Under the pieces are notes generated by a model, which was not told the origin of the DNA, did no database searches, and worked only from the letters and a program-made list of their open reading frames with translations. Below are positions 1-64,000 of a DNA stretch of 64,000 nt, in pieces. This DNA is from Aequorivita sp. (GTDB lineage: Bacteria > Bacteroidota > Bacteroidia > Flavobacteriales > Flavobacteriaceae). The stretch spans positions 1 to 64,000 of the forward strand of contig JAGXGE010000015.1 in the NCBI GenBank assembly GCA_024637015.1, in the 5' to 3' direction. Both the position numbers and the translations under genes were made by a program. Position 1 is the stretch's first letter. Every line of letters starts with the position of its first letter.

Positions 1-191
1 GCCTGAACCTTTAATTGGGCTTTTGTCTTTGCCCGCCCAAAAACCGTGTTTTCATTTTCGCTGATCGGCGCGGACTTTGTTTTTCACAATTAGATTCCGC
101 AATTTTATAGAACAAATTACCTCATTTAACTTGCCGCCAACATGTGTATATACGACATGCTTATTGCTGCTATACCGCATATGTGCGCATG
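1..191. other. Left-edge non-coding stretch, relatively GC-rich at first
   Basis: I see no convincing reading frame here: all three forward frames hit stops within about 65 bases and the reverse frames are short. The first 80 bases look richer in G and C than the neighbouring DNA. The last 60 bases form the inverted-repeat structure described separately. The stretch may be the tail of something cut off by the window edge. Confidence 0.5.
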
Positions 192-200
192 TCATGTGTT
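133..200. repeat. Inverted-repeat structure at the 3' end of the recombinase gene
   Basis: A 7-base perfect inverted repeat, gacatgc (154-160) and gcatgtc (187-193), encloses a 26-base loop. A second pairing is possible between acatgc (155-160) and gcatatgt (177-184) with a two-base bulge. The 7-mer catgtgt also occurs as a direct repeat at 141-147 and 194-200. The recombinase stop codon (192-194) lies inside the right arm. A foldable site beside a tyrosine recombinase suggests a recombination or attachment site, perhaps of the folded single-strand (attC-like) kind, but canonical integron core boxes are not clearly present. That role is inference. Confidence 0.4.
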
Positions 201-1328
201 TTGTTCTTTGTCAAATGTAACCGATTCATACAAAGTATCCAAAGGACTCTTTAAAGTTTTGTTGTTAATACCTACAACTCTGGTGTAAACCTCAGTCGTT
301 TTAGTGCTAGCGTGGCCTAGGGCACTTTGTATGTAGCGTATGTTCACACCCCGCTCCATAAGGTGTGTGGCAAAACTGTGCCGAAGTGTGTGCGGCGTGC
401 TCCACGGATTTGTATTGGTAGCTTTCACGGCACTTCTAAAAATGCTCTGTATGCTCTTGGAAGAATATTGCCCACCATCTTGGCCTTCAAACAACCAGTA
501 TGCAGGTTTAAATTGTTTGTAGTACTCCCGCAATAGCGCCAAGAGCACGGGGCTCAATACCGTATGCCGGTCGCGCTTGCCTTTACTGTCTTTTATAAAA
601 ATGTAGCCATCATCACTTCGAATATCCTTTACCCGAAGCCTAAGGACTTCGCCCACACGAAGGCCGGCACCATAAATTATGTGCAGGATGGCTTTGTGCT
701 TCAAGTTTGTGGGGTGGTTTATTATTTGCCGAACCTCTTCAATGCTCAGCACATTTGGCAGATCCTTGCTTTTTTTTGGGCGGGTAATGTTGTAGTACTC
801 CCGTGGCATTTCCAAAGTATGCTCGTAATAGCATTTTATGGCATTGATAACAAGATTCTGTTTTTGCTCGCTAATGCGGTGTTTGCTTATCAAATAAAAC
901 ACATAGCCTTCAATCTGTTCTTTTGAAATGGTGCGCAGCTCCGCAGTTTCAAAATACTTGAAAAAATGTAATAGATTGTGTTGATAATTGCGAATGGTTG
1001 CTGGGCTAAAACCTTTTAAAACCATTTTTTGTTGGTTGCGGTCCAGTTCCAGCTGTATTTTTTCCGAAGGATCAAAACGGGGCAGCGCAGTAGGGGCTTC
1101 GGCGGCTTTCATCTTAAGTTTTTTGCCGAAAAGCCTTTTTAGATGCGTTATGTTCTCTGCTGTATTTACAATACTCCAAAGCTTTTGGTTATAGTGGTAA
1201 AAGGTGCCGTTCAGCTTTTTGAAAACCTCCCGTTCGGCCTTCATTTCATACGGAATTTTAAGTTTTATGCGTCCGGCATTGGCACGAGGTGTATACAGTA
1301 CTATTGCAGGATTTTTAGAGGTTTCCAT
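192..1328 (-). CDS. Tyrosine recombinase / site-specific integrase (XerC/XerD type)
   Basis: A 378-residue phage-integrase-family recombinase that would cut and rejoin DNA through a 3'-phosphotyrosine link. The catalytic set is complete: R224 in GLRVGEVL, a lysine near 249-251, H313 and R316 in HTLRHS, H339 in LGHAS and the nucleophile Y348 in TEVYTRV. Residues 90-180 form the SAM-like core-binding domain. About 80 extra N-terminal residues (containing the motif IPYEMKAE) precede it, as in many Bacteroidota island integrases. The start is placed at 1328 (METSKN) rather than nine codons upstream. The gene is read toward the left edge and ends inside an inverted repeat. It lacks the extra insert typical of IntI. 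No cassettes are visible in this window; the target site is unknown. Confidence 0.88.
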   Translation of the reverse strand: METSKNPAIVLYTPRANAGRIKLKIPYEMKAEREVFKKLNGTFYHYNQKLWSIVNTAENITHLKRLFGKKLKMKAAEAPTALPRFDPSEKIQLELDRNQQKMVLKGFSPATIRNYQHNLLHFFKYFETAELRTISKEQIEGYVFYLISKHRISEQKQNLVINAIKCYYEHTLEMPREYYNITRPKKSKDLPNVLSIEEVRQIINHPTNLKHKAILHIIYGAGLRVGEVLRLRVKDIRSDDGYIFIKDSKGKRDRHTVLSPVLLALLREYYKQFKPAYWLFEGQDGGQYSSKSIQSIFRSAVKATNTNPWSTPHTLRHSFATHLMERGVNIRYIQSALGHASTKTTEVYTRVVGINNKTLKSPLDTLYESVTFDKEQNT

Positions 1329-1457
1329 GGTCAAAAAGAGTTGCGTTAGTATCAAAATTAAGGAAAAAAGAGCCCAACTAAGTGAGCAAAAAGTATAATA
1401 AAAGTGTTTAACCGTTAGGAACGAATAGCGTATATTTACAGTAATAGCAGTGACTAC

Positions 1458-1814
1458 ATGGACAGGAAATGTAAAATATGCGAAAAACCACTAAAAGGGC
1501 GAACCGATAAAATTTTCTGTTCTACCTATTGCAAAAATCAATATCACAAACACCTTCGCTATGCCTCCAAACAGGCAGCCATAGAAATAAACGGGTATTT
1601 AAAACGAAACTATTCCATCTTATCCGAATTGCTCGGAAATAATAAATCACAAGTCAAAGTATATAGAAACGTACTTGAGAAAAAGAAATTCCGTTTCATG
1701 TATCATACCCATTTCCACATTAACTCCCATAACAAAATGTTCCACTATATCTACGACTTGGCCTGGATGGAATTTTCAGACGATGAAATCCTCATTATAA
1801 AAAAAAGAAAGTAA
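1458..1814 (+). CDS. Small zinc-finger protein, function unknown
   Basis: This 118-residue protein starts with a treble-clef-like zinc-binding module: CKIC at residues 5-8 and C21/C25 in CSTYC, followed by KNQYH. The rest is basic and rich in aromatic and charged residues (FRFMYHTHFHINSH around 78-91), with no signal peptide or membrane segment. Similar short proteins are common in Flavobacteriaceae and often appear to be nucleic-acid binding, but I cannot name a function. A -7-like element, TATATTTA (1431-1438), lies 19 bases before the ATG. It is divergent from the recombinase and followed by the long repeat-filled gap. Confidence 0.7.
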   Translation: MDRKCKICEKPLKGRTDKIFCSTYCKNQYHKHLRYASKQAAIEINGYLKRNYSILSELLGNNKSQVKVYRNVLEKKKFRFMYHTHFHINSHNKMFHYIYDLAWMEFSDDEILIIKKRK

Positions 1815-1820
1815 TCCAAA

Positions 1821-1848
1821 CTGACAACCCACAACTGACAACCGACAA
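1821..1848. repeat. Heptamer tandem array, 4 units
   Basis: Four consecutive 7-base units: ctgacaa, cccacaa, ctgacaa, ccgacaa. The array begins seven bases after the stop codon of the zinc-finger gene. The period is the same as in the other arrays of this window although the unit differs. Confidence 0.8.
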
Positions 1849-2040
1849 CCCATTCACGGATACTCCATAGCAAAGCCATACCAAAGCCATAGATACTTCA
1901 TTAAATTGTAAGAAAACAGCCCTTTTTTCCTACAAATTTAAAATGTCTAATAAGACTGCTTTATAAGCGTCCTGAAATCAGTGGCGCCAAATAAATATTC
2001 ATAATTAATTTTTTCCATTTGAAGTCTACTAGATCCTATC

Positions 2041-2225
2041 TCGTTTTCCAACCTCGTACCTCGTACCTCATCGCTCGTACCTCGTACTTCATCTCTCGTG
2101 CCTCGTGCTTCGTCGCTCGTACCTCGTACTTCGTCGTTCGTACTTCGTCGTTCCCACCTCGTCGTTCAAACTTCGTAGCTAATTCCTCTTCGCTAACTCC
2201 TCTTCGCTAATCCTCATCGCTAAAT
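2041..2225. repeat. Long degenerate heptamer array, about 23 units of the type tcgtacy
   Basis: The stretch can be read as continuous 7-base units, for example tcgtacc, tcgtacc, tcatcgc, tcgtacc, tcgtact, passing into tcttcgc and taactcc at the right end. The period stays in register for about 180 bases although units differ at several positions, which points to old expansion followed by point mutation. It lies about 60 bases before the start of the propeller gene. Confidence 0.85.
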
Positions 2226-2283
2226 CAAACAATTGCAAAACCCACCCCGTTTAAGTACCTTCAACTTTTAAAAAATTAAATCG

Positions 2284-5124
2284 ATGAAAAACCTTTTCTT
2301 TTCGGCGCTCTGCCTAGCTACTGCAGTCGCTTTTTCCCAACAACCCGCTACTCCTGCAACCACTGCGTCAAGTAGCATCACTCAAAAAATACAACTGGCA
2401 CAAGCTTCTCCTGTTAAAAACCTGCCTTTTAAAAACATAGGTCCGACTATTATGAGCGGCCGTGTAGTTGATTTTGCAGTAAATCCAAACAATCCTATCG
2501 AGTTCTATGTAGGTTACGCTAGTGGTGGTTTATGGCATACAAGCAATAACGGCACTTCCTTTACACCTGTAATGGATAATAGTCCAACCCAAAATGTGGG
2601 TTGTGTGGCGGTAGATTGGCAAAATGGCACCATTTGGGTAGGCACTGGCGAGGTGAACGCTTCCCGTTCCTCATACGCCGGAATTGGCCTTTTGAAAAGC
2701 GACGATAAAGGCAAAACCTGGCAAAATATGGGGCTTATGGATAGCCACCACATTAGTAGTATTCTTATAAATCCATCCAATCCCAATGAAGTAATTGTGG
2801 GTGCAGTGGGTCATTTGTATTCTCCCAATGAGGAGCGAGGTGTTTTTAAAACCATGGATGGTGGCAAAACGTGGAACAAAACACTTTTTATAAATAATCA
2901 AACAGGAATTATTGAAATTTCCGCGAATCCTAAAAACTTTAATACCATGTATGCCACCGCTTGGGATAAAGACCGTAAAGCTTGGAATTTTGAAGGTAGT
3001 GGTGCGGGCAGTGGTGTTTATAAAAGCACGGATGCCGGTAGTACTTGGGCAAAAGTTTCTAACGAAAACAGTGGCTTGCCAATAGGCAAGGGTATGGGTC
3101 GTATGGGCACGGCTGTGGTGGATGACAGCACGGTTTATTTAATTGTTGACAACCAATTCCACAGAAAAGAAGAAGCTAAAAAAGAAGAAACAGACATCCT
3201 CATCAAAGACGATTTCAAAAAAATGGACGTAGCTTCCTTTCTTGCCTTGGACGATAAAAAGCTAAACCAATTTCTAAAAATGAACGGTTTTCAGGAAAAA
3301 TACGAAGCCGAAAATGTAAAACAAATGGTCCGCGTAGGCACCGTAAAGCCTGAAGATTTGGCAAGATACCTAGAAGATGCCAACAGCGCACTTTTTGACA
3401 CGCCTGTTATTGGTGCTGAGGTGTACAAAAGTACCGATGGTGGAAAAACCTGGAAGAAAACCCACGAAGGCTTCTTAGATGATTTGTATTATTCCTATGG
3501 CTATTACTTTGGAAAAATCCACGTGGACCCCAACGATGCCAATAAAATATATGTGTATGGCGTACCCATTCTAAAATCTGCCGATGGCGGAAAAACTTTT
3601 GAAACAATTGACGCAGATAACGTCCATGGCGACCACCACGCACTGTGGATAGACCCCAAAATGCCCGGCCACTTAATTGATGGCAATGACGGTGGCGTAA
3701 ACATAAGTTATGACGACGGCAAAACGTGGATAAAGAATAATGCTCCTGCGGTGGGTCAATTTTATTCTGTAAATGTAGATCACGAAAAAGATTATAATGT
3801 TTATGGTGGCTTGCAGGACAATGGCGTTTGGGTAGGGCCACACGATTATGAAGCAAGTCCTGGCTGGTTGCAAGAGGGTAAATATCCGTATGAATTTATC
3901 TTTGGCGGCGACGGAATGCAAGTGCAGATTGATAGTCGTAACAGCAATATTGTTTACACTGGATTTCAATTTGGGAATTATTACAGATTGAACCGAAATG
4001 GTGCCGAACCTGTTTACATTCAGCCGAAACACGAATTGGGAGATAGCCCGTATCGCTTCAACTGGCAAACACCTATTTTTTTGAGTCTACACAACCAAGA
4101 CATTCTCTATTTAGGCGGAAATAAATTGATGCGCAGCATGAACCAAGGCGATGATTGGACTGCGATTTCAGAAGATTTAACGCAGGGCGGAAAACCGGGA
4201 AATGTAGCTTATGGAACCCTCACAACGATTAGTGAATCCCCATTTCAATTTGGATTGTTATACACAGGAACCGATGATGGTTTGGTCTATGTTTCAAAAG
4301 ATGGGGGTGGAAATTGGATAAAAATTTCAGATAGCTTTCCAAAAGATCTTTGGGTGAGCCGTGTAATTGCTTCTTCACATAAAAAAGAACGCGTGTATGT
4401 TACACTAAACGGCTATCGTTGGGATGATTTTAAACCCTATGTTTATGTAAGTGAAAATTATGGCGCAACTTGGAAAGACATCAGTAGTAATTTACCAGTT
4501 TCCTCGGTAAACGTAATCAAAGAAGATCCTGTAAATGAAAACTTACTGTATTTAGGAACGGATAACGGTGCTTATGTTTCCTTCAATCGTGGCGAAAGTT
4601 GGGAGGTATTTTCAAAAGAGTTGCCAAATGTTGCAGTTCACGATTTAGTGATCCAGCCCGAGGCAAAAGATTTGGTTTTGGGAACCCACGGAAGATCGCT
4701 GTATGTTTCCGATATTTCATTGCTTCAAAAATTAAACGATAAAACAATGGGTGAAGTGGTTCTTTCTGAAATGAAGCCTGTAAATTTCTCACCTCGCTGG
4801 GGAAGCAAATGGAGCTCTTGGGGCGAAGTGTATGAACCAAAAACTAAAATTCAGTTTTACACCCCACAAAGTGGAAAAGCAACAATAACCATCAAAACAG
4901 AAGACGGAAAAGAGCTGAAAAGGCTATCTATAGATGCTGAAAAAGGCGTTAATATTATTGAATATGATTTTTCCATTTCAGAAAAAGGAATAAAGATGCT
5001 TGAAAAAGATAATGCGAAATTAAAAAAAGCCGAAAACGGTAGGTATTACTTGCCAAAAGGCAACTATGAATTGGGTGTAAATTTATTAGCAAAATTTTCT
5101 ACAATTGTTTTATCGATTAAATAA
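2284..5124 (+). CDS. Secreted Asp-box (BNR/VPS10-like) beta-propeller protein
   Basis: A 946-residue exported protein with a signal peptide (residues 1-19, ending FSQQ). At least ten Asp-box motifs of the S-x-D-x-G-x-T-W type are spread through it, for example SDDKGKTW, TMDGGKTW, STDGGKTW, SYDDGKTW and SENYGATW. These mark sortilin/sialidase-like beta-propellers, so the fold is probably two stacked propellers, followed by a beta-sandwich tail of about 90 residues. Databases often name such proteins glycosyl hydrolases, but no catalytic residues can be assigned from sequence alone. There is no type IX sorting tail. The last 75 residues have a decayed second copy at 6343-6579. Confidence 0.85.
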   Translation: MKNLFFSALCLATAVAFSQQPATPATTASSSITQKIQLAQASPVKNLPFKNIGPTIMSGRVVDFAVNPNNPIEFYVGYASGGLWHTSNNGTSFTPVMDNSPTQNVGCVAVDWQNGTIWVGTGEVNASRSSYAGIGLLKSDDKGKTWQNMGLMDSHHISSILINPSNPNEVIVGAVGHLYSPNEERGVFKTMDGGKTWNKTLFINNQTGIIEISANPKNFNTMYATAWDKDRKAWNFEGSGAGSGVYKSTDAGSTWAKVSNENSGLPIGKGMGRMGTAVVDDSTVYLIVDNQFHRKEEAKKEETDILIKDDFKKMDVASFLALDDKKLNQFLKMNGFQEKYEAENVKQMVRVGTVKPEDLARYLEDANSALFDTPVIGAEVYKSTDGGKTWKKTHEGFLDDLYYSYGYYFGKIHVDPNDANKIYVYGVPILKSADGGKTFETIDADNVHGDHHALWIDPKMPGHLIDGNDGGVNISYDDGKTWIKNNAPAVGQFYSVNVDHEKDYNVYGGLQDNGVWVGPHDYEASPGWLQEGKYPYEFIFGGDGMQVQIDSRNSNIVYTGFQFGNYYRLNRNGAEPVYIQPKHELGDSPYRFNWQTPIFLSLHNQDILYLGGNKLMRSMNQGDDWTAISEDLTQGGKPGNVAYGTLTTISESPFQFGLLYTGTDDGLVYVSKDGGGNWIKISDSFPKDLWVSRVIASSHKKERVYVTLNGYRWDDFKPYVYVSENYGATWKDISSNLPVSSVNVIKEDPVNENLLYLGTDNGAYVSFNRGESWEVFSKELPNVAVHDLVIQPEAKDLVLGTHGRSLYVSDISLLQKLNDKTMGEVVLSEMKPVNFSPRWGSKWSSWGEVYEPKTKIQFYTPQSGKATITIKTEDGKELKRLSIDAEKGVNIIEYDFSISEKGIKMLEKDNAKLKKAENGRYYLPKGNYELGVNLLAKFSTIVLSIK

Positions 5125-5133
5125 TTTCCTACA

Positions 5134-5141
5134 TTTGATTC
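5134..5141 (+). promoter_or_regulatory. Bacteroidota -7 element TACATTTG
   Basis: This matches TAnnTTTG exactly and lies 20 bases before the ATG of the sorting-domain protein. The nearest upstream TTG is 26 bases away, a little far for a -33 box. Confidence 0.5.
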
Positions 5142-5161
5142 ATAACAATTAAAAATTTTAT

Positions 5162-6283
5162 ATGATGAAAAAACTACTTATTCTTTCAATCGCTTTTGCA
5201 TTAGTTAGCGGTATTTCTACTTTTGCACAGGAAGCGGAAGCTACTCCATATTCAAATGGACAGCCTACTACTGAAAATACCAATGCGTTATTTGACCTTC
5301 TTACACTTGTGGATGCAGGCGCTTCAATAGGAACCAATGGCCTTGCTGCGGTCATATATTTTAATGATCAATACATCACTACAAGGTGGGACGCGACCAT
5401 GTCAGTAGATTTTTATCGTTTGGATAACACTGGGGTTCTGATTGAAACCTTCCAGATTCCAGGGGTGGGTGGCGTGCGTTCAATAACCTCGAATGGTACA
5501 AGTTTGTTTATGGGTACGGCTGGATCAGTTATTTATGAAATCGATCCAGTTAGTATGACAATTGATAATACAATTAACATAATTTCTTCTGCAGCTGCTC
5601 GTATGCTTACCTATGATGAAACGCTTGATGGCGGAAACGGAGGTTTTTGGATAGGTAGTTTTGCAAATGACATTGCTTCCATTGATATGGATGGAAATCA
5701 ACTTTCAGTAATATCTGCAGCTACTCACCAAACGGTGGTTTATGGGGGTGCAATTGATAATGTATCGCCCGGAGGCCCATTTCTTTGGATCCACGATCAA
5801 ACTGGAACTGCCCCAAGTAGAGATCTTGTTACGCAATTAAACCCAGCTACAGGAGTTCCTACTGGAGTTGTTTATGATTTCTCTGCTGATGGATTTGCCT
5901 CCGGGGCTACTGAGGTACTTGCGGGAGGGCTGTCAATAACAGATGGGCTAGATGGCCACAATGGTTTAGCATTGATAGGTATGTGCCAATGTACTCCATC
6001 CAACCTGATTTTTGCTGTGGAATTGACTCCTTCTTTAGGGGTGACTGACAATGCTATATCAAGCTTTACCCTTTATCCAAACCCTGCAAACGGAAAAGTT
6101 AACATCAACACTACTGTTGCTGGTGAAAAACAAGTTGTAGTTTACGATATTTTAGGTAAGCAGGTCATCAATACAACTATTGCTGGAGGAGAGTTGAATA
6201 TTTCTTCTCTAAAAGCTGGTGTTTATATGGTAAGCGTTACGCAAAACAAAGCAACTGCTACTAAGAAGTTAGTAGTTCAGTAA
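5162..6283 (+). CDS. Type IX secretion cargo protein with C-terminal sorting domain
   Basis: A 373-residue protein with a signal peptide (residues 1-22, ending STFAQ) and a classical type A sorting tail (TIGR04183) over the last 75 residues: SFTLYPNPANGKVNI, then YDILGKQV, LKAGVYMV and a final KKLVVQ. The tail would direct it through the type IX secretion system to the cell surface or medium. The middle, rich in G, N, D and beta-strand residues, looks like a propeller-type repeat domain, but no enzymatic motif can be named. Two adjacent ATG codons (5162 and 5165) are possible starts. It has its own -7 element and its own terminator, so it is probably a single-gene unit inserted between a gene and that gene's broken second copy. 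Confidence 0.85.
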   Translation: MMKKLLILSIAFALVSGISTFAQEAEATPYSNGQPTTENTNALFDLLTLVDAGASIGTNGLAAVIYFNDQYITTRWDATMSVDFYRLDNTGVLIETFQIPGVGGVRSITSNGTSLFMGTAGSVIYEIDPVSMTIDNTINIISSAAARMLTYDETLDGGNGGFWIGSFANDIASIDMDGNQLSVISAATHQTVVYGGAIDNVSPGGPFLWIHDQTGTAPSRDLVTQLNPATGVPTGVVYDFSADGFASGATEVLAGGLSITDGLDGHNGLALIGMCQCTPSNLIFAVELTPSLGVTDNAISSFTLYPNPANGKVNINTTVAGEKQVVVYDILGKQVINTTIAGGELNISSLKAGVYMVSVTQNKATATKKLVVQ

Positions 6284-6303
6284 ATAACTTTTTAAGTTAA
6301 TAA

Positions 6304-6336
6304 AAAAAACCATTCACCGTCAGTGAATGGTTTTTT
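6304..6336 (+). terminator. Rho-independent terminator
   Basis: A 14-base perfect stem (6304-6317 with 6323-6336), a 5-base loop and flanking A and T runs, 20 bases after the stop codon of the sorting-domain gene. The T-run forms part of the stem. Confidence 0.9.
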
Positions 6337-6342
6337 GTTATA

Positions 6343-6579
6343 CACATCAAAACCCGAGAAAGAAAAGAACTCCAAACGTTGACCACAGATGCAACTAAAG
6401 GCGTAAATGAGTTGGATTGTGATTTGTCCATTTCCGAAAAAGCCAGCAAACTACTGGAGAAGAATGATATTAAATTGAAGCAAGCCGAAAACAAGAAACA
6501 GTATCTTCCGAAAGGAAAATATAAGGTAAGCGTTTCAGTAAATATTAAGACTGCAACTTCCGAATTGGAAGTTAAGTAG
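6343..6579 (+). pseudogene. 3' remnant of a second Asp-box propeller gene
   Basis: About 79 codons, read in one frame to the stop at 6577-6579, encode a tail clearly related to the last 75 residues of the propeller protein at 2284-5124: HIKT against TIKT, KELQTL against KELKRL, KGVNEL against KGVNII, SISEK identical, KLKQAEN against KLKKAEN, and YLPKGKY against YLPKGNY. The homology begins just after the terminator at 6304-6336, and no 5' part of the gene remains. A TTG at 6379 could start a 66-residue peptide, but there is no signal peptide or promoter, so this is probably a non-functional leftover of a tandem duplication. Confidence 0.8.
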
Positions 6580-6652
6580 CCCGATGTATTTAAACCCATT
6601 CTAAATAGATTTTAAACAATTAAGAATGTTTGGCAACAAGCCGTTTGAAGTG

Positions 6653-6660
6653 TATTTTTG
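6653..6660 (+). promoter_or_regulatory. sdh operon promoter (-7 TATTTTTG, -33 TTG)
   Basis: TATTTTTG matches TAnnTTTG exactly. A TTG at 6630-6632 lies 20 bases upstream, the usual spacing. The predicted leader before sdhC is about 23 bases. Confidence 0.75.
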
Positions 6661-6687
6661 CACAACTATTCTTGAAATAAAACCATA

Positions 6688-7344
6688 ATGGCAATACTAT
6701 CCTCTTCAATTGCACGAAAAGTTGCTATGGCACTTTCGGGCTTATTCCTTGTCTTCTTTTTGGCACAACATTTTACCATCAACATCACTTCGGTCATAGA
6801 TCCTGATACTTTCAACAGTTGGTCTCATTTTATGGGGCATAACATTTTGGTGCAGTTTATTCTGCAACCAGTTTTGATGTTTGGGGTAGTTTTTCATTTT
6901 ATAATGGGAATTGTACTCGAAATAAAAAACAACAATGCAAGGCAGATTAGCTACAAATCCTTTAAAGGAAACAAAAACTCAACTTGGGTTTCCCGAAATA
7001 TGATTATTAGCGGTGCCGTTGTGTTGGCATTTTTGGGACTTCACTTTTACGATTTCTGGTTTCCCGAAATAATCCACAAATACATTGAAAACAATCCACT
7101 GGATCCAACACGTTATTACCCAGAGTTGGTTCATAAATTTGAAAGCCCTGTGCGCACAGGTTTGTACTGTTTGGCTTTTGTGCTTTTGATGCTTCACCTT
7201 TGGCACGGCTTTTCTTCATCTTTCCAGAGTATGGGATGGAACAACAAATATTCGAAAGCCTTAAAAGGATTCACGAAGTTTTACGCAATATTTATTCCTC
7301 TTGGATTTATTTTCATTGCGCTATACCTTCACTTTAATCAATAA
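6688..7344 (+). CDS. sdhC: Succinate dehydrogenase cytochrome b subunit
   Basis: The 218-residue membrane anchor of succinate:quinone oxidoreductase (complex II) of the cytochrome b558 type (TIGR02046), which carries heme and passes electrons to menaquinone. Five hydrophobic helices can be seen, near residues 11-29, 50-75, 105-125, 150-172 and 192-214. Histidines within or next to them (H27, H46, H71 in VFHFIMG, H118 in GLHFYDF, H175 in HLWHG) are candidates for the heme ligands. The first gene of the sdhCAB operon, it is followed by sdhA after 20 bases and has a good promoter just upstream. Having one large anchor subunit and no sdhD is the normal Bacteroidota arrangement. Confidence 0.95.
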
Positions 7345-7364
7345 TCACCACGAAACGCAACGCT

Positions 7365-9368
7365 ATGTCAACATTAGATTCAAAAATCCCAAAAGGACCC
7401 TTAGCAGATAAGTGGACAAAACATAAAAACGATATAAACCTGGTTAACCCAGCCAATAAACGTAATATAGACGTAATTGTAGTGGGAACAGGTCTTGCAG
7501 GTGGAAGTGCTGCTGCAACGCTTGCAGAATTAGGTTATAACGTAAAAACATTCTGCTATCAAGATTCTCCCCGCCGTGCGCACTCTATCGCTGCACAGGG
7601 AGGTATCAACGCTGCAAAGAATTACCAAGGCGATGGAGATTCAAACTATAGATTATTTTATGACACCGTAAAAGGTGGCGATTACCGTTCACGCGAAGGA
7701 AATGTATACCGTCTTGCTGAGGTTTCTGCAAATATTATTGACCAATGCGTGGCACAGGGTGTTCCCTTTGCCCGCGAATACGGTGGTTATTTGGATAACC
7801 GTTCTTTTGGAGGGGTTTTGGTTTCGCGTACTTTTTATGCGAAAGGACAAACAGGCCAACAATTGCTTTTAGGAGCGTATTCCGCAATGAACCGCCAAAT
7901 AAACCGCGGAAAAATTACACCTTACAACCGTCACGAAATGCTTGATTTAGTGATTGTGGACGGTAAAGCGAGAGGGATCATTGCCCGAAATTTAGTTACT
8001 GGTGAAATTGAAAGACATTCCGCTCACGCCGTGGTTATTGCTTCGGGTGGCTACGGAAACGTTTTCTATCTTTCCACAAACGCAATGGGAAGTAATGTTA
8101 CTGCTTCCTGGAAGATTCATAAAAGAGGCGCGTATTTCGCAAACCCTTGCTATACACAAATTCACCCAACGTGTATTCCTGTTTCTGGTGATCATCAAAG
8201 TAAATTGACATTGATGTCTGAGTCTTTGAGAAACGATGGTAGAATTTGGGTTCCAAAGAAGAAGGAGGATGCTGAAGCGATTCGCCAAGGAAAGAAAAAG
8301 CCGAAAGATCTTTCAGAAGCCGAACGTGATTATTACTTAGAAAGAAGATATCCTTCTTTCGGTAACTTGGTGCCACGTGATGTGGCGTCACGTGCTGCAA
8401 AAGAACGTTGCGATGCAGGTTTTGGTGTAAATAAAACTGGACAGGCTGTATTCCTTGATTTTGCTTCTGCAATTCAACGATACGGAAAAGAACGCGCCGG
8501 AATACAAGGAAATCACAATCCTTCCGATGAAGAAATATTGAAACTTGGAAAGCAGGTTATCGAAGAAAAATACGGAAACCTTTTCCAGATGTATGAGAAG
8601 ATCGTTGATGAAAACCCCTACGAAACCCCAATGATGATTTATCCTGCCGTGCATTACACTATGGGCGGTGTTTGGGTAGATTACAACTTGCAATCCACTA
8701 TTCCGGGCTGCTACGTTACAGGTGAAGCCAATTTTAGCGACCATGGCGCAAACCGTTTGGGTGCTTCTGCCTTAATGCAAGGTTTGGCAGATGGTTACTT
8801 TGTGTTGCCATACACCATTGGCGATTATCTTTCAAAAGACATTAAAACAGGAAAAATACCAACAGACACTAAAGAGTTTGACGAAGCCGAAAACAAGATT
8901 CGTGAACTTTTGGAGAAGTTGATAAACAATAAAGGAACACATTCCGTGGATCATTTCCATAAAAAATTGGGCCACATTATGTGGAACAAATGCGGAATGG
9001 CGCGTAACGCGGAAGATTTAAAATCTGCAATGTCTGAAATTAGGGCACTACGCGAAGAATTCTGGAAGGATGTGAAAATCCCTGGAGGAATGAATGAAAT
9101 GAATGCCGAGCTTGAAAAAGCAACACGCGTTGCCGACTTCTTGGAGCTAGGTGAACTTTTTGCAAAAGATGCTTTAGATAGAAATGAATCCTGTGGTGGC
9201 CACTTCCGTGAAGAATACCAAACCGAGGAAGGGGAAGCACTTCGAGACGACGAAAACTTTATGTACGTTGCCGCTTGGGAATATACCGGAGATCCTGGAA
9301 ATGAAGTGCTTCATAAAGAAAAATTGGAATACGAAAATATTGAAGTTAAATCGAGGAGTTATAAATAG
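7365..9368 (+). CDS. sdhA: Succinate dehydrogenase flavoprotein subunit
   Basis: The 667-residue catalytic subunit, which oxidises succinate to fumarate and carries covalent FAD. The dinucleotide-binding motif is [12 protein letters not shown] at residues 39-50. H73 in [10 protein letters not shown] is the expected site of the 8-alpha-N3-histidyl FAD link. [11 protein letters not shown] and [10 protein letters not shown] are characteristic of the family, and [10 protein letters not shown] lies in the C-terminal helical domain. The length fits the Bacteroidota/epsilon-proteobacterial type (about 660). The stop codon is followed at once by the left heptamer array that borders the inserted four-helix-bundle gene, so sdhB is almost 500 bases away instead of a few. 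Confidence 0.97.
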
Positions 9369-9369
9369 A

Positions 9370-9397
9370 GTTAATGGTTAAGCGTTAGGTGTTAAGG
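9370..9397 (+). repeat. Left heptamer array (gttannn, 4 units) bordering the inserted gene
   Basis: Four 7-base units in register: gttaatg, gttaagc, gttaggt, gttaagg. The 21 bases at 9377-9397 match the reverse complement of 9825-9845 at 18 of 21 positions, so this array and the right-hand array form an inverted pair around the four-helix-bundle gene. It begins two bases after the sdhA stop codon. Confidence 0.85.
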
Positions 9398-9422
9398 GAA
9401 TATAATTGAAAAGGAAATTAAA

Positions 9423-9800
9423 GTGGGCAATATAAATTCTTTTGAGGATTTAGAGTGTTGGAAATCGGCAACCGACTTAAGACGCTATGTTTCCAAAAGC
9501 ATTTTGCCGAAATTTCCAGCAGATGAAAAGTTTGCCCTTACAAGCCAGTTAAGACGTTCTTCCCGATCGGTTTCCGATAATATTTCGGAAGGATATGGAA
9601 GGTATCATTTTCAAGAGAATATTCAAGCGTGTAGAATGGCACGCGGTTCTTTATGTGAATCATTAAATCAGGTTATTATCGCTAGGGATGAGGATTATAT
9701 TAATGACGAGATTATGTTGGAATTCCGACAGATTTATGAAAAAACCAAAGCTATTCTAAACGGCTATATTAATTATTTAAAGATTGCCAAGAAGCAATAA
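9423..9800 (+). CDS. Four-helix-bundle protein (23S rRNA intervening-sequence / S23 family)
   Basis: A 125-residue protein of the TIGR02436 family, first seen as an open frame inside intervening sequences of 23S rRNA genes and related to the Avd accessory protein of diversity-generating retroelements. Family features visible are SFEDLECWKSA near the start, TSQLRRSSRSVSDNISEGYGR (split here over 47-67) and the helical C-terminus ending in NYLKIAKK. These proteins form basic homopentameric bundles that bind nucleic acid; the cellular role is unknown. The start is GTG at 9423. The striking point is its position between sdhA and sdhB, flanked by inverted heptamer arrays, which suggests it moved in as a unit. 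It is co-transcribed with the sdh genes. Confidence 0.88.
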   Translation: MGNINSFEDLECWKSATDLRRYVSKSILPKFPADEKFALTSQLRRSSRSVSDNISEGYGRYHFQENIQACRMARGSLCESLNQVIIARDEDYINDEIMLEFRQIYEKTKAILNGYINYLKIAKKQ

Positions 9801-9824
9801 TTATAGAAATAAAAAGTGTTTAGC

Positions 9825-9859
9825 GCTTAACGCCTAACACTTAACACATAACTTTTAAC
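9825..9859 (-). repeat. Right heptamer array (gttannn on the minus strand, 5 units)
   Basis: Five 7-base units: gcttaac, gcctaac, acttaac, acataac, ttttaac; a sixth, more degenerate unit (gtttagc) precedes them at 9818-9824. Read on the minus strand each unit is gttannn, as in the left array. The array ends three bases before the ATG of sdhB. Confidence 0.85.
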
Positions 9860-9862
9860 ATC

Positions 9863-10609
9863 ATGAAGTTAACACTAAAAATTTGGCGTCAAAAAAACGC
9901 AACCACTAAGGGAGAATTAAAAACATATCCTATTGACGGAGTAGAAGGTGACATGTCTTTTTTAGAAATGCTCGACGTTCTCAATGAAGGTTTAATAAAC
10001 AAAGGCGAAGAGCCCGTAGTTTTTGACCATGACTGCCGTGAAGGAATTTGCGGAAGCTGCTCGTTGCAAATAAACGGTGAGCCACATGGGCCAGACCGAT
10101 TGGTTACAACTTGTCAATTGCACATGCGTATGTTCAACGATGGCGATACTATTGTAATTGAACCGTTCCGAGCAAAGGCTTTTCCTGTAATAAAGGATTT
10201 GGTGGTGGATAGAACCGCCTTTGACAGAATTCAACAGGCTGGAGGTTATATTTCAGTGAATACATCTGGAAACACTATTGATGCCAACACTATTCCCATA
10301 AACAAACACGATGCAGATGAATCTTTCAATGCAGCAACATGTATTGGTTGTGGTGCTTGTGTGGCTGCCTGTAAAAACGCCAGTGCAATGCTTTTCACTT
10401 CTGCAAAAGTAAGCCAGTTCGCATTGCTTCCACAAGGAAGAATTGAAGCAACAGAGCGTGTTTTAAATATGGTAGCTCAAATGGACAAAGAAGGTTTTGG
10501 AAACTGTACTAACACCGGTGCCTGCGAAATTGAGTGTCCTAAAGGAATTTCCTTGGAAAACATTGCCCGAATGAACCGTGAATATTTAAGCGCGAGTTTG
10601 AAAGGATAA
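9863..10609 (+). CDS. sdhB: Succinate dehydrogenase iron-sulfur subunit
   Basis: The 248-residue electron-transfer subunit. The 2Fe-2S plant-ferredoxin-type cluster is bound by C58, C63, C66 and C84 (CREGICGSC, then TTC). A second domain binds the 4Fe-4S and 3Fe-4S clusters through [11 protein letters not shown] (about 154-164) and [14 protein letters not shown] (about 213-226). It takes electrons from the SdhA flavin and passes them to quinone at SdhC. It is unusually far from sdhA because of the inserted four-helix-bundle gene, and the right heptamer array reaches to within three bases of its ATG, so these repeats form its translation initiation region. The operon ends at the terminator at 10634-10664. 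Confidence 0.96.
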
Positions 10610-10633
10610 AAAAACGCTATATAAAAAATGAAG

Positions 10634-10664
10634 AAATCCTAAGTATTTAATACTTAGGATTTTT
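10634..10664. terminator. Bidirectional terminator between sdhB and the hybrid kinase gene
   Basis: A 13-base perfect stem (10634-10646 with 10650-10662) with a 3-base loop and a following T run. It serves the convergent sdh operon and, on the other strand, the kinase gene, whose stop codon is at 10668. Confidence 0.9.
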
Positions 10665-10667
10665 TTA

Positions 10668-12914
10668 TTACTTAAGTGAAAATTTTTCGGTGCTGAGTTG
10701 TATTGATTCTTCTATATTTAGATTGCGAAGTATAATTTTCAAGAATTTATCTGTATCATAGGGTTTTACTATAATATCATTCATTCCCGAAGCTTCAATT
10801 TTGTTTCTCATTTCTTCAACTTCAATAGCAGTCAAAGCCAAAATTGGAATTAATTTGTTGAATTTTCTAATTTCTTTGGTAGTTTCAATTCCATTTTTGC
10901 CTGGCATATTGATATCCATCAGAACAAGATCAAAAGTATCATTCTTTATTTTTTCAATAGCAATATCGCCGCTTTCAGCAATATCACAAACCACCCCGTG
11001 ATTTTCAAGTATTTTCTTCGTTACAATTTGGTTGATACGGTTGTCGTCTACCACAAGTATCTTTTTGCCATTCAAAATGTTGTTATCGTCCAGTATTTTG
11101 TTTTGAAGCAAGTGTTTCAATATTTGAAAGCTTAGTGTAAAACCAAAAGTAGATCCTTTGCCTGGTTTGCTTTTTAGCTTGATGGAAGAGTTTGAAGCCT
11201 CCAGCAGTTTTTTTACTATGGCAAGTCCAAGTCCTGTTCCTTGTATGTTGAAATCGTCAGAATCTACTTGTTGGAATTCTTCAAAAATGGCTTTCTGTTT
11301 TTCCTTTGGAATCCCAATACCTTGATCTTTAATGCTAAAATATATGGTTACTTCATTTTCAGAAATTGATTCTTCTTGAGCCGAAATATAGATATTGCCA
11401 TTAGTAGTAAATTTTATGGCGTTGCCCACTAAATTCATGAGAATTTGCGAAAGGCGCACGCGGTCACCAATAATTGTATGGGGAATATTTTCTGAAATAT
11501 CTACGTGCAGTTTATTTTTATTCTGGACCAGAGCATATTGAAAAGACGAAACTATAGATTGAACCAAATCCTTTAAATCAAAGGGTGCCTTCATTTCCTC
11601 GAGGGTGTTCGATTCCAATTTGCTTATTTGAAGCACATCATTTATAAGCGCCAAAAGATAGTCTGCCGAAAATTTTAAATTCTTTAAATCTGCTCGATGG
11701 TCTTTGAGCGACTCGTCTTCCAAAAGCACAGAACTTAAGCCAATAACCCCATAAAGCGGAGTTCGTAATTCATGGCTAACAGTTGAAAAGAACTTGCTTT
11801 TTGCTAAAGCCAATTTTTCCGATTTCTGTTTTGCTTTTAAGTATTGTTGGTTTTTTTCTTTTAAGGTAAGGGTCAGTTTTTTTCTTCCTCTGTGCGATAT
11901 GTAAAGAATTATCAAAAATAATCCCATTAATAGGGCTGCTCCAATAAAAAAGTAAAGCAGAATGTTGCTTAGTAAAGCTTTTTCTGAAAATAATTTTTTT
12001 TCTAGTTTTGCTTGGCGTGCCTGTTTTTTATATTCATTAACGCTAAATTGGGCAGCTGCGTGCTGAATAGCCATTAGGCGCTCTTTTTCAAATTGGACAG
12101 ATGAAAGACTATCAAATTTTTTCCGCACCAAAAAAGCCTCTTTAAAATCACCAGTATCAAAAAGAGCGTTACTATATTCTTTGTAAGCTTCAATTAAATT
12201 GTCATCAATATAATTTCCTTTTACCCCAAAGTCAATAGCCTCTTTAAAGTTTACAATCGCTTCTTTTGGTTTGTTTGAATGAAGGCTCAACTTGCCCTTA
12301 AGTAAATTCATTTCAGTTGTTAGGCCTTTAAAACCCATAGCGTCTATTCCTTGTTGTGCTTTATTGAAATAGAGCTGCGCTTTTTTTTGATCGCCTTGAC
12401 TAAGGTATGATTCGGATATGTTATAATAGACCATGGATGCCTCCAAAGTATCCTTTCTTTTTAACGAAAGGGGCAATGCTTTTTCAAAAAAAGGAAGGGC
12501 CGAATCGTGTTTTTTTTCGGCCAAATAAAGCGCCCCCATAAAATTATAGGCACGAGCAATTATAAAGTCGTCTTTTGAATTTTCTGCAAACTCTAAATAA
12601 ACATTTGCATAATCGTGGGCATTCTCAAAATCTTTCAGATATAAAAAGGAAGCACCCATCATATATCTAGAATAAAAGGCTGCATCATTATCACCGATAC
12701 GTTCGGCAAATTTTATATTGTCAATGGAGGTAAATATTACAGAGTCGTATTTTCCTTCAAACAGCATATAATCTGTCCGGTCTTGCAATGCCTTTAGGGA
12801 GTCTTTAAGCACAGCAAACTCCTGCTCGTTTTGGATTAAAATAGTGTCTTGGCTATTTTGAGCAAATCCTATTAAGGGAATAAACAGTATTATGAAGCGT
12901 AAATATTTCAACAT
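10668..12914 (-). CDS. Hybrid sensor histidine kinase / response regulator with TPR sensor
   Basis: A 748-residue inner-membrane signalling protein. Order: signal peptide (1-18), periplasmic TPR-like helical repeats (about 70-270), one transmembrane segment (315-339), a coiled linker, a HisKA dimerisation domain with phospho-acceptor H381 in HELRTP, a HATPase_c domain (N box NLVGNAIKF, G1 DQGIGIP, G2 GTGLGLAIVKKL) and a receiver domain (about 617-735) with phospho-acceptor D667 in LMDINMPG and K717 in VKPYD. No DNA-binding output domain follows, so it probably acts through a separate phosphotransfer protein or regulator that is not next to it. It is transcribed alone and convergent to the sdh operon. 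The signal sensed is unknown. Confidence 0.93.
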   Translation of the reverse strand: MLKYLRFIILFIPLIGFAQNSQDTILIQNEQEFAVLKDSLKALQDRTDYMLFEGKYDSVIFTSIDNIKFAERIGDNDAAFYSRYMMGASFLYLKDFENAHDYANVYLEFAENSKDDFIIARAYNFMGALYLAEKKHDSALPFFEKALPLSLKRKDTLEASMVYYNISESYLSQGDQKKAQLYFNKAQQGIDAMGFKGLTTEMNLLKGKLSLHSNKPKEAIVNFKEAIDFGVKGNYIDDNLIEAYKEYSNALFDTGDFKEAFLVRKKFDSLSSVQFEKERLMAIQHAAAQFSVNEYKKQARQAKLEKKLFSEKALLSNILLYFFIGAALLMGLFLIILYISHRGRKKLTLTLKEKNQQYLKAKQKSEKLALAKSKFFSTVSHELRTPLYGVIGLSSVLLEDESLKDHRADLKNLKFSADYLLALINDVLQISKLESNTLEEMKAPFDLKDLVQSIVSSFQYALVQNKNKLHVDISENIPHTIIGDRVRLSQILMNLVGNAIKFTTNGNIYISAQEESISENEVTIYFSIKDQGIGIPKEKQKAIFEEFQQVDSDDFNIQGTGLGLAIVKKLLEASNSSIKLKSKPGKGSTFGFTLSFQILKHLLQNKILDDNNILNGKKILVVDDNRINQIVTKKILENHGVVCDIAESGDIAIEKIKNDTFDLVLMDINMPGKNGIETTKEIRKFNKLIPILALTAIEVEEMRNKIEASGMNDIIVKPYDTDKFLKIILRNLNIEESIQLSTEKFSLK

Positions 12915-13116
12915 CTAGAAAAGTTCAAAATAGGGTTTTTAAAGACTACTAAAATAACATATTATAATGAGATTAGTACGCTAAACCATTTTGCTTAGTC
13001 TTAAAAATTTATTGAAATCAAATTTATAAAAACTAATAGGTTGTATCTTGGTTAGAGAAATAAAGTCTTCAAATTCTTGTAATAAAAATTTATCTTTAGA
13101 TACTAAATCACAAACC

Positions 13117-14097
13117 ATGAAGTACTTACTTTTTATCCTTAGTCTTTTTCCAATTTCATCCATTAATGCACAAATAATGAAACCCAATGATCCCTTAGCA
13201 CATACTTTTTCAATAGTGGCGCGTGATGCAAAAACAGGAGAAATGGCTGTGGCTGTTCAGAGTCATTGGTTTAGTGTGGGCACTGGTGTGTCGTGGGGCG
13301 AAGCTGGCGTGGGCGTTGTCGCTACCCAATCGTTTACTAACAAATCATTCGGTATTCGTGGGTTGAAGTTATTAAAAGAAGGGAAAACTCCACAAGAGGC
13401 AATGGACATTTTGTTGAGCGATGACGAAGGTAGGGATTTCCGTCAAGTGGCCATTTTGGACAGGCAAGGAAGGGTTGCAACACACACAGGTAAAAGTTGC
13501 ATTGATTTTGCTGGTCACGCAAACGGTAATAATTTTTCAGTACAGGCAAATATGATGCTGAACGATAAAGTAGTGCCGGCAATGGAAAAAGCTTGGAAAG
13601 AACACGCCGAAATGCCTTTGGCCGAAAGAATGGTTGCTGTATTAAAAGCTGCACAGAATGCTGGAGGTGACATTCGCGGAAAACAATCTGCCGCATTACT
13701 TATTGTTGCACCCGAGGCTACCAAGGAGCCTTGGAACGATAAACTTTTAGACTTGCGTGTTGATGATTCAGAAAATCCTATAAAGGAAATTGATAGACTT
13801 TTAAAAGTTTTTCGCGCATATGAACATATGAACCAAGGAGATTTATATGTTGAAAAGAATGAAATGAAAAAAGCTATGGACGAATACAATGCTGCTATGA
13901 AAATGTTTCCAGAAAATTTGGAAATGCAGTATTGGACGGCGATAACCCTAGCGAACGATAAACAAATTGAACGAGCTGCTGAAATGCTTCAGAATATCTA
14001 TAAAAATGATGAAAACTGGAGGGAGCTTACAAGGCGTTTGCCGAAAGTGGGCTTACTGAATGTTTCAGAAAAAGATTTGAAAGAATTACTCAAGTAA
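13117..14097 (+). CDS. DUF1028 family secreted protein with C-terminal TPR-like region
   Basis: 326 residues from the chosen start, ATG at 13117, which gives a signal peptide (MKYLLFILSLFPISSINAQ). An upstream in-frame ATG at 13048 would bury this signal and is less likely. Residues 25-235 match DUF1028, an Ntn-hydrolase-like fold: HTFSIVARD, SVGTGVSWGEAGVGVVATQ, and GKSCIDFAGHANGNNFSVQ (in two parts). The last 100 residues contain TPR-like helices (YEHMNQGDLYVEKNEMKKA region). The biochemical function of DUF1028 is not established. A TATCTTTA (-7-like) sequence lies at 13091-13098. Its neighbour downstream is also exported. Confidence 0.8.
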   Translation: MKYLLFILSLFPISSINAQIMKPNDPLAHTFSIVARDAKTGEMAVAVQSHWFSVGTGVSWGEAGVGVVATQSFTNKSFGIRGLKLLKEGKTPQEAMDILLSDDEGRDFRQVAILDRQGRVATHTGKSCIDFAGHANGNNFSVQANMMLNDKVVPAMEKAWKEHAEMPLAERMVAVLKAAQNAGGDIRGKQSAALLIVAPEATKEPWNDKLLDLRVDDSENPIKEIDRLLKVFRAYEHMNQGDLYVEKNEMKKAMDEYNAAMKMFPENLEMQYWTAITLANDKQIERAAEMLQNIYKNDENWRELTRRLPKVGLLNVSEKDLKELLK

Positions 14098-14164
14098 GTT
14101 TTAACACTTTCATTTTCAATATATTTTTATTAAAAACGTTTTGTAATAAGTCAAGTCTGGATTT

Positions 14165-14821
14165 ATGCGAAAACAATTTATCTTTTTACTTTTTGTTTGC
14201 CTTGGATTTAGTTCCATTGCGCAAATAGGCGCTGTAATTGGAAATGACAATCGTCATAATGACCAAGTTTCTGAAAAACGCAAAACACCTTTTTCTACTG
14301 CAAAGCTTGCTTTTGCAATCACAAAAGACGCAACTTCTGACAAGGATAAAGTTTTTGCAATCTATAAATGGATAGCTTCCAATATTTCTTATGACAATGA
14401 GTTACGGCTAAGTTCAAAGCTTCAAAAAGAATTTTATACTTCCGAAGAAAATGTAATAAAAAAAGTTTTGGAGCGGAATATGGCGCTTTGCGGTGGTTTT
14501 GCTTTTCTTTTTAAAAGTCTCTGTGAAGATGTGGGCGTACCTGCAGAAGTGGTCCATGGGTTCACAAAAGATTATTATGGGAAAATACAAAAAGATAAAA
14601 AACCGAACCATACTTGGAGTGCGGTAAAGTTGAATGGGCAATGGCAATTGCTTGATATTACTTGGGCCATAAGTTATGGCAGCAACAATAAGCCCGATGA
14701 TTTCTGGTTCTTAACAAGACCTGCCGATTTTATTCTTTCCCACTTTCCGGAAGACCGTAAATGGATATTATTAGGGAATCCTATTTCGTTTTCAGAGTTT
14801 CAAAAACATTCTATAAAATAA
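14165..14821 (+). CDS. Exported transglutaminase-like (papain-fold) protein
   Basis: A 218-residue protein with a signal peptide (ending SSIAQ, residue 20) and a transglutaminase-core domain. The catalytic triad can be assigned as C109 (ALCGGFAFLF), H149 (NHTWSAVKL) and D164 (LLDITWA), in the usual order and spacing. Bacterial members are generally thought to act as thiol proteases or transferases in the periplasm or cell envelope; the substrate here is unknown. The DUF1028 gene ends 67 bases upstream, so the two may be co-transcribed. A terminator shared with rpmA follows directly. Confidence 0.82.
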   Translation: MRKQFIFLLFVCLGFSSIAQIGAVIGNDNRHNDQVSEKRKTPFSTAKLAFAITKDATSDKDKVFAIYKWIASNISYDNELRLSSKLQKEFYTSEENVIKKVLERNMALCGGFAFLFKSLCEDVGVPAEVVHGFTKDYYGKIQKDKKPNHTWSAVKLNGQWQLLDITWAISYGSNNKPDDFWFLTRPADFILSHFPEDRKWILLGNPISFSEFQKHSIK

Positions 14822-14850
14822 AAAACCTCCACATTTCTGTGAAGGTTTTT
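14821..14850. terminator. Bidirectional terminator (transglutaminase gene / rplU-rpmA)
   Basis: A 12-base stem with one mismatch (14821-14832 with 14837-14848), a 4-base loop and A/T runs on both sides; it separates convergent transcription units. Confidence 0.85.
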
Positions 14851-14872
14851 ATTTTATTAAACAAGTTTGTTA

Positions 14873-15136
14873 CTATGCCTCAGCGTTTGGAACGATAGAA
14901 ACGTAGCTCTTGTTGTCTTTCTTTTTGGTAAACTTCACCAAACCATCCACTTGTGCGTGCAAGGTGTGATCTTTACCACCATATACGTTTTCACCTGGGT
15001 GATGCGTATATCCTCTTTGTCTTACGATGATATTTCCAGCAATGGCAGCTTGTCCACCAAAAATCTTAACGCCTAGACGTTTCGATTCTGATTCGCGACC
15101 GTTTTTGGAACTACCAACTCCTTTTTTGTGAGCCAT
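14873..15136 (-). CDS. rpmA: 50S ribosomal protein L27 (bL27)
   Basis: An 87-residue protein of the large ribosomal subunit near the peptidyl-transferase centre. It starts directly with [18 protein letters not shown] and so has no cleavable N-terminal extension of the Firmicute type. [16 protein letters not shown] and [14 protein letters not shown] are family signatures. It is downstream of rplU (29 bases), the conserved rplU-rpmA pair, and must be transcribed from the promoter before rplU. Confidence 0.97.
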
Positions 15137-15165
15137 GGTTTATACTTTTTAATTAATGATTTCGA

Positions 15166-15945
15166 TTATTTGTTTTTAAGCAATTCTTTCGCTTGCTTAA
15201 CCCACTCTTCAGCTTCAATCTTATCGCGTGTAATACCGTCGATAGCTGAAAGCTCTTCGCGGTCTGCAGCTTTAAGTTTGCTTATTTGCTCCCAAGTGTA
15301 AATGCCTACTTCGTTAAGTCTAGTTTCATACGCTGGACCAATACCGTTGATGAGTTTCAAGTCATCAGCTTCTGCTTTTGTAGCTGTACCGATATTGTGA
15401 AGTACTTTATCGATGTTCATTTCGATTTTAGCATCTTCAGCTCTGTGCTCTGCACGAGTTACAAGATTTTCGCTTACTTCAACTTCTTTTTTGGCTTTTG
15501 CTTTTGGCTCGGCTTTTTTAGTTTCAGCTTTAGCGGCTGGCTTGGTTTCTTTTTTTGGAGCAGCTTTTTTTGTGTCAACCTTAGCTTTAGCAGGAGTTGA
15601 CTTTGCTTCTTCCTTTTTTGCAGGTGTAGCTCCTGAAGCTACAATGCTTTCGATTATAATTTCAGAAAGATACTGACGGTGACCGTTTTTCTTGCGGAAA
15701 CCTTTTCTTCTTTTCTTTTTGAATACAATAACCTTGTCACCTTTTAGGTGTTTTACGACTTTAGCTCCTATTTGAGCTCCGTCTATAGCTGGGGCGCCTA
15801 TGGTAATATTGTCTCCGTCACCAATAAGAAGTACATTGTCAAAAGACACTTTTTTACCTTCTTCTACTGGCAAACGATTGACAAAAACCTTTTGGTCTTT
15901 TGCAACTTTTACTTGCTGCCCTGCTATCTCTACAATTGCGTACAT
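15166..15945 (-). CDS. rplU: 50S ribosomal protein L21 (bL21) with C-terminal helix-hairpin-helix extension
   Basis: 259 residues, against about 103 for ordinary L21. Residues 1-103 are a complete L21 domain (MYAIVEIAGQQVKV at the start, KRRKGFRKKNGHRQ near 77-90). Residues 104-155 are a Lys/Ala/Pro/Glu-rich low-complexity linker. Residues about 195-259 form a helix-hairpin-helix-type module (LKLINGIGPAYETRLNE, YTWEQIS) like that of DUF4332-type proteins. I recall such long L21 proteins from other Flavobacteriia, so this is probably a lineage feature and not an assembly artefact. The extension may bind rRNA or DNA; its role is unknown. The gene is read from a promoter at 16039-16046 through a structured leader. 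Confidence 0.93.
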   Translation of the reverse strand: MYAIVEIAGQQVKVAKDQKVFVNRLPVEEGKKVSFDNVLLIGDGDNITIGAPAIDGAQIGAKVVKHLKGDKVIVFKKKRRKGFRKKNGHRQYLSEIIIESIVASGATPAKKEEAKSTPAKAKVDTKKAAPKKETKPAAKAETKKAEPKAKAKKEVEVSENLVTRAEHRAEDAKIEMNIDKVLHNIGTATKAEADDLKLINGIGPAYETRLNEVGIYTWEQISKLKAADREELSAIDGITRDKIEAEEWVKQAKELLKNK

Positions 15946-15985
15946 AGCGAATCGTTTATAAATTAGTTAAACTTAAATTTCCCTA

Positions 15986-16030
15986 ACGTTTGCGGGGGCC
16001 TAAGCCTCCGAAGCAAACAAGGTTTGCGTA
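15986..16030 (-). promoter_or_regulatory. Structured leader of rplU-rpmA with two mutually exclusive hairpins
   Basis: On the transcript, gcaaac (rc of 16022-16027) can pair with gtttgc (rc of 16013-16018) over a 3-base loop. The same gtttgc can instead pair with gcaaac (rc of 15988-15993), extended by a GC-rich stem (15994-15998 with 16005-16009). The two stems share one strand and cannot form together. The leader lies between the -7 element (16039-16046) and the rplU start. This is the layout of an autoregulatory ribosomal-protein leader, but it is not matched to a known family here. Confidence 0.5.
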
Positions 16031-16038
16031 GGGGGCTG

Positions 16039-16046
16039 CAAATATA
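16039..16046 (-). promoter_or_regulatory. rplU-rpmA promoter -7 element TATATTTG
   Basis: An exact TAnnTTTG match on the minus strand, giving a leader of about 90 bases before the rplU ATG. Confidence 0.7.
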
Positions 16047-16085
16047 ATTTTTAAAAAGGAAACAACAAAGTGTTTTATTGTTAAT

Positions 16086-16541
16086 TTACAGGGTGTTCCT
16101 GTTTCCATCTTGTGTGTTCCATGATTTTTTGAGAAGTTGCATAAAAGAGAGCGTTAAAACCAGAGTAGTGGCAAAGCCCATTATTAATATTGATATTAAT
16201 AACATAAGGGTTCCCATATCGTATTCAACATTCCACCTTTCCATAATGGCATCAGAAAATTCTGCGTCAATTTGGTACATATAGATAGCCATAAAAATAG
16301 TGAAAATTATAGATGCAATTCCACCAGAGAACAGGCCTACCTGAAAACCCTTTTCATATTTGAATTTGTTTTTTCGGGAAGAATAATTTTTCATTGCCAT
16401 GTAAATTCCGAAACCGAAGATCAATCCATTAACTGAACTTAATACTGGATATTGATGCAATCCGACCAATTTTAAAAGAAGAAAATATGCAATTAAAATT
16501 ACTGCAATCCAAATACTGTAACGCGAATATACTTTGAACAT
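16086..16541 (-). CDS. DUF4199 family membrane protein
   Basis: A 151-residue integral membrane protein with four predicted helices (about 7-28, 34-50, 66-88 and 108-134). The sequence KYEKGFQVGLFSGGIASII (61-79) is typical of DUF4199, a Bacteroidota family without assigned function. It is transcribed alone, between gldD and the rplU unit. Confidence 0.75.
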   Translation of the reverse strand: MFKVYSRYSIWIAVILIAYFLLLKLVGLHQYPVLSSVNGLIFGFGIYMAMKNYSSRKNKFKYEKGFQVGLFSGGIASIIFTIFMAIYMYQIDAEFSDAIMERWNVEYDMGTLMLLISILIMGFATTLVLTLSFMQLLKKSWNTQDGNRNTL

Positions 16542-16582
16542 AATAGTTAGTTTTTACAGTCAAAAGTTACAAAAACTTGCCG

Positions 16583-16600
16583 AACCATTTGTGAATGGTT
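16583..16600 (-). terminator. Possible weak terminator after gldD
   Basis: A 7-base stem (16583-16589 with 16594-16600). On the minus strand the following T run begins several bases later, so this is only a candidate. Confidence 0.35.
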
Positions 16601-16633
16601 TGTTAACTTTTTTGAATGAATGTTGAAACAACT

Positions 16634-17197
16634 TTATTCCCAAGTAATTGTTTCCATCAATTTCCTAATGTCTTCCCGAAGATAAACAACGGCAGGATAG
16701 ATAGAATCGAAGTTGGGCTTGGCATCAAAATACAAAGCGCCGTTCAAAAAATGGTTGATGCTGTCCGTAACATAAAACTCCGCTTGGGTGGCCGCGTTAC
16801 CGTTTATCATATAGAACATTCCATAAACGTTTTTATCTGGGTTCACAAAAGGTTGCTCTGGAATGCTATTGGCTTTAATGGTGTGGTCGTAAGCCAATTT
16901 TTGCGCGTCTTGCAATAAAGAATCTAGATTGTTATTCCGAATATCTTGATAGGTCAAATACAAAGTAGCCTTCATATTTGGGTAATATATATTGGTGCCA
17001 CAACGTTTCTTTTTAACCATTATAGCATTTTCGTTCATCGAAAAGCTATAGGGACAACCCCTTTCAACAGTAAGATATTCAGGCTTTGGATAGTCCAAAC
17101 GAAGCATTGCCGAAGGTTTTACTATAACATCATCTTCGCAGGAAGCAAGGATGAAAAGGCTTGAAAGGAAAAGGTAAATTAGACTATTTATTTTCAA
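16634..17197 (-). CDS. gldD: Gliding motility lipoprotein GldD
   Basis: A 187-residue lipoprotein with a lipobox at residues 17-20 (LASC). The body matches GldD (TIGR03512): MLRLDYPKPEY, CPYSF, CGTNIYYPNMKATLYLTY, and a PAVVYLREDIRKL end. GldD is needed for gliding in Flavobacterium johnsoniae and is linked to the type IX secretion machinery; its exact role is not settled. Its start overlaps the end of gldE by 14 bases, so the two are translationally coupled. The window also contains a type IX cargo protein (5162-6283), consistent with a working system. Confidence 0.93.
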   Translation of the reverse strand: MKINSLIYLFLSSLFILASCEDDVIVKPSAMLRLDYPKPEYLTVERGCPYSFSMNENAIMVKKKRCGTNIYYPNMKATLYLTYQDIRNNNLDSLLQDAQKLAYDHTIKANSIPEQPFVNPDKNVYGMFYMINGNAATQAEFYVTDSINHFLNGALYFDAKPNFDSIYPAVVYLREDIRKLMETITWE

Positions 17198-18503
17198 TGG
17201 TAAGTTTTATTTGTTTGATGCGCTTGCCCTCAAACGCTTCAATGGTAAACGCATAATTGTGGAAGGATATTACTTCATTCTTCTTCGGAAACCCTTTTGA
17301 AATCTCTAAAAGAAATCCCGCCACAGTTTCTGCTTCGCCTTTTTCGTCCTCAAAAAGTTCTGGATCTTCCGGTTTTATTACTTTATAAAAATCTTTTAAC
17401 GGTGTTTTTCCTTCAAAAACAAACGTGTTGTCGTCCAATTTTGAAAAAATCAAATCCTCATCGTCAAACTCATCGCTAATTTCACCCACAATTTCCTCAA
17501 TAATATCTTCCAAAGAAATTAAACCGCTGGTGCCGCCATATTCATCAACAACGATTGCAAGGTGCATTTTCATCTCCTTGAACTCATTGAGCAAATCATC
17601 CAATTTTTTATTTTCGGGAACAAAATAGGCATTGCGTTTCAAGATTTTCCAATCAAGAATTTTTCGGTCCGTATACGGAATCAAATCTTTCACATAAAGA
17701 ATCCCCGTAATATTGTCGATGTTATCTTTATAAACAGGAATTCGCGAATAACCCTTCTCTATGATTTCTGGCAGAATTTCTTTGAATGGCTGATCTTCGT
17801 TTAACGCAAAAATGTCCATTCGGTTTTTCATAACCTGTTTAGTGTCGGTATTTCCGAAGGTAACGATGCCCTGCAAAATTCTCTGCTCCTCGTACGTGGT
17901 GTCTTTGTTTGAAAGTTCCAAAGCCTGCGAAAGATGGTCAACGCTTATGTTCGATCTCTGCTTCCCATAACGTGCGTGCAAATAAAGTGTTGCAGACCGC
18001 ATGGGCAAACTGATTGGCGAAAGTAATGTGTCCAAAACATTGAGCGGCTGTGCCATAAAAACAGCAAACGAAATGCGGTTGCGGTTTGCATAAACTTTTG
18101 GAAGAATTTCACCAAAAAGCAAAATGAAGAAAGTTACAACGCCCACTTCAACAATAAAGCGAATGTCAATTCCGAAAAAATTGGATTGAATGCCCGAAAA
18201 AAGTGCATCGCTCAAAGAGTCAAAGATCAGCACGATGGCAATGTTTATAAAGTTATTTGCAACCAATATAGTGGCCAACAACTTTTTCGGTCTTGCCAGC
18301 AATCGCTGCACAATTCCCAGTTTTTTTGCGATGGACTTTTCTTCATTGGTTTCAAAATCTGAAGGCGTCAATGAAAAGAATGCCACCTCAGCCCCCGAAA
18401 TAAGGGCCGAACAGGCTAACAAAACAAACAGTAAAACGCCACTTGTTATTTGGGTAAAGTCCAAAACGGCAAAAAAGAATAAACCAGGGGGGTCCGTGTC
18501 CAA
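17184..18503 (-). CDS. gldE: Gliding motility-associated protein GldE (CNNM/CorC family)
   Basis: A 439-residue membrane protein (TIGR03520). Order: a DUF21/CNNM transmembrane domain (about 15-185, with SGAEVAFFSLTPSD and FGEILPKVYANR), a CBS pair (about 205-335, with RMDIFALNEDQ and VVDEYGGTSGLISLEDI), and a CorC_HlyC domain (about 350-437) that holds GEAETVAGFLLE. Relatives transport or sense divalent cations. In F. johnsoniae extra GldE can partly compensate for defects in other gld genes. It lies in the order ssb-gldE-gldD, 21 bases after ssb, an arrangement common in Flavobacteriia. Confidence 0.93.
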   Translation of the reverse strand: MDTDPPGLFFFAVLDFTQITSGVLLFVLLACSALISGAEVAFFSLTPSDFETNEEKSIAKKLGIVQRLLARPKKLLATILVANNFINIAIVLIFDSLSDALFSGIQSNFFGIDIRFIVEVGVVTFFILLFGEILPKVYANRNRISFAVFMAQPLNVLDTLLSPISLPMRSATLYLHARYGKQRSNISVDHLSQALELSNKDTTYEEQRILQGIVTFGNTDTKQVMKNRMDIFALNEDQPFKEILPEIIEKGYSRIPVYKDNIDNITGILYVKDLIPYTDRKILDWKILKRNAYFVPENKKLDDLLNEFKEMKMHLAIVVDEYGGTSGLISLEDIIEEIVGEISDEFDDEDLIFSKLDDNTFVFEGKTPLKDFYKVIKPEDPELFEDEKGEAETVAGFLLEISKGFPKKNEVISFHNYAFTIEAFEGKRIKQIKLTIENK

Positions 18504-18524
18504 GTTATTGGTTTTAGTTAAACG

Positions 18525-18980
18525 TTAAAAAGGAAGGTCGTCCTCTTCTTCAGAAACTGAATTGTTATTTTTTGGTGCCGATGAAGGCTGGGGTTTTTCA
18601 GCATTTTGCCCAGAACCACTATCAACAGAATTATTGCTATCGCCTTTAGGTGTCAAAAAAGTGAAATCTGTGCAATGTATTTCTGTGCTATACCTGTCCA
18701 AACCTTTGTCATCCTGCCATTTGCGGGTTTTCAAGCGGCCTTCAATATAGACCATGTCACCCTTTTTTAAATATTTTTCGCAGATTTCAGCGGCTTTGTT
18801 GCGCACAACAATATTGTGCCACTCTGTATTGGTTACACGCTCGTTAGTTGTTTTGTTTGTATAGGTTTCGTTGGTAGCAAGTGGGAAACGGCCTAAACTG
18901 TTTCCTCCTTCAAAATAATGCATTTTCACATCATCACCGGTATGTCCAATCAACATTACTTTGTTTAGTGTTCCACTCAT
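18525..18980 (-). CDS. ssb: Single-stranded DNA-binding protein
   Basis: A 151-residue OB-fold protein that coats single-stranded DNA during replication and repair and recruits partners through its tail. The OB domain covers residues 1-108 (NKVMLIGHTGDDVKM, TEWHNIVVRNKAAEICEKY, KGDMVYIEGRLKTRKWQD). A disordered Asn/Ser/Pro linker follows, ending in the acidic tip EEDDLPF, the site bound by partners such as RecO, PriA and exonuclease I. Its promoter is seen at 19005-19012. It is the first gene of the ssb-gldE-gldD run. Confidence 0.96.
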   Translation of the reverse strand: MSGTLNKVMLIGHTGDDVKMHYFEGGNSLGRFPLATNETYTNKTTNERVTNTEWHNIVVRNKAAEICEKYLKKGDMVYIEGRLKTRKWQDDKGLDRYSTEIHCTDFTFLTPKGDSNNSVDSGSGQNAEKPQPSSAPKNNNSVSEEEDDLPF

Positions 18981-19004
18981 AATTGTTTCTTTTTCAATTT
19001 GTGC

Positions 19005-19012
19005 AAAGGTAG
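19005..19012 (-). promoter_or_regulatory. ssb promoter -7 element TACCTTTG
   Basis: An exact TAnnTTTG match on the minus strand, about 24 bases before the ATG. No TTG was found at the expected -33 distance. Confidence 0.55.
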
Positions 19013-19075
19013 ATTTTGCGTTTTAAATATAAGGAATTTTTAAATTTTTATATAAAATGATTTCAAGCTCTTCTA

Positions 19076-20155
19076 TTAAGGTAAGGAAAATCCATAATTT
19101 TCAAAAAACTCCGACACAAAATCCGCAATCAAAACGGGAACGGCATAATTTCCTAATTCTGAAACAGGAACAGTGGTTTCAGTTTCTCCAGAAGTTTCAA
19201 TAATCCAAAAGCGCGTATGTAGATGTTGGTGTGAAAGTTTGTGTATTAATTGCTTTTCATTAAAAAGCGAAATGTTTTCAATGTTTAAATTTTTGGAAAA
19301 ATCTTCAAACTGTTGGAGTTTTTGTAGGGTTGAAAGATTTATTTCTTCGGAAGTTTCAATCAATGGAAATTCGTAAAGTTTATGCCAAATTCCCTTTCCC
19401 GTTCGTTGTTGTAGGATTGTCCGCTCATTTTCAGAAAGAATAACCAAATAGTTGAAATACCTGTTTTTAACAGGTTTCGATTTTATTTTCACAGGAAGTA
19501 CCGAAACTTTTTTCTGTTGAAATGCCACACAACCATCATTGAAAATACAGTTTTCGCAATCTGGGTTTTGTGGAACACAGAAACGCGCGCCAAACTCCAT
19601 AATAGCTTGGTTAAAAGTGCCGGGTTGTTCCTTGTCTATTAACTGCTGCGCAAGTTGTTTAAATTCTTTTTGCCCAACGGTTATATTAATAGGAGTAGAA
19701 ATTCCAAAAAAACGAGAGAGCACACGATAAACGTTTCCGTCTACCACCGCTTCGGGTTTGTTGAAAGAAATACTCGCTATGGCACTGGCGGTATAATCGC
19801 CCACGCCTTTTAGTTTTAAAAGGTCTTTGTAGTTATCTGGAAATATGCCGTTCATTTCTTCCGAAACCATTTTTGCAGTGGTGTGCAAGTTTCGTGCGCG
19901 GGAATAATAGCCTAAGCCTTGCCAAAGTTTTAAAACTTCACCTTCGGGAGCGTTTGCCAAATTCTCAACTTTTGGATAGGCTTCCACGAACTTTAAATAG
20001 TAGGGCAAACCTTGCAAAACTCTGGTTTGTTGAAGCATGATTTCTGAAAGCCAAATATGATAAGGGTTTACTGTGTTTCGCCACGGCAATTCACGTTTGT
20101 TTTGTAAATACCACAAAATGAGTTTATTGGAAAAATGAGGTGCTATTTTTGGCAT
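19076..20155 (-). CDS. mutY: A/G-specific adenine glycosylase MutY
   Basis: A 359-residue base-excision repair enzyme that removes adenine paired with 8-oxoguanine. Catalytic residues are E38 (WLSEIMLQQT) and D139 (VVDGNVYR). The helix-hairpin-helix is LKGVGDYTASAI (114-125). The 4Fe-4S loop uses C193, C200, C203 and C209. The C-terminal region from about 230 is the NUDIX-like domain that reads 8-oxoG. It lies 95 bases upstream of ssb on the same strand and divergent from hup. Confidence 0.95.
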   Translation of the reverse strand: MPKIAPHFSNKLILWYLQNKRELPWRNTVNPYHIWLSEIMLQQTRVLQGLPYYLKFVEAYPKVENLANAPEGEVLKLWQGLGYYSRARNLHTTAKMVSEEMNGIFPDNYKDLLKLKGVGDYTASAIASISFNKPEAVVDGNVYRVLSRFFGISTPINITVGQKEFKQLAQQLIDKEQPGTFNQAIMEFGARFCVPQNPDCENCIFNDGCVAFQQKKVSVLPVKIKSKPVKNRYFNYLVILSENERTILQQRTGKGIWHKLYEFPLIETSEEINLSTLQKLQQFEDFSKNLNIENISLFNEKQLIHKLSHQHLHTRFWIIETSGETETTVPVSELGNYAVPVLIADFVSEFFENYGFSLP

Positions 20156-20201
20156 TGGATAAAATTAATCTATATACCTTTAAATTTTAAAGGATTAAGG
20201 T

Positions 20202-20233
20202 TTGATTTATTGATTTTAAAATATGTATATTTG
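20202..20233 (+). promoter_or_regulatory. hup promoter (-33 TTG, -7 TATATTTG)
   Basis: TTG at 20202-20204 and TATATTTG at 20226-20233, with 21 bases between, which fits the Bacteroidota consensus. The leader before the hup ATG is about 47 bases. Confidence 0.75.
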
Positions 20234-20284
20234 CGGTCTCTAAAAAAAATCTAGTAAAAGAAAATTAATTAAAATTTAAAAGCA

Positions 20285-20578
20285 ATGACGAAAGCAGATA
20301 TCGTAGCAAAGATTTCAGAAAAATTAGGAATGGAAAAGAATGAAGTCCAAGCTACAGTTGAAACCTTTATGGAAGAAGTGAAAAATTCATTAGAAGGTGG
20401 TGACAATGTTTATTTAAGAGGTTTTGGAAGCTTTATTATCAAAACAAGAGCTGAAAAAACAGGAAGAAACATTTCAAAAAATACAACTATTAAAATACCA
20501 GCCCACAATATTCCGGCTTTTAAACCTGCAAAAGTTTTTGTTGAAAGTGTAAAGACCAACGTGGACGTAAAACTATAA
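20285..20578 (+). CDS. hup: HU family DNA-binding protein
   Basis: A 97-residue nucleoid protein that bends and compacts DNA as a dimer. MTKADIVAKISEKLGM begins the helical dimerisation part. VYLRGFGSFIIKTRAEKTGRN (in two parts, about 42-62) and KIPAHNIPAFKPAK (about 69-82) are the HU arm signatures; the proline that intercalates into DNA is in the latter. It has a well-formed promoter and is followed, across a hairpin, by the tiny basic gene at 20628. Confidence 0.95.
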   Translation: MTKADIVAKISEKLGMEKNEVQATVETFMEEVKNSLEGGDNVYLRGFGSFIIKTRAEKTGRNISKNTTIKIPAHNIPAFKPAKVFVESVKTNVDVKL

Positions 20579-20587
20579 TAATAACCC

Positions 20588-20608
20588 GTCCTGAAGTGAA
20601 TTCGGGAC
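20588..20608 (+). other. Hairpin between hup and the 30-residue basic protein
   Basis: An 8-base stem with one G-T pair (20588-20595 with 20601-20608) and a 5-base loop. There is no T run after it, so it is more likely a processing or stability element than a terminator. The small gene starts 20 bases later. Confidence 0.45.
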
Positions 20609-20627
20609 ATTAATAAAAGACTTTAGT

Positions 20628-20720
20628 ATGCCAAGTGGTAAAAAAAGAAAAAGACATAAGGTAGCGACTCACAAGCGCAAGAAAAGACGTCGCGCTAACC
20701 GCCACAAAAAGAAAAAGTAG
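20628..20720 (+). CDS. 30-residue, extremely basic protein, probably ribosome-associated
   Basis: The peptide is MPSGKKRKRHKVATHKRKK followed by RRRANRHKKKK: almost wholly Lys, Arg and His, with no acidic residue. Tiny proteins of this kind are widespread in Bacteroidota and are often annotated AURKAIP1/COX24 (DUF1713), a family related to mitoribosomal mS38. A Bacteroidota-specific ribosomal protein, bL38, was reported from the Flavobacterium ribosome structure; I cannot decide between these two from sequence. Its place after hup and just before a terminator that overlaps its stop codon argues that it is a real, expressed gene. Confidence 0.75.
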   Translation: MPSGKKRKRHKVATHKRKKRRRANRHKKKK

Positions 20721-20744
20721 TTTCTAAACTACTTTTTCTGTTTT
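20710..20744 (+). terminator. Terminator overlapping the stop codon of the basic protein gene
   Basis: A 13-base perfect stem (20710-20722 with 20727-20739), a 4-base loop, then gtttt. The left arm contains the last Lys codons and the TAG. Confidence 0.8.
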
Positions 20745-20934
20745 AAAAGTGTTTCGAAAATTGTACCTTTTTGGTGCTATTTTCGAATAAAACAAACAAA
20801 AAATCGTTCTTTGAAAATGAGATTGCAGCTGCCGGCTTTTGGTTATGGTGCAGTTTCGCCGGATTTTTATATAAAATCTGTGAAAAATATTGTTTAATTA
20901 GTCCGCATTGTGCGGACAACAAAATTAATGTAAA
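20745..20934 (+). promoter_or_regulatory. Putative structured 5' leader of rng
   Basis: About 190 bases without a gene hold several complementary segments: ttcgaaaat (about 20754) with attttcgaa (about 20779), ccggc with gccgg around 20835-20865, and a perfect 7-base stem, gtccgca (20901-20907) with tgcggac (20911-20917), 17 bases before the GTG start. E. coli RNase E controls its own mRNA through a 5' leader hairpin; a similar role here is inference. Confidence 0.4.
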
Positions 20935-22479
20935 GTGAACAACGAATTATTTATTAGATCCGGTTCACAAGAAGTTGATTTTGCCCTTTTAAAGGATGGA
21001 AAACTTATAGAACTTCACAAGGAAGAAGAAGGTAATAATTTTACGGTAGGCGACATATTTCTCGCCAAAATTCGTAAAACTGTTCCTGGGCTTAATGCCG
21101 CCTTTGTAAACGTTGGCTACGAGAAAGATGGTTTTTTACACTATCACGATCTCGGTCCAAAAGTGCTTTCACAATTGAAATTTGTTAAAAGTGTAAGTTC
21201 AGGTAAGTTAAAAGATTATTCCTTAAATAATTTTCCATTTGAAAAAGAGATTGATAAGCACGGCAACTTGAATGATGCCTTAAAAAGCAATCAATCTATC
21301 TTGGTTCAAATTGTAAAAGAACCCATATCCACAAAAGGACCACGTATTAGTTCCGAGCTTTCTATAGCTGGAAGATATATAGTGCTGGTTCCCTTTTCCG
21401 ATCGCGTTTCTGTTTCACAAAAAATAGAAAGCAACGAAGAAAAAGACAGGTTAAAACGCTTGATAACAAGTATTAAACCAAAAGGATTTGGCGTAATTAT
21501 ACGCACCGTAGCCGAGGGCAAAAAAGTAGCAGAACTGGACAAAGACTTACAAAACCTTATAGAGCGCTGGACAGCGATGTGTAAGAAGCTACAAAGGGCG
21601 CACCACCCTTCAAAAGTGCTGAGCGAGCTAAACAGGGGAGCCTCTATCATCCGTGATATGTTTAACGATTCATTCTCTGCAATACATATTGACGATGAGA
21701 CCCTATACTTGCAAATAAAAGATTATGTGCAGGAAATCGCACCAAAAAAAGACAATATCGTAAAGTTCTATGATTCCAATGTTCCGATGTTTGAAAAATT
21801 CGGCATCGAGCGGCAGATTAAAACTTCCTTCGGAAAAACAGTATCAGGTAGCAAAGGAGCCTACTTGGTAATAGAACACACCGAAGCAATGCACGTAATA
21901 GATGTGAACAGCGGTAACCGAAGCAACAAGCAAAAAACACAGGAAGGCACAGCGCTAGAAGTGAATATGATTGCAGCCACCGAGGTGGCAAGACAGCTAA
22001 GGTTGCGCGATATGGGAGGAATTATTGTGATTGATTTTATTGATTTGGCAAATGCCAATCACCGTAAACAGCTATACAATCACCTTCGTGACGAAATGAA
22101 GGACGATAGAGCAAAGCACAAAATTCTACCTCCAAGCAAATTTGGGTTAATACAGATAACCCGCCAACGTGTTAGGCCAGAGATGAACATCAAGACCCGT
22201 GAAGAAGATCCTAGTAATGTGATTGACGGGGAAATTGAAGCGCCTATCATTGTTATAAATAGAATAAATGAAGAGGTAAAACGCCTTTTCACAAAAGACT
22301 ATAAAAAGATAACGCTCAATACGCATCCTTTTATAGCGGCCTTTTTAACCAAAGGTTTCCCAAGTGTGCGTACCAAATGGTTTTTGGAGCACAAAAAATG
22401 GGTAAAAATCCAACCTCGGGATGCTTATACGTATCTTGAATATCATTTCAACGACAAAGACGGTGAATTGATAAAATAA
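20935..22479 (+). CDS. rng: Ribonuclease E/G
   Basis: A 514-residue endoribonuclease for rRNA maturation and mRNA decay. The N-terminal S1 domain includes VGDIFLAKIRKTVPGLNAAFVNVG (in two parts, about 39-62) and GFLHYHDLG. The DNase I-like catalytic part holds the two metal-binding acidic motifs VIDVNSGNR and IIVIDFIDLAN. It lacks the long acidic C-terminal scaffold of enterobacterial RNase E, so it is of the RNase G length class. The start is GTG at 20935. It follows hup and the basic protein gene and has its own strong terminator. Confidence 0.95.
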   Translation: MNNELFIRSGSQEVDFALLKDGKLIELHKEEEGNNFTVGDIFLAKIRKTVPGLNAAFVNVGYEKDGFLHYHDLGPKVLSQLKFVKSVSSGKLKDYSLNNFPFEKEIDKHGNLNDALKSNQSILVQIVKEPISTKGPRISSELSIAGRYIVLVPFSDRVSVSQKIESNEEKDRLKRLITSIKPKGFGVIIRTVAEGKKVAELDKDLQNLIERWTAMCKKLQRAHHPSKVLSELNRGASIIRDMFNDSFSAIHIDDETLYLQIKDYVQEIAPKKDNIVKFYDSNVPMFEKFGIERQIKTSFGKTVSGSKGAYLVIEHTEAMHVIDVNSGNRSNKQKTQEGTALEVNMIAATEVARQLRLRDMGGIIVIDFIDLANANHRKQLYNHLRDEMKDDRAKHKILPPSKFGLIQITRQRVRPEMNIKTREEDPSNVIDGEIEAPIIVINRINEEVKRLFTKDYKKITLNTHPFIAAFLTKGFPSVRTKWFLEHKKWVKIQPRDAYTYLEYHFNDKDGELIK

Positions 22480-22481
22480 TC

Positions 22482-22517
22482 AAAACCCCTTCAATTAATT
22501 TTGAAGGGGTTTTTTTG
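22482..22517 (+). terminator. Rho-independent terminator of rng
   Basis: A 13-base perfect stem (22482-22494 with 22501-22513), a 6-base loop and a T run, directly after the stop codon. Confidence 0.92.
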
Positions 22518-22550
22518 TGTCCTGTTGTATCTATAGATACTTTTGATATT

Positions 22551-22571
22551 TTTCTTGTTTCTTGTTTCTTG
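22551..22571. repeat. Heptamer tandem array, 3 perfect units of tttcttg
   Basis: Three exact copies of tttcttg in the rng-recX gap; more degenerate 7-base units may continue to about 22599. Confidence 0.75.
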
Positions 22572-22652
22572 CAGCGAAGCGGTCTTGGCTCATTGTTCTT
22601 TTCCTTTAAATTAAAAATCATTTATCTTCACATAAAAATTTAGTTACAACCC

Positions 22653-23129
22653 TTGAACACTCACAAAACATACTCCGTTGAAGAAGCCACCAAAAGAATG
22701 GAGCGCTATTGTGCCTATCAAGAGCGTTGCCATAAAGAAGTGCATCAAAAACTGTATGAAATGCGAATGATCCCCTTAGCGATGGATGAAATAATAGACC
22801 ATTTGCTGAGACACAATTTTTTAAATGAAACTCGGTTTGCACAGGCTTTTGCGCGCGGAAAATTTAGAGTCAAAAAGTGGGGGAGAAATAGGATTGTGAA
22901 TGAATTGAAAATGCGCCAAATTTCAAAATTCAATATCAAAATTGCTTTAAAAGAAATACCCGATTCAGAATACTATAAAACATTTGAAGCCTTGGCAGAA
23001 AAGCGATTACAGCAATTGGTTTCAGAAAAAAATCTTCAGAAAAAGCGAAAGAAACTAGCAGACTATCTTTTTTATCGGGGGTGGGAGAGTGAGCTTGTTT
23101 ATGGTAAGGTTGGGGAAATCTCAAAATGA
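22653..23129 (+). CDS. recX: Regulatory protein RecX
   Basis: A 158-residue all-helical protein of three repeated three-helix units that binds RecA filaments and modulates recombination. Family features are EEATKRMERYCAYQERC (10-26), a positively charged middle (FRVKKWGRNRIVNELKMR), and the conserved end YLFYRGWESELVY. The likely start is TTG at 22653; the first in-frame ATG (residue 16) would remove part of the first helix. No recA is nearby. Confidence 0.88.
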   Translation: MNTHKTYSVEEATKRMERYCAYQERCHKEVHQKLYEMRMIPLAMDEIIDHLLRHNFLNETRFAQAFARGKFRVKKWGRNRIVNELKMRQISKFNIKIALKEIPDSEYYKTFEALAEKRLQQLVSEKNLQKKRKKLADYLFYRGWESELVYGKVGEISK

Positions 23130-23180
23130 TATTTGCGTGGGTAAGGAGTTGTAAGCTCGCGACGATGGAGGAATAGTATG

Positions 23181-23696
23181 TTAGATATTAAACGAAGCCC
23201 CAATATTCACTGAAACCTGATTATGCAGTTTTTCCGCAGGTGTTAACGAATCGGTATTGTATTTGGAAATGGGAGCGCTCACTTCCGTAAAAACACCAAA
23301 ACCACTAGTGAAAAAATAGCGAGCACCTAAATGGCCTCCAAAATTTTTCAAACTCGCGTAAAGTCCGGGATAAACATCAAAATTTTCATCAACATTTATA
23401 ACATTTCCGAGGTTTGCGTTGAAGCGTGCTCTTAAATCAAAACGATCTTCAAATTTAGCAAATGGCTCTTCATTGCCATCCAAATCCCGCACTTTATCAA
23501 TTCCCAAAAGATAGGCAGATGCTAATCCCAGCGAGATGTTTTCACCCACACCAAAATCCAAGCTTCCCATTATACCTGTACCGTTGCTCTGAAAATTAGC
23601 ACCGACTTGAAATTTCACATCACCTTTTCCAATAAAAGCCTGCCCAAAGGATAGTTGTATACATAGAAAGGTTATAACAGTTGCAAATGTCTTCAT
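23181..23696 (-). CDS. DUF6646 family predicted outer-membrane protein
   Basis: 171 residues from the chosen start, ATG at 23694-23696, which gives a signal peptide (MKTFATVITFLCIQLSFGQ). The mature part alternates short amphipathic beta strands (KFQVGANFQS, GHLGARYFF, GVFTEVSAPI) and ends in an aromatic residue two from the end (ASFNI), as expected for an eight-stranded outer-membrane barrel. DUF6646 has no known function. It lies convergent to recX and 41 bases downstream of the cupin gene. Confidence 0.7.
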   Translation of the reverse strand: MKTFATVITFLCIQLSFGQAFIGKGDVKFQVGANFQSNGTGIMGSLDFGVGENISLGLASAYLLGIDKVRDLDGNEEPFAKFEDRFDLRARFNANLGNVINVDENFDVYPGLYASLKNFGGHLGARYFFTSGFGVFTEVSAPISKYNTDSLTPAEKLHNQVSVNIGASFNI

Positions 23697-23737
23697 TTCA
23701 GAAAAATTTAAAAGAAAGATAGGCAATTCTTTTGGAA

Positions 23738-24604
23738 CTAAATCCCCTTATTGGTTCGAACAACAGCTTGTTCGTTTTTCCAATCTATCCATTTTTGACC
23801 TTTCAGCTTTCGCATAAATTGATCAAAATAGCGCATAAAGGCGATATTGTAAACGGCTTTTGCCAAGTTTTTGGGGTTTCGGGAAATGGCGCGCAGGCTC
23901 ATGGAAAAACCGGGCGTATTGTAACGCATATAATGCCAGTAGCCTTCGGGCATATACAAAACGTTCCCGTGCTCCAAATTTGCCTTGTAACCTTTTGCCT
24001 CCTTTAGCGCAGGCCATTTTTTATAATCGGGATCGTGAAAGTCAATGTCTTCTCTCGTAATTAAAGAATGGGGTATTTTGTAGAGGTAATCGTTTTGCTT
24101 TTGGTCAAAGAGAATTACTTCTTTTTCTCCCTGGAAGTGAAAATGAAATATGTTTGCCAAATCGATATCATAATGCATAAAGGTGTAGGAATCTCTTCCG
24201 CCGAAGAAAAGCATCGGTAGGCCTTTCATCAGTTTCAATCCAAAATCTGGATAGTCAAAATCGTTTTGAAGTTGTGGTACTTCTTTTAGTATATTCCAAA
24301 GAAAGATGCGGTATTTGGTGGGTTCCTTTTTTAGAAGTTCCACATAATCACGCATTTTCATTTTAGCGTGGGGCTCATTGAAACCATCTTTATGGCTCAC
24401 ATGGCGGTTGTCGTAGAGCGGAACCATTATATCTCCAGCAACATCAGCCATATAATCAAGGTTCCATTTTATAAATGCAGGCCACTCCTCTACAAACCTT
24501 TCAATAACGACGGGTTTTTGGGGTTTGAAGTAGTTTTTGATAAAATCTTCTTTGGTAATGGTTTTTACCTTATCAATTTGCTGTAGTTGCATAGTTTTCA
24601 TCAA
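23738..24604 (-). CDS. Cupin-like (JmjC fold) protein, probable Fe(II)/2-oxoglutarate oxygenase
   Basis: A 288-residue cytosolic protein of the cupin_8 type. The metal site can be assigned: HYD in TFMHYDIDL (about residues 143-151) and a distal histidine in GYWHYMRY (about 221-228), the HxD...H triad of JmjC-like oxygenases. QGEKEVILFDQ lies between them, on the fold's conserved strand. Family members hydroxylate proteins or small molecules; the substrate is unknown. The neighbours do not help. The start at 24604 is one of several close methionines (MMKTM). Confidence 0.82.
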   Translation of the reverse strand: MMKTMQLQQIDKVKTITKEDFIKNYFKPQKPVVIERFVEEWPAFIKWNLDYMADVAGDIMVPLYDNRHVSHKDGFNEPHAKMKMRDYVELLKKEPTKYRIFLWNILKEVPQLQNDFDYPDFGLKLMKGLPMLFFGGRDSYTFMHYDIDLANIFHFHFQGEKEVILFDQKQNDYLYKIPHSLITREDIDFHDPDYKKWPALKEAKGYKANLEHGNVLYMPEGYWHYMRYNTPGFSMSLRAISRNPKNLAKAVYNIAFMRYFDQFMRKLKGQKWIDWKNEQAVVRTNKGI

Positions 24605-24677
24605 CTGGTAAATTTACAAATCTCAATGTATTGTTTAGGTCAATGTTAATATAACTTTAAGGATTTAAGCAAAACAA

Positions 24678-24712
24678 AAATCCCAAACTCCTATTTATGG
24701 AATTTGGGATTT
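24678..24712 (-). terminator. Terminator of the atpD-atpC unit
   Basis: A 10-base stem (24678-24687 with 24703-24712), extended inside by tcc/gga. On the minus strand it is followed by TTTTTGTTTT, downstream of atpC. Confidence 0.85.
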
Positions 24713-24748
24713 GCCCCAATAGTTATCGGGATTGAAATTTTCAGCAGT

Positions 24749-25024
24749 TTAATCAGCTAAAACCATCACTCTGTTATTGTTGCACTCTACGGTTCCACCA
24801 GAAATCTGAAGAATCCATTTTCCATCCTCTTGGGTGAATTTTTTCTGAAATCCTTCCGCAATAGTTGGATTTCCTTTGAATTTCACTTTTCCTTCCTGCA
24901 AAACAGAAACAATAGGAGCGTGGTTGTTCAACATTTGGAATTCGCCTTCCACACCTGGAACTGTAATACTTTCTACTTCTCCAGCAACTAAGGATGCTTC
25001 GGGGGTAACTATTTCTAAGTACAT
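24749..25024 (-). CDS. atpC: F1 ATP synthase epsilon subunit, short form
   Basis: 91 residues, against about 130-140 in E. coli. Only the N-terminal beta-sandwich is present (MYLEIVTPEASLVAGEVESI, in part; PGVEGEFQMLNNHAPIVSVL, residues 24-43). The C-terminal helical hairpin, which inhibits ATP hydrolysis in other bacteria, is absent. Short epsilon subunits are known in Bacteroidota, so this is a lineage trait rather than a truncation. Together with atpD it forms a two-gene unit separate from the other ATP synthase genes, which are not in this window. A 15-base-pair hairpin built of heptamers lies in the atpD-atpC gap. Confidence 0.92.
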   Translation of the reverse strand: MYLEIVTPEASLVAGEVESITVPGVEGEFQMLNNHAPIVSVLQEGKVKFKGNPTIAEGFQKKFTQEDGKWILQISGGTVECNNNRVMVLAD

Positions 25025-25030
25025 ATTTTT

Positions 25031-25094
25031 TAGTTGTTTGTTGTTAGTTGATAGTTGTTGGAGAATCTATCAACCAACAACTATCAACCATTAA
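25031..25094. repeat. Inverted pair of heptamer arrays forming a 15-bp hairpin between atpD and atpC
   Basis: Left units: tagttgt, ttgttgt, tagttga, tagttgt (25031-25058). Right units: ctatcaa, ccaacaa, ctatcaa, ccattaa (25067-25094). The halves face each other, and 25047-25061 is perfectly complementary to 25074-25088 with a 12-base loop. The transcript of atpD-atpC should therefore carry a stable hairpin 22 bases before the atpC start. No T run follows, so termination is unlikely. Confidence 0.85.
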
Positions 25095-25099
25095 CCAAT

Positions 25100-26620
<1,521 letters not shown>

Positions 26621-26667
26621 TTATAGTTATCTAAGGGCGAAAAAACCACCCCTATTTTGAACGGTGC

Positions 26668-26699
26668 AAAGATAGTTTTTTCTGAATGAAATTTGCAAC
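26668..26699 (-). promoter_or_regulatory. atpD-atpC promoter (-33 TTG, -7 TATCTTTG)
   Basis: On the minus strand TTG (26697-26699) and TATCTTTG (26668-26675) are 21 bases apart, as expected. The leader is about 60 bases. Confidence 0.75.
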
Positions 26700-26773
26700 C
26701 CCAATCTTTAAAAAATTGGAGTTTTTTATGAAAAGACTTAACCTCTTTTTATAACCTGTGAAGTCTAATAGAA

Positions 26774-27667
26774 TCAGAGCTTTTCACACAGTCCACGAAC
26801 TTCTTTTGCAAAAAGTTCAATTATTTTTTTCTGAAGTGAATCATCTTTGGAAATACTGCGCCCGTCAATTTCAACAATAGGTGTAAGCTCGCCCATTGTT
26901 CCTGTTGCAAGAACACCTTCTGCATTGTAGAATTGTGAAAGTGTGATATCTGCTTCTGTAATTTCAATATTGTTTTTTTGGCACATTTCAATCACAGAAT
27001 TACGTGTAATTCCTGGAAGACAAGCGTGGGCGAAAGGCGTAAAAACCTTTCCATTTTTCACCATAAAAAGGTTGCTACCGTTAAGTTCAGCTATAAAACC
27101 ACGGTCGTCCAGCATTAATCCAGCGTCTTTTCCGGCAACGTTGGCCTGGATTTTCGCAATAATATTATTCAGCAGATTGTTATGATGAATTTTACTATCC
27201 AAAAATTGAGGTGAATTTCTGCGTTGGCTGGTGCTTATCACTTTTATTCCGTGATTATTGTCGTAAACTAAAGGTTTCCATTCTGCCAAAACAATTAAAC
27301 AAGAACCGCTTTGATTCAATCTTGGATCCATACCACTGGTAATTTTTTCACCGCGCGTCAACGTTAAACGGATGTGTGTATCATCAGTCATTCCATTGGC
27401 ATCGAGGGTTTGCTTAATAGCTTTTTTGATAAATTCTTTGGAAGGGATATCGGCAAATAGTAAGGTCTTTGCGGATTCGTGCAAACGGGTTAAGTGTTTG
27501 TCTAAACAGACTACGCCTTCGGGATAAACGCGCAAACCCTCCCAAACGGCATCACCGCCTTGCACTGAGCTGTCAAAAACCGAAACTTTTGCTTCGTTGC
27601 GCGGATATAATTTGTCTTTTATAAATACTTGAATGTTATCGTTTTTGGGGTTGGATTTTTGAAGCAT
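26774..27667 (-). CDS. Class IV aminotransferase (branched-chain / D-amino-acid type)
   Basis: A 297-residue PLP enzyme of fold type IV. The Schiff-base lysine is K159 in FLDSKIHHNN. AELNGSNLFMVKNG (about 192-205) and PGITRNSVIEMC are conserved strands around the cofactor phosphate, and GDAVWEGLRVY (38-48) is the usual N-terminal signature. Substrate class cannot be fixed: it could be an ilvE-like branched-chain, D-amino-acid or aminodeoxychorismate-type enzyme. It lies downstream of a sulfotransferase-like gene on the same strand. Six perfect copies of a heptamer sit six bases upstream of its ATG. Confidence 0.85.
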   Translation of the reverse strand: MLQKSNPKNDNIQVFIKDKLYPRNEAKVSVFDSSVQGGDAVWEGLRVYPEGVVCLDKHLTRLHESAKTLLFADIPSKEFIKKAIKQTLDANGMTDDTHIRLTLTRGEKITSGMDPRLNQSGSCLIVLAEWKPLVYDNNHGIKVISTSQRRNSPQFLDSKIHHNNLLNNIIAKIQANVAGKDAGLMLDDRGFIAELNGSNLFMVKNGKVFTPFAHACLPGITRNSVIEMCQKNNIEITEADITLSQFYNAEGVLATGTMGELTPIVEIDGRSISKDDSLQKKIIELFAKEVRGLCEKL

Positions 27668-27673
27668 TTTTTT

Positions 27674-27715
27674 GAGTTATGAGTTATGAGTTATGAGTTA
27701 TGAGTTATGAGTTAT
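27674..27715. repeat. Perfect heptamer array, 6 copies of gagttat
   Basis: Six exact consecutive copies, without a single mismatch, between the sulfotransferase-like gene and the aminotransferase gene. The array starts seven bases from the aminotransferase start codon. Perfect identity means the expansion is recent or still active, unlike the degenerate arrays elsewhere. Confidence 0.95.
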
Positions 27716-27742
27716 CGGTTGCTAGATTGGAAGAATCTCTCG

Positions 27743-28459
27743 TTATAATAAAATATTGTTTTTTAAAGTTTCGTAATAAGGCATAGCTTCATTCAGCAAT
27801 ATTTCCAAATGTTCTGGGAATGGTTGTGAGCTGCTTTTTTGAATTGCAAATCCTTCGGAATTGTGAACGTTGCCGTACCAATGTTTTGCCCAAATACCAT
27901 CTTCTGGGATACCTTCTTTTTTCCAATGAAGCATTGTTGATGAAAAAGGTATATTAAGCAAATCACAGAGTTTTTTTAGATAGGTTTCAGGATTTTTTAA
28001 AAGTTCGTCACTGTCAATCACTATAGGTGTTTTTCCGTTTTTCTTCAGAAATAAAAATAATTCCGAAGCTTTTTTGATGCCAATATCGTTCAAGGTAGGT
28101 GTGTGAATTACTTTTGAAAAGGAAGCAATCAACTTTTTTGGGTGTCTAATTAAAATGACATTTTCCCAGTTTAGAATAAAACTTGGCGAACTAGACAAAT
28201 AATGGTGTGCCATTCCTTTTACAAAAACGTTTTTCTTTTTTGAAAGGGAGTTTATCTGCCCAACTACTTTTTCTTCCCTCAATTCCATCGTTTGCAGGAT
28301 TTCCTTTTGCGAGGGATGCTCATTTTCCAAAGAAGTATTTTGAAGATAATGTCCGTAAAAAGGCTCGTCCAAAACAGTAATGTCTTCCCGCTGCGAAAAG
28401 GAATACATAAGTGCCGTGGAAAGGTTTCGAGGACCAGAAATAAGGTTGATGACTTTCAT
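27743..28459 (-). CDS. Sulfotransferase-like P-loop protein
   Basis: A 238-residue protein with the two cofactor motifs of PAPS-dependent sulfotransferases: the 5'-phosphosulfate loop ISGPRNLSTALMYSF (7-21) and the 3'-phosphate strand RHPKKLIASFSKV (near 129-141). FVKGMAHHY and the conserved histidines lie between them. It would transfer sulfate to a hydroxyl or amino group; the acceptor is unknown. The pairing with a class IV aminotransferase is notable, because I recall proteins in plants where related domains are fused, though I could not check this. A TPR or membrane anchor is absent, so it should be cytosolic. Confidence 0.75.
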   Translation of the reverse strand: MKVINLISGPRNLSTALMYSFSQREDITVLDEPFYGHYLQNTSLENEHPSQKEILQTMELREEKVVGQINSLSKKKNVFVKGMAHHYLSSSPSFILNWENVILIRHPKKLIASFSKVIHTPTLNDIGIKKASELFLFLKKNGKTPIVIDSDELLKNPETYLKKLCDLLNIPFSSTMLHWKKEGIPEDGIWAKHWYGNVHNSEGFAIQKSSSQPFPEHLEILLNEAMPYYETLKNNILL

Positions 28460-28576
28460 TATTTAAAAGTATCAATTTATTTGGAAATAGGACTTAAGGG
28501 AATGGAGAAACAGGACTTTTTGAACCAAGACGTTTTGACCCAAGACGTTTTGAAACTTGGAACCTGAAACTTTGAA
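28460..28576. other. Short low-complexity gap before glmS
   Basis: The region holds two copies of a 15-base unit (gaccaagacgtttt-like, about 28518-28547) followed by heptamer-like units such as gaaactt and ggaacct. The 7-base register is not continuous, so I do not list it as an array. Confidence 0.4.
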
Positions 28577-30424
28577 TTATTCCACCGTAACCGACTTCGC
28601 CAAGTTACGAGGCTGATCCACGTTTCTACCCAACATTACGGCAATATGGTATGAAAGCAATTGCAATGGAATAGTTGTAACCAATGGTGATAATGCTTCT
28701 GGGGTATGTGGTACTTCCATTACATAATCTGCTATTTCCCTAACTGCAGTATCTCCTTTTGAAACGACTGCTATAATTTTACCCTTTCTAGCCTTTATTT
28801 CTTGAATGTTGCTTACTACTTTATCGTAATGGTCGCTTTTTATGGCAATGACCACAACGGGCATATGTTCGTCTATCAAGGCGATGGGGCCGTGCTTCAT
28901 TTCAGCTGCGGGATAGCCTTCGGCATGTATGTATGAAATTTCTTTTAGTTTCAACGCACCTTCCAAAGCTACTGGAAAGTTGTAACCCCTTCCTAAATAA
29001 AGGAAATTGCGAACATTTTTAAATATTGTGGCTATTTCTTTTATTTTGTCTTCGGTCTTTAAAGCCTCTTCCACGTGGCTTGGAATAAGTTCCAATTCGC
29101 GTAAATAAAGCATAAAATCACGATGGCCGATTGTTCCTTTTGCCTTCGCCAAGCGCAGGGCCATCATTGCCAAAACGGTAATTTGTGTTGTAAATGCTTT
29201 GGTTGAAGCAACACCAATTTCAGGTCCAGCGTGCGTATATGTTCCACTGTGCGTTTCTCTTGAAATTGTGGAACCAACAACGTTGCAGACGCCATAAACG
29301 AATGCGCCTTTTGACTTTGCAAGTTTTATTGCAGCAAGTGTATCTGCGGTTTCACCACTTTGGGAAATGGCAATAACAACATCGTTTTCTGAAATAATTG
29401 GGTTTCTGTAACGGAATTCGGAAGCGTATTCCACTTCAACGGGAATTCGAACCAAATCCTCAAAAATATATTCAGCAACCAAACCTGCGTGCCAAGAAGT
29501 TCCACAGGCCACTATTATAATTCGGTCTGCGTTGATGAATTTTTCTATGTAATCCTCAAGTCCTCCAAGTTTTACGATTCCTTTTTCCGCAAGTAATCGA
29601 CCGCGGTAGGTGTCTTTTATTACAGCAGGCTGCTCGTGGATTTCCTTCAACATAAAATGGTCGTAACCACCTTTTTCAATTTGTTCAAGATTCATTTGAA
29701 GCTCTTGAATGTATGGTGCAACCAATTTATCATCTTCAATTTTTCGAATTTTCACATCACGTCCAAGGCGGATAATAGCCATTTCTTCATCTTCCAAGTA
29801 GATCGCGTTGTTTGTAAATTCAATAAAAGGTGAAGCATCACTTGCTACAAAGAATTCGTCATCGCCAATACCTATTGCCAATGGGCTACCCAGTTTGGCA
29901 ACCACGATTTCGTCTGGTTTTTTTTTGTCGAAAAGCGCAATTGCGTAAGCTCCTACCACTTGGTTCAAAGCAATTTGAACGGCTTTTCCAAGTTTTACTT
30001 TTTCATTTATTTGAATATCCTCGATAAGGTTTACCAATACCTCAGTATCTGTTTCTGATTTGAAGGTATAACCACGCTTAATCAATTCTTTTTTAAGAGA
30101 ATCGTAGTTTTCTATAATTCCATTATGAATAATCACCAAATCGCCACTGTTGGAATAATGTGGATGGCTATTAATATCATTAGGCACACCGTGCGTTGCC
30201 CAACGGGTATGGCCAATACCAAGACTGCCTTTGCGTGAAATTTCTTTTTCAGCCTTTGTTTCAAGATTTGCAACTTTGCCTTTGGTTTTGCAAAGTTGGA
30301 TATTGGTACCGTCAAAAAGTGCAATTCCAGCACTGTCATAGCCTCTGTATTCCAAACGTTTCAAGCCATTCAGAATGATTGGGTATGCTTCTCTTTTGCC
30401 AATATAGCCTACAATTCCACACAT
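28577..30424 (-). CDS. glmS: Glutamine-fructose-6-phosphate aminotransferase (isomerizing)
   Basis: A 615-residue enzyme that makes glucosamine-6-phosphate for peptidoglycan and lipopolysaccharide. The N-terminal glutaminase uses C2 (MCGIVGYIG) as nucleophile, with HTRWATHG (about 74-81) and NGIIENY. Two SIS domains follow (ACGTSWHAGLVAEY and SQSGETADT; LGRGYNFPVALEGALKLKE), and the end SVTVE is the family's C-tail. No glmS ribozyme is expected or seen. It lies 9 bases after the DUF4270 gene on the same strand, a gene order I recall as common in Flavobacteriia. Confidence 0.97.
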   Translation of the reverse strand: MCGIVGYIGKREAYPIILNGLKRLEYRGYDSAGIALFDGTNIQLCKTKGKVANLETKAEKEISRKGSLGIGHTRWATHGVPNDINSHPHYSNSGDLVIIHNGIIENYDSLKKELIKRGYTFKSETDTEVLVNLIEDIQINEKVKLGKAVQIALNQVVGAYAIALFDKKKPDEIVVAKLGSPLAIGIGDDEFFVASDASPFIEFTNNAIYLEDEEMAIIRLGRDVKIRKIEDDKLVAPYIQELQMNLEQIEKGGYDHFMLKEIHEQPAVIKDTYRGRLLAEKGIVKLGGLEDYIEKFINADRIIIVACGTSWHAGLVAEYIFEDLVRIPVEVEYASEFRYRNPIISENDVVIAISQSGETADTLAAIKLAKSKGAFVYGVCNVVGSTISRETHSGTYTHAGPEIGVASTKAFTTQITVLAMMALRLAKAKGTIGHRDFMLYLRELELIPSHVEEALKTEDKIKEIATIFKNVRNFLYLGRGYNFPVALEGALKLKEISYIHAEGYPAAEMKHGPIALIDEHMPVVVIAIKSDHYDKVVSNIQEIKARKGKIIAVVSKGDTAVREIADYVMEVPHTPEALSPLVTTIPLQLLSYHIAVMLGRNVDQPRNLAKSVTVE

Positions 30425-30433
30425 AAGCGAGGT

Positions 30434-31975
30434 TTATTTTGGTTCAGTATAATAAATTTGGAGTTTTAACCTTTTTTCTTGATTTGGGGTTGCATTCCCA
30501 TAAAGAATGGTTCCTTCAGGCGAAACTACACTGCTAGTGGGTACCTGTTCTATCTGAGGTTCCATCGGGTTTAGAAGTTTCGAGGTAGTTTGTGTCAGTA
30601 CGTTTTGTGATACTACAATCCCCAAAGGTACATTGGTGCTATCTTTATTAATTAAATTGCTAACGTGTGCAGTGATTTTTAATTTATAATATTCGCCATT
30701 ACCATCACTTCCTCTTTGCAATTTTCCAAAATGGTTTGTCAAGGCATTTGCCGCATCAAGTCCAGCGGTCGTGTCGAGGTTATAGTCTGCCAAAACATTA
30801 CTGTTTTTAAGGTCGTATATAATAATTCGCTCGGGCTCAGTAGCACCACCTACCATTAAATCTTGGTTTACATAAAAAATGAGATTTGCCTCATTTATGA
30901 GCCATTTTTTATCACGAAGCGTTTCAAGTTCATCTGCAATGCCATTGTTATCATTGTCTTTTCCGAAAAGTTCAACTATAGATATAATACCATCGCCACC
31001 ACGCAGATAGAGGTTTTCGTCCCCAGTTTGAATATTAGGGTTGCTTATGGCAGTTTGTATTTGTTGCGGCAGTTGGTTTTCAAAAGTGTTCACGTTAATG
31101 CCGCCAAAATTCAGTTTGAAAATTCCAGTATCTCGTATGTCTGGATCTGTTTCATCGTCAAAGCTATAGAAAATAGAGACGTATGCCTTGGTGGCATCAA
31201 AAATGAAAAGACTTCCATCATCTGTGGGAGAATCTACTTTAAAATAAATACCTCTCAAGAAATTTTTAAAGTTATTGTTGTTTCTAAGTTCCGGACTTCC
31301 TTCCTTATCAATTATATTTTCTTGAAAGAATTCTACCGGAAGTTTTACCCGAAGTCCGGGTGCAATTTTTTCTTCCGTGTCAGTTCCTTCATTTATAATA
31401 TAACCATTTTCGGTAGGGAGAAAGTTTTCGACTGAAGCCAATTCAGGGCCCAGATATTCTTCAAATGTAGGGCCTTGGTTTGTATAATAGTTTTGAAATT
31501 CTTCAAAACCTGAATTAGGATCATATTCCCTTAAAAAGTAATTGGAAGGAAAAATAGATAGATTTATGCGGGTAGTGCCATATATTGAGTCTAATTCGTA
31601 AGTTGTTGTACTGTCTACTGTCGTTGCAGTGCTAAAATAGGGAAGATAGACAAAAACACTATCCACCACTGCGCTGTCGCCAAACTTAGGATCATTAGAT
31701 TCCAGCGTAAGCTGTGACAGCAAATTTACTTTAGATTTTCCATACACTGGGTCGTTATATATCCCAAGCTGGTATGCAGGCAATCTATTGCTCTGCAAAG
31801 GCCCAAGTTTTCTACTGTATGCCACAATGGTTTGGGATTCGTCCAAAATACCATTAGGGGTTTCAGTTCCTAAAATTTCAGAGCCAATTGTGGTAATGTC
31901 TTCTTGGCAAGAGGATAATACAATTAAAAGAAGCAAAATAGCACCAGCTAAGGGCAACAAATTTTTAATTTTCAT
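30434..31975 (-). CDS. DUF4270 family lipoprotein
   Basis: A 513-residue exported lipoprotein with a lipobox at residues 20-23 (LSSC). The body is rich in beta strand and matches DUF4270: VAYSRKLGPLQSNRLPAYQLG (in two parts, about 51-72), YNDPVYGKSKV, and a C-terminal strand pair ending RLKLQIYYTEPK. A calcium-like stretch DNDNNGIADE lies near 340. Function is unknown; members sit upstream of glmS in many Flavobacteriia. The charge after the lipid-linked Cys (QED) could direct surface export, which is inference. Confidence 0.8.
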   Translation of the reverse strand: MKIKNLLPLAGAILLLLIVLSSCQEDITTIGSEILGTETPNGILDESQTIVAYSRKLGPLQSNRLPAYQLGIYNDPVYGKSKVNLLSQLTLESNDPKFGDSAVVDSVFVYLPYFSTATTVDSTTTYELDSIYGTTRINLSIFPSNYFLREYDPNSGFEEFQNYYTNQGPTFEEYLGPELASVENFLPTENGYIINEGTDTEEKIAPGLRVKLPVEFFQENIIDKEGSPELRNNNNFKNFLRGIYFKVDSPTDDGSLFIFDATKAYVSIFYSFDDETDPDIRDTGIFKLNFGGINVNTFENQLPQQIQTAISNPNIQTGDENLYLRGGDGIISIVELFGKDNDNNGIADELETLRDKKWLINEANLIFYVNQDLMVGGATEPERIIIYDLKNSNVLADYNLDTTAGLDAANALTNHFGKLQRGSDGNGEYYKLKITAHVSNLINKDSTNVPLGIVVSQNVLTQTTSKLLNPMEPQIEQVPTSSVVSPEGTILYGNATPNQEKRLKLQIYYTEPK

Positions 31976-32070
31976 CAGTATTTTTTAAATTTTTATCGGT
32001 CAGATGTAATTTGCCATTCATGATTTTCAATTCCAATAAGGACTGGTTTCATCACGAATGTAAAGGATAT

Positions 32071-32880
32071 TTACTTTAAAACTTTTAAGCGGTAAAAGTC
32101 TAAATATGCTTGGGAAAAATTATCCATATTATGATATTTTAACACTGGTTTGTCAATAGTGTTAAGAAAATCTTCAAGCTCTTTTGGTATTTCTTCCGAA
32201 CCTACAATTATTGCATCAGAGTTTTTGATAGCAATTTTCATAAGATTCACATAACTTGGATCTTCAAGCTCTCCAATGGCTTCTTCATCTATGGCATCAA
32301 ACCTAACTTTATCAATGGTGTTTTTAGCTAACGTTCCTTCAAAGCCTTGATTGTATACAGAAGTAACTATTTTACTGTTTTCAAAAAGTGGTTCGTTGCC
32401 GTAATAATTTCTTAAATAAAGTGGAAGAAATGAAGCCAACCAGCCGTGAACGTGAATAATATCTGGCGCCCAGTTCAGTTTTTTTACGGTTTCAATTACA
32501 CCTTTTGCAAAGAAAATAGCACGCTCGTCATTGTCTTTGTAAAAATTGCCTTCTTCATCGGCATAGGTCGCTTTTCTTTTAAAATAATCTTCATTATCAA
32601 TAAAATAAACCTGGATGCGCTCTTTTGGGATAGAAGCAACCTTGATTATCAAAGGCATATCAAGATCGTTGATCACCAAGTTCATTCCAGAAAGGCGTAT
32701 CACTTCGTGTAGTTGGTGCCTTCTCTCATTAATATTGCCGTAACGAGGCATGAAGATGCGTATTTGACCATTGTTGTTGTTAATCATTCTCGGAGCTTCA
32801 AACGACATTGAAGAAATCTCGGTCTCAGGAAGATATGGTATTACTTCGGAAGACACATACAAGACTCTTTTATCTTTCAT
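32071..32880 (-). CDS. Glycogen/starch-synthase-like protein, N-terminal Rossmann domain only
   Basis: 269 residues, against about 480 for glycogen synthase. Only the first GT-B domain is present (VLYVSSEVIPYL, IFMPRYGNI, IIHVHGWLASFLPLYLR). The ADP-glucose-binding K-x-G-G loop near the N-terminus is replaced by a different sequence (YLPETEISS), and the whole C-terminal GT-B half is missing. Active glycogen synthase is therefore unlikely; a binding or regulatory role is possible. I recall such short proteins upstream of panC in other Flavobacteriia. It is divergent from panC and 95 bases downstream of the DUF4270 gene's start. Confidence 0.82.
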   Translation of the reverse strand: MKDKRVLYVSSEVIPYLPETEISSMSFEAPRMINNNNGQIRIFMPRYGNINERRHQLHEVIRLSGMNLVINDLDMPLIIKVASIPKERIQVYFIDNEDYFKRKATYADEEGNFYKDNDERAIFFAKGVIETVKKLNWAPDIIHVHGWLASFLPLYLRNYYGNEPLFENSKIVTSVYNQGFEGTLAKNTIDKVRFDAIDEEAIGELEDPSYVNLMKIAIKNSDAIIVGSEEIPKELEDFLNTIDKPVLKYHNMDNFSQAYLDFYRLKVLK

Positions 32881-32980
32881 CTATTGGGTTTTAGGTATTA
32901 TTCGGAATTTGCCACGAAGTATCGAGGCATTTAAAAACACGCAAAATTACGAAAATTTATGTAGATTGTCTTTAATATAT

Positions 32981-32988
32981 TAAGTTTG
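32981..32988 (+). promoter_or_regulatory. panC -7 element TAAGTTTG
   Basis: An exact TAnnTTTG match 20 bases before the panC ATG. The nearest TTG (32966-32968) is too close to be a normal -33 box. Confidence 0.5.
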
Positions 32989-33008
32989 CCCGCTCTTAAC
33001 CCAATTTT

Positions 33009-33854
33009 ATGGTAATATATACCCAGAAAGAAACATTGGTGCAGGCCTTGTCTTCCGCTAAAAAAAATGACAAAATAGGTTTTGTGCCAACAATGGGTGC
33101 ATTGCATAAAGGACATATTTCTTTAGTAATGAAAGCTTTAAGTGAAAATGATGTTGTGGTTGTGAGCATTTTTGTAAACCCAACTCAGTTCAACAATAGC
33201 GCAGATCTTCAAACATATCCACGCACTCCGGAAGATGATATCTTTCTTCTAAAAAACTTGAAAGGCGAAGTGATTGTGTATCTGCCAGAGGTTTCAGACT
33301 TGTATGAAGATACCGTTTCCGCGAAAACCTACAATTTCGGAGGTCTCGAAAACGAAATGGAGGGCAAACACCGGAAAGGACATTTTGACGGAGTTGGAAC
33401 TATTGTGAGTAAACTTTTAAAGATTGTAAAACCTCACACAGCCTATTTTGGCGAAAAAGATTTTCAGCAATTACAGATTGTTAAAAAGTTGGTTTCCATT
33501 GAAAATCTTCCTGTAAAAATCTTGGGATGCCCTATTTTGAGGGAGACAAACGGTCTTGCAATGAGTTCGCGAAACAAACGACTAAGTACAAAAAAAATTG
33601 AGGAAGCAACAATTATTTATAAAACGTTGAAAGAAGTGCAGGAAAAATTTAGTTCCACTCCCATTGCAGATTTGAATGCCTTGGTTGCGGAACGATTCTT
33701 GCAAAACCCACATTTGAAATTGGAATATTTTGAAATTGCCAATGAAAAAACCCTCAAAACTGCAAAGCTAAAAAACAAAGGCTCAAAATACAGAGCTTTT
33801 ATCGCGGCGTTTTCGGGCGAAGTCAGGCTAATAGATAATATGCCTTTAAATTAA
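33009..33854 (+). CDS. panC: Pantoate-beta-alanine ligase (pantothenate synthetase)
   Basis: A 281-residue ATP-dependent ligase making pantothenate from pantoate and beta-alanine. Motifs: VPTMGALHKGHISLV (26-40, the HIGH-type nucleotide site), VSIFVNPTQFN (about 53-63), EGKHRKGHFDGVGTIVSKL (in two parts, from about 117), YFGEKDFQQL and the KMSKS-like MSSRNKRLS. It precedes panD by 12 bases; the two supply the last steps of vitamin B5 synthesis. Confidence 0.97.
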   Translation: MVIYTQKETLVQALSSAKKNDKIGFVPTMGALHKGHISLVMKALSENDVVVVSIFVNPTQFNNSADLQTYPRTPEDDIFLLKNLKGEVIVYLPEVSDLYEDTVSAKTYNFGGLENEMEGKHRKGHFDGVGTIVSKLLKIVKPHTAYFGEKDFQQLQIVKKLVSIENLPVKILGCPILRETNGLAMSSRNKRLSTKKIEEATIIYKTLKEVQEKFSSTPIADLNALVAERFLQNPHLKLEYFEIANEKTLKTAKLKNKGSKYRAFIAAFSGEVRLIDNMPLN

Positions 33855-33862
33855 TATCTTTG
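33855..33862 (+). promoter_or_regulatory. -7 element TATCTTTG four bases before the panD ATG
   Basis: An exact TAnnTTTG match directly after the panC stop codon. Only CACC separates it from the panD ATG, so transcription from it would start at or beside the ATG and give a leaderless mRNA. No clear -33 TTG is present. Confidence 0.5.
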
Positions 33863-33866
33863 CACC

Positions 33867-34217
33867 ATGCAAATACACGTAGTAAAATCTAAAATCCATA
33901 GGGTAAAAGTTACCGGTGCTGACCTAAACTACATAGGCAGTATCACTATTGACGAGGATTTAATGGACGCCGCCAACATTATTGAAGGCGAAAAAGTTCA
34001 AATAGTAAACAACAACAATGGCGAACGTCTTGAAACCTATGCCATTCCTGGCCCGCGTAAAAGTGGAGAAATTACTTTGAACGGCGCCGCGGCAAGGCGC
34101 GTAGCTCCAGGTGATGTACTTATACTTATCACATACGCCTTGATGGAATTAGAAGAGGCCAAAGCCTTTAAGCCTGCGTTGGTTTTCCCAGACGAGGAGA
34201 CAAATCTACTCCGTTAA
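33867..34217 (+). CDS. panD: Aspartate 1-decarboxylase
   Basis: A 116-residue pyruvoyl enzyme that makes beta-alanine from aspartate. The self-cleavage site is the Gly-Ser pair in YIGSITID, between residues 24 and 25, where Ser25 becomes the pyruvoyl group. [19 protein letters not shown] (51-69), [12 protein letters not shown] and the K9 region ([11 protein letters not shown]) are conserved. Partner of panC directly upstream. The next gene starts one base after its stop codon. Confidence 0.97.
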
Positions 34218-34218
34218 A

Positions 34219-35190
34219 TTGAGCCGCTCCCTTTCAAAATTTTTGCAGATTGCGATTCCGTTGGGATTAGGAGTTTTCTTGATTTGGTATATCTATCAAT
34301 CTTTCACGCCACAACAGCTATCGGAGACGAAAAGGTATTTTGCAGATGCCAATTACGGTTTTGTAATCCTTTCTGTTGTGTTTAGTGTTTTGAGCCATGT
34401 TTCACGCTCCTATCGTTGGAATTTTATGCTGGAACCATTAGGCTATAAAACCAAATTGGCCAATAACTTTATGGCAATTTCAGTAGCGTATTTAATGAAC
34501 GTTTTCATTCCGAAGAGCGGTGAGGTTTCCCGAGGGATTATTTTGGACAAATATGAAGATGTGCCCTTTCAAAAAGGTTTTGGCACCATCATTTCTGAAA
34601 GAGTAGTAGATCTTGTATTCCTTTTATTTTTTACAATTTTAGCACTTATAATAAAGTTTGACGTGTTGTATGATTATGTTGTTGAAAGCATTCCTTCTTC
34701 AATTTTGTATTTAATTATCTTCGGAACTGTTTTGATTGCCGTAAGCATTCCACTTTATATGAAATTTTCAAAATCGAATATTAACACAAAACTGAAAAAC
34801 TTCATAATCGGTTTAAAAGAAGGTGTTTTCAGTATTTTGAAAATGCGGAAGAAAGGAGCTTTTCTTTTTCACACGTTTGTTATTTGGGGGCTTTACTTAC
34901 TTTCTTTTTATACTGCACTGCACGCTTTGCCCGAAACGGCAAATATTCCTTTTGGCACCATTATTATCACTTTTGTGGTGGGCAGCTTCACCTTTGCTTT
35001 TACAAATAGCGGTTTTGGAACCTATCCTGCCGCGGTAGCTGGAATTTTAACAGTTTTTGGCATCGCAAAAACCGTTGGGGTTGCTTTTGGATGGATTGTT
35101 TGGATTTCAAATATTTTCTCCATTGTTTTTTTCGGAGTGCTTTCACTGGTGCTTCTTCCACTTTACAATCGCAAACGGCTAAAGTTGTAA
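34219..35190 (+). CDS. YbhN/lysylphosphatidylglycerol-synthase-type transmembrane protein
   Basis: A 323-residue inner-membrane protein with about eight helices, matching the UPF0104 / LPG_synthase_TM family (PF03706): SHVSRSYRWNFMLEPLG (56-72), FIPKSGEVSRGIIL (92-105) and FGTIISERVVDLVFLL (about 116-131). It lacks the soluble aminoacyl-transferase domain of MprF, so it is not a lysyl-PG synthase; a lipid flippase-like role is possible. The start is TTG at 34219, one base after the panD stop, so it is translationally coupled to panD. Confidence 0.83.
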   Translation: MSRSLSKFLQIAIPLGLGVFLIWYIYQSFTPQQLSETKRYFADANYGFVILSVVFSVLSHVSRSYRWNFMLEPLGYKTKLANNFMAISVAYLMNVFIPKSGEVSRGIILDKYEDVPFQKGFGTIISERVVDLVFLLFFTILALIIKFDVLYDYVVESIPSSILYLIIFGTVLIAVSIPLYMKFSKSNINTKLKNFIIGLKEGVFSILKMRKKGAFLFHTFVIWGLYLLSFYTALHALPETANIPFGTIIITFVVGSFTFAFTNSGFGTYPAAVAGILTVFGIAKTVGVAFGWIVWISNIFSIVFFGVLSLVLLPLYNRKRLKL

Positions 35191-35271
35191 TATTTCTGAT
35201 TTATTTTTTACTTTCGGAAAATCCACAAATTCAAAATTTGTTACCTTTCCGGAGATTAAAAAACCTCACCA

Positions 35272-36420
35272 ATGAAAAAATTTCTGCTTTTCGCTTTTTG
35301 CATTTTAATTAATTACGCCTCCTTTTCCCAGATTATTTACGAAGAATTCAATTCTACCAAACTCGGCGAATCCCGAAGGTTAAAAATTCAGCTCCCAAGA
35401 AATTACGAAACAAATACAGAAAAAAAATACCCCATCGTTTTGGTGCTGGATGCCGATTATCTTTTTGAACCTGTGGCTGGAAACGTAGATTATTTCAGCT
35501 ATTGGGAAGACATGCCAGAATCCATTGTAGTTGGAATTATGCAGGGGGATAGCCGTTATGAAGATTGTTCATACGATGAAGATACTTTTATGCCCGGTGA
35601 AAAAGGCGCACAGTTTTTTGAATTTATCGGCTTGGAATTGATTCCATATATTGACAAAAAATATCGCACGGCGAAATTTATCATAGGTGTTGGGCACGAT
35701 TTTACTGCCAATTTTCTTAATTATTATCTTTTTAAAGACCCACCGTTATTGAAAGGTTATATCAACTTGAGCCCAGATATGGCACCCATGATGGAAGAAC
35801 GACTTGTGGAACGAATTCCAAAAATTCAAGGAAAAATATTTTATTATTTGGCCACTGGAACTGACGACATTAAAGGATTAATGGAATCTGCCGAAGGCTT
35901 GAACGTACAATTAAGTGGATTGAAAAGTAAATCCTTTAACTATTATTATGACAATTTTGATGGCGCAACACATTACTCGTTAGGTGGGCGCGGCATTCCA
36001 AATGCTTTGGAAAAAATATTTTCGGTCTATAGGCCCATCAGTAAAAAAGAATACAGCGAAGTATTGCTGAAAATGGATACGCCAATTAGCCAATATTTGT
36101 TGGATAAATACAAGGTGATTGAAGATCTTTTTGGGATTACAAACAATATTCGCGTCAATGATTTTATAGCAACTGCAACTGCTGCCGAAAAGAAAAACCA
36201 ATGGGAATCTTTACGCGAAATTGCTACACTTGCAAAAAAACAGTATCCAAACACAGTGCTTGGCGATTATTACATGGGTCGTTATTATGAAGAAACCGGC
36301 GAACCCAAAAAAGCCATGAAAACCTTTCAAGGGGCCTATGATAAGGAAGAAGTGGATTTTATAACAGTAGATAAATTATTGGACCGGGCTGATAAAATTA
36401 AGAACGATTTTGGGTATTAA
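35272..36420 (+). CDS. Esterase-D-like alpha/beta-hydrolase fold protein lacking the nucleophile
   Basis: 382 residues with a signal peptide (ending SFSQ, residue 20). Residues 25-265 match the putative-esterase fold (PF00756): YPIVLVLDADYLFEPVAGN (53-71), ESIVVGIMQGDSRYEDCS (83-100), and FDGATHYSLGGRG with the expected catalytic histidine. The nucleophile elbow, normally G-x-S-x-G, reads GVGHDFTA (139-146), with D143 in place of serine, so ordinary esterase activity is doubtful. The C-terminal 80 residues form TPR-like helices. It would be periplasmic. It stands alone, 81 bases after the membrane-protein gene and convergent with the response regulator. Confidence 0.8.
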   Translation: MKKFLLFAFCILINYASFSQIIYEEFNSTKLGESRRLKIQLPRNYETNTEKKYPIVLVLDADYLFEPVAGNVDYFSYWEDMPESIVVGIMQGDSRYEDCSYDEDTFMPGEKGAQFFEFIGLELIPYIDKKYRTAKFIIGVGHDFTANFLNYYLFKDPPLLKGYINLSPDMAPMMEERLVERIPKIQGKIFYYLATGTDDIKGLMESAEGLNVQLSGLKSKSFNYYYDNFDGATHYSLGGRGIPNALEKIFSVYRPISKKEYSEVLLKMDTPISQYLLDKYKVIEDLFGITNNIRVNDFIATATAAEKKNQWESLREIATLAKKQYPNTVLGDYYMGRYYEETGEPKKAMKTFQGAYDKEEVDFITVDKLLDRADKIKNDFGY

Positions 36421-36422
36421 AC

Positions 36423-37073
36423 CTAAAGTTCATTAATTACATTTCTATGAAGATACGCCCAGTTTGTAAGTGCATTGGTTGTATTCTCAATTTCAAGTTT
36501 TGTAATAATATTGCTTCGGTGTTTTTCAACGGTTCGGGTTGAAATAAAAAGTGTTTCTGCTATTTCATTGCTGCTCATTTGCTGCGCAACTAATTTTAAA
36601 ATCGTCTTCTCGGAAGCAGTTAAATGTTTAATTTTTTTTAAATCTTCCGACACACTTTCCAGAGAAGCTGCCTCAAAGGCACTGCTGAAACATTCTTCGT
36701 TTTTTAAAACTGATTGAATACAGTTTTCAATTTCAGAAAAAGAATCTTCCTTCAGCAAATAACCATTTATTTGAAGCGCTTTTGCCTGTGAGATATAATC
36801 AATTTCCTTGTGAAAGGAAAGCAAAATAAATTTAGTAGCTATCTGCTTTTCTTTTGCCATTTTTATGACTTCAAAACCAGTAAGTAGCGGCATATCTATA
36901 TCCAAAAGAGCTATTGTAGGGTTTAGGGTCAAAAGAAGTTCCAAAGCCTGCATGCCGTTTACTGCCTGGCCTATAACGTTGTAATCATTTGTCGTAAGTT
37001 CCTCATTTAATCCTTTGAGGATCATTGGGTGGTCATCTGCAATAACTATGGAAATGTCTTTTTTTTCAATCAT
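36423..37073 (-). CDS. LuxR-type response regulator
   Basis: A 216-residue transcription regulator of the NarL/FixJ class. The receiver domain (residues 7-125) has the acidic pair D13/D14, phospho-acceptor D58 in LLDIDMP and K108 in LLKED. The C-terminal helix-turn-helix (about 150-210) reads LTASEKTILKLVAQQM and STRTVEKHRSNII. The HisKA_3 kinase gene lies directly upstream: the kinase stop codon and this ATG abut as TAAATG, so the two are co-translated and form a cognate pair. Confidence 0.95.
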   Translation of the reverse strand: MIEKKDISIVIADDHPMILKGLNEELTTNDYNVIGQAVNGMQALELLLTLNPTIALLDIDMPLLTGFEVIKMAKEKQIATKFILLSFHKEIDYISQAKALQINGYLLKEDSFSEIENCIQSVLKNEECFSSAFEAASLESVSEDLKKIKHLTASEKTILKLVAQQMSSNEIAETLFISTRTVEKHRSNIITKLEIENTTNALTNWAYLHRNVINEL

Positions 37074-39938
37074 TTAAATTGGAATAATAAGTGTTATGGT
37101 TGTGCCTTTGTTAATTTGGCTCTTAACATCAATTTTTGAATGCAAAATTTTTGCGCGCTCTAACAATGTTTTCATTCCGAGGCTGTTACTTGTTTTAAGT
37201 TTTTCGGAATGTTCAAAACCTTTGCCATTGTCCATTATAACAGCTTCAATGGTGCTTTTCTTTTTTTCGATCGTCACGGAAGCAGCTTTTGCTTCCGCGT
37301 GCTTTACCATATTGTTTAACACTTCTTGAATAATCCTATACAAATGTAGTGATGCTTCTTTGCTTAACAAAGCATCTATGTCCTCAATTTCATGTGTAAA
37401 AAAGATATTTGTATTTGCATCTACCTCGTCAACCATATTTCTGATTGCAACCGTGGGTCCTAAACGCTCCAATGTTGCAGGATGAAGGCCTCTTGATATG
37501 GTACGCAATTCTTCTAGAGTGTTACTTGCCAAAAATTCCATTTCGGGATTACCGGTGGCTTTTGTTTTCTTTGCCAAGAGCATCAATTTTTGCCCTACGC
37601 TGTCGTGAAGTTCGCGAGCCACATGTGTGCGTTCCTCTTCTTGCGCTTTAATAAGATTATGGGTATAGGTTTCACTTCGCTTTCGCTCCGCTTTGTTTTT
37701 GTAATAATAAAAAAGAAAAATACCCAAAACTGTTAGGGACAATATAGAAATCCAAAACATCGAGGTTCTCCAAAAGGGAACTTTTATGGTAAACAAATAT
37801 TGATAAGGAGTGTTTTGCCAAACCCCATCACCGTTGCTCGCCGTAAATTCAAAAGTATATTTTCCAGGAGGCAAATATGAAAACACAACATTTGAATCTT
37901 CCGTTGGCATTGACCACTCATTGCCGTTACGGAGTCCAATTAATCTGTATTTATACTTAACCTCTTCCGGATTGGTAAAGGATATTGCCTCCATATTAAA
38001 GGTCAGGTAGTTTTTTTGATATGGAAGCACCAAATCATTTTTGATTCGGTATAAACTATCCTGCAAGGGTTCAGAAAATAAAAATATTTCTGAAAGAGCG
38101 AGCTTGGGGGGTTTTGTATTTGGTATAAATTCTTTTTCATTAAAAGCGAGCATGCCACTCAATGAGCTCGCCAATATAGTTTTGTCTTTAGTTATTGTAA
38201 TTGAGTTAAGGTCGATATCATTCTCAAGAAAATGTGCTAACGTTCTATATTGGGATGCTACTATGCTATCTCGTTTCAATAACAGACCCAAATCTACTTT
38301 GGACAAAATATCTCTGCCGGCCAGCCACAAACTATTGCCATCAACCTTCAGTGCTCGAAAATGTTTTAAGGGTGCAAATCGGTCTATATCAAAAGTTTGT
38401 ATTTTAAAATTGTTGCCTGAATAGGTTATGTGGTAAAGTTTTTTTTCACTTCCGGCGAGTACTTCGTTTTTGTTAATAACGTCGATACTTTTAAAGTTAT
38501 AATGATTTAAAGGACTCAATCCAGGAATGGTATCTACCTTATTGTCTTTTAATTGAAATAAACCTGCAATTTTGCAAAGAATATGTCTGTCACCAATTGG
38601 CACCATCGCAATTGATCTTCTTGTATTTATGTAATAGGTAGAATCTTTCGCTAAGACTTTTATTTTATTGGTTTCAAAGAGAAAAGTCTGGTCGCCCTCT
38701 TTATACAAAAGATTATAATCTCCTTCATCAATAATTTTTGTGGCTGTGTTTTTGTAGAGTTCAAGTACTTTCTCGTCAGTTGTATAAAGCAGGTTATTTT
38801 CTGGCGTTACCAAAAGGTTGTTTATAGTTTTGTTTTGGGTGATTTGCTTTATTTTTTTTTCATTGTCAATTGCAACCGCTCCGCCATCGGTGGCAACAAT
38901 CCAATCCCCGTCCCATTCCACTATGCTATTTACAGATTTTGACGGTAACCCTTGCGTATCGTCATAAAGTTTAAAAGCAGTATCTCTAAAACGGATAATC
39001 CCCTCCCCATAAGAAGTCATCCAATGGTTGCCTTCTGTGTCCTTGATTATACGGTAAATATATTTTGTGGGAAGTCCTTGTGCTTCATTGATTACTTTTA
39101 AATCGCCTGTTTGCTTATTGAAAATTCCGAAACCATTGCCTTCAAAACTCAAATAGAACTCATTTTCGTTTTCTTCATAAATTCCATAAATACGGTTTTT
39201 GTCAAAATCCTCTGGTTTGAATTTAAACTTCGTAAGTGTTCCATCTGATATTTTATAAAGCTCGCCATATGCACCCACCCATACATCCTTTTTAGCATCT
39301 ATGAAAACCGAATAACAAATGTTGTTTATACCATCCTTTTCATTGTAAATGTTTTCGAGCTTTAATGGATTGAGGGTCAATTTAAAAATACCCATGCTTG
39401 AAGACGCTATATAAAGAGTATTATGGTCATACCAAGCAGCACTCTGAAAATTGGAAAATTTATTTTCTGTACTTGTTTTAATCAAATATTCCAGCTTTCC
39501 GTTTTTATAAACTATAATGCCTTTAACGCAAATGAGATATATAGTTCCGTCTTCTCCCTCCAAAATATAGGTTAGGCTTCCCAAAGAAGAAAAATCAACG
39601 CCCTTTGGATTGGTGACTTTTCCATTTTCTATAATGCTTACTCCGTTATTCAGTGTTCCAACCCAAATGCGTTCTTTGGAATCTTCAAAAAGGCTGAAGC
39701 AAATATTAGAGACCAACCCGTCTTCTGTAGTATAGTTTTTGAAAGTCTTTCCGTTGAAACAACTTATCCCGCCTGTAGTGCTAACCCATATTCTATTTTT
39801 GGTATCCTGCAGAATAGCATAGGTTTCGTTGTTAACCAAGCCTTCCTCGACCTTATATTTTTTGAATTGGTATTGCTGGGCGGTTAAAACCAAAGAGCAA
39901 ATACAAAAAAAAAATAGTGTGAGGAATAAGCGTTTCAT
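37074..39938 (-). CDS. Two-component histidine kinase with periplasmic propeller sensor
   Basis: 954 residues from the chosen start (39938), which gives a clean signal peptide (MKRLFLTLFFFCICSLVLTA). A start 55 codons upstream would hide it and overlap radA. The periplasmic part (about 22-690) has repeated two-component-regulator propeller motifs (NRIWVSTTGGISCFN, DSKERIWVGTLNNGVS, GNHWMTSYGEGIIRF), then a Y_Y_Y domain (YKYRLIGLRNG). One transmembrane helix (about 728-748) leads to a HisKA_3 domain with the phospho-acceptor histidine in VARELHDSVGQKL and a HATPase_c domain (MDNGKGFE). The ligand is unknown. It is divergent from radA. Confidence 0.93.
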   Translation of the reverse strand: MKRLFLTLFFFCICSLVLTAQQYQFKKYKVEEGLVNNETYAILQDTKNRIWVSTTGGISCFNGKTFKNYTTEDGLVSNICFSLFEDSKERIWVGTLNNGVSIIENGKVTNPKGVDFSSLGSLTYILEGEDGTIYLICVKGIIVYKNGKLEYLIKTSTENKFSNFQSAAWYDHNTLYIASSSMGIFKLTLNPLKLENIYNEKDGINNICYSVFIDAKKDVWVGAYGELYKISDGTLTKFKFKPEDFDKNRIYGIYEENENEFYLSFEGNGFGIFNKQTGDLKVINEAQGLPTKYIYRIIKDTEGNHWMTSYGEGIIRFRDTAFKLYDDTQGLPSKSVNSIVEWDGDWIVATDGGAVAIDNEKKIKQITQNKTINNLLVTPENNLLYTTDEKVLELYKNTATKIIDEGDYNLLYKEGDQTFLFETNKIKVLAKDSTYYINTRRSIAMVPIGDRHILCKIAGLFQLKDNKVDTIPGLSPLNHYNFKSIDVINKNEVLAGSEKKLYHITYSGNNFKIQTFDIDRFAPLKHFRALKVDGNSLWLAGRDILSKVDLGLLLKRDSIVASQYRTLAHFLENDIDLNSITITKDKTILASSLSGMLAFNEKEFIPNTKPPKLALSEIFLFSEPLQDSLYRIKNDLVLPYQKNYLTFNMEAISFTNPEEVKYKYRLIGLRNGNEWSMPTEDSNVVFSYLPPGKYTFEFTASNGDGVWQNTPYQYLFTIKVPFWRTSMFWISILSLTVLGIFLFYYYKNKAERKRSETYTHNLIKAQEEERTHVARELHDSVGQKLMLLAKKTKATGNPEMEFLASNTLEELRTISRGLHPATLERLGPTVAIRNMVDEVDANTNIFFTHEIEDIDALLSKEASLHLYRIIQEVLNNMVKHAEAKAASVTIEKKKSTIEAVIMDNGKGFEHSEKLKTSNSLGMKTLLERAKILHSKIDVKSQINKGTTITLIIPI

Positions 39939-39958
39939 TTTAGCGAAGGTTTGTAGCG

Positions 39959-39970
39959 TAAATATATTTA
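39959..39970. promoter_or_regulatory. Palindrome taaatatattta in the kinase-radA divergent gap
   Basis: A perfect 12-base palindrome in the 48-base gap. It presents TATATTTA, a one-base variant of TAnnTTTG, on both strands (39963-39970 on plus, 39959-39966 on minus), so two divergent promoters may overlap here. Confidence 0.4.
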
Positions 39971-39986
39971 TTTTAGCGGAACTATT

Positions 39987-41348
39987 ATGGCCAAAACAAA
40001 ATCCACATTTTTCTGCCAAAACTGCGGCGCGCAATATGCCAAATGGCAGGGGCAATGCAATTCCTGTAAAGAATGGAATACCATTGCTGAAGAAATAATT
40101 CAAAAAGCCGAAAAGGTAAGTTGGAAATCTACTGAAAACACCTCAAAAAGAGTTGCCAAGCCGCAACGTATTTCAGAAATTTCAACGCAAGCAGAAGCTC
40201 GGCTCAACACAAAAAATAACGAATTAAACCGTGTGCTTGGAGGCGGATTAGTCCCAGGATCATTGACGCTTTTGGGTGGTGAGCCTGGAATAGGGAAAAG
40301 TACATTGATGCTTCAGATTGCACTCCAACTTCCCTATAAAACGTTGTATGTCTCAGGAGAAGAAAGTGCTCAGCAAATAAAAATGCGGGCCGAACGTATT
40401 CAGCCAATTTCAGAGAACTGTTTCATTTTAACCGAAACAAAAACGCAGAATATTTTCAGAAATATTGAAGAAATTGAACCAGATATTGTGGTTATTGATT
40501 CCATTCAAACGTTACACACTGATGCTATTGAAAGCACTGCTGGAAGTATTTCGCAAATTCGTGAAACCACTGCGGAACTTATAAAATTTGCAAAAGAAAC
40601 TGCAACACCAGTAATTCTTATTGGCCACATCACCAAAGACGGAAACATTGCTGGACCAAAAATTTTGGAACATATGGTTGATACGGTTTTGCAGTTTGAA
40701 GGCGATCGAAATCACATATACAGAATTTTGCGCGCCAACAAAAATCGCTTTGGAAGTACAAATGAATTAGGTATTTACGAAATGCAGGGCAGCGGCTTGC
40801 GAGAAGTTTCAAACCCTTCGGAAATATTGATTTCGAAAAATGACGAAGATTTAAGCGGCACCGCAATTTCTGCAACTTTGGAAGGCATGCGCCCATTGAT
40901 GATCGAAATTCAAGCGTTGGTGAGCAGCGCCGTTTATGGCACGCCACAGCGAAGCGCTACGGGCTATAACGCAAAGCGATTGAATATGATTCTCGCTGTT
41001 TTGGAAAAACGTGCGGGTTTTAAACTTGGTGCAAAAGATGTTTTTTTGAATGTAACTGGTGGAATTACTGTTGACGATCCCGCAATAGATTTGGCAGTTG
41101 TTGCTGCAGTACTTTCATCAAATATTGATATTGCCATTGACAAACGCCTTTGTTTTGCTGCTGAGGTTGGTTTAGCGGGAGAAGTTCGACCAGTAACACG
41201 TGTGGAACAGCGAATTTTGGAAGCCGAAAAACTTGGTTTTACTTCTATCGTGATTTCAAAATATTGCAAAATTCCGAAGAACAATTTTCACATAAATATT
41301 ATTAAAGTGGCAAAAGTTCACGATGTGGTGCATCACCTTTTCGGATAG
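39987..41348 (+). CDS. radA: DNA repair protein RadA (Sms)
   Basis: A 453-residue RecA-like helicase that helps branch migration in recombination. The N-terminal zinc finger uses C10, C13, C24 and C27. Walker A is GGEPGIGKST (97-106). The RadA-specific motif RANKNRFGSTNELGIYEM lies near 250-267. The C-terminal part is a Lon-protease-like domain without the catalytic Ser-Lys pair (DVFLNVTGGITVDDPAIDLA). Complete and of normal length. Confidence 0.97.
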   Translation: MAKTKSTFFCQNCGAQYAKWQGQCNSCKEWNTIAEEIIQKAEKVSWKSTENTSKRVAKPQRISEISTQAEARLNTKNNELNRVLGGGLVPGSLTLLGGEPGIGKSTLMLQIALQLPYKTLYVSGEESAQQIKMRAERIQPISENCFILTETKTQNIFRNIEEIEPDIVVIDSIQTLHTDAIESTAGSISQIRETTAELIKFAKETATPVILIGHITKDGNIAGPKILEHMVDTVLQFEGDRNHIYRILRANKNRFGSTNELGIYEMQGSGLREVSNPSEILISKNDEDLSGTAISATLEGMRPLMIEIQALVSSAVYGTPQRSATGYNAKRLNMILAVLEKRAGFKLGAKDVFLNVTGGITVDDPAIDLAVVAAVLSSNIDIAIDKRLCFAAEVGLAGEVRPVTRVEQRILEAEKLGFTSIVISKYCKIPKNNFHINIIKVAKVHDVVHHLFG

Positions 41349-41423
41349 TGTTTTTAACACTTTATTGTGCAACAAAGCTATGGATTGCCATTATCTTTAA
41401 AATGCAATTCTAAAAAAGCTGTT

Positions 41424-42788
41424 ATGTCCATCTTTTCAAAAATTAAGCAAACCATTCATTTAATGAAAGACATCGATCTTGATGCGCTGGGAAAACTTTC
41501 GCAAAAAGTAGATCTTTCTGAAATCATGAAAACCGTTGGCAAGCTTGATGATCGGCAATTGCAAGGTTTAATGAAGATGTTGAAATACAAAAGTGGGAAG
41601 AGAGGACAACATAAATTACCCCCCATTGATGGCGATTTTTACGATCTGGCTTTAAAACTGAGCCCCGAACAACGCGAACTACAGATAAAAGTTCGCAATT
41701 TTATGGAAGACGAAATAAAGCCAATTGCCAATGAATATTGGAACAAAGCTGAATTTCCATTTCAAATCATTCCTAAAATGGCAGAATTAAACATTTGCGG
41801 ACTTACCTATGAGGGTTACGGAACACCAAATGAAACCTACATAATGGAAGGGATAATAGCGATGGAACTTGCCCGTGTTGATGTTTCCATTTCCACCTTT
41901 TTTGGAGTACATAGCGGTCTTGCAATGGGTTCAATATATATCTGCGGGAGTGAGGAACAAAAACAGGAATGGCTCCCCAAAATGGCCAGAATGGAGCTTA
42001 TTGGCGCCTTTGGTCTTACCGAACCCGATGTGGGTTCAGCAGTTGCAGGTGGAATGGAAACCACTTGTAGGCAAGAGGGTGATGAATGGGTTTTGAACGG
42101 ACAGAAAAAATGGATTGGGAATGCTACGTTTGCCGATGTTATAATTATTTGGGCGGTTGATGAAGCTTCCGACCAGGTGAAAGGTTTTTTGGTTCGAAAA
42201 GGAAATCCAGGCTTTAAAGCTGAAAAAATTGAAAACAAAATGGCACTTCGGACTGTGCAAAATGCGCTGATAACTATGACAGATTGCCGCATTCCTGAAA
42301 GCGACCGACTGCAAAAATGTGATTCGTTTAAAGACACGGCAAAGGTATTGCGAATGACACGTGCGGGAGTAGCTTGGCAAGCGGTGGGTTGCGCTCGAGG
42401 TGCTTATGAAGCAGCTTTGAAATACACAAAAAAACGTGAACAGTTTGGAAAGCCAATAGCATCTTTTCAATTGGTTCAAAATCATTTGGTAGAAATGGTT
42501 GCGAATTTAACCGCAATGCAAACAATGTGTTTTCGCCTATCGGAATTACAGGATGAAGGTTTGTTGACTGATGAACACGCTTCGCTCGCCAAAGTATTCT
42601 GCAGTATGCGAACGCGTGATGTGGTTAGCCAGGCCCGCGAAGTTATGGGTGGAAATGGGATTTTACTTGAATATGACGTCGCTCGCTTTGTAGCGGATGC
42701 CGAAGCAATTTATAGCTACGAAGGCACCAAAGAAATCAACTCTTTGATTGTTGGACGGGCGATTACCGGGTATAGTGCGTTTGTTTAA
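41424..42788 (+). CDS. Acyl-CoA dehydrogenase, glutaryl-CoA-dehydrogenase-like
   Basis: 454 residues from the chosen start (ATG 41424, MSIFSKIK); an earlier in-frame start at 41367 is less likely. A 65-residue helical N-terminal extension precedes the usual three-domain flavoprotein fold. FAD-site motifs are GAFGLTEPDVGS and WVLNGQKKWIGN. The catalytic base is the Glu of IYSYEGTKEINSLIVGRAITG (split here), whose placement and context resemble glutaryl-CoA dehydrogenase. It should oxidise an acyl-CoA in fatty-acid or amino-acid breakdown. The 3' end overlaps the convergent aldo/keto reductase gene by four bases. Confidence 0.88.
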   Translation: MSIFSKIKQTIHLMKDIDLDALGKLSQKVDLSEIMKTVGKLDDRQLQGLMKMLKYKSGKRGQHKLPPIDGDFYDLALKLSPEQRELQIKVRNFMEDEIKPIANEYWNKAEFPFQIIPKMAELNICGLTYEGYGTPNETYIMEGIIAMELARVDVSISTFFGVHSGLAMGSIYICGSEEQKQEWLPKMARMELIGAFGLTEPDVGSAVAGGMETTCRQEGDEWVLNGQKKWIGNATFADVIIIWAVDEASDQVKGFLVRKGNPGFKAEKIENKMALRTVQNALITMTDCRIPESDRLQKCDSFKDTAKVLRMTRAGVAWQAVGCARGAYEAALKYTKKREQFGKPIASFQLVQNHLVEMVANLTAMQTMCFRLSELQDEGLLTDEHASLAKVFCSMRTRDVVSQAREVMGGNGILLEYDVARFVADAEAIYSYEGTKEINSLIVGRAITGYSAFV

Positions 42789-43822
42789 GGCGCCGGATTT
42801 GGAATTTGATTGTGAATGGCATCAATCTCTTTTAAAATTTCTTTTGAAAGTGAAATATTGATGCTTTTAATATTTTCAGAAAGTTGCTCGATGGAAGTGG
42901 CTCCGATAATTGGAGCGGTCACAAATTTCTTCTGAAGAATAAATGCCAAGGCCAGATGTGTAAAACTCAAATTGTATTTTTTGGCTATTTCATAATATTG
43001 CTGAGTCGCTTCCAGAGCAGGTTTGCTGCTATAACGCGTGTATTGCTTGAATTGGTTTATTCGAGAATTTTCATCAGCTTTTCCATCTAAATATTTCCCC
43101 GTTAATGTTCCAAATCCTAATGGTGAATATGCCAAATAGCCAATATTTTCGCGTTGAAGAATTTCCGAAAGACCTATTTCATCTTTTCTATTCAATAAAT
43201 TATATGGATTTTGAACAGAAAACATCTTCAGTTTCCCCTTACGCGATTCTTCCATGCAACGCATTGTGCCAAAAGGGGTTTCATTTGAAAGTCCGATATG
43301 GCGAATTTTTCCCGCTTTTACGAAATCTTCCAAATCTGCTAACACTTGAGAAAAATTATCTTTCCAAACTTCGTCTTCTTTGCGCATGTAATCAAGTTGG
43401 CCGAAATAATTGGTGTTTCGCTCCGGCCAATGAAGTTGATATAAATCGATATAATCAGTTTGCAAACGCTTCAAACTTTTATTGATGGAGTCTTCAAAAG
43501 ATTTTTTACTAAAATCCAAAGGCTTCCGAATGTGGTCCATATTTCTGCTCGGCCCAGCAATTTTTGAAGTGATAATCAAATCTTCACGATTCTTCTTTAT
43601 TGCAAGCCAATTTCCAATATAAACTTCCGTTCTCCCCTGCGTTTTTGGGTTTGCGGGAACGGGATACATTTCGGCACAATCAATAAAATTAATTCCTTTT
43701 TCAATCGCGAAATCGAGCTGTTCGTGGGCTTCCGATTCAGTATTTTGCTGGCCCCATGTCATTGTGCCGAGACAAAGTTTACTGATTTTTAAATCTGTAT
43801 TTGGGAGAATTGTATATTTCAT
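42785..43822 (-). CDS. Aldo/keto reductase (Tas-like)
   Basis: A 345-residue NADP(H)-dependent oxidoreductase with a TIM-barrel fold. The catalytic tetrad is D50 and Y55 in NFIDCAEMYPVP, K84 in ITSKIAG, and H125 in DLYQLHWPER. Cofactor-binding motifs at the end include PIIGATSIEQL. Long loops between the early strands, as in E. coli Tas, are present (PANPKTQGRTE). The substrate is unknown. It overlaps the downstream end of the DUF2255 gene by four bases and so forms an operon xth-DUF2255-aldo/keto reductase on the minus strand. Confidence 0.9.
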   Translation of the reverse strand: MKYTILPNTDLKISKLCLGTMTWGQQNTESEAHEQLDFAIEKGINFIDCAEMYPVPANPKTQGRTEVYIGNWLAIKKNREDLIITSKIAGPSRNMDHIRKPLDFSKKSFEDSINKSLKRLQTDYIDLYQLHWPERNTNYFGQLDYMRKEDEVWKDNFSQVLADLEDFVKAGKIRHIGLSNETPFGTMRCMEESRKGKLKMFSVQNPYNLLNRKDEIGLSEILQRENIGYLAYSPLGFGTLTGKYLDGKADENSRINQFKQYTRYSSKPALEATQQYYEIAKKYNLSFTHLALAFILQKKFVTAPIIGATSIEQLSENIKSINISLSKEILKEIDAIHNQIPNPAP

Positions 43823-44205
43823 TTACTGGCTTTTTCAGAATAAAAAAACTCCATTGTGTAATCCAAATATTCCGGCTGTGTAATGCCCTCGGAGTAGAAA
43901 ATGTTTTCTTTTTGATTGTATCTTTTTATGTAAGCTTTATTAATTTCTTCTTGAATAGGTGCTGATGCATCAAGTTTTTTTCCTTTTACATTAATGACTT
44001 TATCGCCATACTTCAATTGACCGACACCTTTTTCAAGAAACGCCGTGAACCAACTTCTGGCACTCTTATTCCAACTTCTTGCAAAAACTCGGTTGTTAAC
44101 AGTAACCACCCAAATTTCCAAAAATGAAACTCTTTCAATTCCACCTTTTATTTCTGTGTAATTATGATTTTTTAAGTGTGAATAAAAATCTTCTGGGAAA
44201 TTCAT
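43819..44205 (-). CDS. DUF2255 family protein
   Basis: A 128-residue soluble protein. The segment VVTVNNRVFARSWNKSARSWF (in two parts, about 34-54) and the beta-rich centre match DUF2255, related to flavin-reductase-like split-barrel proteins that bind F420 or FMN. Function is unknown. It overlaps the aldo/keto reductase gene by four bases and follows xth by 10 bases. Confidence 0.75.
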   Translation of the reverse strand: MNFPEDFYSHLKNHNYTEIKGGIERVSFLEIWVVTVNNRVFARSWNKSARSWFTAFLEKGVGQLKYGDKVINVKGKKLDASAPIQEEINKAYIKRYNQKENIFYSEGITQPEYLDYTMEFFYSEKASK

Positions 44206-44215
44206 TTACTTGAGG

Positions 44216-44980
44216 TTAAAATTCTAATTCCACCAAATGTGGACAATGATCACTGTGCATTGCATCGGGTAAAATCACAGCACGTTTTAGATTTTTTTGA
44301 AGTGGCTCGGAAACCAGATTGTAATCTATCCGCCAACCTTTGTTGTTATTTCGGGCGTTGGCTCTGTAGCTCCACCACGTATAATTATTGGGTTCTTTAT
44401 TAAAATGGCGAAAGCTGTCAATGAATCCACTTTTCATAAAGCTGTCCAACCATTTCCGTTCAACAGGTAAAAAACCTGAAACATTTTTGTTGCGAACAGG
44501 ATCGTGAATGTCAATGGCTTCGTGGCAAATGTTATAATCACCACAAATCACCAAGTTTGAAATTTCTTTTTTCAGATTGTCGACATATTTCTGAAAATCG
44601 TCCATATACTTGAATTTGTGCTCCAGTCTGTCAATGTTTGTACCGCTTGGCAAATACAAACTCATCACTGAAACATCATCAAAATCCACACGGATGTTTC
44701 TTCCTTCGGCATCCATATATTCTATACCAGTTCCGTATTCAACGTGATTCGGTTTTATTTTGGAAAGAATTGCCACGCCACTGTAACCCTTTTTTACCGC
44801 ACTGTACCAATAATGATAGGGATAACCAGCTTTTTCTATTTCCTCGATTTCTACCTGGTCAAAATTGGCTTTTGTCTCTTGAAGGCATATAACATCAGGG
44901 TTTGCAGCTTTCAGCCAATCAATAAATCCTTTGCGCATTGCAGCGCGTATTCCGTTTACGTTGTATGAAATAATTTTCAT
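44216..44980 (-). CDS. xth: Exodeoxyribonuclease III / AP endonuclease
   Basis: A 254-residue Mg-dependent repair nuclease of the endonuclease-exonuclease-phosphatase fold, which cuts at abasic sites. The active-site residues are N7 in SYNVNGIRAA, E34 in ICLQETKA, the Asp-Asn pair in VICGDYNICH, and the Asp-His pair in MHSDHCPHLV at the end. First gene of the three-gene minus-strand unit; a repair gene, as are mutY, recX and radA in this window. Confidence 0.95.
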   Translation of the reverse strand: MKIISYNVNGIRAAMRKGFIDWLKAANPDVICLQETKANFDQVEIEEIEKAGYPYHYWYSAVKKGYSGVAILSKIKPNHVEYGTGIEYMDAEGRNIRVDFDDVSVMSLYLPSGTNIDRLEHKFKYMDDFQKYVDNLKKEISNLVICGDYNICHEAIDIHDPVRNKNVSGFLPVERKWLDSFMKSGFIDSFRHFNKEPNNYTWWSYRANARNNNKGWRIDYNLVSEPLQKNLKRAVILPDAMHSDHCPHLVELEF

Positions 44981-45101
44981 TGTAAGAAGCGTTTGTTAAA
45001 GGCTACTAAGTTAATTAACATTGTATTTTTACGCGGCTCGTGCCCGTAAAGATTTTCATAATATATTCACAAAATATAATACGCTACATTCAGTTATATT
45101 G

Positions 45102-48100
45102 ATGATGAAGTTTTACCTGTTAGTTTCTTTCCTTTTTATTGCGGCCATTGGCCATGCGCAGGATATTTCTTCAAACTATCGGGAAAAGAAAGTTGCGGTG
45201 AAAGACACCGTTGTTTTGGACAGTGTGAGCATTAATCCAAAACGGTTTGCCATTCTCGATAAAGATGGAAATTCACCGAATCCTTTCAGCTATCGGATAG
45301 ATTTTAAAAAAGGCATTATTATCTTTTCCGAAGAATTGCAACAGCAGCAGGATTCGCTAACTATTCAATATCTGAGGTATCCAGATTTTTTAACGCGAGA
45401 TTATTTCGCGCTCGACCCTAAAATTATTGTTGAAAATACTGGAAAAATTGATAAACTATATTCGCTGCAGGAAAGCACAAACCAAAGCACTTTTACTCCT
45501 TTTGATGGTCTGAATACCTCAGGAAGTATTTCACGCGGAATTACCATTGGGAACAATCAAAACGCAGTGGTAAACAGTGAATTGGATTTACAAATTATTG
45601 GAAAACTGAGCGATAAAGTCTCAATTCGTGCTTCTATTCAAGATTCCAATATTCCGGCACAGGAAGGTGGTTATTCGCAAAGCTTGAATGAATTTGACCA
45701 GATTTTTATTGAGCTTTATGGAGATGATTGGAACATTCGCGCAGGTGATATTGATTTGCAAAACAACAATAGTTATTTCGGAAGATTTACTAAAAAAGTG
45801 CAGGGAATTTCCCTTGGCGGAACTTTTAATAATGAAGACGGTTCCAAAATTTCAGCCTTTGCATCTGGAGCTTTGGTACGAGGTGTTTTTTCTAAAAGTG
45901 AATTTGTTGGACAGGAAGGAAATCAAGGGCCGTATAAATTGGTTGGTCCCAACGGTGAACTATATATTTTAGTGGTTTCTGGTAGCGAACGGGTTTATGT
46001 GAACGGCTTGCTTTTAAATCGTGGCGAAAATGAAGATTATGTTATTGATTATAACGCAGGTGAAATAAAATTCAATCCTACATATCCAATAACGAGTAAT
46101 ATGCGGATTAAGGTGGAATATCAATATACCGATAGAAGCTACACGCGTTTCATTGGCTACGGCGGCGGAAATTATTCCAGTGAAAATTTGGATTTGGGTG
46201 TATATGTTTATTCCGAAAACGATGCTAAAAACCAGCCGCTTCAACAAAACCTTTCCGAAGAGCAGGTGGCTATTTTGCAGGCTGCGGGTGATGATCGCGA
46301 TTTAATGAACGCTCCTTCAGCCGTGTCCGACACCTATTCCGAAAACAAAATTCTTTATAAAAAGGAAAGCATAAATGGTGAAGATATTTTTGTGTTTTCA
46401 AACAATCCCAACGACGAACTTTTCAGTGTTCGTTTTTCCCTTGTTGGCAACAATAATGGTGATTATGTGATAAGCGACACCAATGCTATCAGCCGTATTT
46501 TTGAGTATGTGGCTCCAGTAAACGGAGTAAGGCAGGGTAATTATGAGCCCATTATTCGCCTAAATGCTCCTATAAAAATTCAAGTTGGTGGCTTAAATGG
46601 AAGCTTTCATCCTTCGGAAAAATCGCGTATCGATTTTGAAGTTGCGGGAAGCAAAAACGATCTCAATCTTTTTAGTGATATTGACGACAATAATAATGAT
46701 GGTTTTGCAGGAAGATTAGCATTCAAACAACGCGTTTTGACAACAGCCGACACGCTGAAAGTAGATGCTTTTGGTTCTTTGGATTTTGTTCAAAGAGACT
46801 TTAGAACCGTTGAAAGGCTTTATAATATTGAGTTTAACAGAGATTGGAATCTTGTAAACCCAATGGGAAACCAAAGCTTTGTGATTTCCGGAGTTGAGAT
46901 TTCGCATCCAAAAATTGGTGGTGGCCGTTACGAGTTTCAAAATTTAAATTATACTGAAAATTTCAACGGTACACGACATGTGATTACTTCGGAATTAAAA
47001 CTGAAAAAACTGAAATTGCTAACTTACGGAAGCTATTTGAACAGCAAGGCAAATTCAATTTCCTCAAAATTCTTCCGATTAAATAACATTACAACCTATT
47101 CTTTTGAAAAGGCTTGGGCTGGCGGAAAAGTTGCGTTGGAAGACAATCGAATAAAAGATATTTCACGCGATAGCATTTCGCCCATAAGTCAGAAATTTAG
47201 TTCTTTTGAAGTCTTTTCAGGTATCGGTGATAGTACCAAAGTTTTTGTGGAAGCAGGTTATCAGTTCCGTGTGAATGACAGTGTTCGGAATAATTTACTT
47301 CAAAAAGTGAATTCATCAAATACCTATTATTTAAAATCGCGACTTATAAATACTGAAAACACGCAGCTTTCAGCGTTTGCGAATTACAGAACTTTAAAAT
47401 ATGAGCCTTTTTTAAGTGATGGAACCGGCATAAACAATCCTACGCCGCCTATAAATATTGCTCGCGAAACTGAGCGCTCCTTGAATTCAAGAATTTTATA
47501 CAATCAAACTTTGTTTGATGGTGGAGTGCGGTGGAACACCACTTTGGAATCTAATAATGGGGTTATTCCGCAACAGGAATTTACGTATATAAAAACAGAT
47601 GCGGGTCAGGGCGTTTACACTTGGATTGATTACAACAATAACGGAGTTCAGGAATTGGAAGAATTTGAAGTGGCACAGTTTCAGGATCAAGCGGAATACA
47701 TCCGAATTTTGCTTCCAAATCAGGTATTCCTAAAAATAAGAGAAAACAAATTCAGTCAGATCCTCACATTAAACCCGCAAAATTGGTCAAATAAAGAAGG
47801 ATTTAAAAAAGTGCTGTCACATTTTTATAATCAGACTTCCTATGTTTTGGATCGAAAGGTGAAGCGAAAAAAAGATGGCTTTAACATAAATCCTTTTGAA
47901 GATGGCGGGAACGATCAGCTGGGACTCACGCTGAATTTTAGAAATGCTTTGTTTTTCAATCGAGGGAAGCAACATTTAACCACGAGTTACACCTTTATTT
48001 CCACTTCCAGCGACAATCTACTTGCCACGGGTTTACAGCGCAGTGAACTGAAGAGCCATCAATTGAACTTCAATCATAAGTTTTGGGAAAGTTGGTTGCT

Positions 48101-48569
48101 GAATTTAAAAGGCGCTACAGGAAGCAATAAAAGCCTTTCAGAAAATTTTGCGAATCGAAATTATCGTTTGGATTCGTATGAATTTAATCCAAAAATTTCT
48201 TATTTGCTCAGCCAGCAGACGCGTTTTGATGTGTTTTATGAATTTAAAAATCAAGACAACCAATTGGGCGAGATGGAAAAATTAAACCAACAAACCTTGG
48301 GCTTTTCTTTTGCATATACAAATGCCGAAAAAGTTTCAATAAATGGCGAATTCAATTATATAGACAACAAGTTTGAAGGCAGTGCTTTTTCACCCGTAGC
48401 CTATCAGATGTTGGAAGGCTTGCAGCCTGGGACCAATTTTACGTGGCGATTACTTTTTCAGAAACGAATAACTAAATATTTAGACGCCAACCTTTCCTAT
48501 TTCGGAAGAAAAAGTGAAACCACCAAAACAGTGCATACGGGCAGTATTCAGTTGCGGGCGTATTTTTAA
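45102..48569 (+). CDS. Large predicted outer-membrane beta-barrel protein, function unknown
   Basis: 1,155 residues from the start that gives a signal peptide (MMKFYLLVSFLFIAAIGHAQ). An N-terminal beta-sandwich part (about 20-150) leads to a segment of characteristic sequence (GSISRGITIGNNQNAVVNSE, 146-165; IQDSNIPAQEGGYS; FFGRFTKKVQGISLGG-like). From there to the end, alternating amphipathic strands with aromatic girdles dominate, ending SIQLRAYF with a terminal Phe, typical of an outer-membrane barrel recognised by BAM. It is not SprA (about 2,300 residues) and lacks a TonB-dependent plug. I recall uncharacterised homologs in other Flavobacteriia. It is divergent from xth. Confidence 0.7.
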   Translation: MMKFYLLVSFLFIAAIGHAQDISSNYREKKVAVKDTVVLDSVSINPKRFAILDKDGNSPNPFSYRIDFKKGIIIFSEELQQQQDSLTIQYLRYPDFLTRDYFALDPKIIVENTGKIDKLYSLQESTNQSTFTPFDGLNTSGSISRGITIGNNQNAVVNSELDLQIIGKLSDKVSIRASIQDSNIPAQEGGYSQSLNEFDQIFIELYGDDWNIRAGDIDLQNNNSYFGRFTKKVQGISLGGTFNNEDGSKISAFASGALVRGVFSKSEFVGQEGNQGPYKLVGPNGELYILVVSGSERVYVNGLLLNRGENEDYVIDYNAGEIKFNPTYPITSNMRIKVEYQYTDRSYTRFIGYGGGNYSSENLDLGVYVYSENDAKNQPLQQNLSEEQVAILQAAGDDRDLMNAPSAVSDTYSENKILYKKESINGEDIFVFSNNPNDELFSVRFSLVGNNNGDYVISDTNAISRIFEYVAPVNGVRQGNYEPIIRLNAPIKIQVGGLNGSFHPSEKSRIDFEVAGSKNDLNLFSDIDDNNNDGFAGRLAFKQRVLTTADTLKVDAFGSLDFVQRDFRTVERLYNIEFNRDWNLVNPMGNQSFVISGVEISHPKIGGGRYEFQNLNYTENFNGTRHVITSELKLKKLKLLTYGSYLNSKANSISSKFFRLNNITTYSFEKAWAGGKVALEDNRIKDISRDSISPISQKFSSFEVFSGIGDSTKVFVEAGYQFRVNDSVRNNLLQKVNSSNTYYLKSRLINTENTQLSAFANYRTLKYEPFLSDGTGINNPTPPINIARETERSLNSRILYNQTLFDGGVRWNTTLESNNGVIPQQEFTYIKTDAGQGVYTWIDYNNNGVQELEEFEVAQFQDQAEYIRILLPNQVFLKIRENKFSQILTLNPQNWSNKEGFKKVLSHFYNQTSYVLDRKVKRKKDGFNINPFEDGGNDQLGLTLNFRNALFFNRGKQHLTTSYTFISTSSDNLLATGLQRSELKSHQLNFNHKFWESWLLNLKGATGSNKSLSENFANRNYRLDSYEFNPKISYLLSQQTRFDVFYEFKNQDNQLGEMEKLNQQTLGFSFAYTNAEKVSINGEFNYIDNKFEGSAFSPVAYQMLEGLQPGTNFTWRLLFQKRITKYLDANLSYFGRKSETTKTVHTGSIQLRAYF

Positions 48570-48606
48570 TTTTGTACCTTCATAAATCAATTCTAAAAAA
48601 TAGAAA

Positions 48607-49005
48607 ATGTTTTTAAAAATAGGACTTGCAATCATTTCAACCTTAATTCTTTCCTGTGGCACCACAGAAAAGAAAACCCAAACTACTTCCACTTCTGAAA
48701 CAACGACAAGCTCGGAAACCACTTCAACCACTTCAACCACTGAAACAATGGATCCAAAAAAAATGATGGCAGCAGGCTACTTGCTGGGAACCATAGTATA
48801 TTCTGACAAAGAAGGTGATTGTCCTTATACCATACAGATGCCGGGCGATAAAATGGAGTTTTACTATTTGGACCCTATAAATTTGGAAGAAACTTATAAA
48901 AAAGATGGGCTAAAAGTGTGGATTAAATTTGCGGGTTTGCGCAGAATGAACCGTTGTGATAAAGCTACTCCAGCAGAAATTATCGACATAAAAAAAGGAG
49001 GATAA
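48607..49005 (+). CDS. Small lipoprotein with Ser/Thr-rich linker
   Basis: 132 residues with a lipobox at residues 14-17 (ILSC). Residues 18-48 are almost all Ser, Thr and Glu (TSTSETTTSSETTSTTST), a flexible linker that partly comes from repeated 9-base acttcaacc units. The globular part (about 50-132) holds two cysteines (C73 and C116) that could form a disulfide, and a strand KDGLKVWIKFAGLR like OB-fold or NigD-type lipoproteins. Function unknown. A terminator hairpin overlaps its last codons. Confidence 0.72.
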   Translation: MFLKIGLAIISTLILSCGTTEKKTQTTSTSETTTSSETTSTTSTTETMDPKKMMAAGYLLGTIVYSDKEGDCPYTIQMPGDKMEFYYLDPINLEETYKKDGLKVWIKFAGLRRMNRCDKATPAEIIDIKKGG

Positions 49006-49025
49006 ATAAATATCCTCCCTTTTCA
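48997..49025. terminator. Bidirectional terminator between the lipoprotein gene and glyS
   Basis: An 8-base stem (48997-49004 with 49011-49018) with A/T runs on both sides; on the minus strand TTTTTT follows, for glyS. The left arm contains the last Gly codons and TAA of the lipoprotein gene. Confidence 0.8.
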
Positions 49026-49051
49026 AAATATAGAATTAACCACTTAAAATT

Positions 49052-50587
49052 TTAGGAAAGCCAATTTTTATATGAAATGGTCTCCTTCATTTTTTCTGAA
49101 ATTTTATCAATAGAAATACGTTCCTGTTCCATCGTGTCACGATAGCGTATGGTTACGGTATTGTCTTCAATAGTTTGATGATCGACGGTGATACAGAATG
49201 GAGTTCCAGCAGCATCCTGGCGACGGTAACGTCTTCCAACTGCATCTTTTTCGTCATAAATTACATTGTAATCCCATTGCAGATCGTCAATAATTTTTTG
49301 TGCAATTTCTGGTAAACCATCTCTTTTAATCAAAGGAAGAACTGCAGCTTTTACAGGGGCCAAAATGGCTGGTAGTTTTAAAACAGTACGCACACTTCCG
49401 TCTTCCAAAGTTTCATCTTGGAGCGAGTTACTTAAAACTGCTAAAAACATTCTATCTAAACCAATTGAGGTTTCTACTACATAAGGCACATAACTTTCAT
49501 TCATCTCATGATCGAAAAACTGTAATTTTTTTCCAGAGAATTTTTCGTGTGCTTTTAAGTCGAAATCGGTGCGGGAATGAATTCCTTCCAATTCTTTAAA
49601 ACCAAACGGAAAGTTGAACTCAATATCTGCTGCGGCGTTGGCGTAATGTGCCAGTTTTTCGTGATCGTGGAAACGGTAATTTTCTTCTCCCAGTCCTAAG
49701 GAAAGATGCCATTTTAAACGGGTTTCTTTCCAGTACTCATACCATTTTAGTTCTTCTCCCGGGCGAACAAAGAATTGCATTTCCATCTGTTCAAACTCCC
49801 GCATACGGAAGATGAACTGTCGTGCAACAATTTCGTTTCTAAAAGCTTTTCCAGTTTGGGCAATTCCGAAAGGAATTTTCATCCGTCCGCTTTTTTGAAC
49901 ATTCAAAAAGTTTACAAAAATACCTTGGGCAGTTTCGGGACGAAGATAAAGATCCATCGCACTATCTGCTGAAGCTCCCAATTTTGTTCCAAACATTAAG
50001 TTGAACTGTCTAACTTCGGTCCAGTTTCTTGAACCTGTATCGGGGTCGGCAATTTCAAGCTCTTCAATCAAAGCTTTCACGTCTGCCAAGTCTTCTTTTT
50101 CTAGCGATCGGGCCATTCGTTCTAAAACAGAACGCTGTTCTTCAAGATATTTAACAACTCGTGGATTGGTGGTTACAAATTGTTCTTCATCAAAACTGTC
50201 TCCAAAACGACCTTTTGCTTTTTCAATTTCCTTTTGGGCTTTTTGATATAACTTTTCAGCGTAATCTTCAATTAGCACATCAGCCCGGTAGCGTTTTTTG
50301 GAATCTTTATTGTCTATCAATGGGTCGTTGAAAGCATCAACGTGGCCGGAAGCCTTCCAAGTTGTTGGATGCATCAATATTGCGGAATCAATTCCCACGA
50401 TATTTTGGTGCATGTACACCATGCTTCGCCACCAATATTCTCGGATGTTTTTCTTTAATTCTACACCGTTTTGGGCGTAGTCGTAAACAGCGCTAAGGCC
50501 GTCATAGATTTCGCTGGATGCAAAAATATAACCGTACTCCTTTGCGTGAGATACTACTTTTTTGAATTGATCTTCGTTATTTGCCAT
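49052..50587 (-). CDS. glyS: Glycyl-tRNA synthetase (dimeric class II)
   Basis: A 511-residue enzyme from the start ATG at 50585-50587 (MANNEDQF); an earlier start 12 codons upstream lies in the promoter. It is the alpha-2 type, unlike the alpha2-beta2 enzyme of E. coli. Motif 2 is FRNEIVARQFIFRMREFEQME (in two parts) and motif 3 is ETSIGLDRMFLAVL. PETAQGIFVNFLNVQ is the family's glycine-site segment. The C-terminal anticodon-binding domain begins near 420 (LPAILAPVKAAVLPL). A -7 element ends only four bases before the ATG. Confidence 0.96.
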   Translation of the reverse strand: MANNEDQFKKVVSHAKEYGYIFASSEIYDGLSAVYDYAQNGVELKKNIREYWWRSMVYMHQNIVGIDSAILMHPTTWKASGHVDAFNDPLIDNKDSKKRYRADVLIEDYAEKLYQKAQKEIEKAKGRFGDSFDEEQFVTTNPRVVKYLEEQRSVLERMARSLEKEDLADVKALIEELEIADPDTGSRNWTEVRQFNLMFGTKLGASADSAMDLYLRPETAQGIFVNFLNVQKSGRMKIPFGIAQTGKAFRNEIVARQFIFRMREFEQMEMQFFVRPGEELKWYEYWKETRLKWHLSLGLGEENYRFHDHEKLAHYANAAADIEFNFPFGFKELEGIHSRTDFDLKAHEKFSGKKLQFFDHEMNESYVPYVVETSIGLDRMFLAVLSNSLQDETLEDGSVRTVLKLPAILAPVKAAVLPLIKRDGLPEIAQKIIDDLQWDYNVIYDEKDAVGRRYRRQDAAGTPFCITVDHQTIEDNTVTIRYRDTMEQERISIDKISEKMKETISYKNWLS

Positions 50588-50591
50588 AGCG

Positions 50592-50599
50592 CAAAAATA
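50592..50599 (-). promoter_or_regulatory. glyS -7 element TATTTTTG four bases before the ATG
   Basis: An exact TAnnTTTG match on the minus strand; CGCT separates it from the ATG, so the glyS message could be leaderless. The element lies in the T run of the preceding gene's terminator. No TTG is seen at -33. Confidence 0.5.
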
Positions 50600-50602
50600 A
50601 AA

Positions 50603-50631
50603 AAACCACCGTGATATGTTCACAGCGGTTT
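50603..50631 (-). terminator. Terminator of the coiled-coil membrane protein gene
   Basis: A 12-base stem with two mismatches (50603-50614 with 50620-50631), followed on the minus strand by TTTTTTTATTTTTG, which also contains the glyS -7 element. Confidence 0.7.
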
Positions 50632-50673
50632 CATTTATTTTATAATTTACTTAATCTTCGTATATAAATAAAC

Positions 50674-51561
50674 TTATTTCAGTTCCATTGTGGTTGTTGC
50701 AACTTGGTTGGCACCATCAAAAAGGTTGATAGTATATCTACCTTCTACTAGGTCAGATTCGGACGAGTTTACTAGAATACAAACGTCAAGTTCATCATTT
50801 TCATAAAATACATTTGTAGAAGCACTATAGTTAAGGTTTTTGTCCTCAAACGGTTTAACTACGTTATCACCCATCATTTTATTTTTTGGATTTATCACTT
50901 GAACATATAATATTCTGTCACCTTTTTGCGCAATTGCGTTGGGAGCCAATGTAAAACATGTTCTTATTTTGTCTGCACGACTGGCGCGTTTTGTATCAAC
51001 TACTTTTCCACTGTTTCTTATAATTACAGCTTCTCCACGCAGGTCAGTAGCTTTAACGATAGAACCTTTTTTAATGGTTTCATTCATTGCCATATTTTCT
51101 TGACTAACAGAATCTACCACCATTCGAGAGTTTGAGAGCTCCATTGAAGTACTGTCGCGTTCCATAGCAAGTTGTTTATTGGCTGCAATTAAACTGTCGG
51201 CACGCTTAAAGAGCATTGAGCGTTCTTGTTTAAGTTTGCCCACTTCGACTTTATATCGTTCTATTAGCCTAATGTTAGCTTGTGCATCTTTTACAGAATC
51301 CAAAAGAACGGTAATTCTTTCACGGGCAGCAAGTAAATCTTTGTCTTTAAGTTCGTTGTCTTTAATTACTTCATCATAGTTTGCAATTAGTCCTTCAAGT
51401 TCTTGTTCAATATCTGCTTTTTGCATCTCAAGATTTGATACTGTATTTTTACTATCATTGAATAGTGTTACGGTGTAAACCGCCAGGGCAATCAGCAAAA
51501 CAGAAAGAACTCCTATAAGGATCTTAAATTTGCCACTATTGTTTTCGTTTTCTGTACTCAT
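50674..51561 (-). CDS. Membrane-anchored coiled-coil protein, function unknown
   Basis: A 295-residue protein with a short cytoplasmic N-terminus, one transmembrane helix (about 13-33), a long coiled coil (about 36-165, with heptad-like Leu/Glu/Lys spacing) and a beta-rich C-terminal domain (about 175-295: RGEAVIIRNSGKVVDTKRA, DRILYVQVINPKN and NLFDGANQVATTTMEL). No enzymatic motif. Similar Flavobacteriia proteins carry a misleading label as chromosome-partitioning ParA; there is no P-loop here. It lies alone between glyS and the comF-like gene. Confidence 0.72.
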   Translation of the reverse strand: MSTENENNSGKFKILIGVLSVLLIALAVYTVTLFNDSKNTVSNLEMQKADIEQELEGLIANYDEVIKDNELKDKDLLAARERITVLLDSVKDAQANIRLIERYKVEVGKLKQERSMLFKRADSLIAANKQLAMERDSTSMELSNSRMVVDSVSQENMAMNETIKKGSIVKATDLRGEAVIIRNSGKVVDTKRASRADKIRTCFTLAPNAIAQKGDRILYVQVINPKNKMMGDNVVKPFEDKNLNYSASTNVFYENDELDVCILVNSSESDLVEGRYTINLFDGANQVATTTMELK

Positions 51562-51644
51562 AATTAATAAGTTAAGTTTAAGTGGTAAATGTAGGTAGGT
51601 ATTTCTTTAACAAACGTTTACAAAATGGTAAAAATTCTTAAAAT

Positions 51645-52307
51645 ATGTTAAATCTGCTTTTTCCTAAAACTTGTAATGGTTGTAAACAATCACTTTTAAA
51701 GGGTCAAGAGGTTTTGTGCGCAGAATGTATTCATTCCATTCCTTTGGCATCTTTTCACATAACTGGAAGCGATATGCTGAAAAATAAATTTTACGGAAGG
51801 TTTTTGGTCCAAAATGCAACAGCACTTATCAATTTTCAGAAAAGAGGAATTACCCAAGAATTGCTACATAATTTAAAATATCGCGGACAAAAAGAAATAA
51901 GTTTTTTCTTCGGAAGATGGTTGGGGGCAGAACTTTCAGAAATTCCAGCCTACCAAGAAATAGATTTGGTTATTCCAGTACCCTTGCATAAACAAAAACT
52001 AAAAAAACGCGGCTACAATCAAGTAGAAGGTTTTGGGAAAGAGATTGCTGTAGCTTTGAATATTCCCTATAAAGATGATATTTTAATAAAAGTTTCAAAA
52101 ACTGGTTCGCAGGTTTTTAAAACGCGAATGCTTCGTTTTGAGGCCGAAGAAGTGTTTACCGTTCAAAATTTGGAAGAAATAAATAACAAACATGTACTAT
52201 TGGTGGACGATATTATAACCACAGGCGCTACGCTTGAAAAATGTGCGCTGCAATTGCTGAAAGCTGAACATGTAAGCATCAGTATCGCTACAATTGCAAC
52301 AACGTAA
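51645..52307 (+). CDS. comF: ComF family phosphoribosyltransferase-like protein
   Basis: 220 residues. The N-terminal four-Cys zinc finger comprises C10 and C13 (CNGC) and C25 and C28 (CAEC). The C-terminal type I PRTase domain has the PRPP loop VLLVDDIITTGATLEKCA (about 185-202). KKRGYNQVEGFGKEIA is another family motif. In Gram-positive and Gram-negative transformable bacteria ComF helps DNA uptake or processing; the reaction is uncertain. No other competence genes are near. The start is ATG 51645. Confidence 0.88.
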   Translation: MLNLLFPKTCNGCKQSLLKGQEVLCAECIHSIPLASFHITGSDMLKNKFYGRFLVQNATALINFQKRGITQELLHNLKYRGQKEISFFFGRWLGAELSEIPAYQEIDLVIPVPLHKQKLKKRGYNQVEGFGKEIAVALNIPYKDDILIKVSKTGSQVFKTRMLRFEAEEVFTVQNLEEINNKHVLLVDDIITTGATLEKCALQLLKAEHVSISIATIATT

Positions 52308-52384
52308 AGTATTTCCAAATAGTAAAATGTTATTGTTTATTTTTGAAACCGAAACCTATCATTAAGTAATTTTAATAGCACTCA

Positions 52385-53989
52385 GTGAAACACCGCCTTC
52401 TTTATATTCCCATTGCATTTTTATTTATGCTTTCTTTTGTGGACTGCGCAAAAAAAGGAACACCCTCTGGTGGCCCACGAGATACTATTCCGCCGATGAT
52501 TGTGAATAGTAACCCAGAAAATTACAGCATTAACTTTACTGACAACGAAATTGAAATTCGTTTTGATGAATACATAAAGCTTAAAGAAATCAATAAGGAA
52601 TTGATTATTTCACCACCGATGAAATTTGCACCAGTCATTACTCCTTTGAGTACCTCAAAAACGCTGAAGATAAAATTGATAGATACTTTAAAGCCCAATA
52701 CAACCTATTCTTTCAACTTTGGGAACAGTATTGTAGACAATAATGAGGAAAATAAATTTGATTATTTTAAGTATATTTTCTCAACTGGAAGTTATATCGA
52801 TAGCTTAAAACTTTCTGGAAAAGTAAAAGATGCACAACTTATTGCGCCGGAAATTCCGACTACGGTAATGCTTTATGAAGTGAACGAAACCTTTACCGAT
52901 TCCTTGATCTATTCTGAAAAACCAACTTACGTAACCGTAACCAAAGATAGCACTGGCACATTCGAGCTGAGCAATTTAAAGGAAGGAAAGTATCTGCTTT
53001 TAGCGCTGAAAGAAAAAAATAACGATTACATTTTTCAGCCACAAAACGATAAAATTGGTTTTGTGAAGCAATTAATTACGCTCCCCACAGATTCAACATA
53101 TACGCTTGCGCTTTTCAAAGAAACCCCAGATTATAAATTTGCACGACCTAGTCAAGTGGGCAAAAATCATATTGTGTTTGGTTATCAGGGGCGCGCGGAC
53201 AGTTTAGGCATTGAAGTGCTTTCTCAAGTGCCGGAAGATTACGTTTCAACTGTTTTTAAAGACGAAAAGAAAGACACGCTCCATTATTGGTTTAAACCCG
53301 CAATTGAAAAAGATTCGTTGATATTTAAAGTCGCCAACGGAAATATTATTGATACAGCCACTGTGCGAATGCGCGAACTTTTTAAAGATTCCCTGAAAAT
53401 TTCGGCACTAAAAACGGGAACGCTTAAATTAAAAGATACTTTTAAATTGCGAGCCAACACACCACTGGTTTCTTTTGATGCTGAAAAATTTCAAGTGATG
53501 GCGAAAGATTCTTCGTTTGTGGAAGCCACTGTAAAATTGAATAAAGAATACAATTGGGCTGAAGTAATTTTTCCGAAGAAAGAAGACCAAAGCTACTTAG
53601 TGAAGGTTTTTCCAGGAGCGTTGACAGGTTTTTTCGAAACGAGCAATGACACCGTCCAATTTAATGTGAATACTCGACTTACTTCAGATTATGGCACACT
53701 GAATCTAACCTTGATGAATATAAACCGATTTCCAGTAATTGTGCAAATGGTGGACAGTAAGTACAATATTGTTGGAGAAGAGTATTTAAACGAAAACAAA
53801 CCCGTATTCTTCGATGCACTTTCCCCAGACAAATATTTTTTAAGAATAATTTACGACGATAACGAAAACGGTAGATGGGACACAGGAAGTTTTCTAAACC
53901 GTTTGGAGCCCGAAAAAATTATTTATTATCCCAAGCAAATTGAAGTACGTGCCAATTGGAGTTTGAATGAAACGTTTACGTTAAAGTAA
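52385..53989 (+). CDS. Ig-like (SbsA/Big_5) lipoprotein
   Basis: 534 residues with a lipobox at residues 19-22 (FVDC) and start GTG 52385. The segment AKKGTPSGGPRDTIPPMIV (23-41) is a strong marker of a Bacteroidota family in which one SbsA-type Ig-like domain (about 35-140) follows the lipid anchor. SYIDSLKLSGKVKDAQ begins a second beta-domain, and the C-terminal part has DDNENGRWDTGSFLNRLEPE (485-ish). These proteins are thought to lie on the outer membrane; function unknown. Its 3' end overlaps the convergent amidase gene by 14 bases. Confidence 0.8.
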   Translation: MKHRLLYIPIAFLFMLSFVDCAKKGTPSGGPRDTIPPMIVNSNPENYSINFTDNEIEIRFDEYIKLKEINKELIISPPMKFAPVITPLSTSKTLKIKLIDTLKPNTTYSFNFGNSIVDNNEENKFDYFKYIFSTGSYIDSLKLSGKVKDAQLIAPEIPTTVMLYEVNETFTDSLIYSEKPTYVTVTKDSTGTFELSNLKEGKYLLLALKEKNNDYIFQPQNDKIGFVKQLITLPTDSTYTLALFKETPDYKFARPSQVGKNHIVFGYQGRADSLGIEVLSQVPEDYVSTVFKDEKKDTLHYWFKPAIEKDSLIFKVANGNIIDTATVRMRELFKDSLKISALKTGTLKLKDTFKLRANTPLVSFDAEKFQVMAKDSSFVEATVKLNKEYNWAEVIFPKKEDQSYLVKVFPGALTGFFETSNDTVQFNVNTRLTSDYGTLNLTLMNINRFPVIVQMVDSKYNIVGEEYLNENKPVFFDALSPDKYFLRIIYDDNENGRWDTGSFLNRLEPEKIIYYPKQIEVRANWSLNETFTLK

Positions 53990-54752
53990 AATGATCGCGA
54001 TCGTTCAAAAACTGCAAATGCTTGCGGTTGGTAGCAATATGTTCTTTTTCTAAAACTACCGTTTCGGTAAATTCATCAAGACCCGAAGAGGAAATCTGCT
54101 TACCCAAAACGTCGTAGACTGCTGAATGACCAATATATTCGTGGCCGTTGCCATCAAACCCAACTCGGTTTACACCTATGCAATACGTCATATTTTCAAT
54201 AGCTCGGGCGCGAAGTAACGTGTCCCAAGCAAGGGTGCGAACTTTAGGCCAGTTTGCAACATAAATCAACACGTCATAGTCTTCCGTATTCCTTGCCCAA
54301 ACAGGAAAGCGCAGATCATAACAAACCAAGGGGCAGATTTTCCAACCTTTGTAATCAACAATCAAACGCTTGGTTCCAGCGTCATAAGTTTCGTTCTCCC
54401 TTGCTAAAGTAAAGGTGTGTTTTTTGTCATATTTTTCATAACTCCCATCGGGAAATACAAAAAACATGCGATTGAAAAATTTATCGTCTTCAGAAATAAT
54501 TACACTTCCGGTTATCGCACAATTTTTTTTCTTTGCTTCGGAAATCATCCATTTTAGTGTTTCTCCATTGTTTGGTTCGGAAAGTCTTTTGGCTTTCATT
54601 GAAAAACCGGTAGAAAACATTTCGGGAAGAACAATCAAATCCGTTTCACTTTCAATAAGCTGTATTTTTTCTGAAAACATTTTGCGATTGGCTTCCGCAT
54701 TTTCCCAATGCAGCTCACTTTGAATGATTGTAATTTTAAGATTCTCTTTCAA
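53976..54752 (-). CDS. Nitrilase-family amidase (omega-amidase-like)
   Basis: A 258-residue carbon-nitrogen hydrolase. The catalytic triad is E44 (VLPEMFSTGF), K110 (YDKKHTF) and C144 (LVCYDLRFPVW). The length and YDLRFPVWARN context resemble omega-amidase (Nit2/YafV type), which hydrolyses alpha-ketoglutaramate or alpha-ketosuccinamate made by aminotransferases. A methionine-type aminotransferase gene lies 3 kb away on the same strand, the partner YafV-like enzymes often have, which supports this but does not prove it. It follows the ankyrin gene by 22 bases. Confidence 0.87.
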   Translation of the reverse strand: MKENLKITIIQSELHWENAEANRKMFSEKIQLIESETDLIVLPEMFSTGFSMKAKRLSEPNNGETLKWMISEAKKKNCAITGSVIISEDDKFFNRMFFVFPDGSYEKYDKKHTFTLARENETYDAGTKRLIVDYKGWKICPLVCYDLRFPVWARNTEDYDVLIYVANWPKVRTLAWDTLLRARAIENMTYCIGVNRVGFDGNGHEYIGHSAVYDVLGKQISSSGLDEFTETVVLEKEHIATNRKHLQFLNDRDHFTLT

Positions 54753-54774
54753 ATTGTATATTTTTCTTTATTTG

Positions 54775-55245
54775 CTATTCTTTTTCAAGCAGTTCCACCA
54801 TTTCCCGTATTCCCTGCATTTTCGCGTGATCTACGGCAGTGAGGCCTTTATCATCTTTTATTAATTTGTCTGCATTTTTGTCCAAAAGCATCCAGGCTAT
54901 CCCTTTTCGACCAAAGGTGGCAGCAAATATTAAAGCCGTGGCACCATTGAAATTTGTTGTATTGGGATTAGCACCGTTTTCCAGCAATAGTTTTGCAATA
55001 TGGTCAAAGCCCTTAAAACAAACGCCCATCAAGGCAGTATTGCCCGAAGCATCTTGCTCATCAATGTTTTGTGGAAATTTTAAAATAATTTCTGAAATGT
55101 CGTATAGTCCATAATAAGTTGCGAGTAGCAAAGGGGTGGAGCCACGTGCATCTTTCGTGGAAACCAATTCAGGATTACTCCTCAGAAGTTTTTCAACTTC
55201 CGAAAAATCTTCCTGTCTTATGGCACTAAAAAGTTGTTCTTTCAT
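54775..55245 (-). CDS. Ankyrin repeat protein next to katG
   Basis: A 156-residue protein made almost wholly of four to five ankyrin repeats (GSTPLLLATYYGLYDISEI, GNTALMGVCFKGFDHIAKLL, GATALIFAATFGRKGIAWML, and a last one GLTAVDHAKMQGIREMVELL). No signal peptide. In Pseudomonas AnkB is needed for catalase KatB to work, and ankyrin genes beside catalases are known more widely, so a helper role for KatG is a reasonable inference. It lies 72 bases after katG on the same strand, but a terminator stands between. Confidence 0.85.
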   Translation of the reverse strand: MKEQLFSAIRQEDFSEVEKLLRSNPELVSTKDARGSTPLLLATYYGLYDISEIILKFPQNIDEQDASGNTALMGVCFKGFDHIAKLLLENGANPNTTNFNGATALIFAATFGRKGIAWMLLDKNADKLIKDDKGLTAVDHAKMQGIREMVELLEKE

Positions 55246-55261
55246 CTGTTATAAAAGTAAA

Positions 55262-55294
55262 AAAACAGAGCCACATAAACTGCAACTCTGTTTT
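55262..55294 (-). terminator. Terminator of katG
   Basis: A 9-base perfect stem (55262-55270 with 55286-55294) followed on the minus strand by a T run; it lies between katG and the ankyrin gene. Confidence 0.8.
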
Positions 55295-55317
55295 AATTTT
55301 TAATTTGTGTAATAAAA

Positions 55318-57618
<2,301 letters not shown>

Positions 57619-57727
57619 CTACGAAAATAACAATTAAAACCGCTGATGCTTTAAAAATCAATCGGTTGTTTTAATCTTTTAATTGATAAAACTTATAGTA
57701 CTTCAGATAAAAAATAAATTTTGACAA

Positions 57728-58867
57728 TTAAAATTGTTTCAAAATTTGTGCAGCTTCAGCTAAGGTTTCATCTGTTTTTGCAAAGCAAACACGTATTTGT
57801 TTAAAATCTTTTTTTCCTTTATTAAAAACGGAAGTGGGAATAGTGGCAATCTTAAATTCCTTCGTAAGCCTTTCCGCGAAAGCGATATCACTTTCATTGG
57901 AAATTTCAGAAAAGTCGAGCATTTGAAAATACGTTCCTTGGGAAGGAATTATTTTGAAGTTAGACCCTTTCATTAAATGCAAAAAGAAATCCCGCTTTTG
58001 CTGATAGAAATCTGAAAGTTTTAAATAATGATTTGGGTCTTTCAAATAGGTGGACAACGCTTTTTGAATGGGATGGTTTACGCAGAAAACGACGAATTGA
58101 TGTACTTTTTGAAACTCTATCATCAAACGCTCCGGTGCTGCGCAATAGCCCATCTTCCAACCAGTATTGTGAAATGTTTTTCCAAAAGAAGCAGTAACAA
58201 AACTTCGATCCGCCAAGACTTCAAATTTTGAGGCGCTTTGGTGCACATTTCCGTCAAAAATGATATGCTCGTAGACCTCATCACTTAAAACCAATAAATC
58301 ATTTTCCGCTACTAAAGTTTGCAGTTGAAGCATATCTTCTTCAGAAAAAAGCATTCCGGTTGGATTGTGTGGACTATTGATGATTATCATTTTCGTTTTT
58401 GAAGAAATTTTATCAGTAACTTCCTGCCAATCCACTTTATAAAATGGAGGCTTTAATTGAATTGGAACAATCTTTCCATCGAACAATTCTACCGTGGGAG
58501 CATAACAGTCATAGGCTGGAGTGAAAATAATTACTTCATCACCTTTGCTAATTGAAGCAGCAATTATAGTGAAAATGGCTTGTGTCGCTCCGGCAGTTAC
58601 TGTGATTTCCGTTTCGGGATTATAGAAATGATTATGAAGATTTTCAATCTTTTTTGAAATTTCCATCCGAAGTTCAAAATCTCCTGGCATTGGGGCGTAT
58701 TGATTAAACCCATCGCTCATTGCCTGATCCACCAAGGCATTCAAGGCGGGATCACTGGGAAAATTTGGAAAGCCCTGGGAGAGATTTAGGGCATGATTAT
58801 CTGCGGCCATTTTGCTCATTTTAGCGAAAATGGAGGTTTCAATATTTGGTAGTTTTGAGTCAATCAT
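57728..58867 (-). CDS. PLP-dependent aminotransferase, methionine aminotransferase type (YbdL-like)
   Basis: A 379-residue class I/II aminotransferase. The Schiff-base lysine is in TASFGKTFHNTGWKMGY (about 228-244). INSPHNPTGML (167-177) and LVLSDEVYEHIIFDG (about 191-205) are family signatures. The high similarity to YbdL/kynurenine-aminotransferase-type proteins (GWKMGYCAAPE) suggests methionine or aromatic amino acids with keto-acid acceptors, for example in methionine salvage; ahcY lies close by on the same strand. Its start overlaps the end of the Vsr-like gene by eight bases. Confidence 0.86.
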   Translation of the reverse strand: MIDSKLPNIETSIFAKMSKMAADNHALNLSQGFPNFPSDPALNALVDQAMSDGFNQYAPMPGDFELRMEISKKIENLHNHFYNPETEITVTAGATQAIFTIIAASISKGDEVIIFTPAYDCYAPTVELFDGKIVPIQLKPPFYKVDWQEVTDKISSKTKMIIINSPHNPTGMLFSEEDMLQLQTLVAENDLLVLSDEVYEHIIFDGNVHQSASKFEVLADRSFVTASFGKTFHNTGWKMGYCAAPERLMIEFQKVHQFVVFCVNHPIQKALSTYLKDPNHYLKLSDFYQQKRDFFLHLMKGSNFKIIPSQGTYFQMLDFSEISNESDIAFAERLTKEFKIATIPTSVFNKGKKDFKQIRVCFAKTDETLAEAAQILKQF

Positions 58868-59330
58868 TTTGTCCAGTGTTTATGTAAACTAATATATCGT
58901 TGATGCACTTGTTCAAGTTAGTCTTTATTTCCTGTGTCCAAAAACGGAAAACGGTATAGCCCATTTCTTGCAGTTTTTTGTTTACTTGACGATCGCGCTG
59001 CATATTTCGTTCAATTTTTGGAATCCAGAAAGCGCGGTTGCTTTTTAGGGTTTCTTTCCGTTCTGGCCAATTGTAACCGTGCCAAAATTCGCCGTCAATA
59101 AAAATGGCAAGTTTGTATTTTTGGATGGAAACATCAGGTTTTCCTATAAGTTTTTTGCTATCCACGCGATAGCGAATACCTTGTTTCCAAAGCGCTTTTC
59201 TGAAGAGCAATTCGGGCTTGGTATTTTTTCCACGAATCTTACTCATCATTTTTGAGCGCTTTTTTGTGGTGTAGAAACCGGATTCTTCGTTGAATCTTGG
59301 GACTTTTATTTTTTCTTCTTCATAAATCAT
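58860..59330 (-). CDS. Vsr-like very-short-patch repair endonuclease
   Basis: 156 residues matching the Vsr family: KRSKMMSKIRGKNTKPELL (24-42), GKPDVSIQKYKLAIFIDG (63-80) with catalytic D66, then EFWHGYNW with H84. The C-terminal half (NMQRDRQVNKKLQEMGYTVFRFW, in two parts) is conserved. Against E. coli Vsr, the Cys ligands of the structural zinc are replaced (GEFWHGYNW for GCFWHHHHC, FWTQEI for the later Cys), so this protein probably folds without zinc. Vsr nicks T:G mismatches at Dcm sites, but no cytosine methylase is next to it here. It overlaps the aminotransferase gene by eight bases. Confidence 0.88.
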   Translation of the reverse strand: MIYEEEKIKVPRFNEESGFYTTKKRSKMMSKIRGKNTKPELLFRKALWKQGIRYRVDSKKLIGKPDVSIQKYKLAIFIDGEFWHGYNWPERKETLKSNRAFWIPKIERNMQRDRQVNKKLQEMGYTVFRFWTQEIKTNLNKCINDILVYINTGQND

Positions 59331-59383
59331 TCACTTAAAGTAATAATAATCTTGCTTGGTATAAGTTAAATATTTTTCAACAA

Positions 59384-59411
59384 AAAACCCTCACATCTCT
59401 GCAAGGGTTTT
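59384..59411 (-). terminator. Terminator of ahcY
   Basis: An 8-base perfect stem (59384-59391 with 59404-59411), 12-base loop; on the minus strand TTTT follows. Confidence 0.8.
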
Positions 59412-59433
59412 AATTTTTCAAATTTGTGCTGAA

Positions 59434-60750
59434 TTAGTATCTGTAATACTCAGGCTTAAAAGGTCCTTCAGCATCAACACCAATATAATCGGCTTGCTCT
59501 TTGGAAAGTTCGGTAAGTTCAACCCCAATTTTCTCAAGGTGAAGCTTTGCTACTTTTTCGTCCAAATGCTTTGGAAGCATATATACTTCGTTTTCATAGT
59601 TTTCACCATTTTTCCAAAGCTCGATTTGAGCTAATGTTTGGTTAGTAAAACTGTTGCTCATTACAAAACTTGGGTGACCAGTGGCGCAACCAAGGTTTAC
59701 CAAACGGCCCTCAGCCAAAAGAATGATGTCCTTTCCGTTGATAGTATATTTGTCAACTTGTGGTTTAATTTCAACATGTGTATTGCCGTGGTTTTTCTTC
59801 AACCAAGCAACAGCAATTTCATTGTCAAAATGTCCAATGTTACAAACGATGGTTTTGTCTTTCATCGCTTCAAAATGTTCTCCGCGAACGATGTCTTTAT
59901 TTCCGGTTGTTGTAATTACAATGTCTGCATTGCCAACAACAGTTTCCAGTTTTTTCACTTCAAATCCGTCCATTGCGGCTTGTAATGCGCAAATTGGGTC
60001 AATTTCAGTAACAGTAACAATACTTCCGGCTCCTTTGAAAGAAGCGGCTGTTCCTTTACCAACATCGCCATAACCGCAAACAACAACACGTTTTCCAGCC
60101 ATCATTATATCTGTAGCACGGCGCACTGCGTCCACAGCACTTTCGCGACAACCATATTTATTGTCGAATTTACTTTTGGTAACGCTATCGTTGATGTTGA
60201 TAGCTGGCATTGGCAATGTACCTTTTTTCATGCGCTCGTAAAGGCGGTGAACACCAGTAGTTGTTTCTTCAGAAATACCTTTTACGCCAGCGGCAAGTTC
60301 TGGATATTTGTCCAAAACCATATTGGTAAGATCGCCACCATCGTCAAGAATCATATTTAACGGTTTACGGTCTTCGCCAAAGAAAAGTGTTTGCTCAATG
60401 CACCAGTCAAATTCTTCTTCATTCATTCCTTTCCAAGCATAAACTGGAAATCCAGCGGCGGCAATTGCAGCTGCAGCATGGTCTTGGGTAGAGAAGATAT
60501 TACAAGAGCTCCAAGTAACTTCAGCACCTAAAGCTTTCAAAGTTTCAATAAGAACTGCTGTTTGGATGGTCATGTGAAGGCATCCAGCAATACGTGCACC
60601 CTTCAAAGGCTGCTCATTTCCATACTCTTCACGCAAGCTCATAAGCCCCGGCATTTCAGCTTCGGCAAGCTCAATTTCTTTTCTCCCCCAGTCTGCAAGG
60701 GAAATATCTTTTACTTTAAACGCCGTGTAAGGCACAGTTTTCGTTGACAT
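59434..60750 (-). CDS. ahcY: Adenosylhomocysteinase (S-adenosylhomocysteine hydrolase)
   Basis: A 438-residue NAD-dependent enzyme that splits S-adenosylhomocysteine into homocysteine and adenosine in the methyl cycle. The start is set at ATG 60748-60750 (MSTKTVPY), not 11 codons upstream. [20 protein letters not shown] (in part) opens the substrate domain; [15 protein letters not shown] (about 244-258) is the NAD loop; [23 protein letters not shown] (in parts) and the C-terminal lysine-tyrosine tail (FKPEYYRY) close the other subunit's site. Complete and normal in length. Confidence 0.97.
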
Positions 60751-60815
60751 ATTTGTTATATTTATACCCGCAATGGCGGACATTTATTAAAATTATTTTT
60801 TTGGTTTTAAGTCTG

Positions 60816-60823
60816 CAAAACTA
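60816..60823 (-). promoter_or_regulatory. ahcY -7 element TAGTTTTG
   Basis: An exact TAnnTTTG match on the minus strand, giving a leader of about 60 bases that holds a small hairpin (ccgc-catt-gcgg, near 60765-60776). No -33 TTG at a normal distance. Confidence 0.5.
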
Positions 60824-60844
60824 CGAAATATCCTTTGAAAGTTT

Positions 60845-61483
60845 ATGCCACTTTACAAAACTATAACAGTAAACCCCCATACTAAAGTCTTCATTTGGAA
60901 GATTGAAGAGTCTTTTGAAGCGCTTTCCGAGGGTATAAGTCTTACCGAAAATTGTTCAAATAGGGTGCTGAATATGAAAAGCGACCTTCATCGCCGAGGC
61001 TTTATGAGTATTCGCCATTTGATGGCTTTGGAAGGATATACCGATTACGATTTGTATTATGACGAAAATGGGAAGCCTCATTTAACAGGTGATAAACATA
61101 TCTCTATTACACATTCCTTTCATTTTACTGCAATTATTATTAGTGATATAGAAGTTGGAATAGACATTGAAATGCAAAGGCACAAAATTCTTCGCATTGC
61201 CCATAAATTTACTCCTATTGAAGAATATCGAACCATTGCTAATGAAGATGCAATGATGCGAAAACTCACCATTGTTTGGTGTGCCAAAGAATCGCTTTAT
61301 AAAAGTTTTGCCGAAAAAGGGGTGAGCTTTTTGGAAAATATTTATGTGGAAGATTTTAGGCTGGACAATAGCAAAACCACAGCAACAGTAACTTACGAGG
61401 ACAAACAGCAAGAATATCATGTAGATTTTCTCGAGTTTGAAGACTTCACCTGTGCATATGCTCTTATTTCTGAAAACAGATAG
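60845..61483 (+). CDS. 4'-phosphopantetheinyl transferase superfamily protein
   Basis: A 212-residue Sfp/HetI-type enzyme that moves the phosphopantetheine arm of CoA onto carrier proteins. The two Mg-binding motifs are VGIDIEMQR (about 112-120) and WCAKESLYKSF (about 156-166), with ISITHSFHFTA before them. Its target carrier protein is not in this window; acyl carrier protein is the default guess. It is divergent from ahcY and followed with no gap by the GGGP synthase gene (stop TAG, then ATG). Confidence 0.88.
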   Translation: MPLYKTITVNPHTKVFIWKIEESFEALSEGISLTENCSNRVLNMKSDLHRRGFMSIRHLMALEGYTDYDLYYDENGKPHLTGDKHISITHSFHFTAIIISDIEVGIDIEMQRHKILRIAHKFTPIEEYRTIANEDAMMRKLTIVWCAKESLYKSFAEKGVSFLENIYVEDFRLDNSKTTATVTYEDKQQEYHVDFLEFEDFTCAYALISENR

Positions 61484-62188
61484 ATGGAAGGCATGTTTTA
61501 CAAATCTTTTCTGAAATCGGTTGCAGAGAATGAGAAGCAACTTGCCATTTTGATTGATCCCGAAAAATTCAATATTGCTTCAACAAAATCATTTCTGAAT
61601 AAAATACCTAAAACAACTACGCATCTTTTTGTAGGCGGAAGCACCGTGGCAAACGGCGAAACCGAAGAAGCTGTAAAAGCTTTAAAGGCGGAATCCAAAC
61701 TCCCAATTTTTCTGTTTCCCGGTGACCATTCACACATTACACCTTTGGCTGATGTTCTTTTATTTTTGACATTACTTTCTGGAAGGAATGCAGAATATTT
61801 GATTGGTCAACAGATAAAATCCATTTCAAAATTGAAAAATTCGGCTTTGGAAATTATTTCTACTGGCTATATTTTGATTGATGGCGGAAATAATTCATCG
61901 GTTTCAAAAGTGACAAATACGGAACCAATTTCTCAGGAAAACATTGAAATGATTGTGAACACTGCTTTGGCCGGACAATTTATGGGCGCAAAACTTATTT
62001 ATTTGGAAGCGGGTAGTGGTGCTAAGTTTCCCATAAAAGCTGAAATTATTTCGGAAGTAAAAAAAGCAATCAATATTCCATTGATTGTTGGAGGCGGTAT
62101 AAAAACGGAGGCACAAAAACAAAGTGCATACAATTCAGGCGCCGATATGGTTGTGATGGGAACAGCTTTTGAAAATTTCAAAAATTAA
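61484..62188 (+). CDS. pcrB: Geranylgeranylglyceryl phosphate synthase-like prenyltransferase
   Basis: A 234-residue TIM-barrel prenyltransferase (GGGPS/PcrB, TIGR01769 type) that joins glycerol-1-phosphate to a polyprenyl diphosphate. LAILIDPEKFN (20-30), FVGGSTVANG (about 49-58) and LFPGDHSHI are the G1P-side motifs. YLEAGSGAKFPIK, PLIVGGGIKTEAQ and NSGADMVVMGTAFEN bind the phosphate. The family is best known for archaeal lipids; Bacteroidota members of group II exist and their lipid product is poorly known. The start codon directly abuts the upstream stop codon. Confidence 0.9.
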   Translation: MEGMFYKSFLKSVAENEKQLAILIDPEKFNIASTKSFLNKIPKTTTHLFVGGSTVANGETEEAVKALKAESKLPIFLFPGDHSHITPLADVLLFLTLLSGRNAEYLIGQQIKSISKLKNSALEIISTGYILIDGGNNSSVSKVTNTEPISQENIEMIVNTALAGQFMGAKLIYLEAGSGAKFPIKAEIISEVKKAINIPLIVGGGIKTEAQKQSAYNSGADMVVMGTAFENFKN

Positions 62189-62195
62189 TATTAAA

Positions 62196-62468
62196 ATGAA
62201 AATGAAAATGAAAATCTCAGTAGAACTTACATTAACACCTTTGCAGGACGATTACGAACCTGCTATCATCGATTTTATAAAAAGCTTGAGAAATTCTGGC
62301 CTTACGGTTCTGGAAAATCCGCTCAGCACCCAAGTTTATGGTGAATATGACGCAGTAATGAATTTGCTTCAAAAAGAAATGAAAGTTGCGTTGGAAGCCG
62401 TGGAAAGAGGTTTGCTTTATATAAAAATTGTAAAATCAGACAGAAGCGATTATGAGCCCCATTTTTGA
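62196..62468 (+). CDS. Thiamine-binding-like small protein (MTH1187/YkoF family)
   Basis: 90 residues from the first of three ATGs. Three consecutive ATGAAA units (62196, 62202, 62208) offer three starts that differ by two residues, and the choice is not decided. A further in-frame ATG upstream at 62169 overlaps the GGGP synthase gene. The body (ISVELTLTPLQDDYEPAII, then GLTVLENPLSTQVYGEYDAV) is the ferredoxin-like fold of PF01910, whose members bind thiamine. Its place before a PnuC transporter suggests a vitamin link. Its end overlaps the pnuC start by 17 bases. Confidence 0.8.
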   Translation: MKMKMKISVELTLTPLQDDYEPAIIDFIKSLRNSGLTVLENPLSTQVYGEYDAVMNLLQKEMKVALEAVERGLLYIKIVKSDRSDYEPHF

Positions 62469-63090
62469 TTGGTTTTTTGCGCAATACGAAGATATTCCCA
62501 CTTATTTAATAGTACTGGAATTAATTGGGGTTTTCTTTGGTTTTTTGAGTGTATGGTTTAGCAAGCAAGATAATATTCTGGTCTATCCCACAGGAATTAT
62601 TAGCACGGCTATTTTTGTGTATATCCTTGCTATTTATGGGCTTTTGGGCGATATGATGATTAATGCGTATTACTTCGTCATGAGCATTTACGGCTGGTAC
62701 ATTTGGACCCGAAAAATAGATGCAACACATTATACTCCAATCACAAAAGCCACAAAAACCGAAAACAAACAGTCAATATATATTTTTATAGCAACACTGA
62801 TTTTCGTTTTTGCGGTATATGAATTTTTTGACAAATGGAACAGTTGGACAGCCTATGTTGACACTATTACAACTGCCATTTTCTTTGTGGGAATGTGGCT
62901 TATGGCGAAGAAAAAGCTTGAAAATTGGATTTATTGGATTATTGGAGATATCATTTCGGTGCCGCTTTACCTTTATAAAGGACTCGTGTTTACTTCTTTC
63001 CAATACCTTTTATTTACTATTATTGCCTTTTACGGATATCGCGCTTGGAAGAAAAATATCAACATACCAGAAACCAGCCTACTGAATTGA
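62452..63090 (+). CDS. pnuC: PnuC-type vitamin transporter
   Basis: A 212-residue membrane protein of the PnuC family with about seven helices. Substrate-site and helix signatures are WFSKQDNILVYPTGII (36-51) and MSIYGWYIWTRK (about 77-88), with NWIYWIIGDIISVPLY (in the second half). PnuC carriers move nicotinamide riboside, riboflavin or thiamine by facilitated diffusion, and a cytosolic kinase traps the product. The neighbours fit both nicotinamide riboside (NadR-like kinase downstream) and thiamine (thiamine-binding-like protein upstream); the sequence alone does not choose. No riboswitch was seen. Confidence 0.9.
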   Translation: MSPIFDWFFAQYEDIPTYLIVLELIGVFFGFLSVWFSKQDNILVYPTGIISTAIFVYILAIYGLLGDMMINAYYFVMSIYGWYIWTRKIDATHYTPITKATKTENKQSIYIFIATLIFVFAVYEFFDKWNSWTAYVDTITTAIFFVGMWLMAKKKLENWIYWIIGDIISVPLYLYKGLVFTSFQYLLFTIIAFYGYRAWKKNINIPETSLLN

Positions 63091-63620
63091 TAAAAGTAGT
63101 TTTATACGGTCCCGAATCTACGGGGAAAACCACTTTGGCTAAACAATTGGCCGAACACTATAAAACACTTTGGGTGCCGGAGTTTATGCGTGAGTACCTT
63201 CAGAAAAAATGGGATTCTGAAAAAAAAATGGTTTCTAAGGAAGATTTAATTCCCATCGCCAAAGGCCAATTGAAACTTGAAAATGAGGCTTCGCAACAAG
63301 TTGAAAATCTGCTGATTTGCGACACAAACTTGCTTGAATTGAAAGTGTATTCCGAATATTATTATAACGGATTTTGCCCTTCGGAAATAAAAACTGAAGC
63401 TACCAAAAACAATTACAGCATCTACCTATTAACCTATATTGACACACCTTGGGAAGTGGATGATCTTCGCGATAGACCAAACAATCGCGAGGAAATGTTT
63501 TGTATTTTCGAGGCCGAATTGAAAGAGCAAGGTTTTCCGTATGAAATTTTAAAAGGAAAACAAAGAGAACGATTTGAAAACGCAGTAAAAATTATTGATG
63601 AATTGCTGAAGAAGAACTAA
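63087..63620 (+). CDS. P-loop kinase related to the NadR ribosylnicotinamide kinase domain
   Basis: 177 residues from TTG 63087, where the pnuC stop codon overlaps it (TTGA), a typical coupling. ATG 63045, 14 codons earlier, is the alternative. Walker A is YGPESTGKTTLAKQL (residues 6-20). DRPNNREEMFCIFEAELKEQG (in two parts) and the LICDTNLLELKVYSEYY segment match the C-terminal kinase domain of NadR. It would phosphorylate nicotinamide riboside, or by context another vitamin, after PnuC uptake. The NadR adenylyltransferase and DNA-binding domains are absent. Confidence 0.84.
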   Translation: MIKVVLYGPESTGKTTLAKQLAEHYKTLWVPEFMREYLQKKWDSEKKMVSKEDLIPIAKGQLKLENEASQQVENLLICDTNLLELKVYSEYYYNGFCPSEIKTEATKNNYSIYLLTYIDTPWEVDDLRDRPNNREEMFCIFEAELKEQGFPYEILKGKQRERFENAVKIIDELLKKN

Positions 63621-63621
63621 A

Positions 63622-64000
63622 ATGTTTACTGAAAAAAACCTACAACAAATAAAAAATCACGGTCTTTCCGAGGCTAAAGTTAAAAACCAACTTGAAATTT
63701 TTAAGGAAGGAATTCCTTTCGTAAATGTAGTGGAGCCCGCTTCGACCACTAACGGAATTGAAGTGTTTTCGGAAAAGGAACAACAGTTTTATGCTAATCT
63801 TTTTGAGGCTGAAAAAGATAAACTCGATTTGCTAAAATTTGTTCCCGCATCTGGTGCGGCAACGCGTATGTTTAAGTTTTTGCATCAATTTTTAGAAAAT
63901 TTTAATCTTGAAAATGACGACATCGAGGTGTTTCTTCAAAAGGAAGAAAACCGGAGTTTAAGAATATTCTTTGACTCTGTTGAAAAATTTGCTTTTTCAT
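63622..64000 (+). CDS. DUF4301 protein, 5' part, runs off the window
   Basis: 126 codons from ATG 63622 without a stop up to the window edge. The sequence LKFVPASGAATRMFKFLHQF (about 76-95) resembles a nucleotidyltransferase-like loop and is typical of DUF4301, a Bacteroidota family of about 500 residues often found next to pnuC and NadR-like kinase genes. Function is unknown. It starts one base after the upstream stop codon, so it is part of the same co-directional unit. Confidence 0.8.
   Translation, partial: MFTEKNLQQIKNHGLSEAKVKNQLEIFKEGIPFVNVVEPASTTNGIEVFSEKEQQFYANLFEAEKDKLDLLKFVPASGAATRMFKFLHQFLENFNLENDDIEVFLQKEENRSLRIFFDSVEKFAFS

Follow-up and report, generated by a model that had tools for sequence, protein, structure and literature searches.

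The window is a 64,000-nucleotide stretch of an Aequorivita genome (contig JAGXGE010000015.1, positions 1 to 64,000, forward strand). It carries the succinate dehydrogenase genes, with the flavoprotein gene sdhA (7365-9368, + strand; Pfam PF00890 and PF02910) upstream of the iron-sulfur subunit gene sdhB (9863-10609, +; PF13085). An insert with three parts lies between the two genes. The left arm (9369-9397, +) is a tandem array of GTTANNN heptamers located directly 3' of the sdhA stop codon (9366-9368). The central part is a gene of the PF05635 family, a 23S rRNA IVP or four-helix-bundle protein (9423-9800, +; 125 aa, GTG start, Pfam E 1.7e-28). The right arm (9816-9859, +) is the reverse complement of GTTANNN heptamers and ends 3 nt before the sdhB ATG (9863). 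PF05635 is the only ORF of at least 100 aa in the element, and no transposase is encoded among the ORFs of this size. The flanks of the gene match each other in inverted orientation with a score of 20.5, compared to a mean of 10.5 for ORFs of the same genome. In the predicted RNA fold of 9366-9866 the arms pair (z = -6.14), and none of 100 shuffled sequences was equally stable.

A first-pass annotation of the window had described at least seven intergenic sites with tandem heptamers, and direct reading and Tandem Repeats Finder identify period-7 sequence at each of the seven listed. Not all are independent direct arrays, however: those at 9370 and 9825 form the inverted arm pair of a single insert, and 25031-25094 is a single hairpin. 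The hairpin (25027-25094, -) contains no gene and has a left arm of the GTTGATA type, a short loop, and a complementary right arm. Its halves (25027-25061 and 25067-25094) are made up of TTAGTTG and its reverse complement, and both flanking genes are on the - strand. At another locus (L307), a PF05635 gene is located at a junction whose neighbours are homologous to both neighbours of this hairpin. A single array of the right-arm type (27670-27720, -) has six TAACTCA units in sense (six exact TGAGTTA on the forward strand), is G-poor, and lies 2 nt 5' of the start of a class IV aminotransferase gene. Another single array (1824-1852, +) is composed of ACAACCC/ACAACTG heptamers 9 nt past a stop codon; it is G-poor and goes against the strand polarity described below. 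The array at 2051-2223 (+) is a long compound of several blocks of the CTCGTAC type, with a 77% similar counterpart elsewhere in the genome (C6:15945-16075). Three exact TTTCTTG units (22551-22571, +) are found 3' of an RNase E/G gene.

Two other features of the window differ from these arrays. A 15-bp tandem, GACGTTTTGAACCAA, is present in 2.7 copies at 28514-28554. Part of its sequence is also found next to PF05635 genes of congeners (L194 and, with less clarity, L176), so it may represent a second family of repeats that occupies the same junctions. At the window edge, a 387-aa ORF (192-1355, -) is a candidate tyrosine recombinase as judged by eye.

The genome is 3.22 Mb in 39 contigs, of which 1.97 Mb (61%) was scanned with gene calls made by a crude longest-ORF rule. 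Period 7 accounts for 55 non-coding tandem arrays, period 8 for 17, and period 11 for five, with one each at periods 5, 6, 9, and 10. In coding DNA of the same scan, 13 arrays have period 7 versus eight at period 6 and eight at period 9. When 955 crudely defined intergenic regions (144 kb, from 1.58 Mb) are scanned by lag, lag 7 yields 42 sites, lag 8 yields 12, and lag 9 one, while lags 5, 6, and 10 yield none. The chance level, the mean of five dinucleotide shuffles of the intergenic regions, is 0.4 sites for lag 7 and 0.0 for lag 8. Period 7 is in excess over 6, 8, and 9 in non-coding DNA (55 arrays versus 1, 17, and 1), the excess that the first-pass annotation had asked for. Its view of a period of exactly seven is too narrow: seven is dominant, but eight forms a clear second class. 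Similarly, the units do differ between sites and are very diverse across the genome, but several have a GTT(A/G) core in common and are not wholly unrelated.

Perfect heptamer arrays are observed at 7 of the 67 contig ends examined (78 ends in total), and two pairs of ends have a unit in common, so the assembly was probably interrupted by long arrays. Contigs C23 and C26 both have their 3' ends inside a PF05635 match, with 8-mer arrays nearby, and the assembly may therefore break at one element. Elsewhere, on C6:12863-18377, heptamer arrays and three different octamer arrays are clustered within 5.5 kb and surround ORFs, one of which is a candidate sensor kinase by eye. Perfect, expanded arrays at contig ends are in keeping with generic polymerase slippage, where a replicative polymerase in contact with about 7 nt would favour heptamer growth in any non-coding DNA, PF05635 genes being merely among the arrays. 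Most arrays of the genome also lack an adjacent PF05635 gene and an inverted partner, as slippage would have it. This explanation is nevertheless judged unlikely, as it predicts no tie to one gene family across many phyla, and such a tie is observed.

The genome has nine PF05635 matches, several of which are flanked on both sides by inverted 7- or 8-mer arrays. The unit is common to both arms of one element and different between elements. With 29 loci from relatives (one per genome), these make up a set of 38, and lag-7 or lag-8 windows are present in the flanks of 27 of them versus 7.4% of 1669 ORFs of the own genome (Fisher p 2e-21). Lags 3-6, 11, and 12 are found in the flanks of none of the 38 loci, and lags 9 and 10 in one each. 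The set was enlarged by 26 loci from four complete congeners (51 PF05635 matches) and by 29 from a survey of the phylum, in which 232 of 296 genomes have a PF05635 match. This gives 93 loci, 90 of them measured; L107, L110, and L132 are cut by contig ends and were left out. A further 88 loci come from named genomes (the best 80 of at least 392 PF05635 loci) and from plasmid records (8 used of 22 with a PF05635 match), and 87 were measured, L291 having a short flank. The resulting 177 loci are best-scoring matches rather than a random draw and include one locus counted twice (L114 = L281, Aequorivita aurantiaca). Bacteroidota, Planctomycetota, Acidobacteriota, Cyanobacteriota, Pseudomonadota, CPR, and others are covered.

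Clear inverted arms, defined by an inverted-match score of at least 14, are present at 136 of the 177 loci; the other 41 have no clear arms. The best period is 7 in 97 arm pairs, 8 in 32, and another value in seven. Because arms were chosen by inverted matching and not by periodicity, the period is not built into the set. The first Bacteroidota set has arms at 73/90 loci (best lag 7 in 51, 8 in 17, other in 5), and the further loci at 63/87 (46, 15, and 2). The latter consist of further Bacteroidota (30/41; 7:22, 8:7, 9:1), other phyla (28/39; 7:21, 8:6, 10:1), and Cyanobacteriota (5/7; 7:3, 8:2). The first-pass annotation held that length is constant while sequence is free, and this is borne out by a best period of 7 or 8 in 129/136 arm pairs from many phyla with differing units. 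Its comparison with the STRR heptamers of cyanobacteria, likewise tandem and intergenic, was also apt: arms are found at 5/7 cyanobacterial plasmid PF05635 loci, including one of Nostoc edaphicum (L331) with the arm unit AGTAGGG.

Control ORFs behave differently. A score of at least 14 is reached by 213 of 1656 ORFs of the own genome, with best lags spread over 4-12 (7:35, 8:18, 12:38), and by 34 of 241 ORFs in the same named loci, where the best lag is 7 in 11, 9 in eight, and 8 in four. At a score of at least 17.5, the value used for the stricter anatomy set, 48/90 loci have matching arms of their own, while left arms match right arms of other loci in 2.7%. The two flanks of a locus also resemble each other to some extent when compared in direct orientation (mean 15.1, at least 17.5 in 18/90; mean for mismatched inverted arms 10.7), and some flanks are thus not purely inverted. 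None of the 10 PF05635 loci submitted to Rfam, of the 177, gave a match, rRNA included, and the window PF05635 protein has no match in phage records at E 1e-5.

The 99 elements with a score of at least 17.5 have a median length of 506 nt and a median arm of 39 nt. Their left arm is G-rich and C-poor, with G>C in 86, G<C in nine, and a tie in four. Slippage alone would produce direct arrays with neither an inverted partner nor such a sense-strand polarity (86 versus 9). In the first Bacteroidota set, the gene points the same way as both of its neighbours at 82/90 loci and is opposed to both at 2/90. The sense bias is weaker elsewhere, with 19/39 co-directional and 4/39 opposed in other phyla and 4/7 and 3/7 in Cyanobacteriota.

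A function at the RNA level is one way to read this anatomy. The arms would pair in the mRNA for removal of the insert by RNase III or for split expression of the operon, and compensatory selection would maintain them. The strong pairing of the window arms (z -6.14) and the sense orientation in Bacteroidota (82 versus 2) are consistent with such a role, as is the poor self-pairing of C-poor left and G-poor right arms, and RNase III excision of an IVS has been reported (PMC4990558, in the part available). Less easily accommodated is the weaker sense bias outside Bacteroidota. Selection on RNA pairing was also sought in G-U wobble, and this sign was rejected: in 136 elements, G-U-compatible mismatches are not in excess (220 versus 260 other transitions). 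An RNA-level explanation of the arms is regarded as possible but somewhat doubtful, and a process acting on DNA is preferred because G-U pairs are not in excess.

sdhB is present in 27 of 28 genomes of the genus, the own genome included, and the sdhA-sdhB junction was read in 27, again counting the own genome. The junction is empty in eight, with 3-5 nt from stop to start, and a second sdhB copy (L169) is likewise empty. In 12 genomes, it is filled by an insert with arms, two of which have a clearly broken gene (L152, L168). Two genomes possess arrays but no gene (L156, L157), and five have another, array-free spacer. One and the same site therefore occurs in empty, filled, and gene-less states. 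No target-site duplication is obvious by eye at the sdh site, where empty sites have only the 3-5 nt spacer. Two unlike groups of PF05635 proteins, about 35% identical, occupy the junction. One of them, that of L145 and L160, is also found at this junction in loci of Lacinutrix, Winogradskyella, Capnocytophaga, and Polaribacter. In the other group, some members have GTTANNN (period 7) and others GTTATTNN (period 8). Because this single lineage shows both periods at the sdh site, the period is not rigidly fixed by the protein.

Other inserts and junctions recur as well. L147, L158, L159, and L166 have a common alternative insert at sdhA-sdhB of about 90 nt without heptamers, in which segments GAAATG(C/T)CC and GGGCATT(C/T)CATCTTCC could pair. 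A thiolase junction carries PF05635 elements in L174, L123, L126, L128, L117, and L122, from different species and families, and a metH junction carries them in L104, L115, and L281, from different species. The units at these two junctions are often unlike, and the junctions are either hot spots or sites of very old inserts.

Arms fit better within an element than between orthologous elements. Among 281 same-site pairs (45-98% protein identity), the own-arm score is above the cross score in 232 and below it in 42, with a mean of 18.3 within the element versus 13.7 against the arm of the orthologue. When each element is used once, the own arms fit better in about 37 of 44. Between different sites, arm likeness climbs with protein identity, from 0.22 at 30-40% to 0.43 above 70%. 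Above 70% identity the period is equal in 21/21 different-site pairs, some with unlike units nonetheless. L120 and L174 are located at two junctions of one genome; their proteins are 71% identical, and their left arms and unit are alike. On a protein tree of 128 elements, from which one period-8 element shorter than 80 aa was left out, the period label changes 16 times, compared to 27.9 +- 1.7 for shuffled labels (minimum 23, n=300). A period rigidly fixed by protein lineage was considered and holds only partly, as agreement between different sites is near chance below about 60% identity.

Inverted pairing is a property of PF05635 loci and not of arrays in general. As a genome-wide rule for arrays, inverted partners were rejected: a score of at least 14 is found in 9/72, compared to nine in reversed and six in complemented controls. 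Strand polarity extends further. From 73 arrays, 12 edge, 17 divergent, and 9 convergent arrays were left out, and 10 arrays far from both codons fall outside both classes. Arrays within 40 nt before a start have G<C in 10/11, and those within 40 nt after a stop have G>C in 11/14 (p 0.001); PF05635 elements account for three of these 25. The far arrays are G-poor in 7/10. The first-pass annotation had treated the arrays as a family of simple repeats; that they are simply free-standing is not supported, because arrays near starts and stops mostly show the strand polarity of PF05635 arms.

Junctions provide a further comparison. Those that match PF05635 junctions elsewhere on both sides make up 3/28 of array-bearing junctions versus 20/1141 of others (p 0.016), and the window hairpin (25027-25094) is among the three. 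When one shared neighbour is enough, the difference is small (5/28 versus 126/1141). Sharing of a unit between an element and other sites was tried in three genomes. Rhodanobacter (L322) has a single PF05635 match, with GGGATTC arms, and GGGATTC tandem arrays at 14 further sites, all without a PF05635 match. In G116, with one match, five further places carry the arm unit; three of them fall inside a 7-kb stretch, and two others are separated by 63 nt. G356 has two matches, and its arm unit recurs nowhere else. Three PF05635-free Bacteroidota (0.4 Mb, 26 kb intergenic) lack period-7 arrays and have a single array of period 8, where about 7.5 period-7 arrays are expected at the own-genome rate (p 5e-4); two of the three have a much higher G+C than the own genome. 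Five 20-kb stretches of PF05635-rich genomes contain five arrays in 12.5 kb, confined to two stretches. An absence of period-7 arrays from 26 kb of intergenic DNA in genomes that lack the gene argues against slippage in any non-coding DNA.

The array at the aminotransferase start (27670-27720) was followed through 19 congeners; a full-length match is present in 21 other genomes, of which G007 and G009 were left out. Strong arrays are present in eight, no spacer in five, and other spacers in six. Units vary, and so does the copy number of the array, which the first-pass annotation had suggested comparing. One congener (L343) has TAACTGA units. Three complete genomes with the site (G001, G002, G016) have no PF05635 gene there, their PF05635 places being elsewhere; the other 16 stretches are 360-370 nt and lie outside the PF05635 family search. 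A regulator of expression to which start-proximal arrays are tied could account for the G-poor composition before starts (10/11) and for TAACTGA and TAACTCA units at one start within the genus. Left arms past stop codons and units of free sequence misfit a single regulator, however, and 5/19 congeners have no spacer at this site, making the idea very unlikely.

The explanation favoured here, at a probability of roughly two in three, is that the heptamer arrays are arms, or remnants of arms, of PF05635 insertion elements of about 500 nt. Such an element consists of a left arm of tandem 7- or 8-mers, G-rich and C-poor, a PF05635 gene, and a right arm that is the reverse complement of the left. 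It resides between genes, mostly from stop to start of two neighbours that run in one direction, and shares their orientation. Slippage would change the copy number of the units, and the two arms may be kept alike at the DNA level by copying one from the other through template switching in the hairpin. The whole unit would be copied to new gene junctions, and loss of the gene would leave hairpins and then single arrays. The 7- or 8-nt register would be passed on with the element. The element is probably mobile, although its mobility is an inference, as is whatever maintains the register; the loci examined showed neither a transposition event nor a target-site duplication or an enzyme.

Because the register recurs in many phyla beside one gene family, the ruler may lie with the protein of the element sooner than with the host polymerase, although this is rather doubtful. 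Binding of the arms by the PF05635 protein, not the host polymerase, is the preferred way of setting the register, tentative and unproven as it is. Excision from mRNA by RNase III, by analogy with the rRNA IVS, may protect the host operon and is compatible with a process acting on DNA. A broader and more speculative proposal is that these are bacteria-wide mobile elements whose ends are recognised by spacing, where a four-helix-bundle protein copies arms in a 7- or 8-nt register without a transposase and gene-less derivatives make up much of the heptanucleotide excess. This is possible but doubtful. If true, ends marked by period rather than by sequence would be unusual for a mobile element. 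A tie between PF05635 and heptamers makes the arrays a candidate substrate for the protein and the protein a candidate source of the arrays, and both the heptamer excess and the role of PF05635 become testable through it.

The S23p-type ORF of 23S rRNA IVSs is taken here to be PF05635, and the family is presumably related to Avd of diversity-generating retroelements. Solved structures 2GSC (XCC0516) and 2RLD belong to the same sequence family as the window protein (E 1.9e-33 and 1.4e-13). The former is presumably a Xanthomonas campestris protein, and neither entry name carries a function. Despite the structures, no function of PF05635 proteins was found in the literature searched.

In Coxiella, the 23S rRNA IVS is a 428-nt insert with an S23p-type ORF and is described as a selfish element (PMC4990558, in the part available). 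The window element is similar in carrying an S23/IVP ORF (PF05635, E 1.7e-28), in enclosing it between complementary, stem-forming ends (also at 136/177 loci), and in size (428 nt versus a median of 506 nt). It differs in location, being between sdhA and sdhB and not in a 23S rRNA gene, as do the 82/90 Bacteroidota loci between co-directional ORFs. Its arms are tandem 7- or 8-mers, while the available part of PMC4990558 mentions no period. Unlike a classical IS or transposon, the window element has no transposase. It is best described as IVS-like, outside rRNA, with arms defined by period.

Heptamers have their own literature. A bacterial excess of heptanucleotide repeats has been on record since 2007 (cited in the available parts of PMC4679880 and PMC4692102). 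TAACTGA direct repeats are known from Beggiatoaceae, Cyanobacteria, and Bacteroidetes, as intergenic arrays near starts, with other heptamers in Aequorivita and Gramella (PMC4679880, in the part available). Heptamer repeats of Flavobacteriaceae are therefore already in print, contrary to the first-pass annotation, which knew of no equivalent there. Its idea of copying that measures length is not new, as a 7-nt polymerase contact as the cause of heptamers is attributed to Mrazek 2007 in PMC4679880. In the available parts of the literature searched, this contact is the sole cause of the excess encountered. The arrays described here resemble the TAACTGA repeats in being intergenic heptamers near starts, with TAACTGA itself at one congener site (L343), but the units of the window array at 27670-27720 read TAACTCA on the sense strand. 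One unit was studied in PMC4679880, and its main text, as far as available, has none of the four-helix or intervening-sequence terms searched.

GGGAATC and GGGGA(C/T)T repeats of Xanthomonas and Nostoc have been read as G-quadruplex sequences, and X. campestris has 70 convergent (inverted) heptamer pairs (PMC4692102, in the part available). The GGGATTC arms of the Rhodanobacter PF05635 element (L322) are similar to these repeats, and the available main text of that paper does not contain 'S23' or 'four helix'. Template switching maintains hairpins and is a DNA-level way to keep arms complementary (PMC8794818); in the part available, neither tandem heptamers nor PF05635 is its subject. Heptamer repeats and the rRNA IVS are each already in print. 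No link between PF05635 and heptamer arms was found among the matches listed in open-licence literature, a search that was not exhaustive and left subscription journals mostly outside.

Some cyanobacterial plasmid loci have unusual surroundings. PF05635 genes are found within CRISPR operons, between cas10 and cmr3 in L336 (1489-1845) and between cas6 and cas4 in L334 (1501-1860). In L331, the PF05635 gene is located between ribonucleotide reductase genes and is antisense to them.
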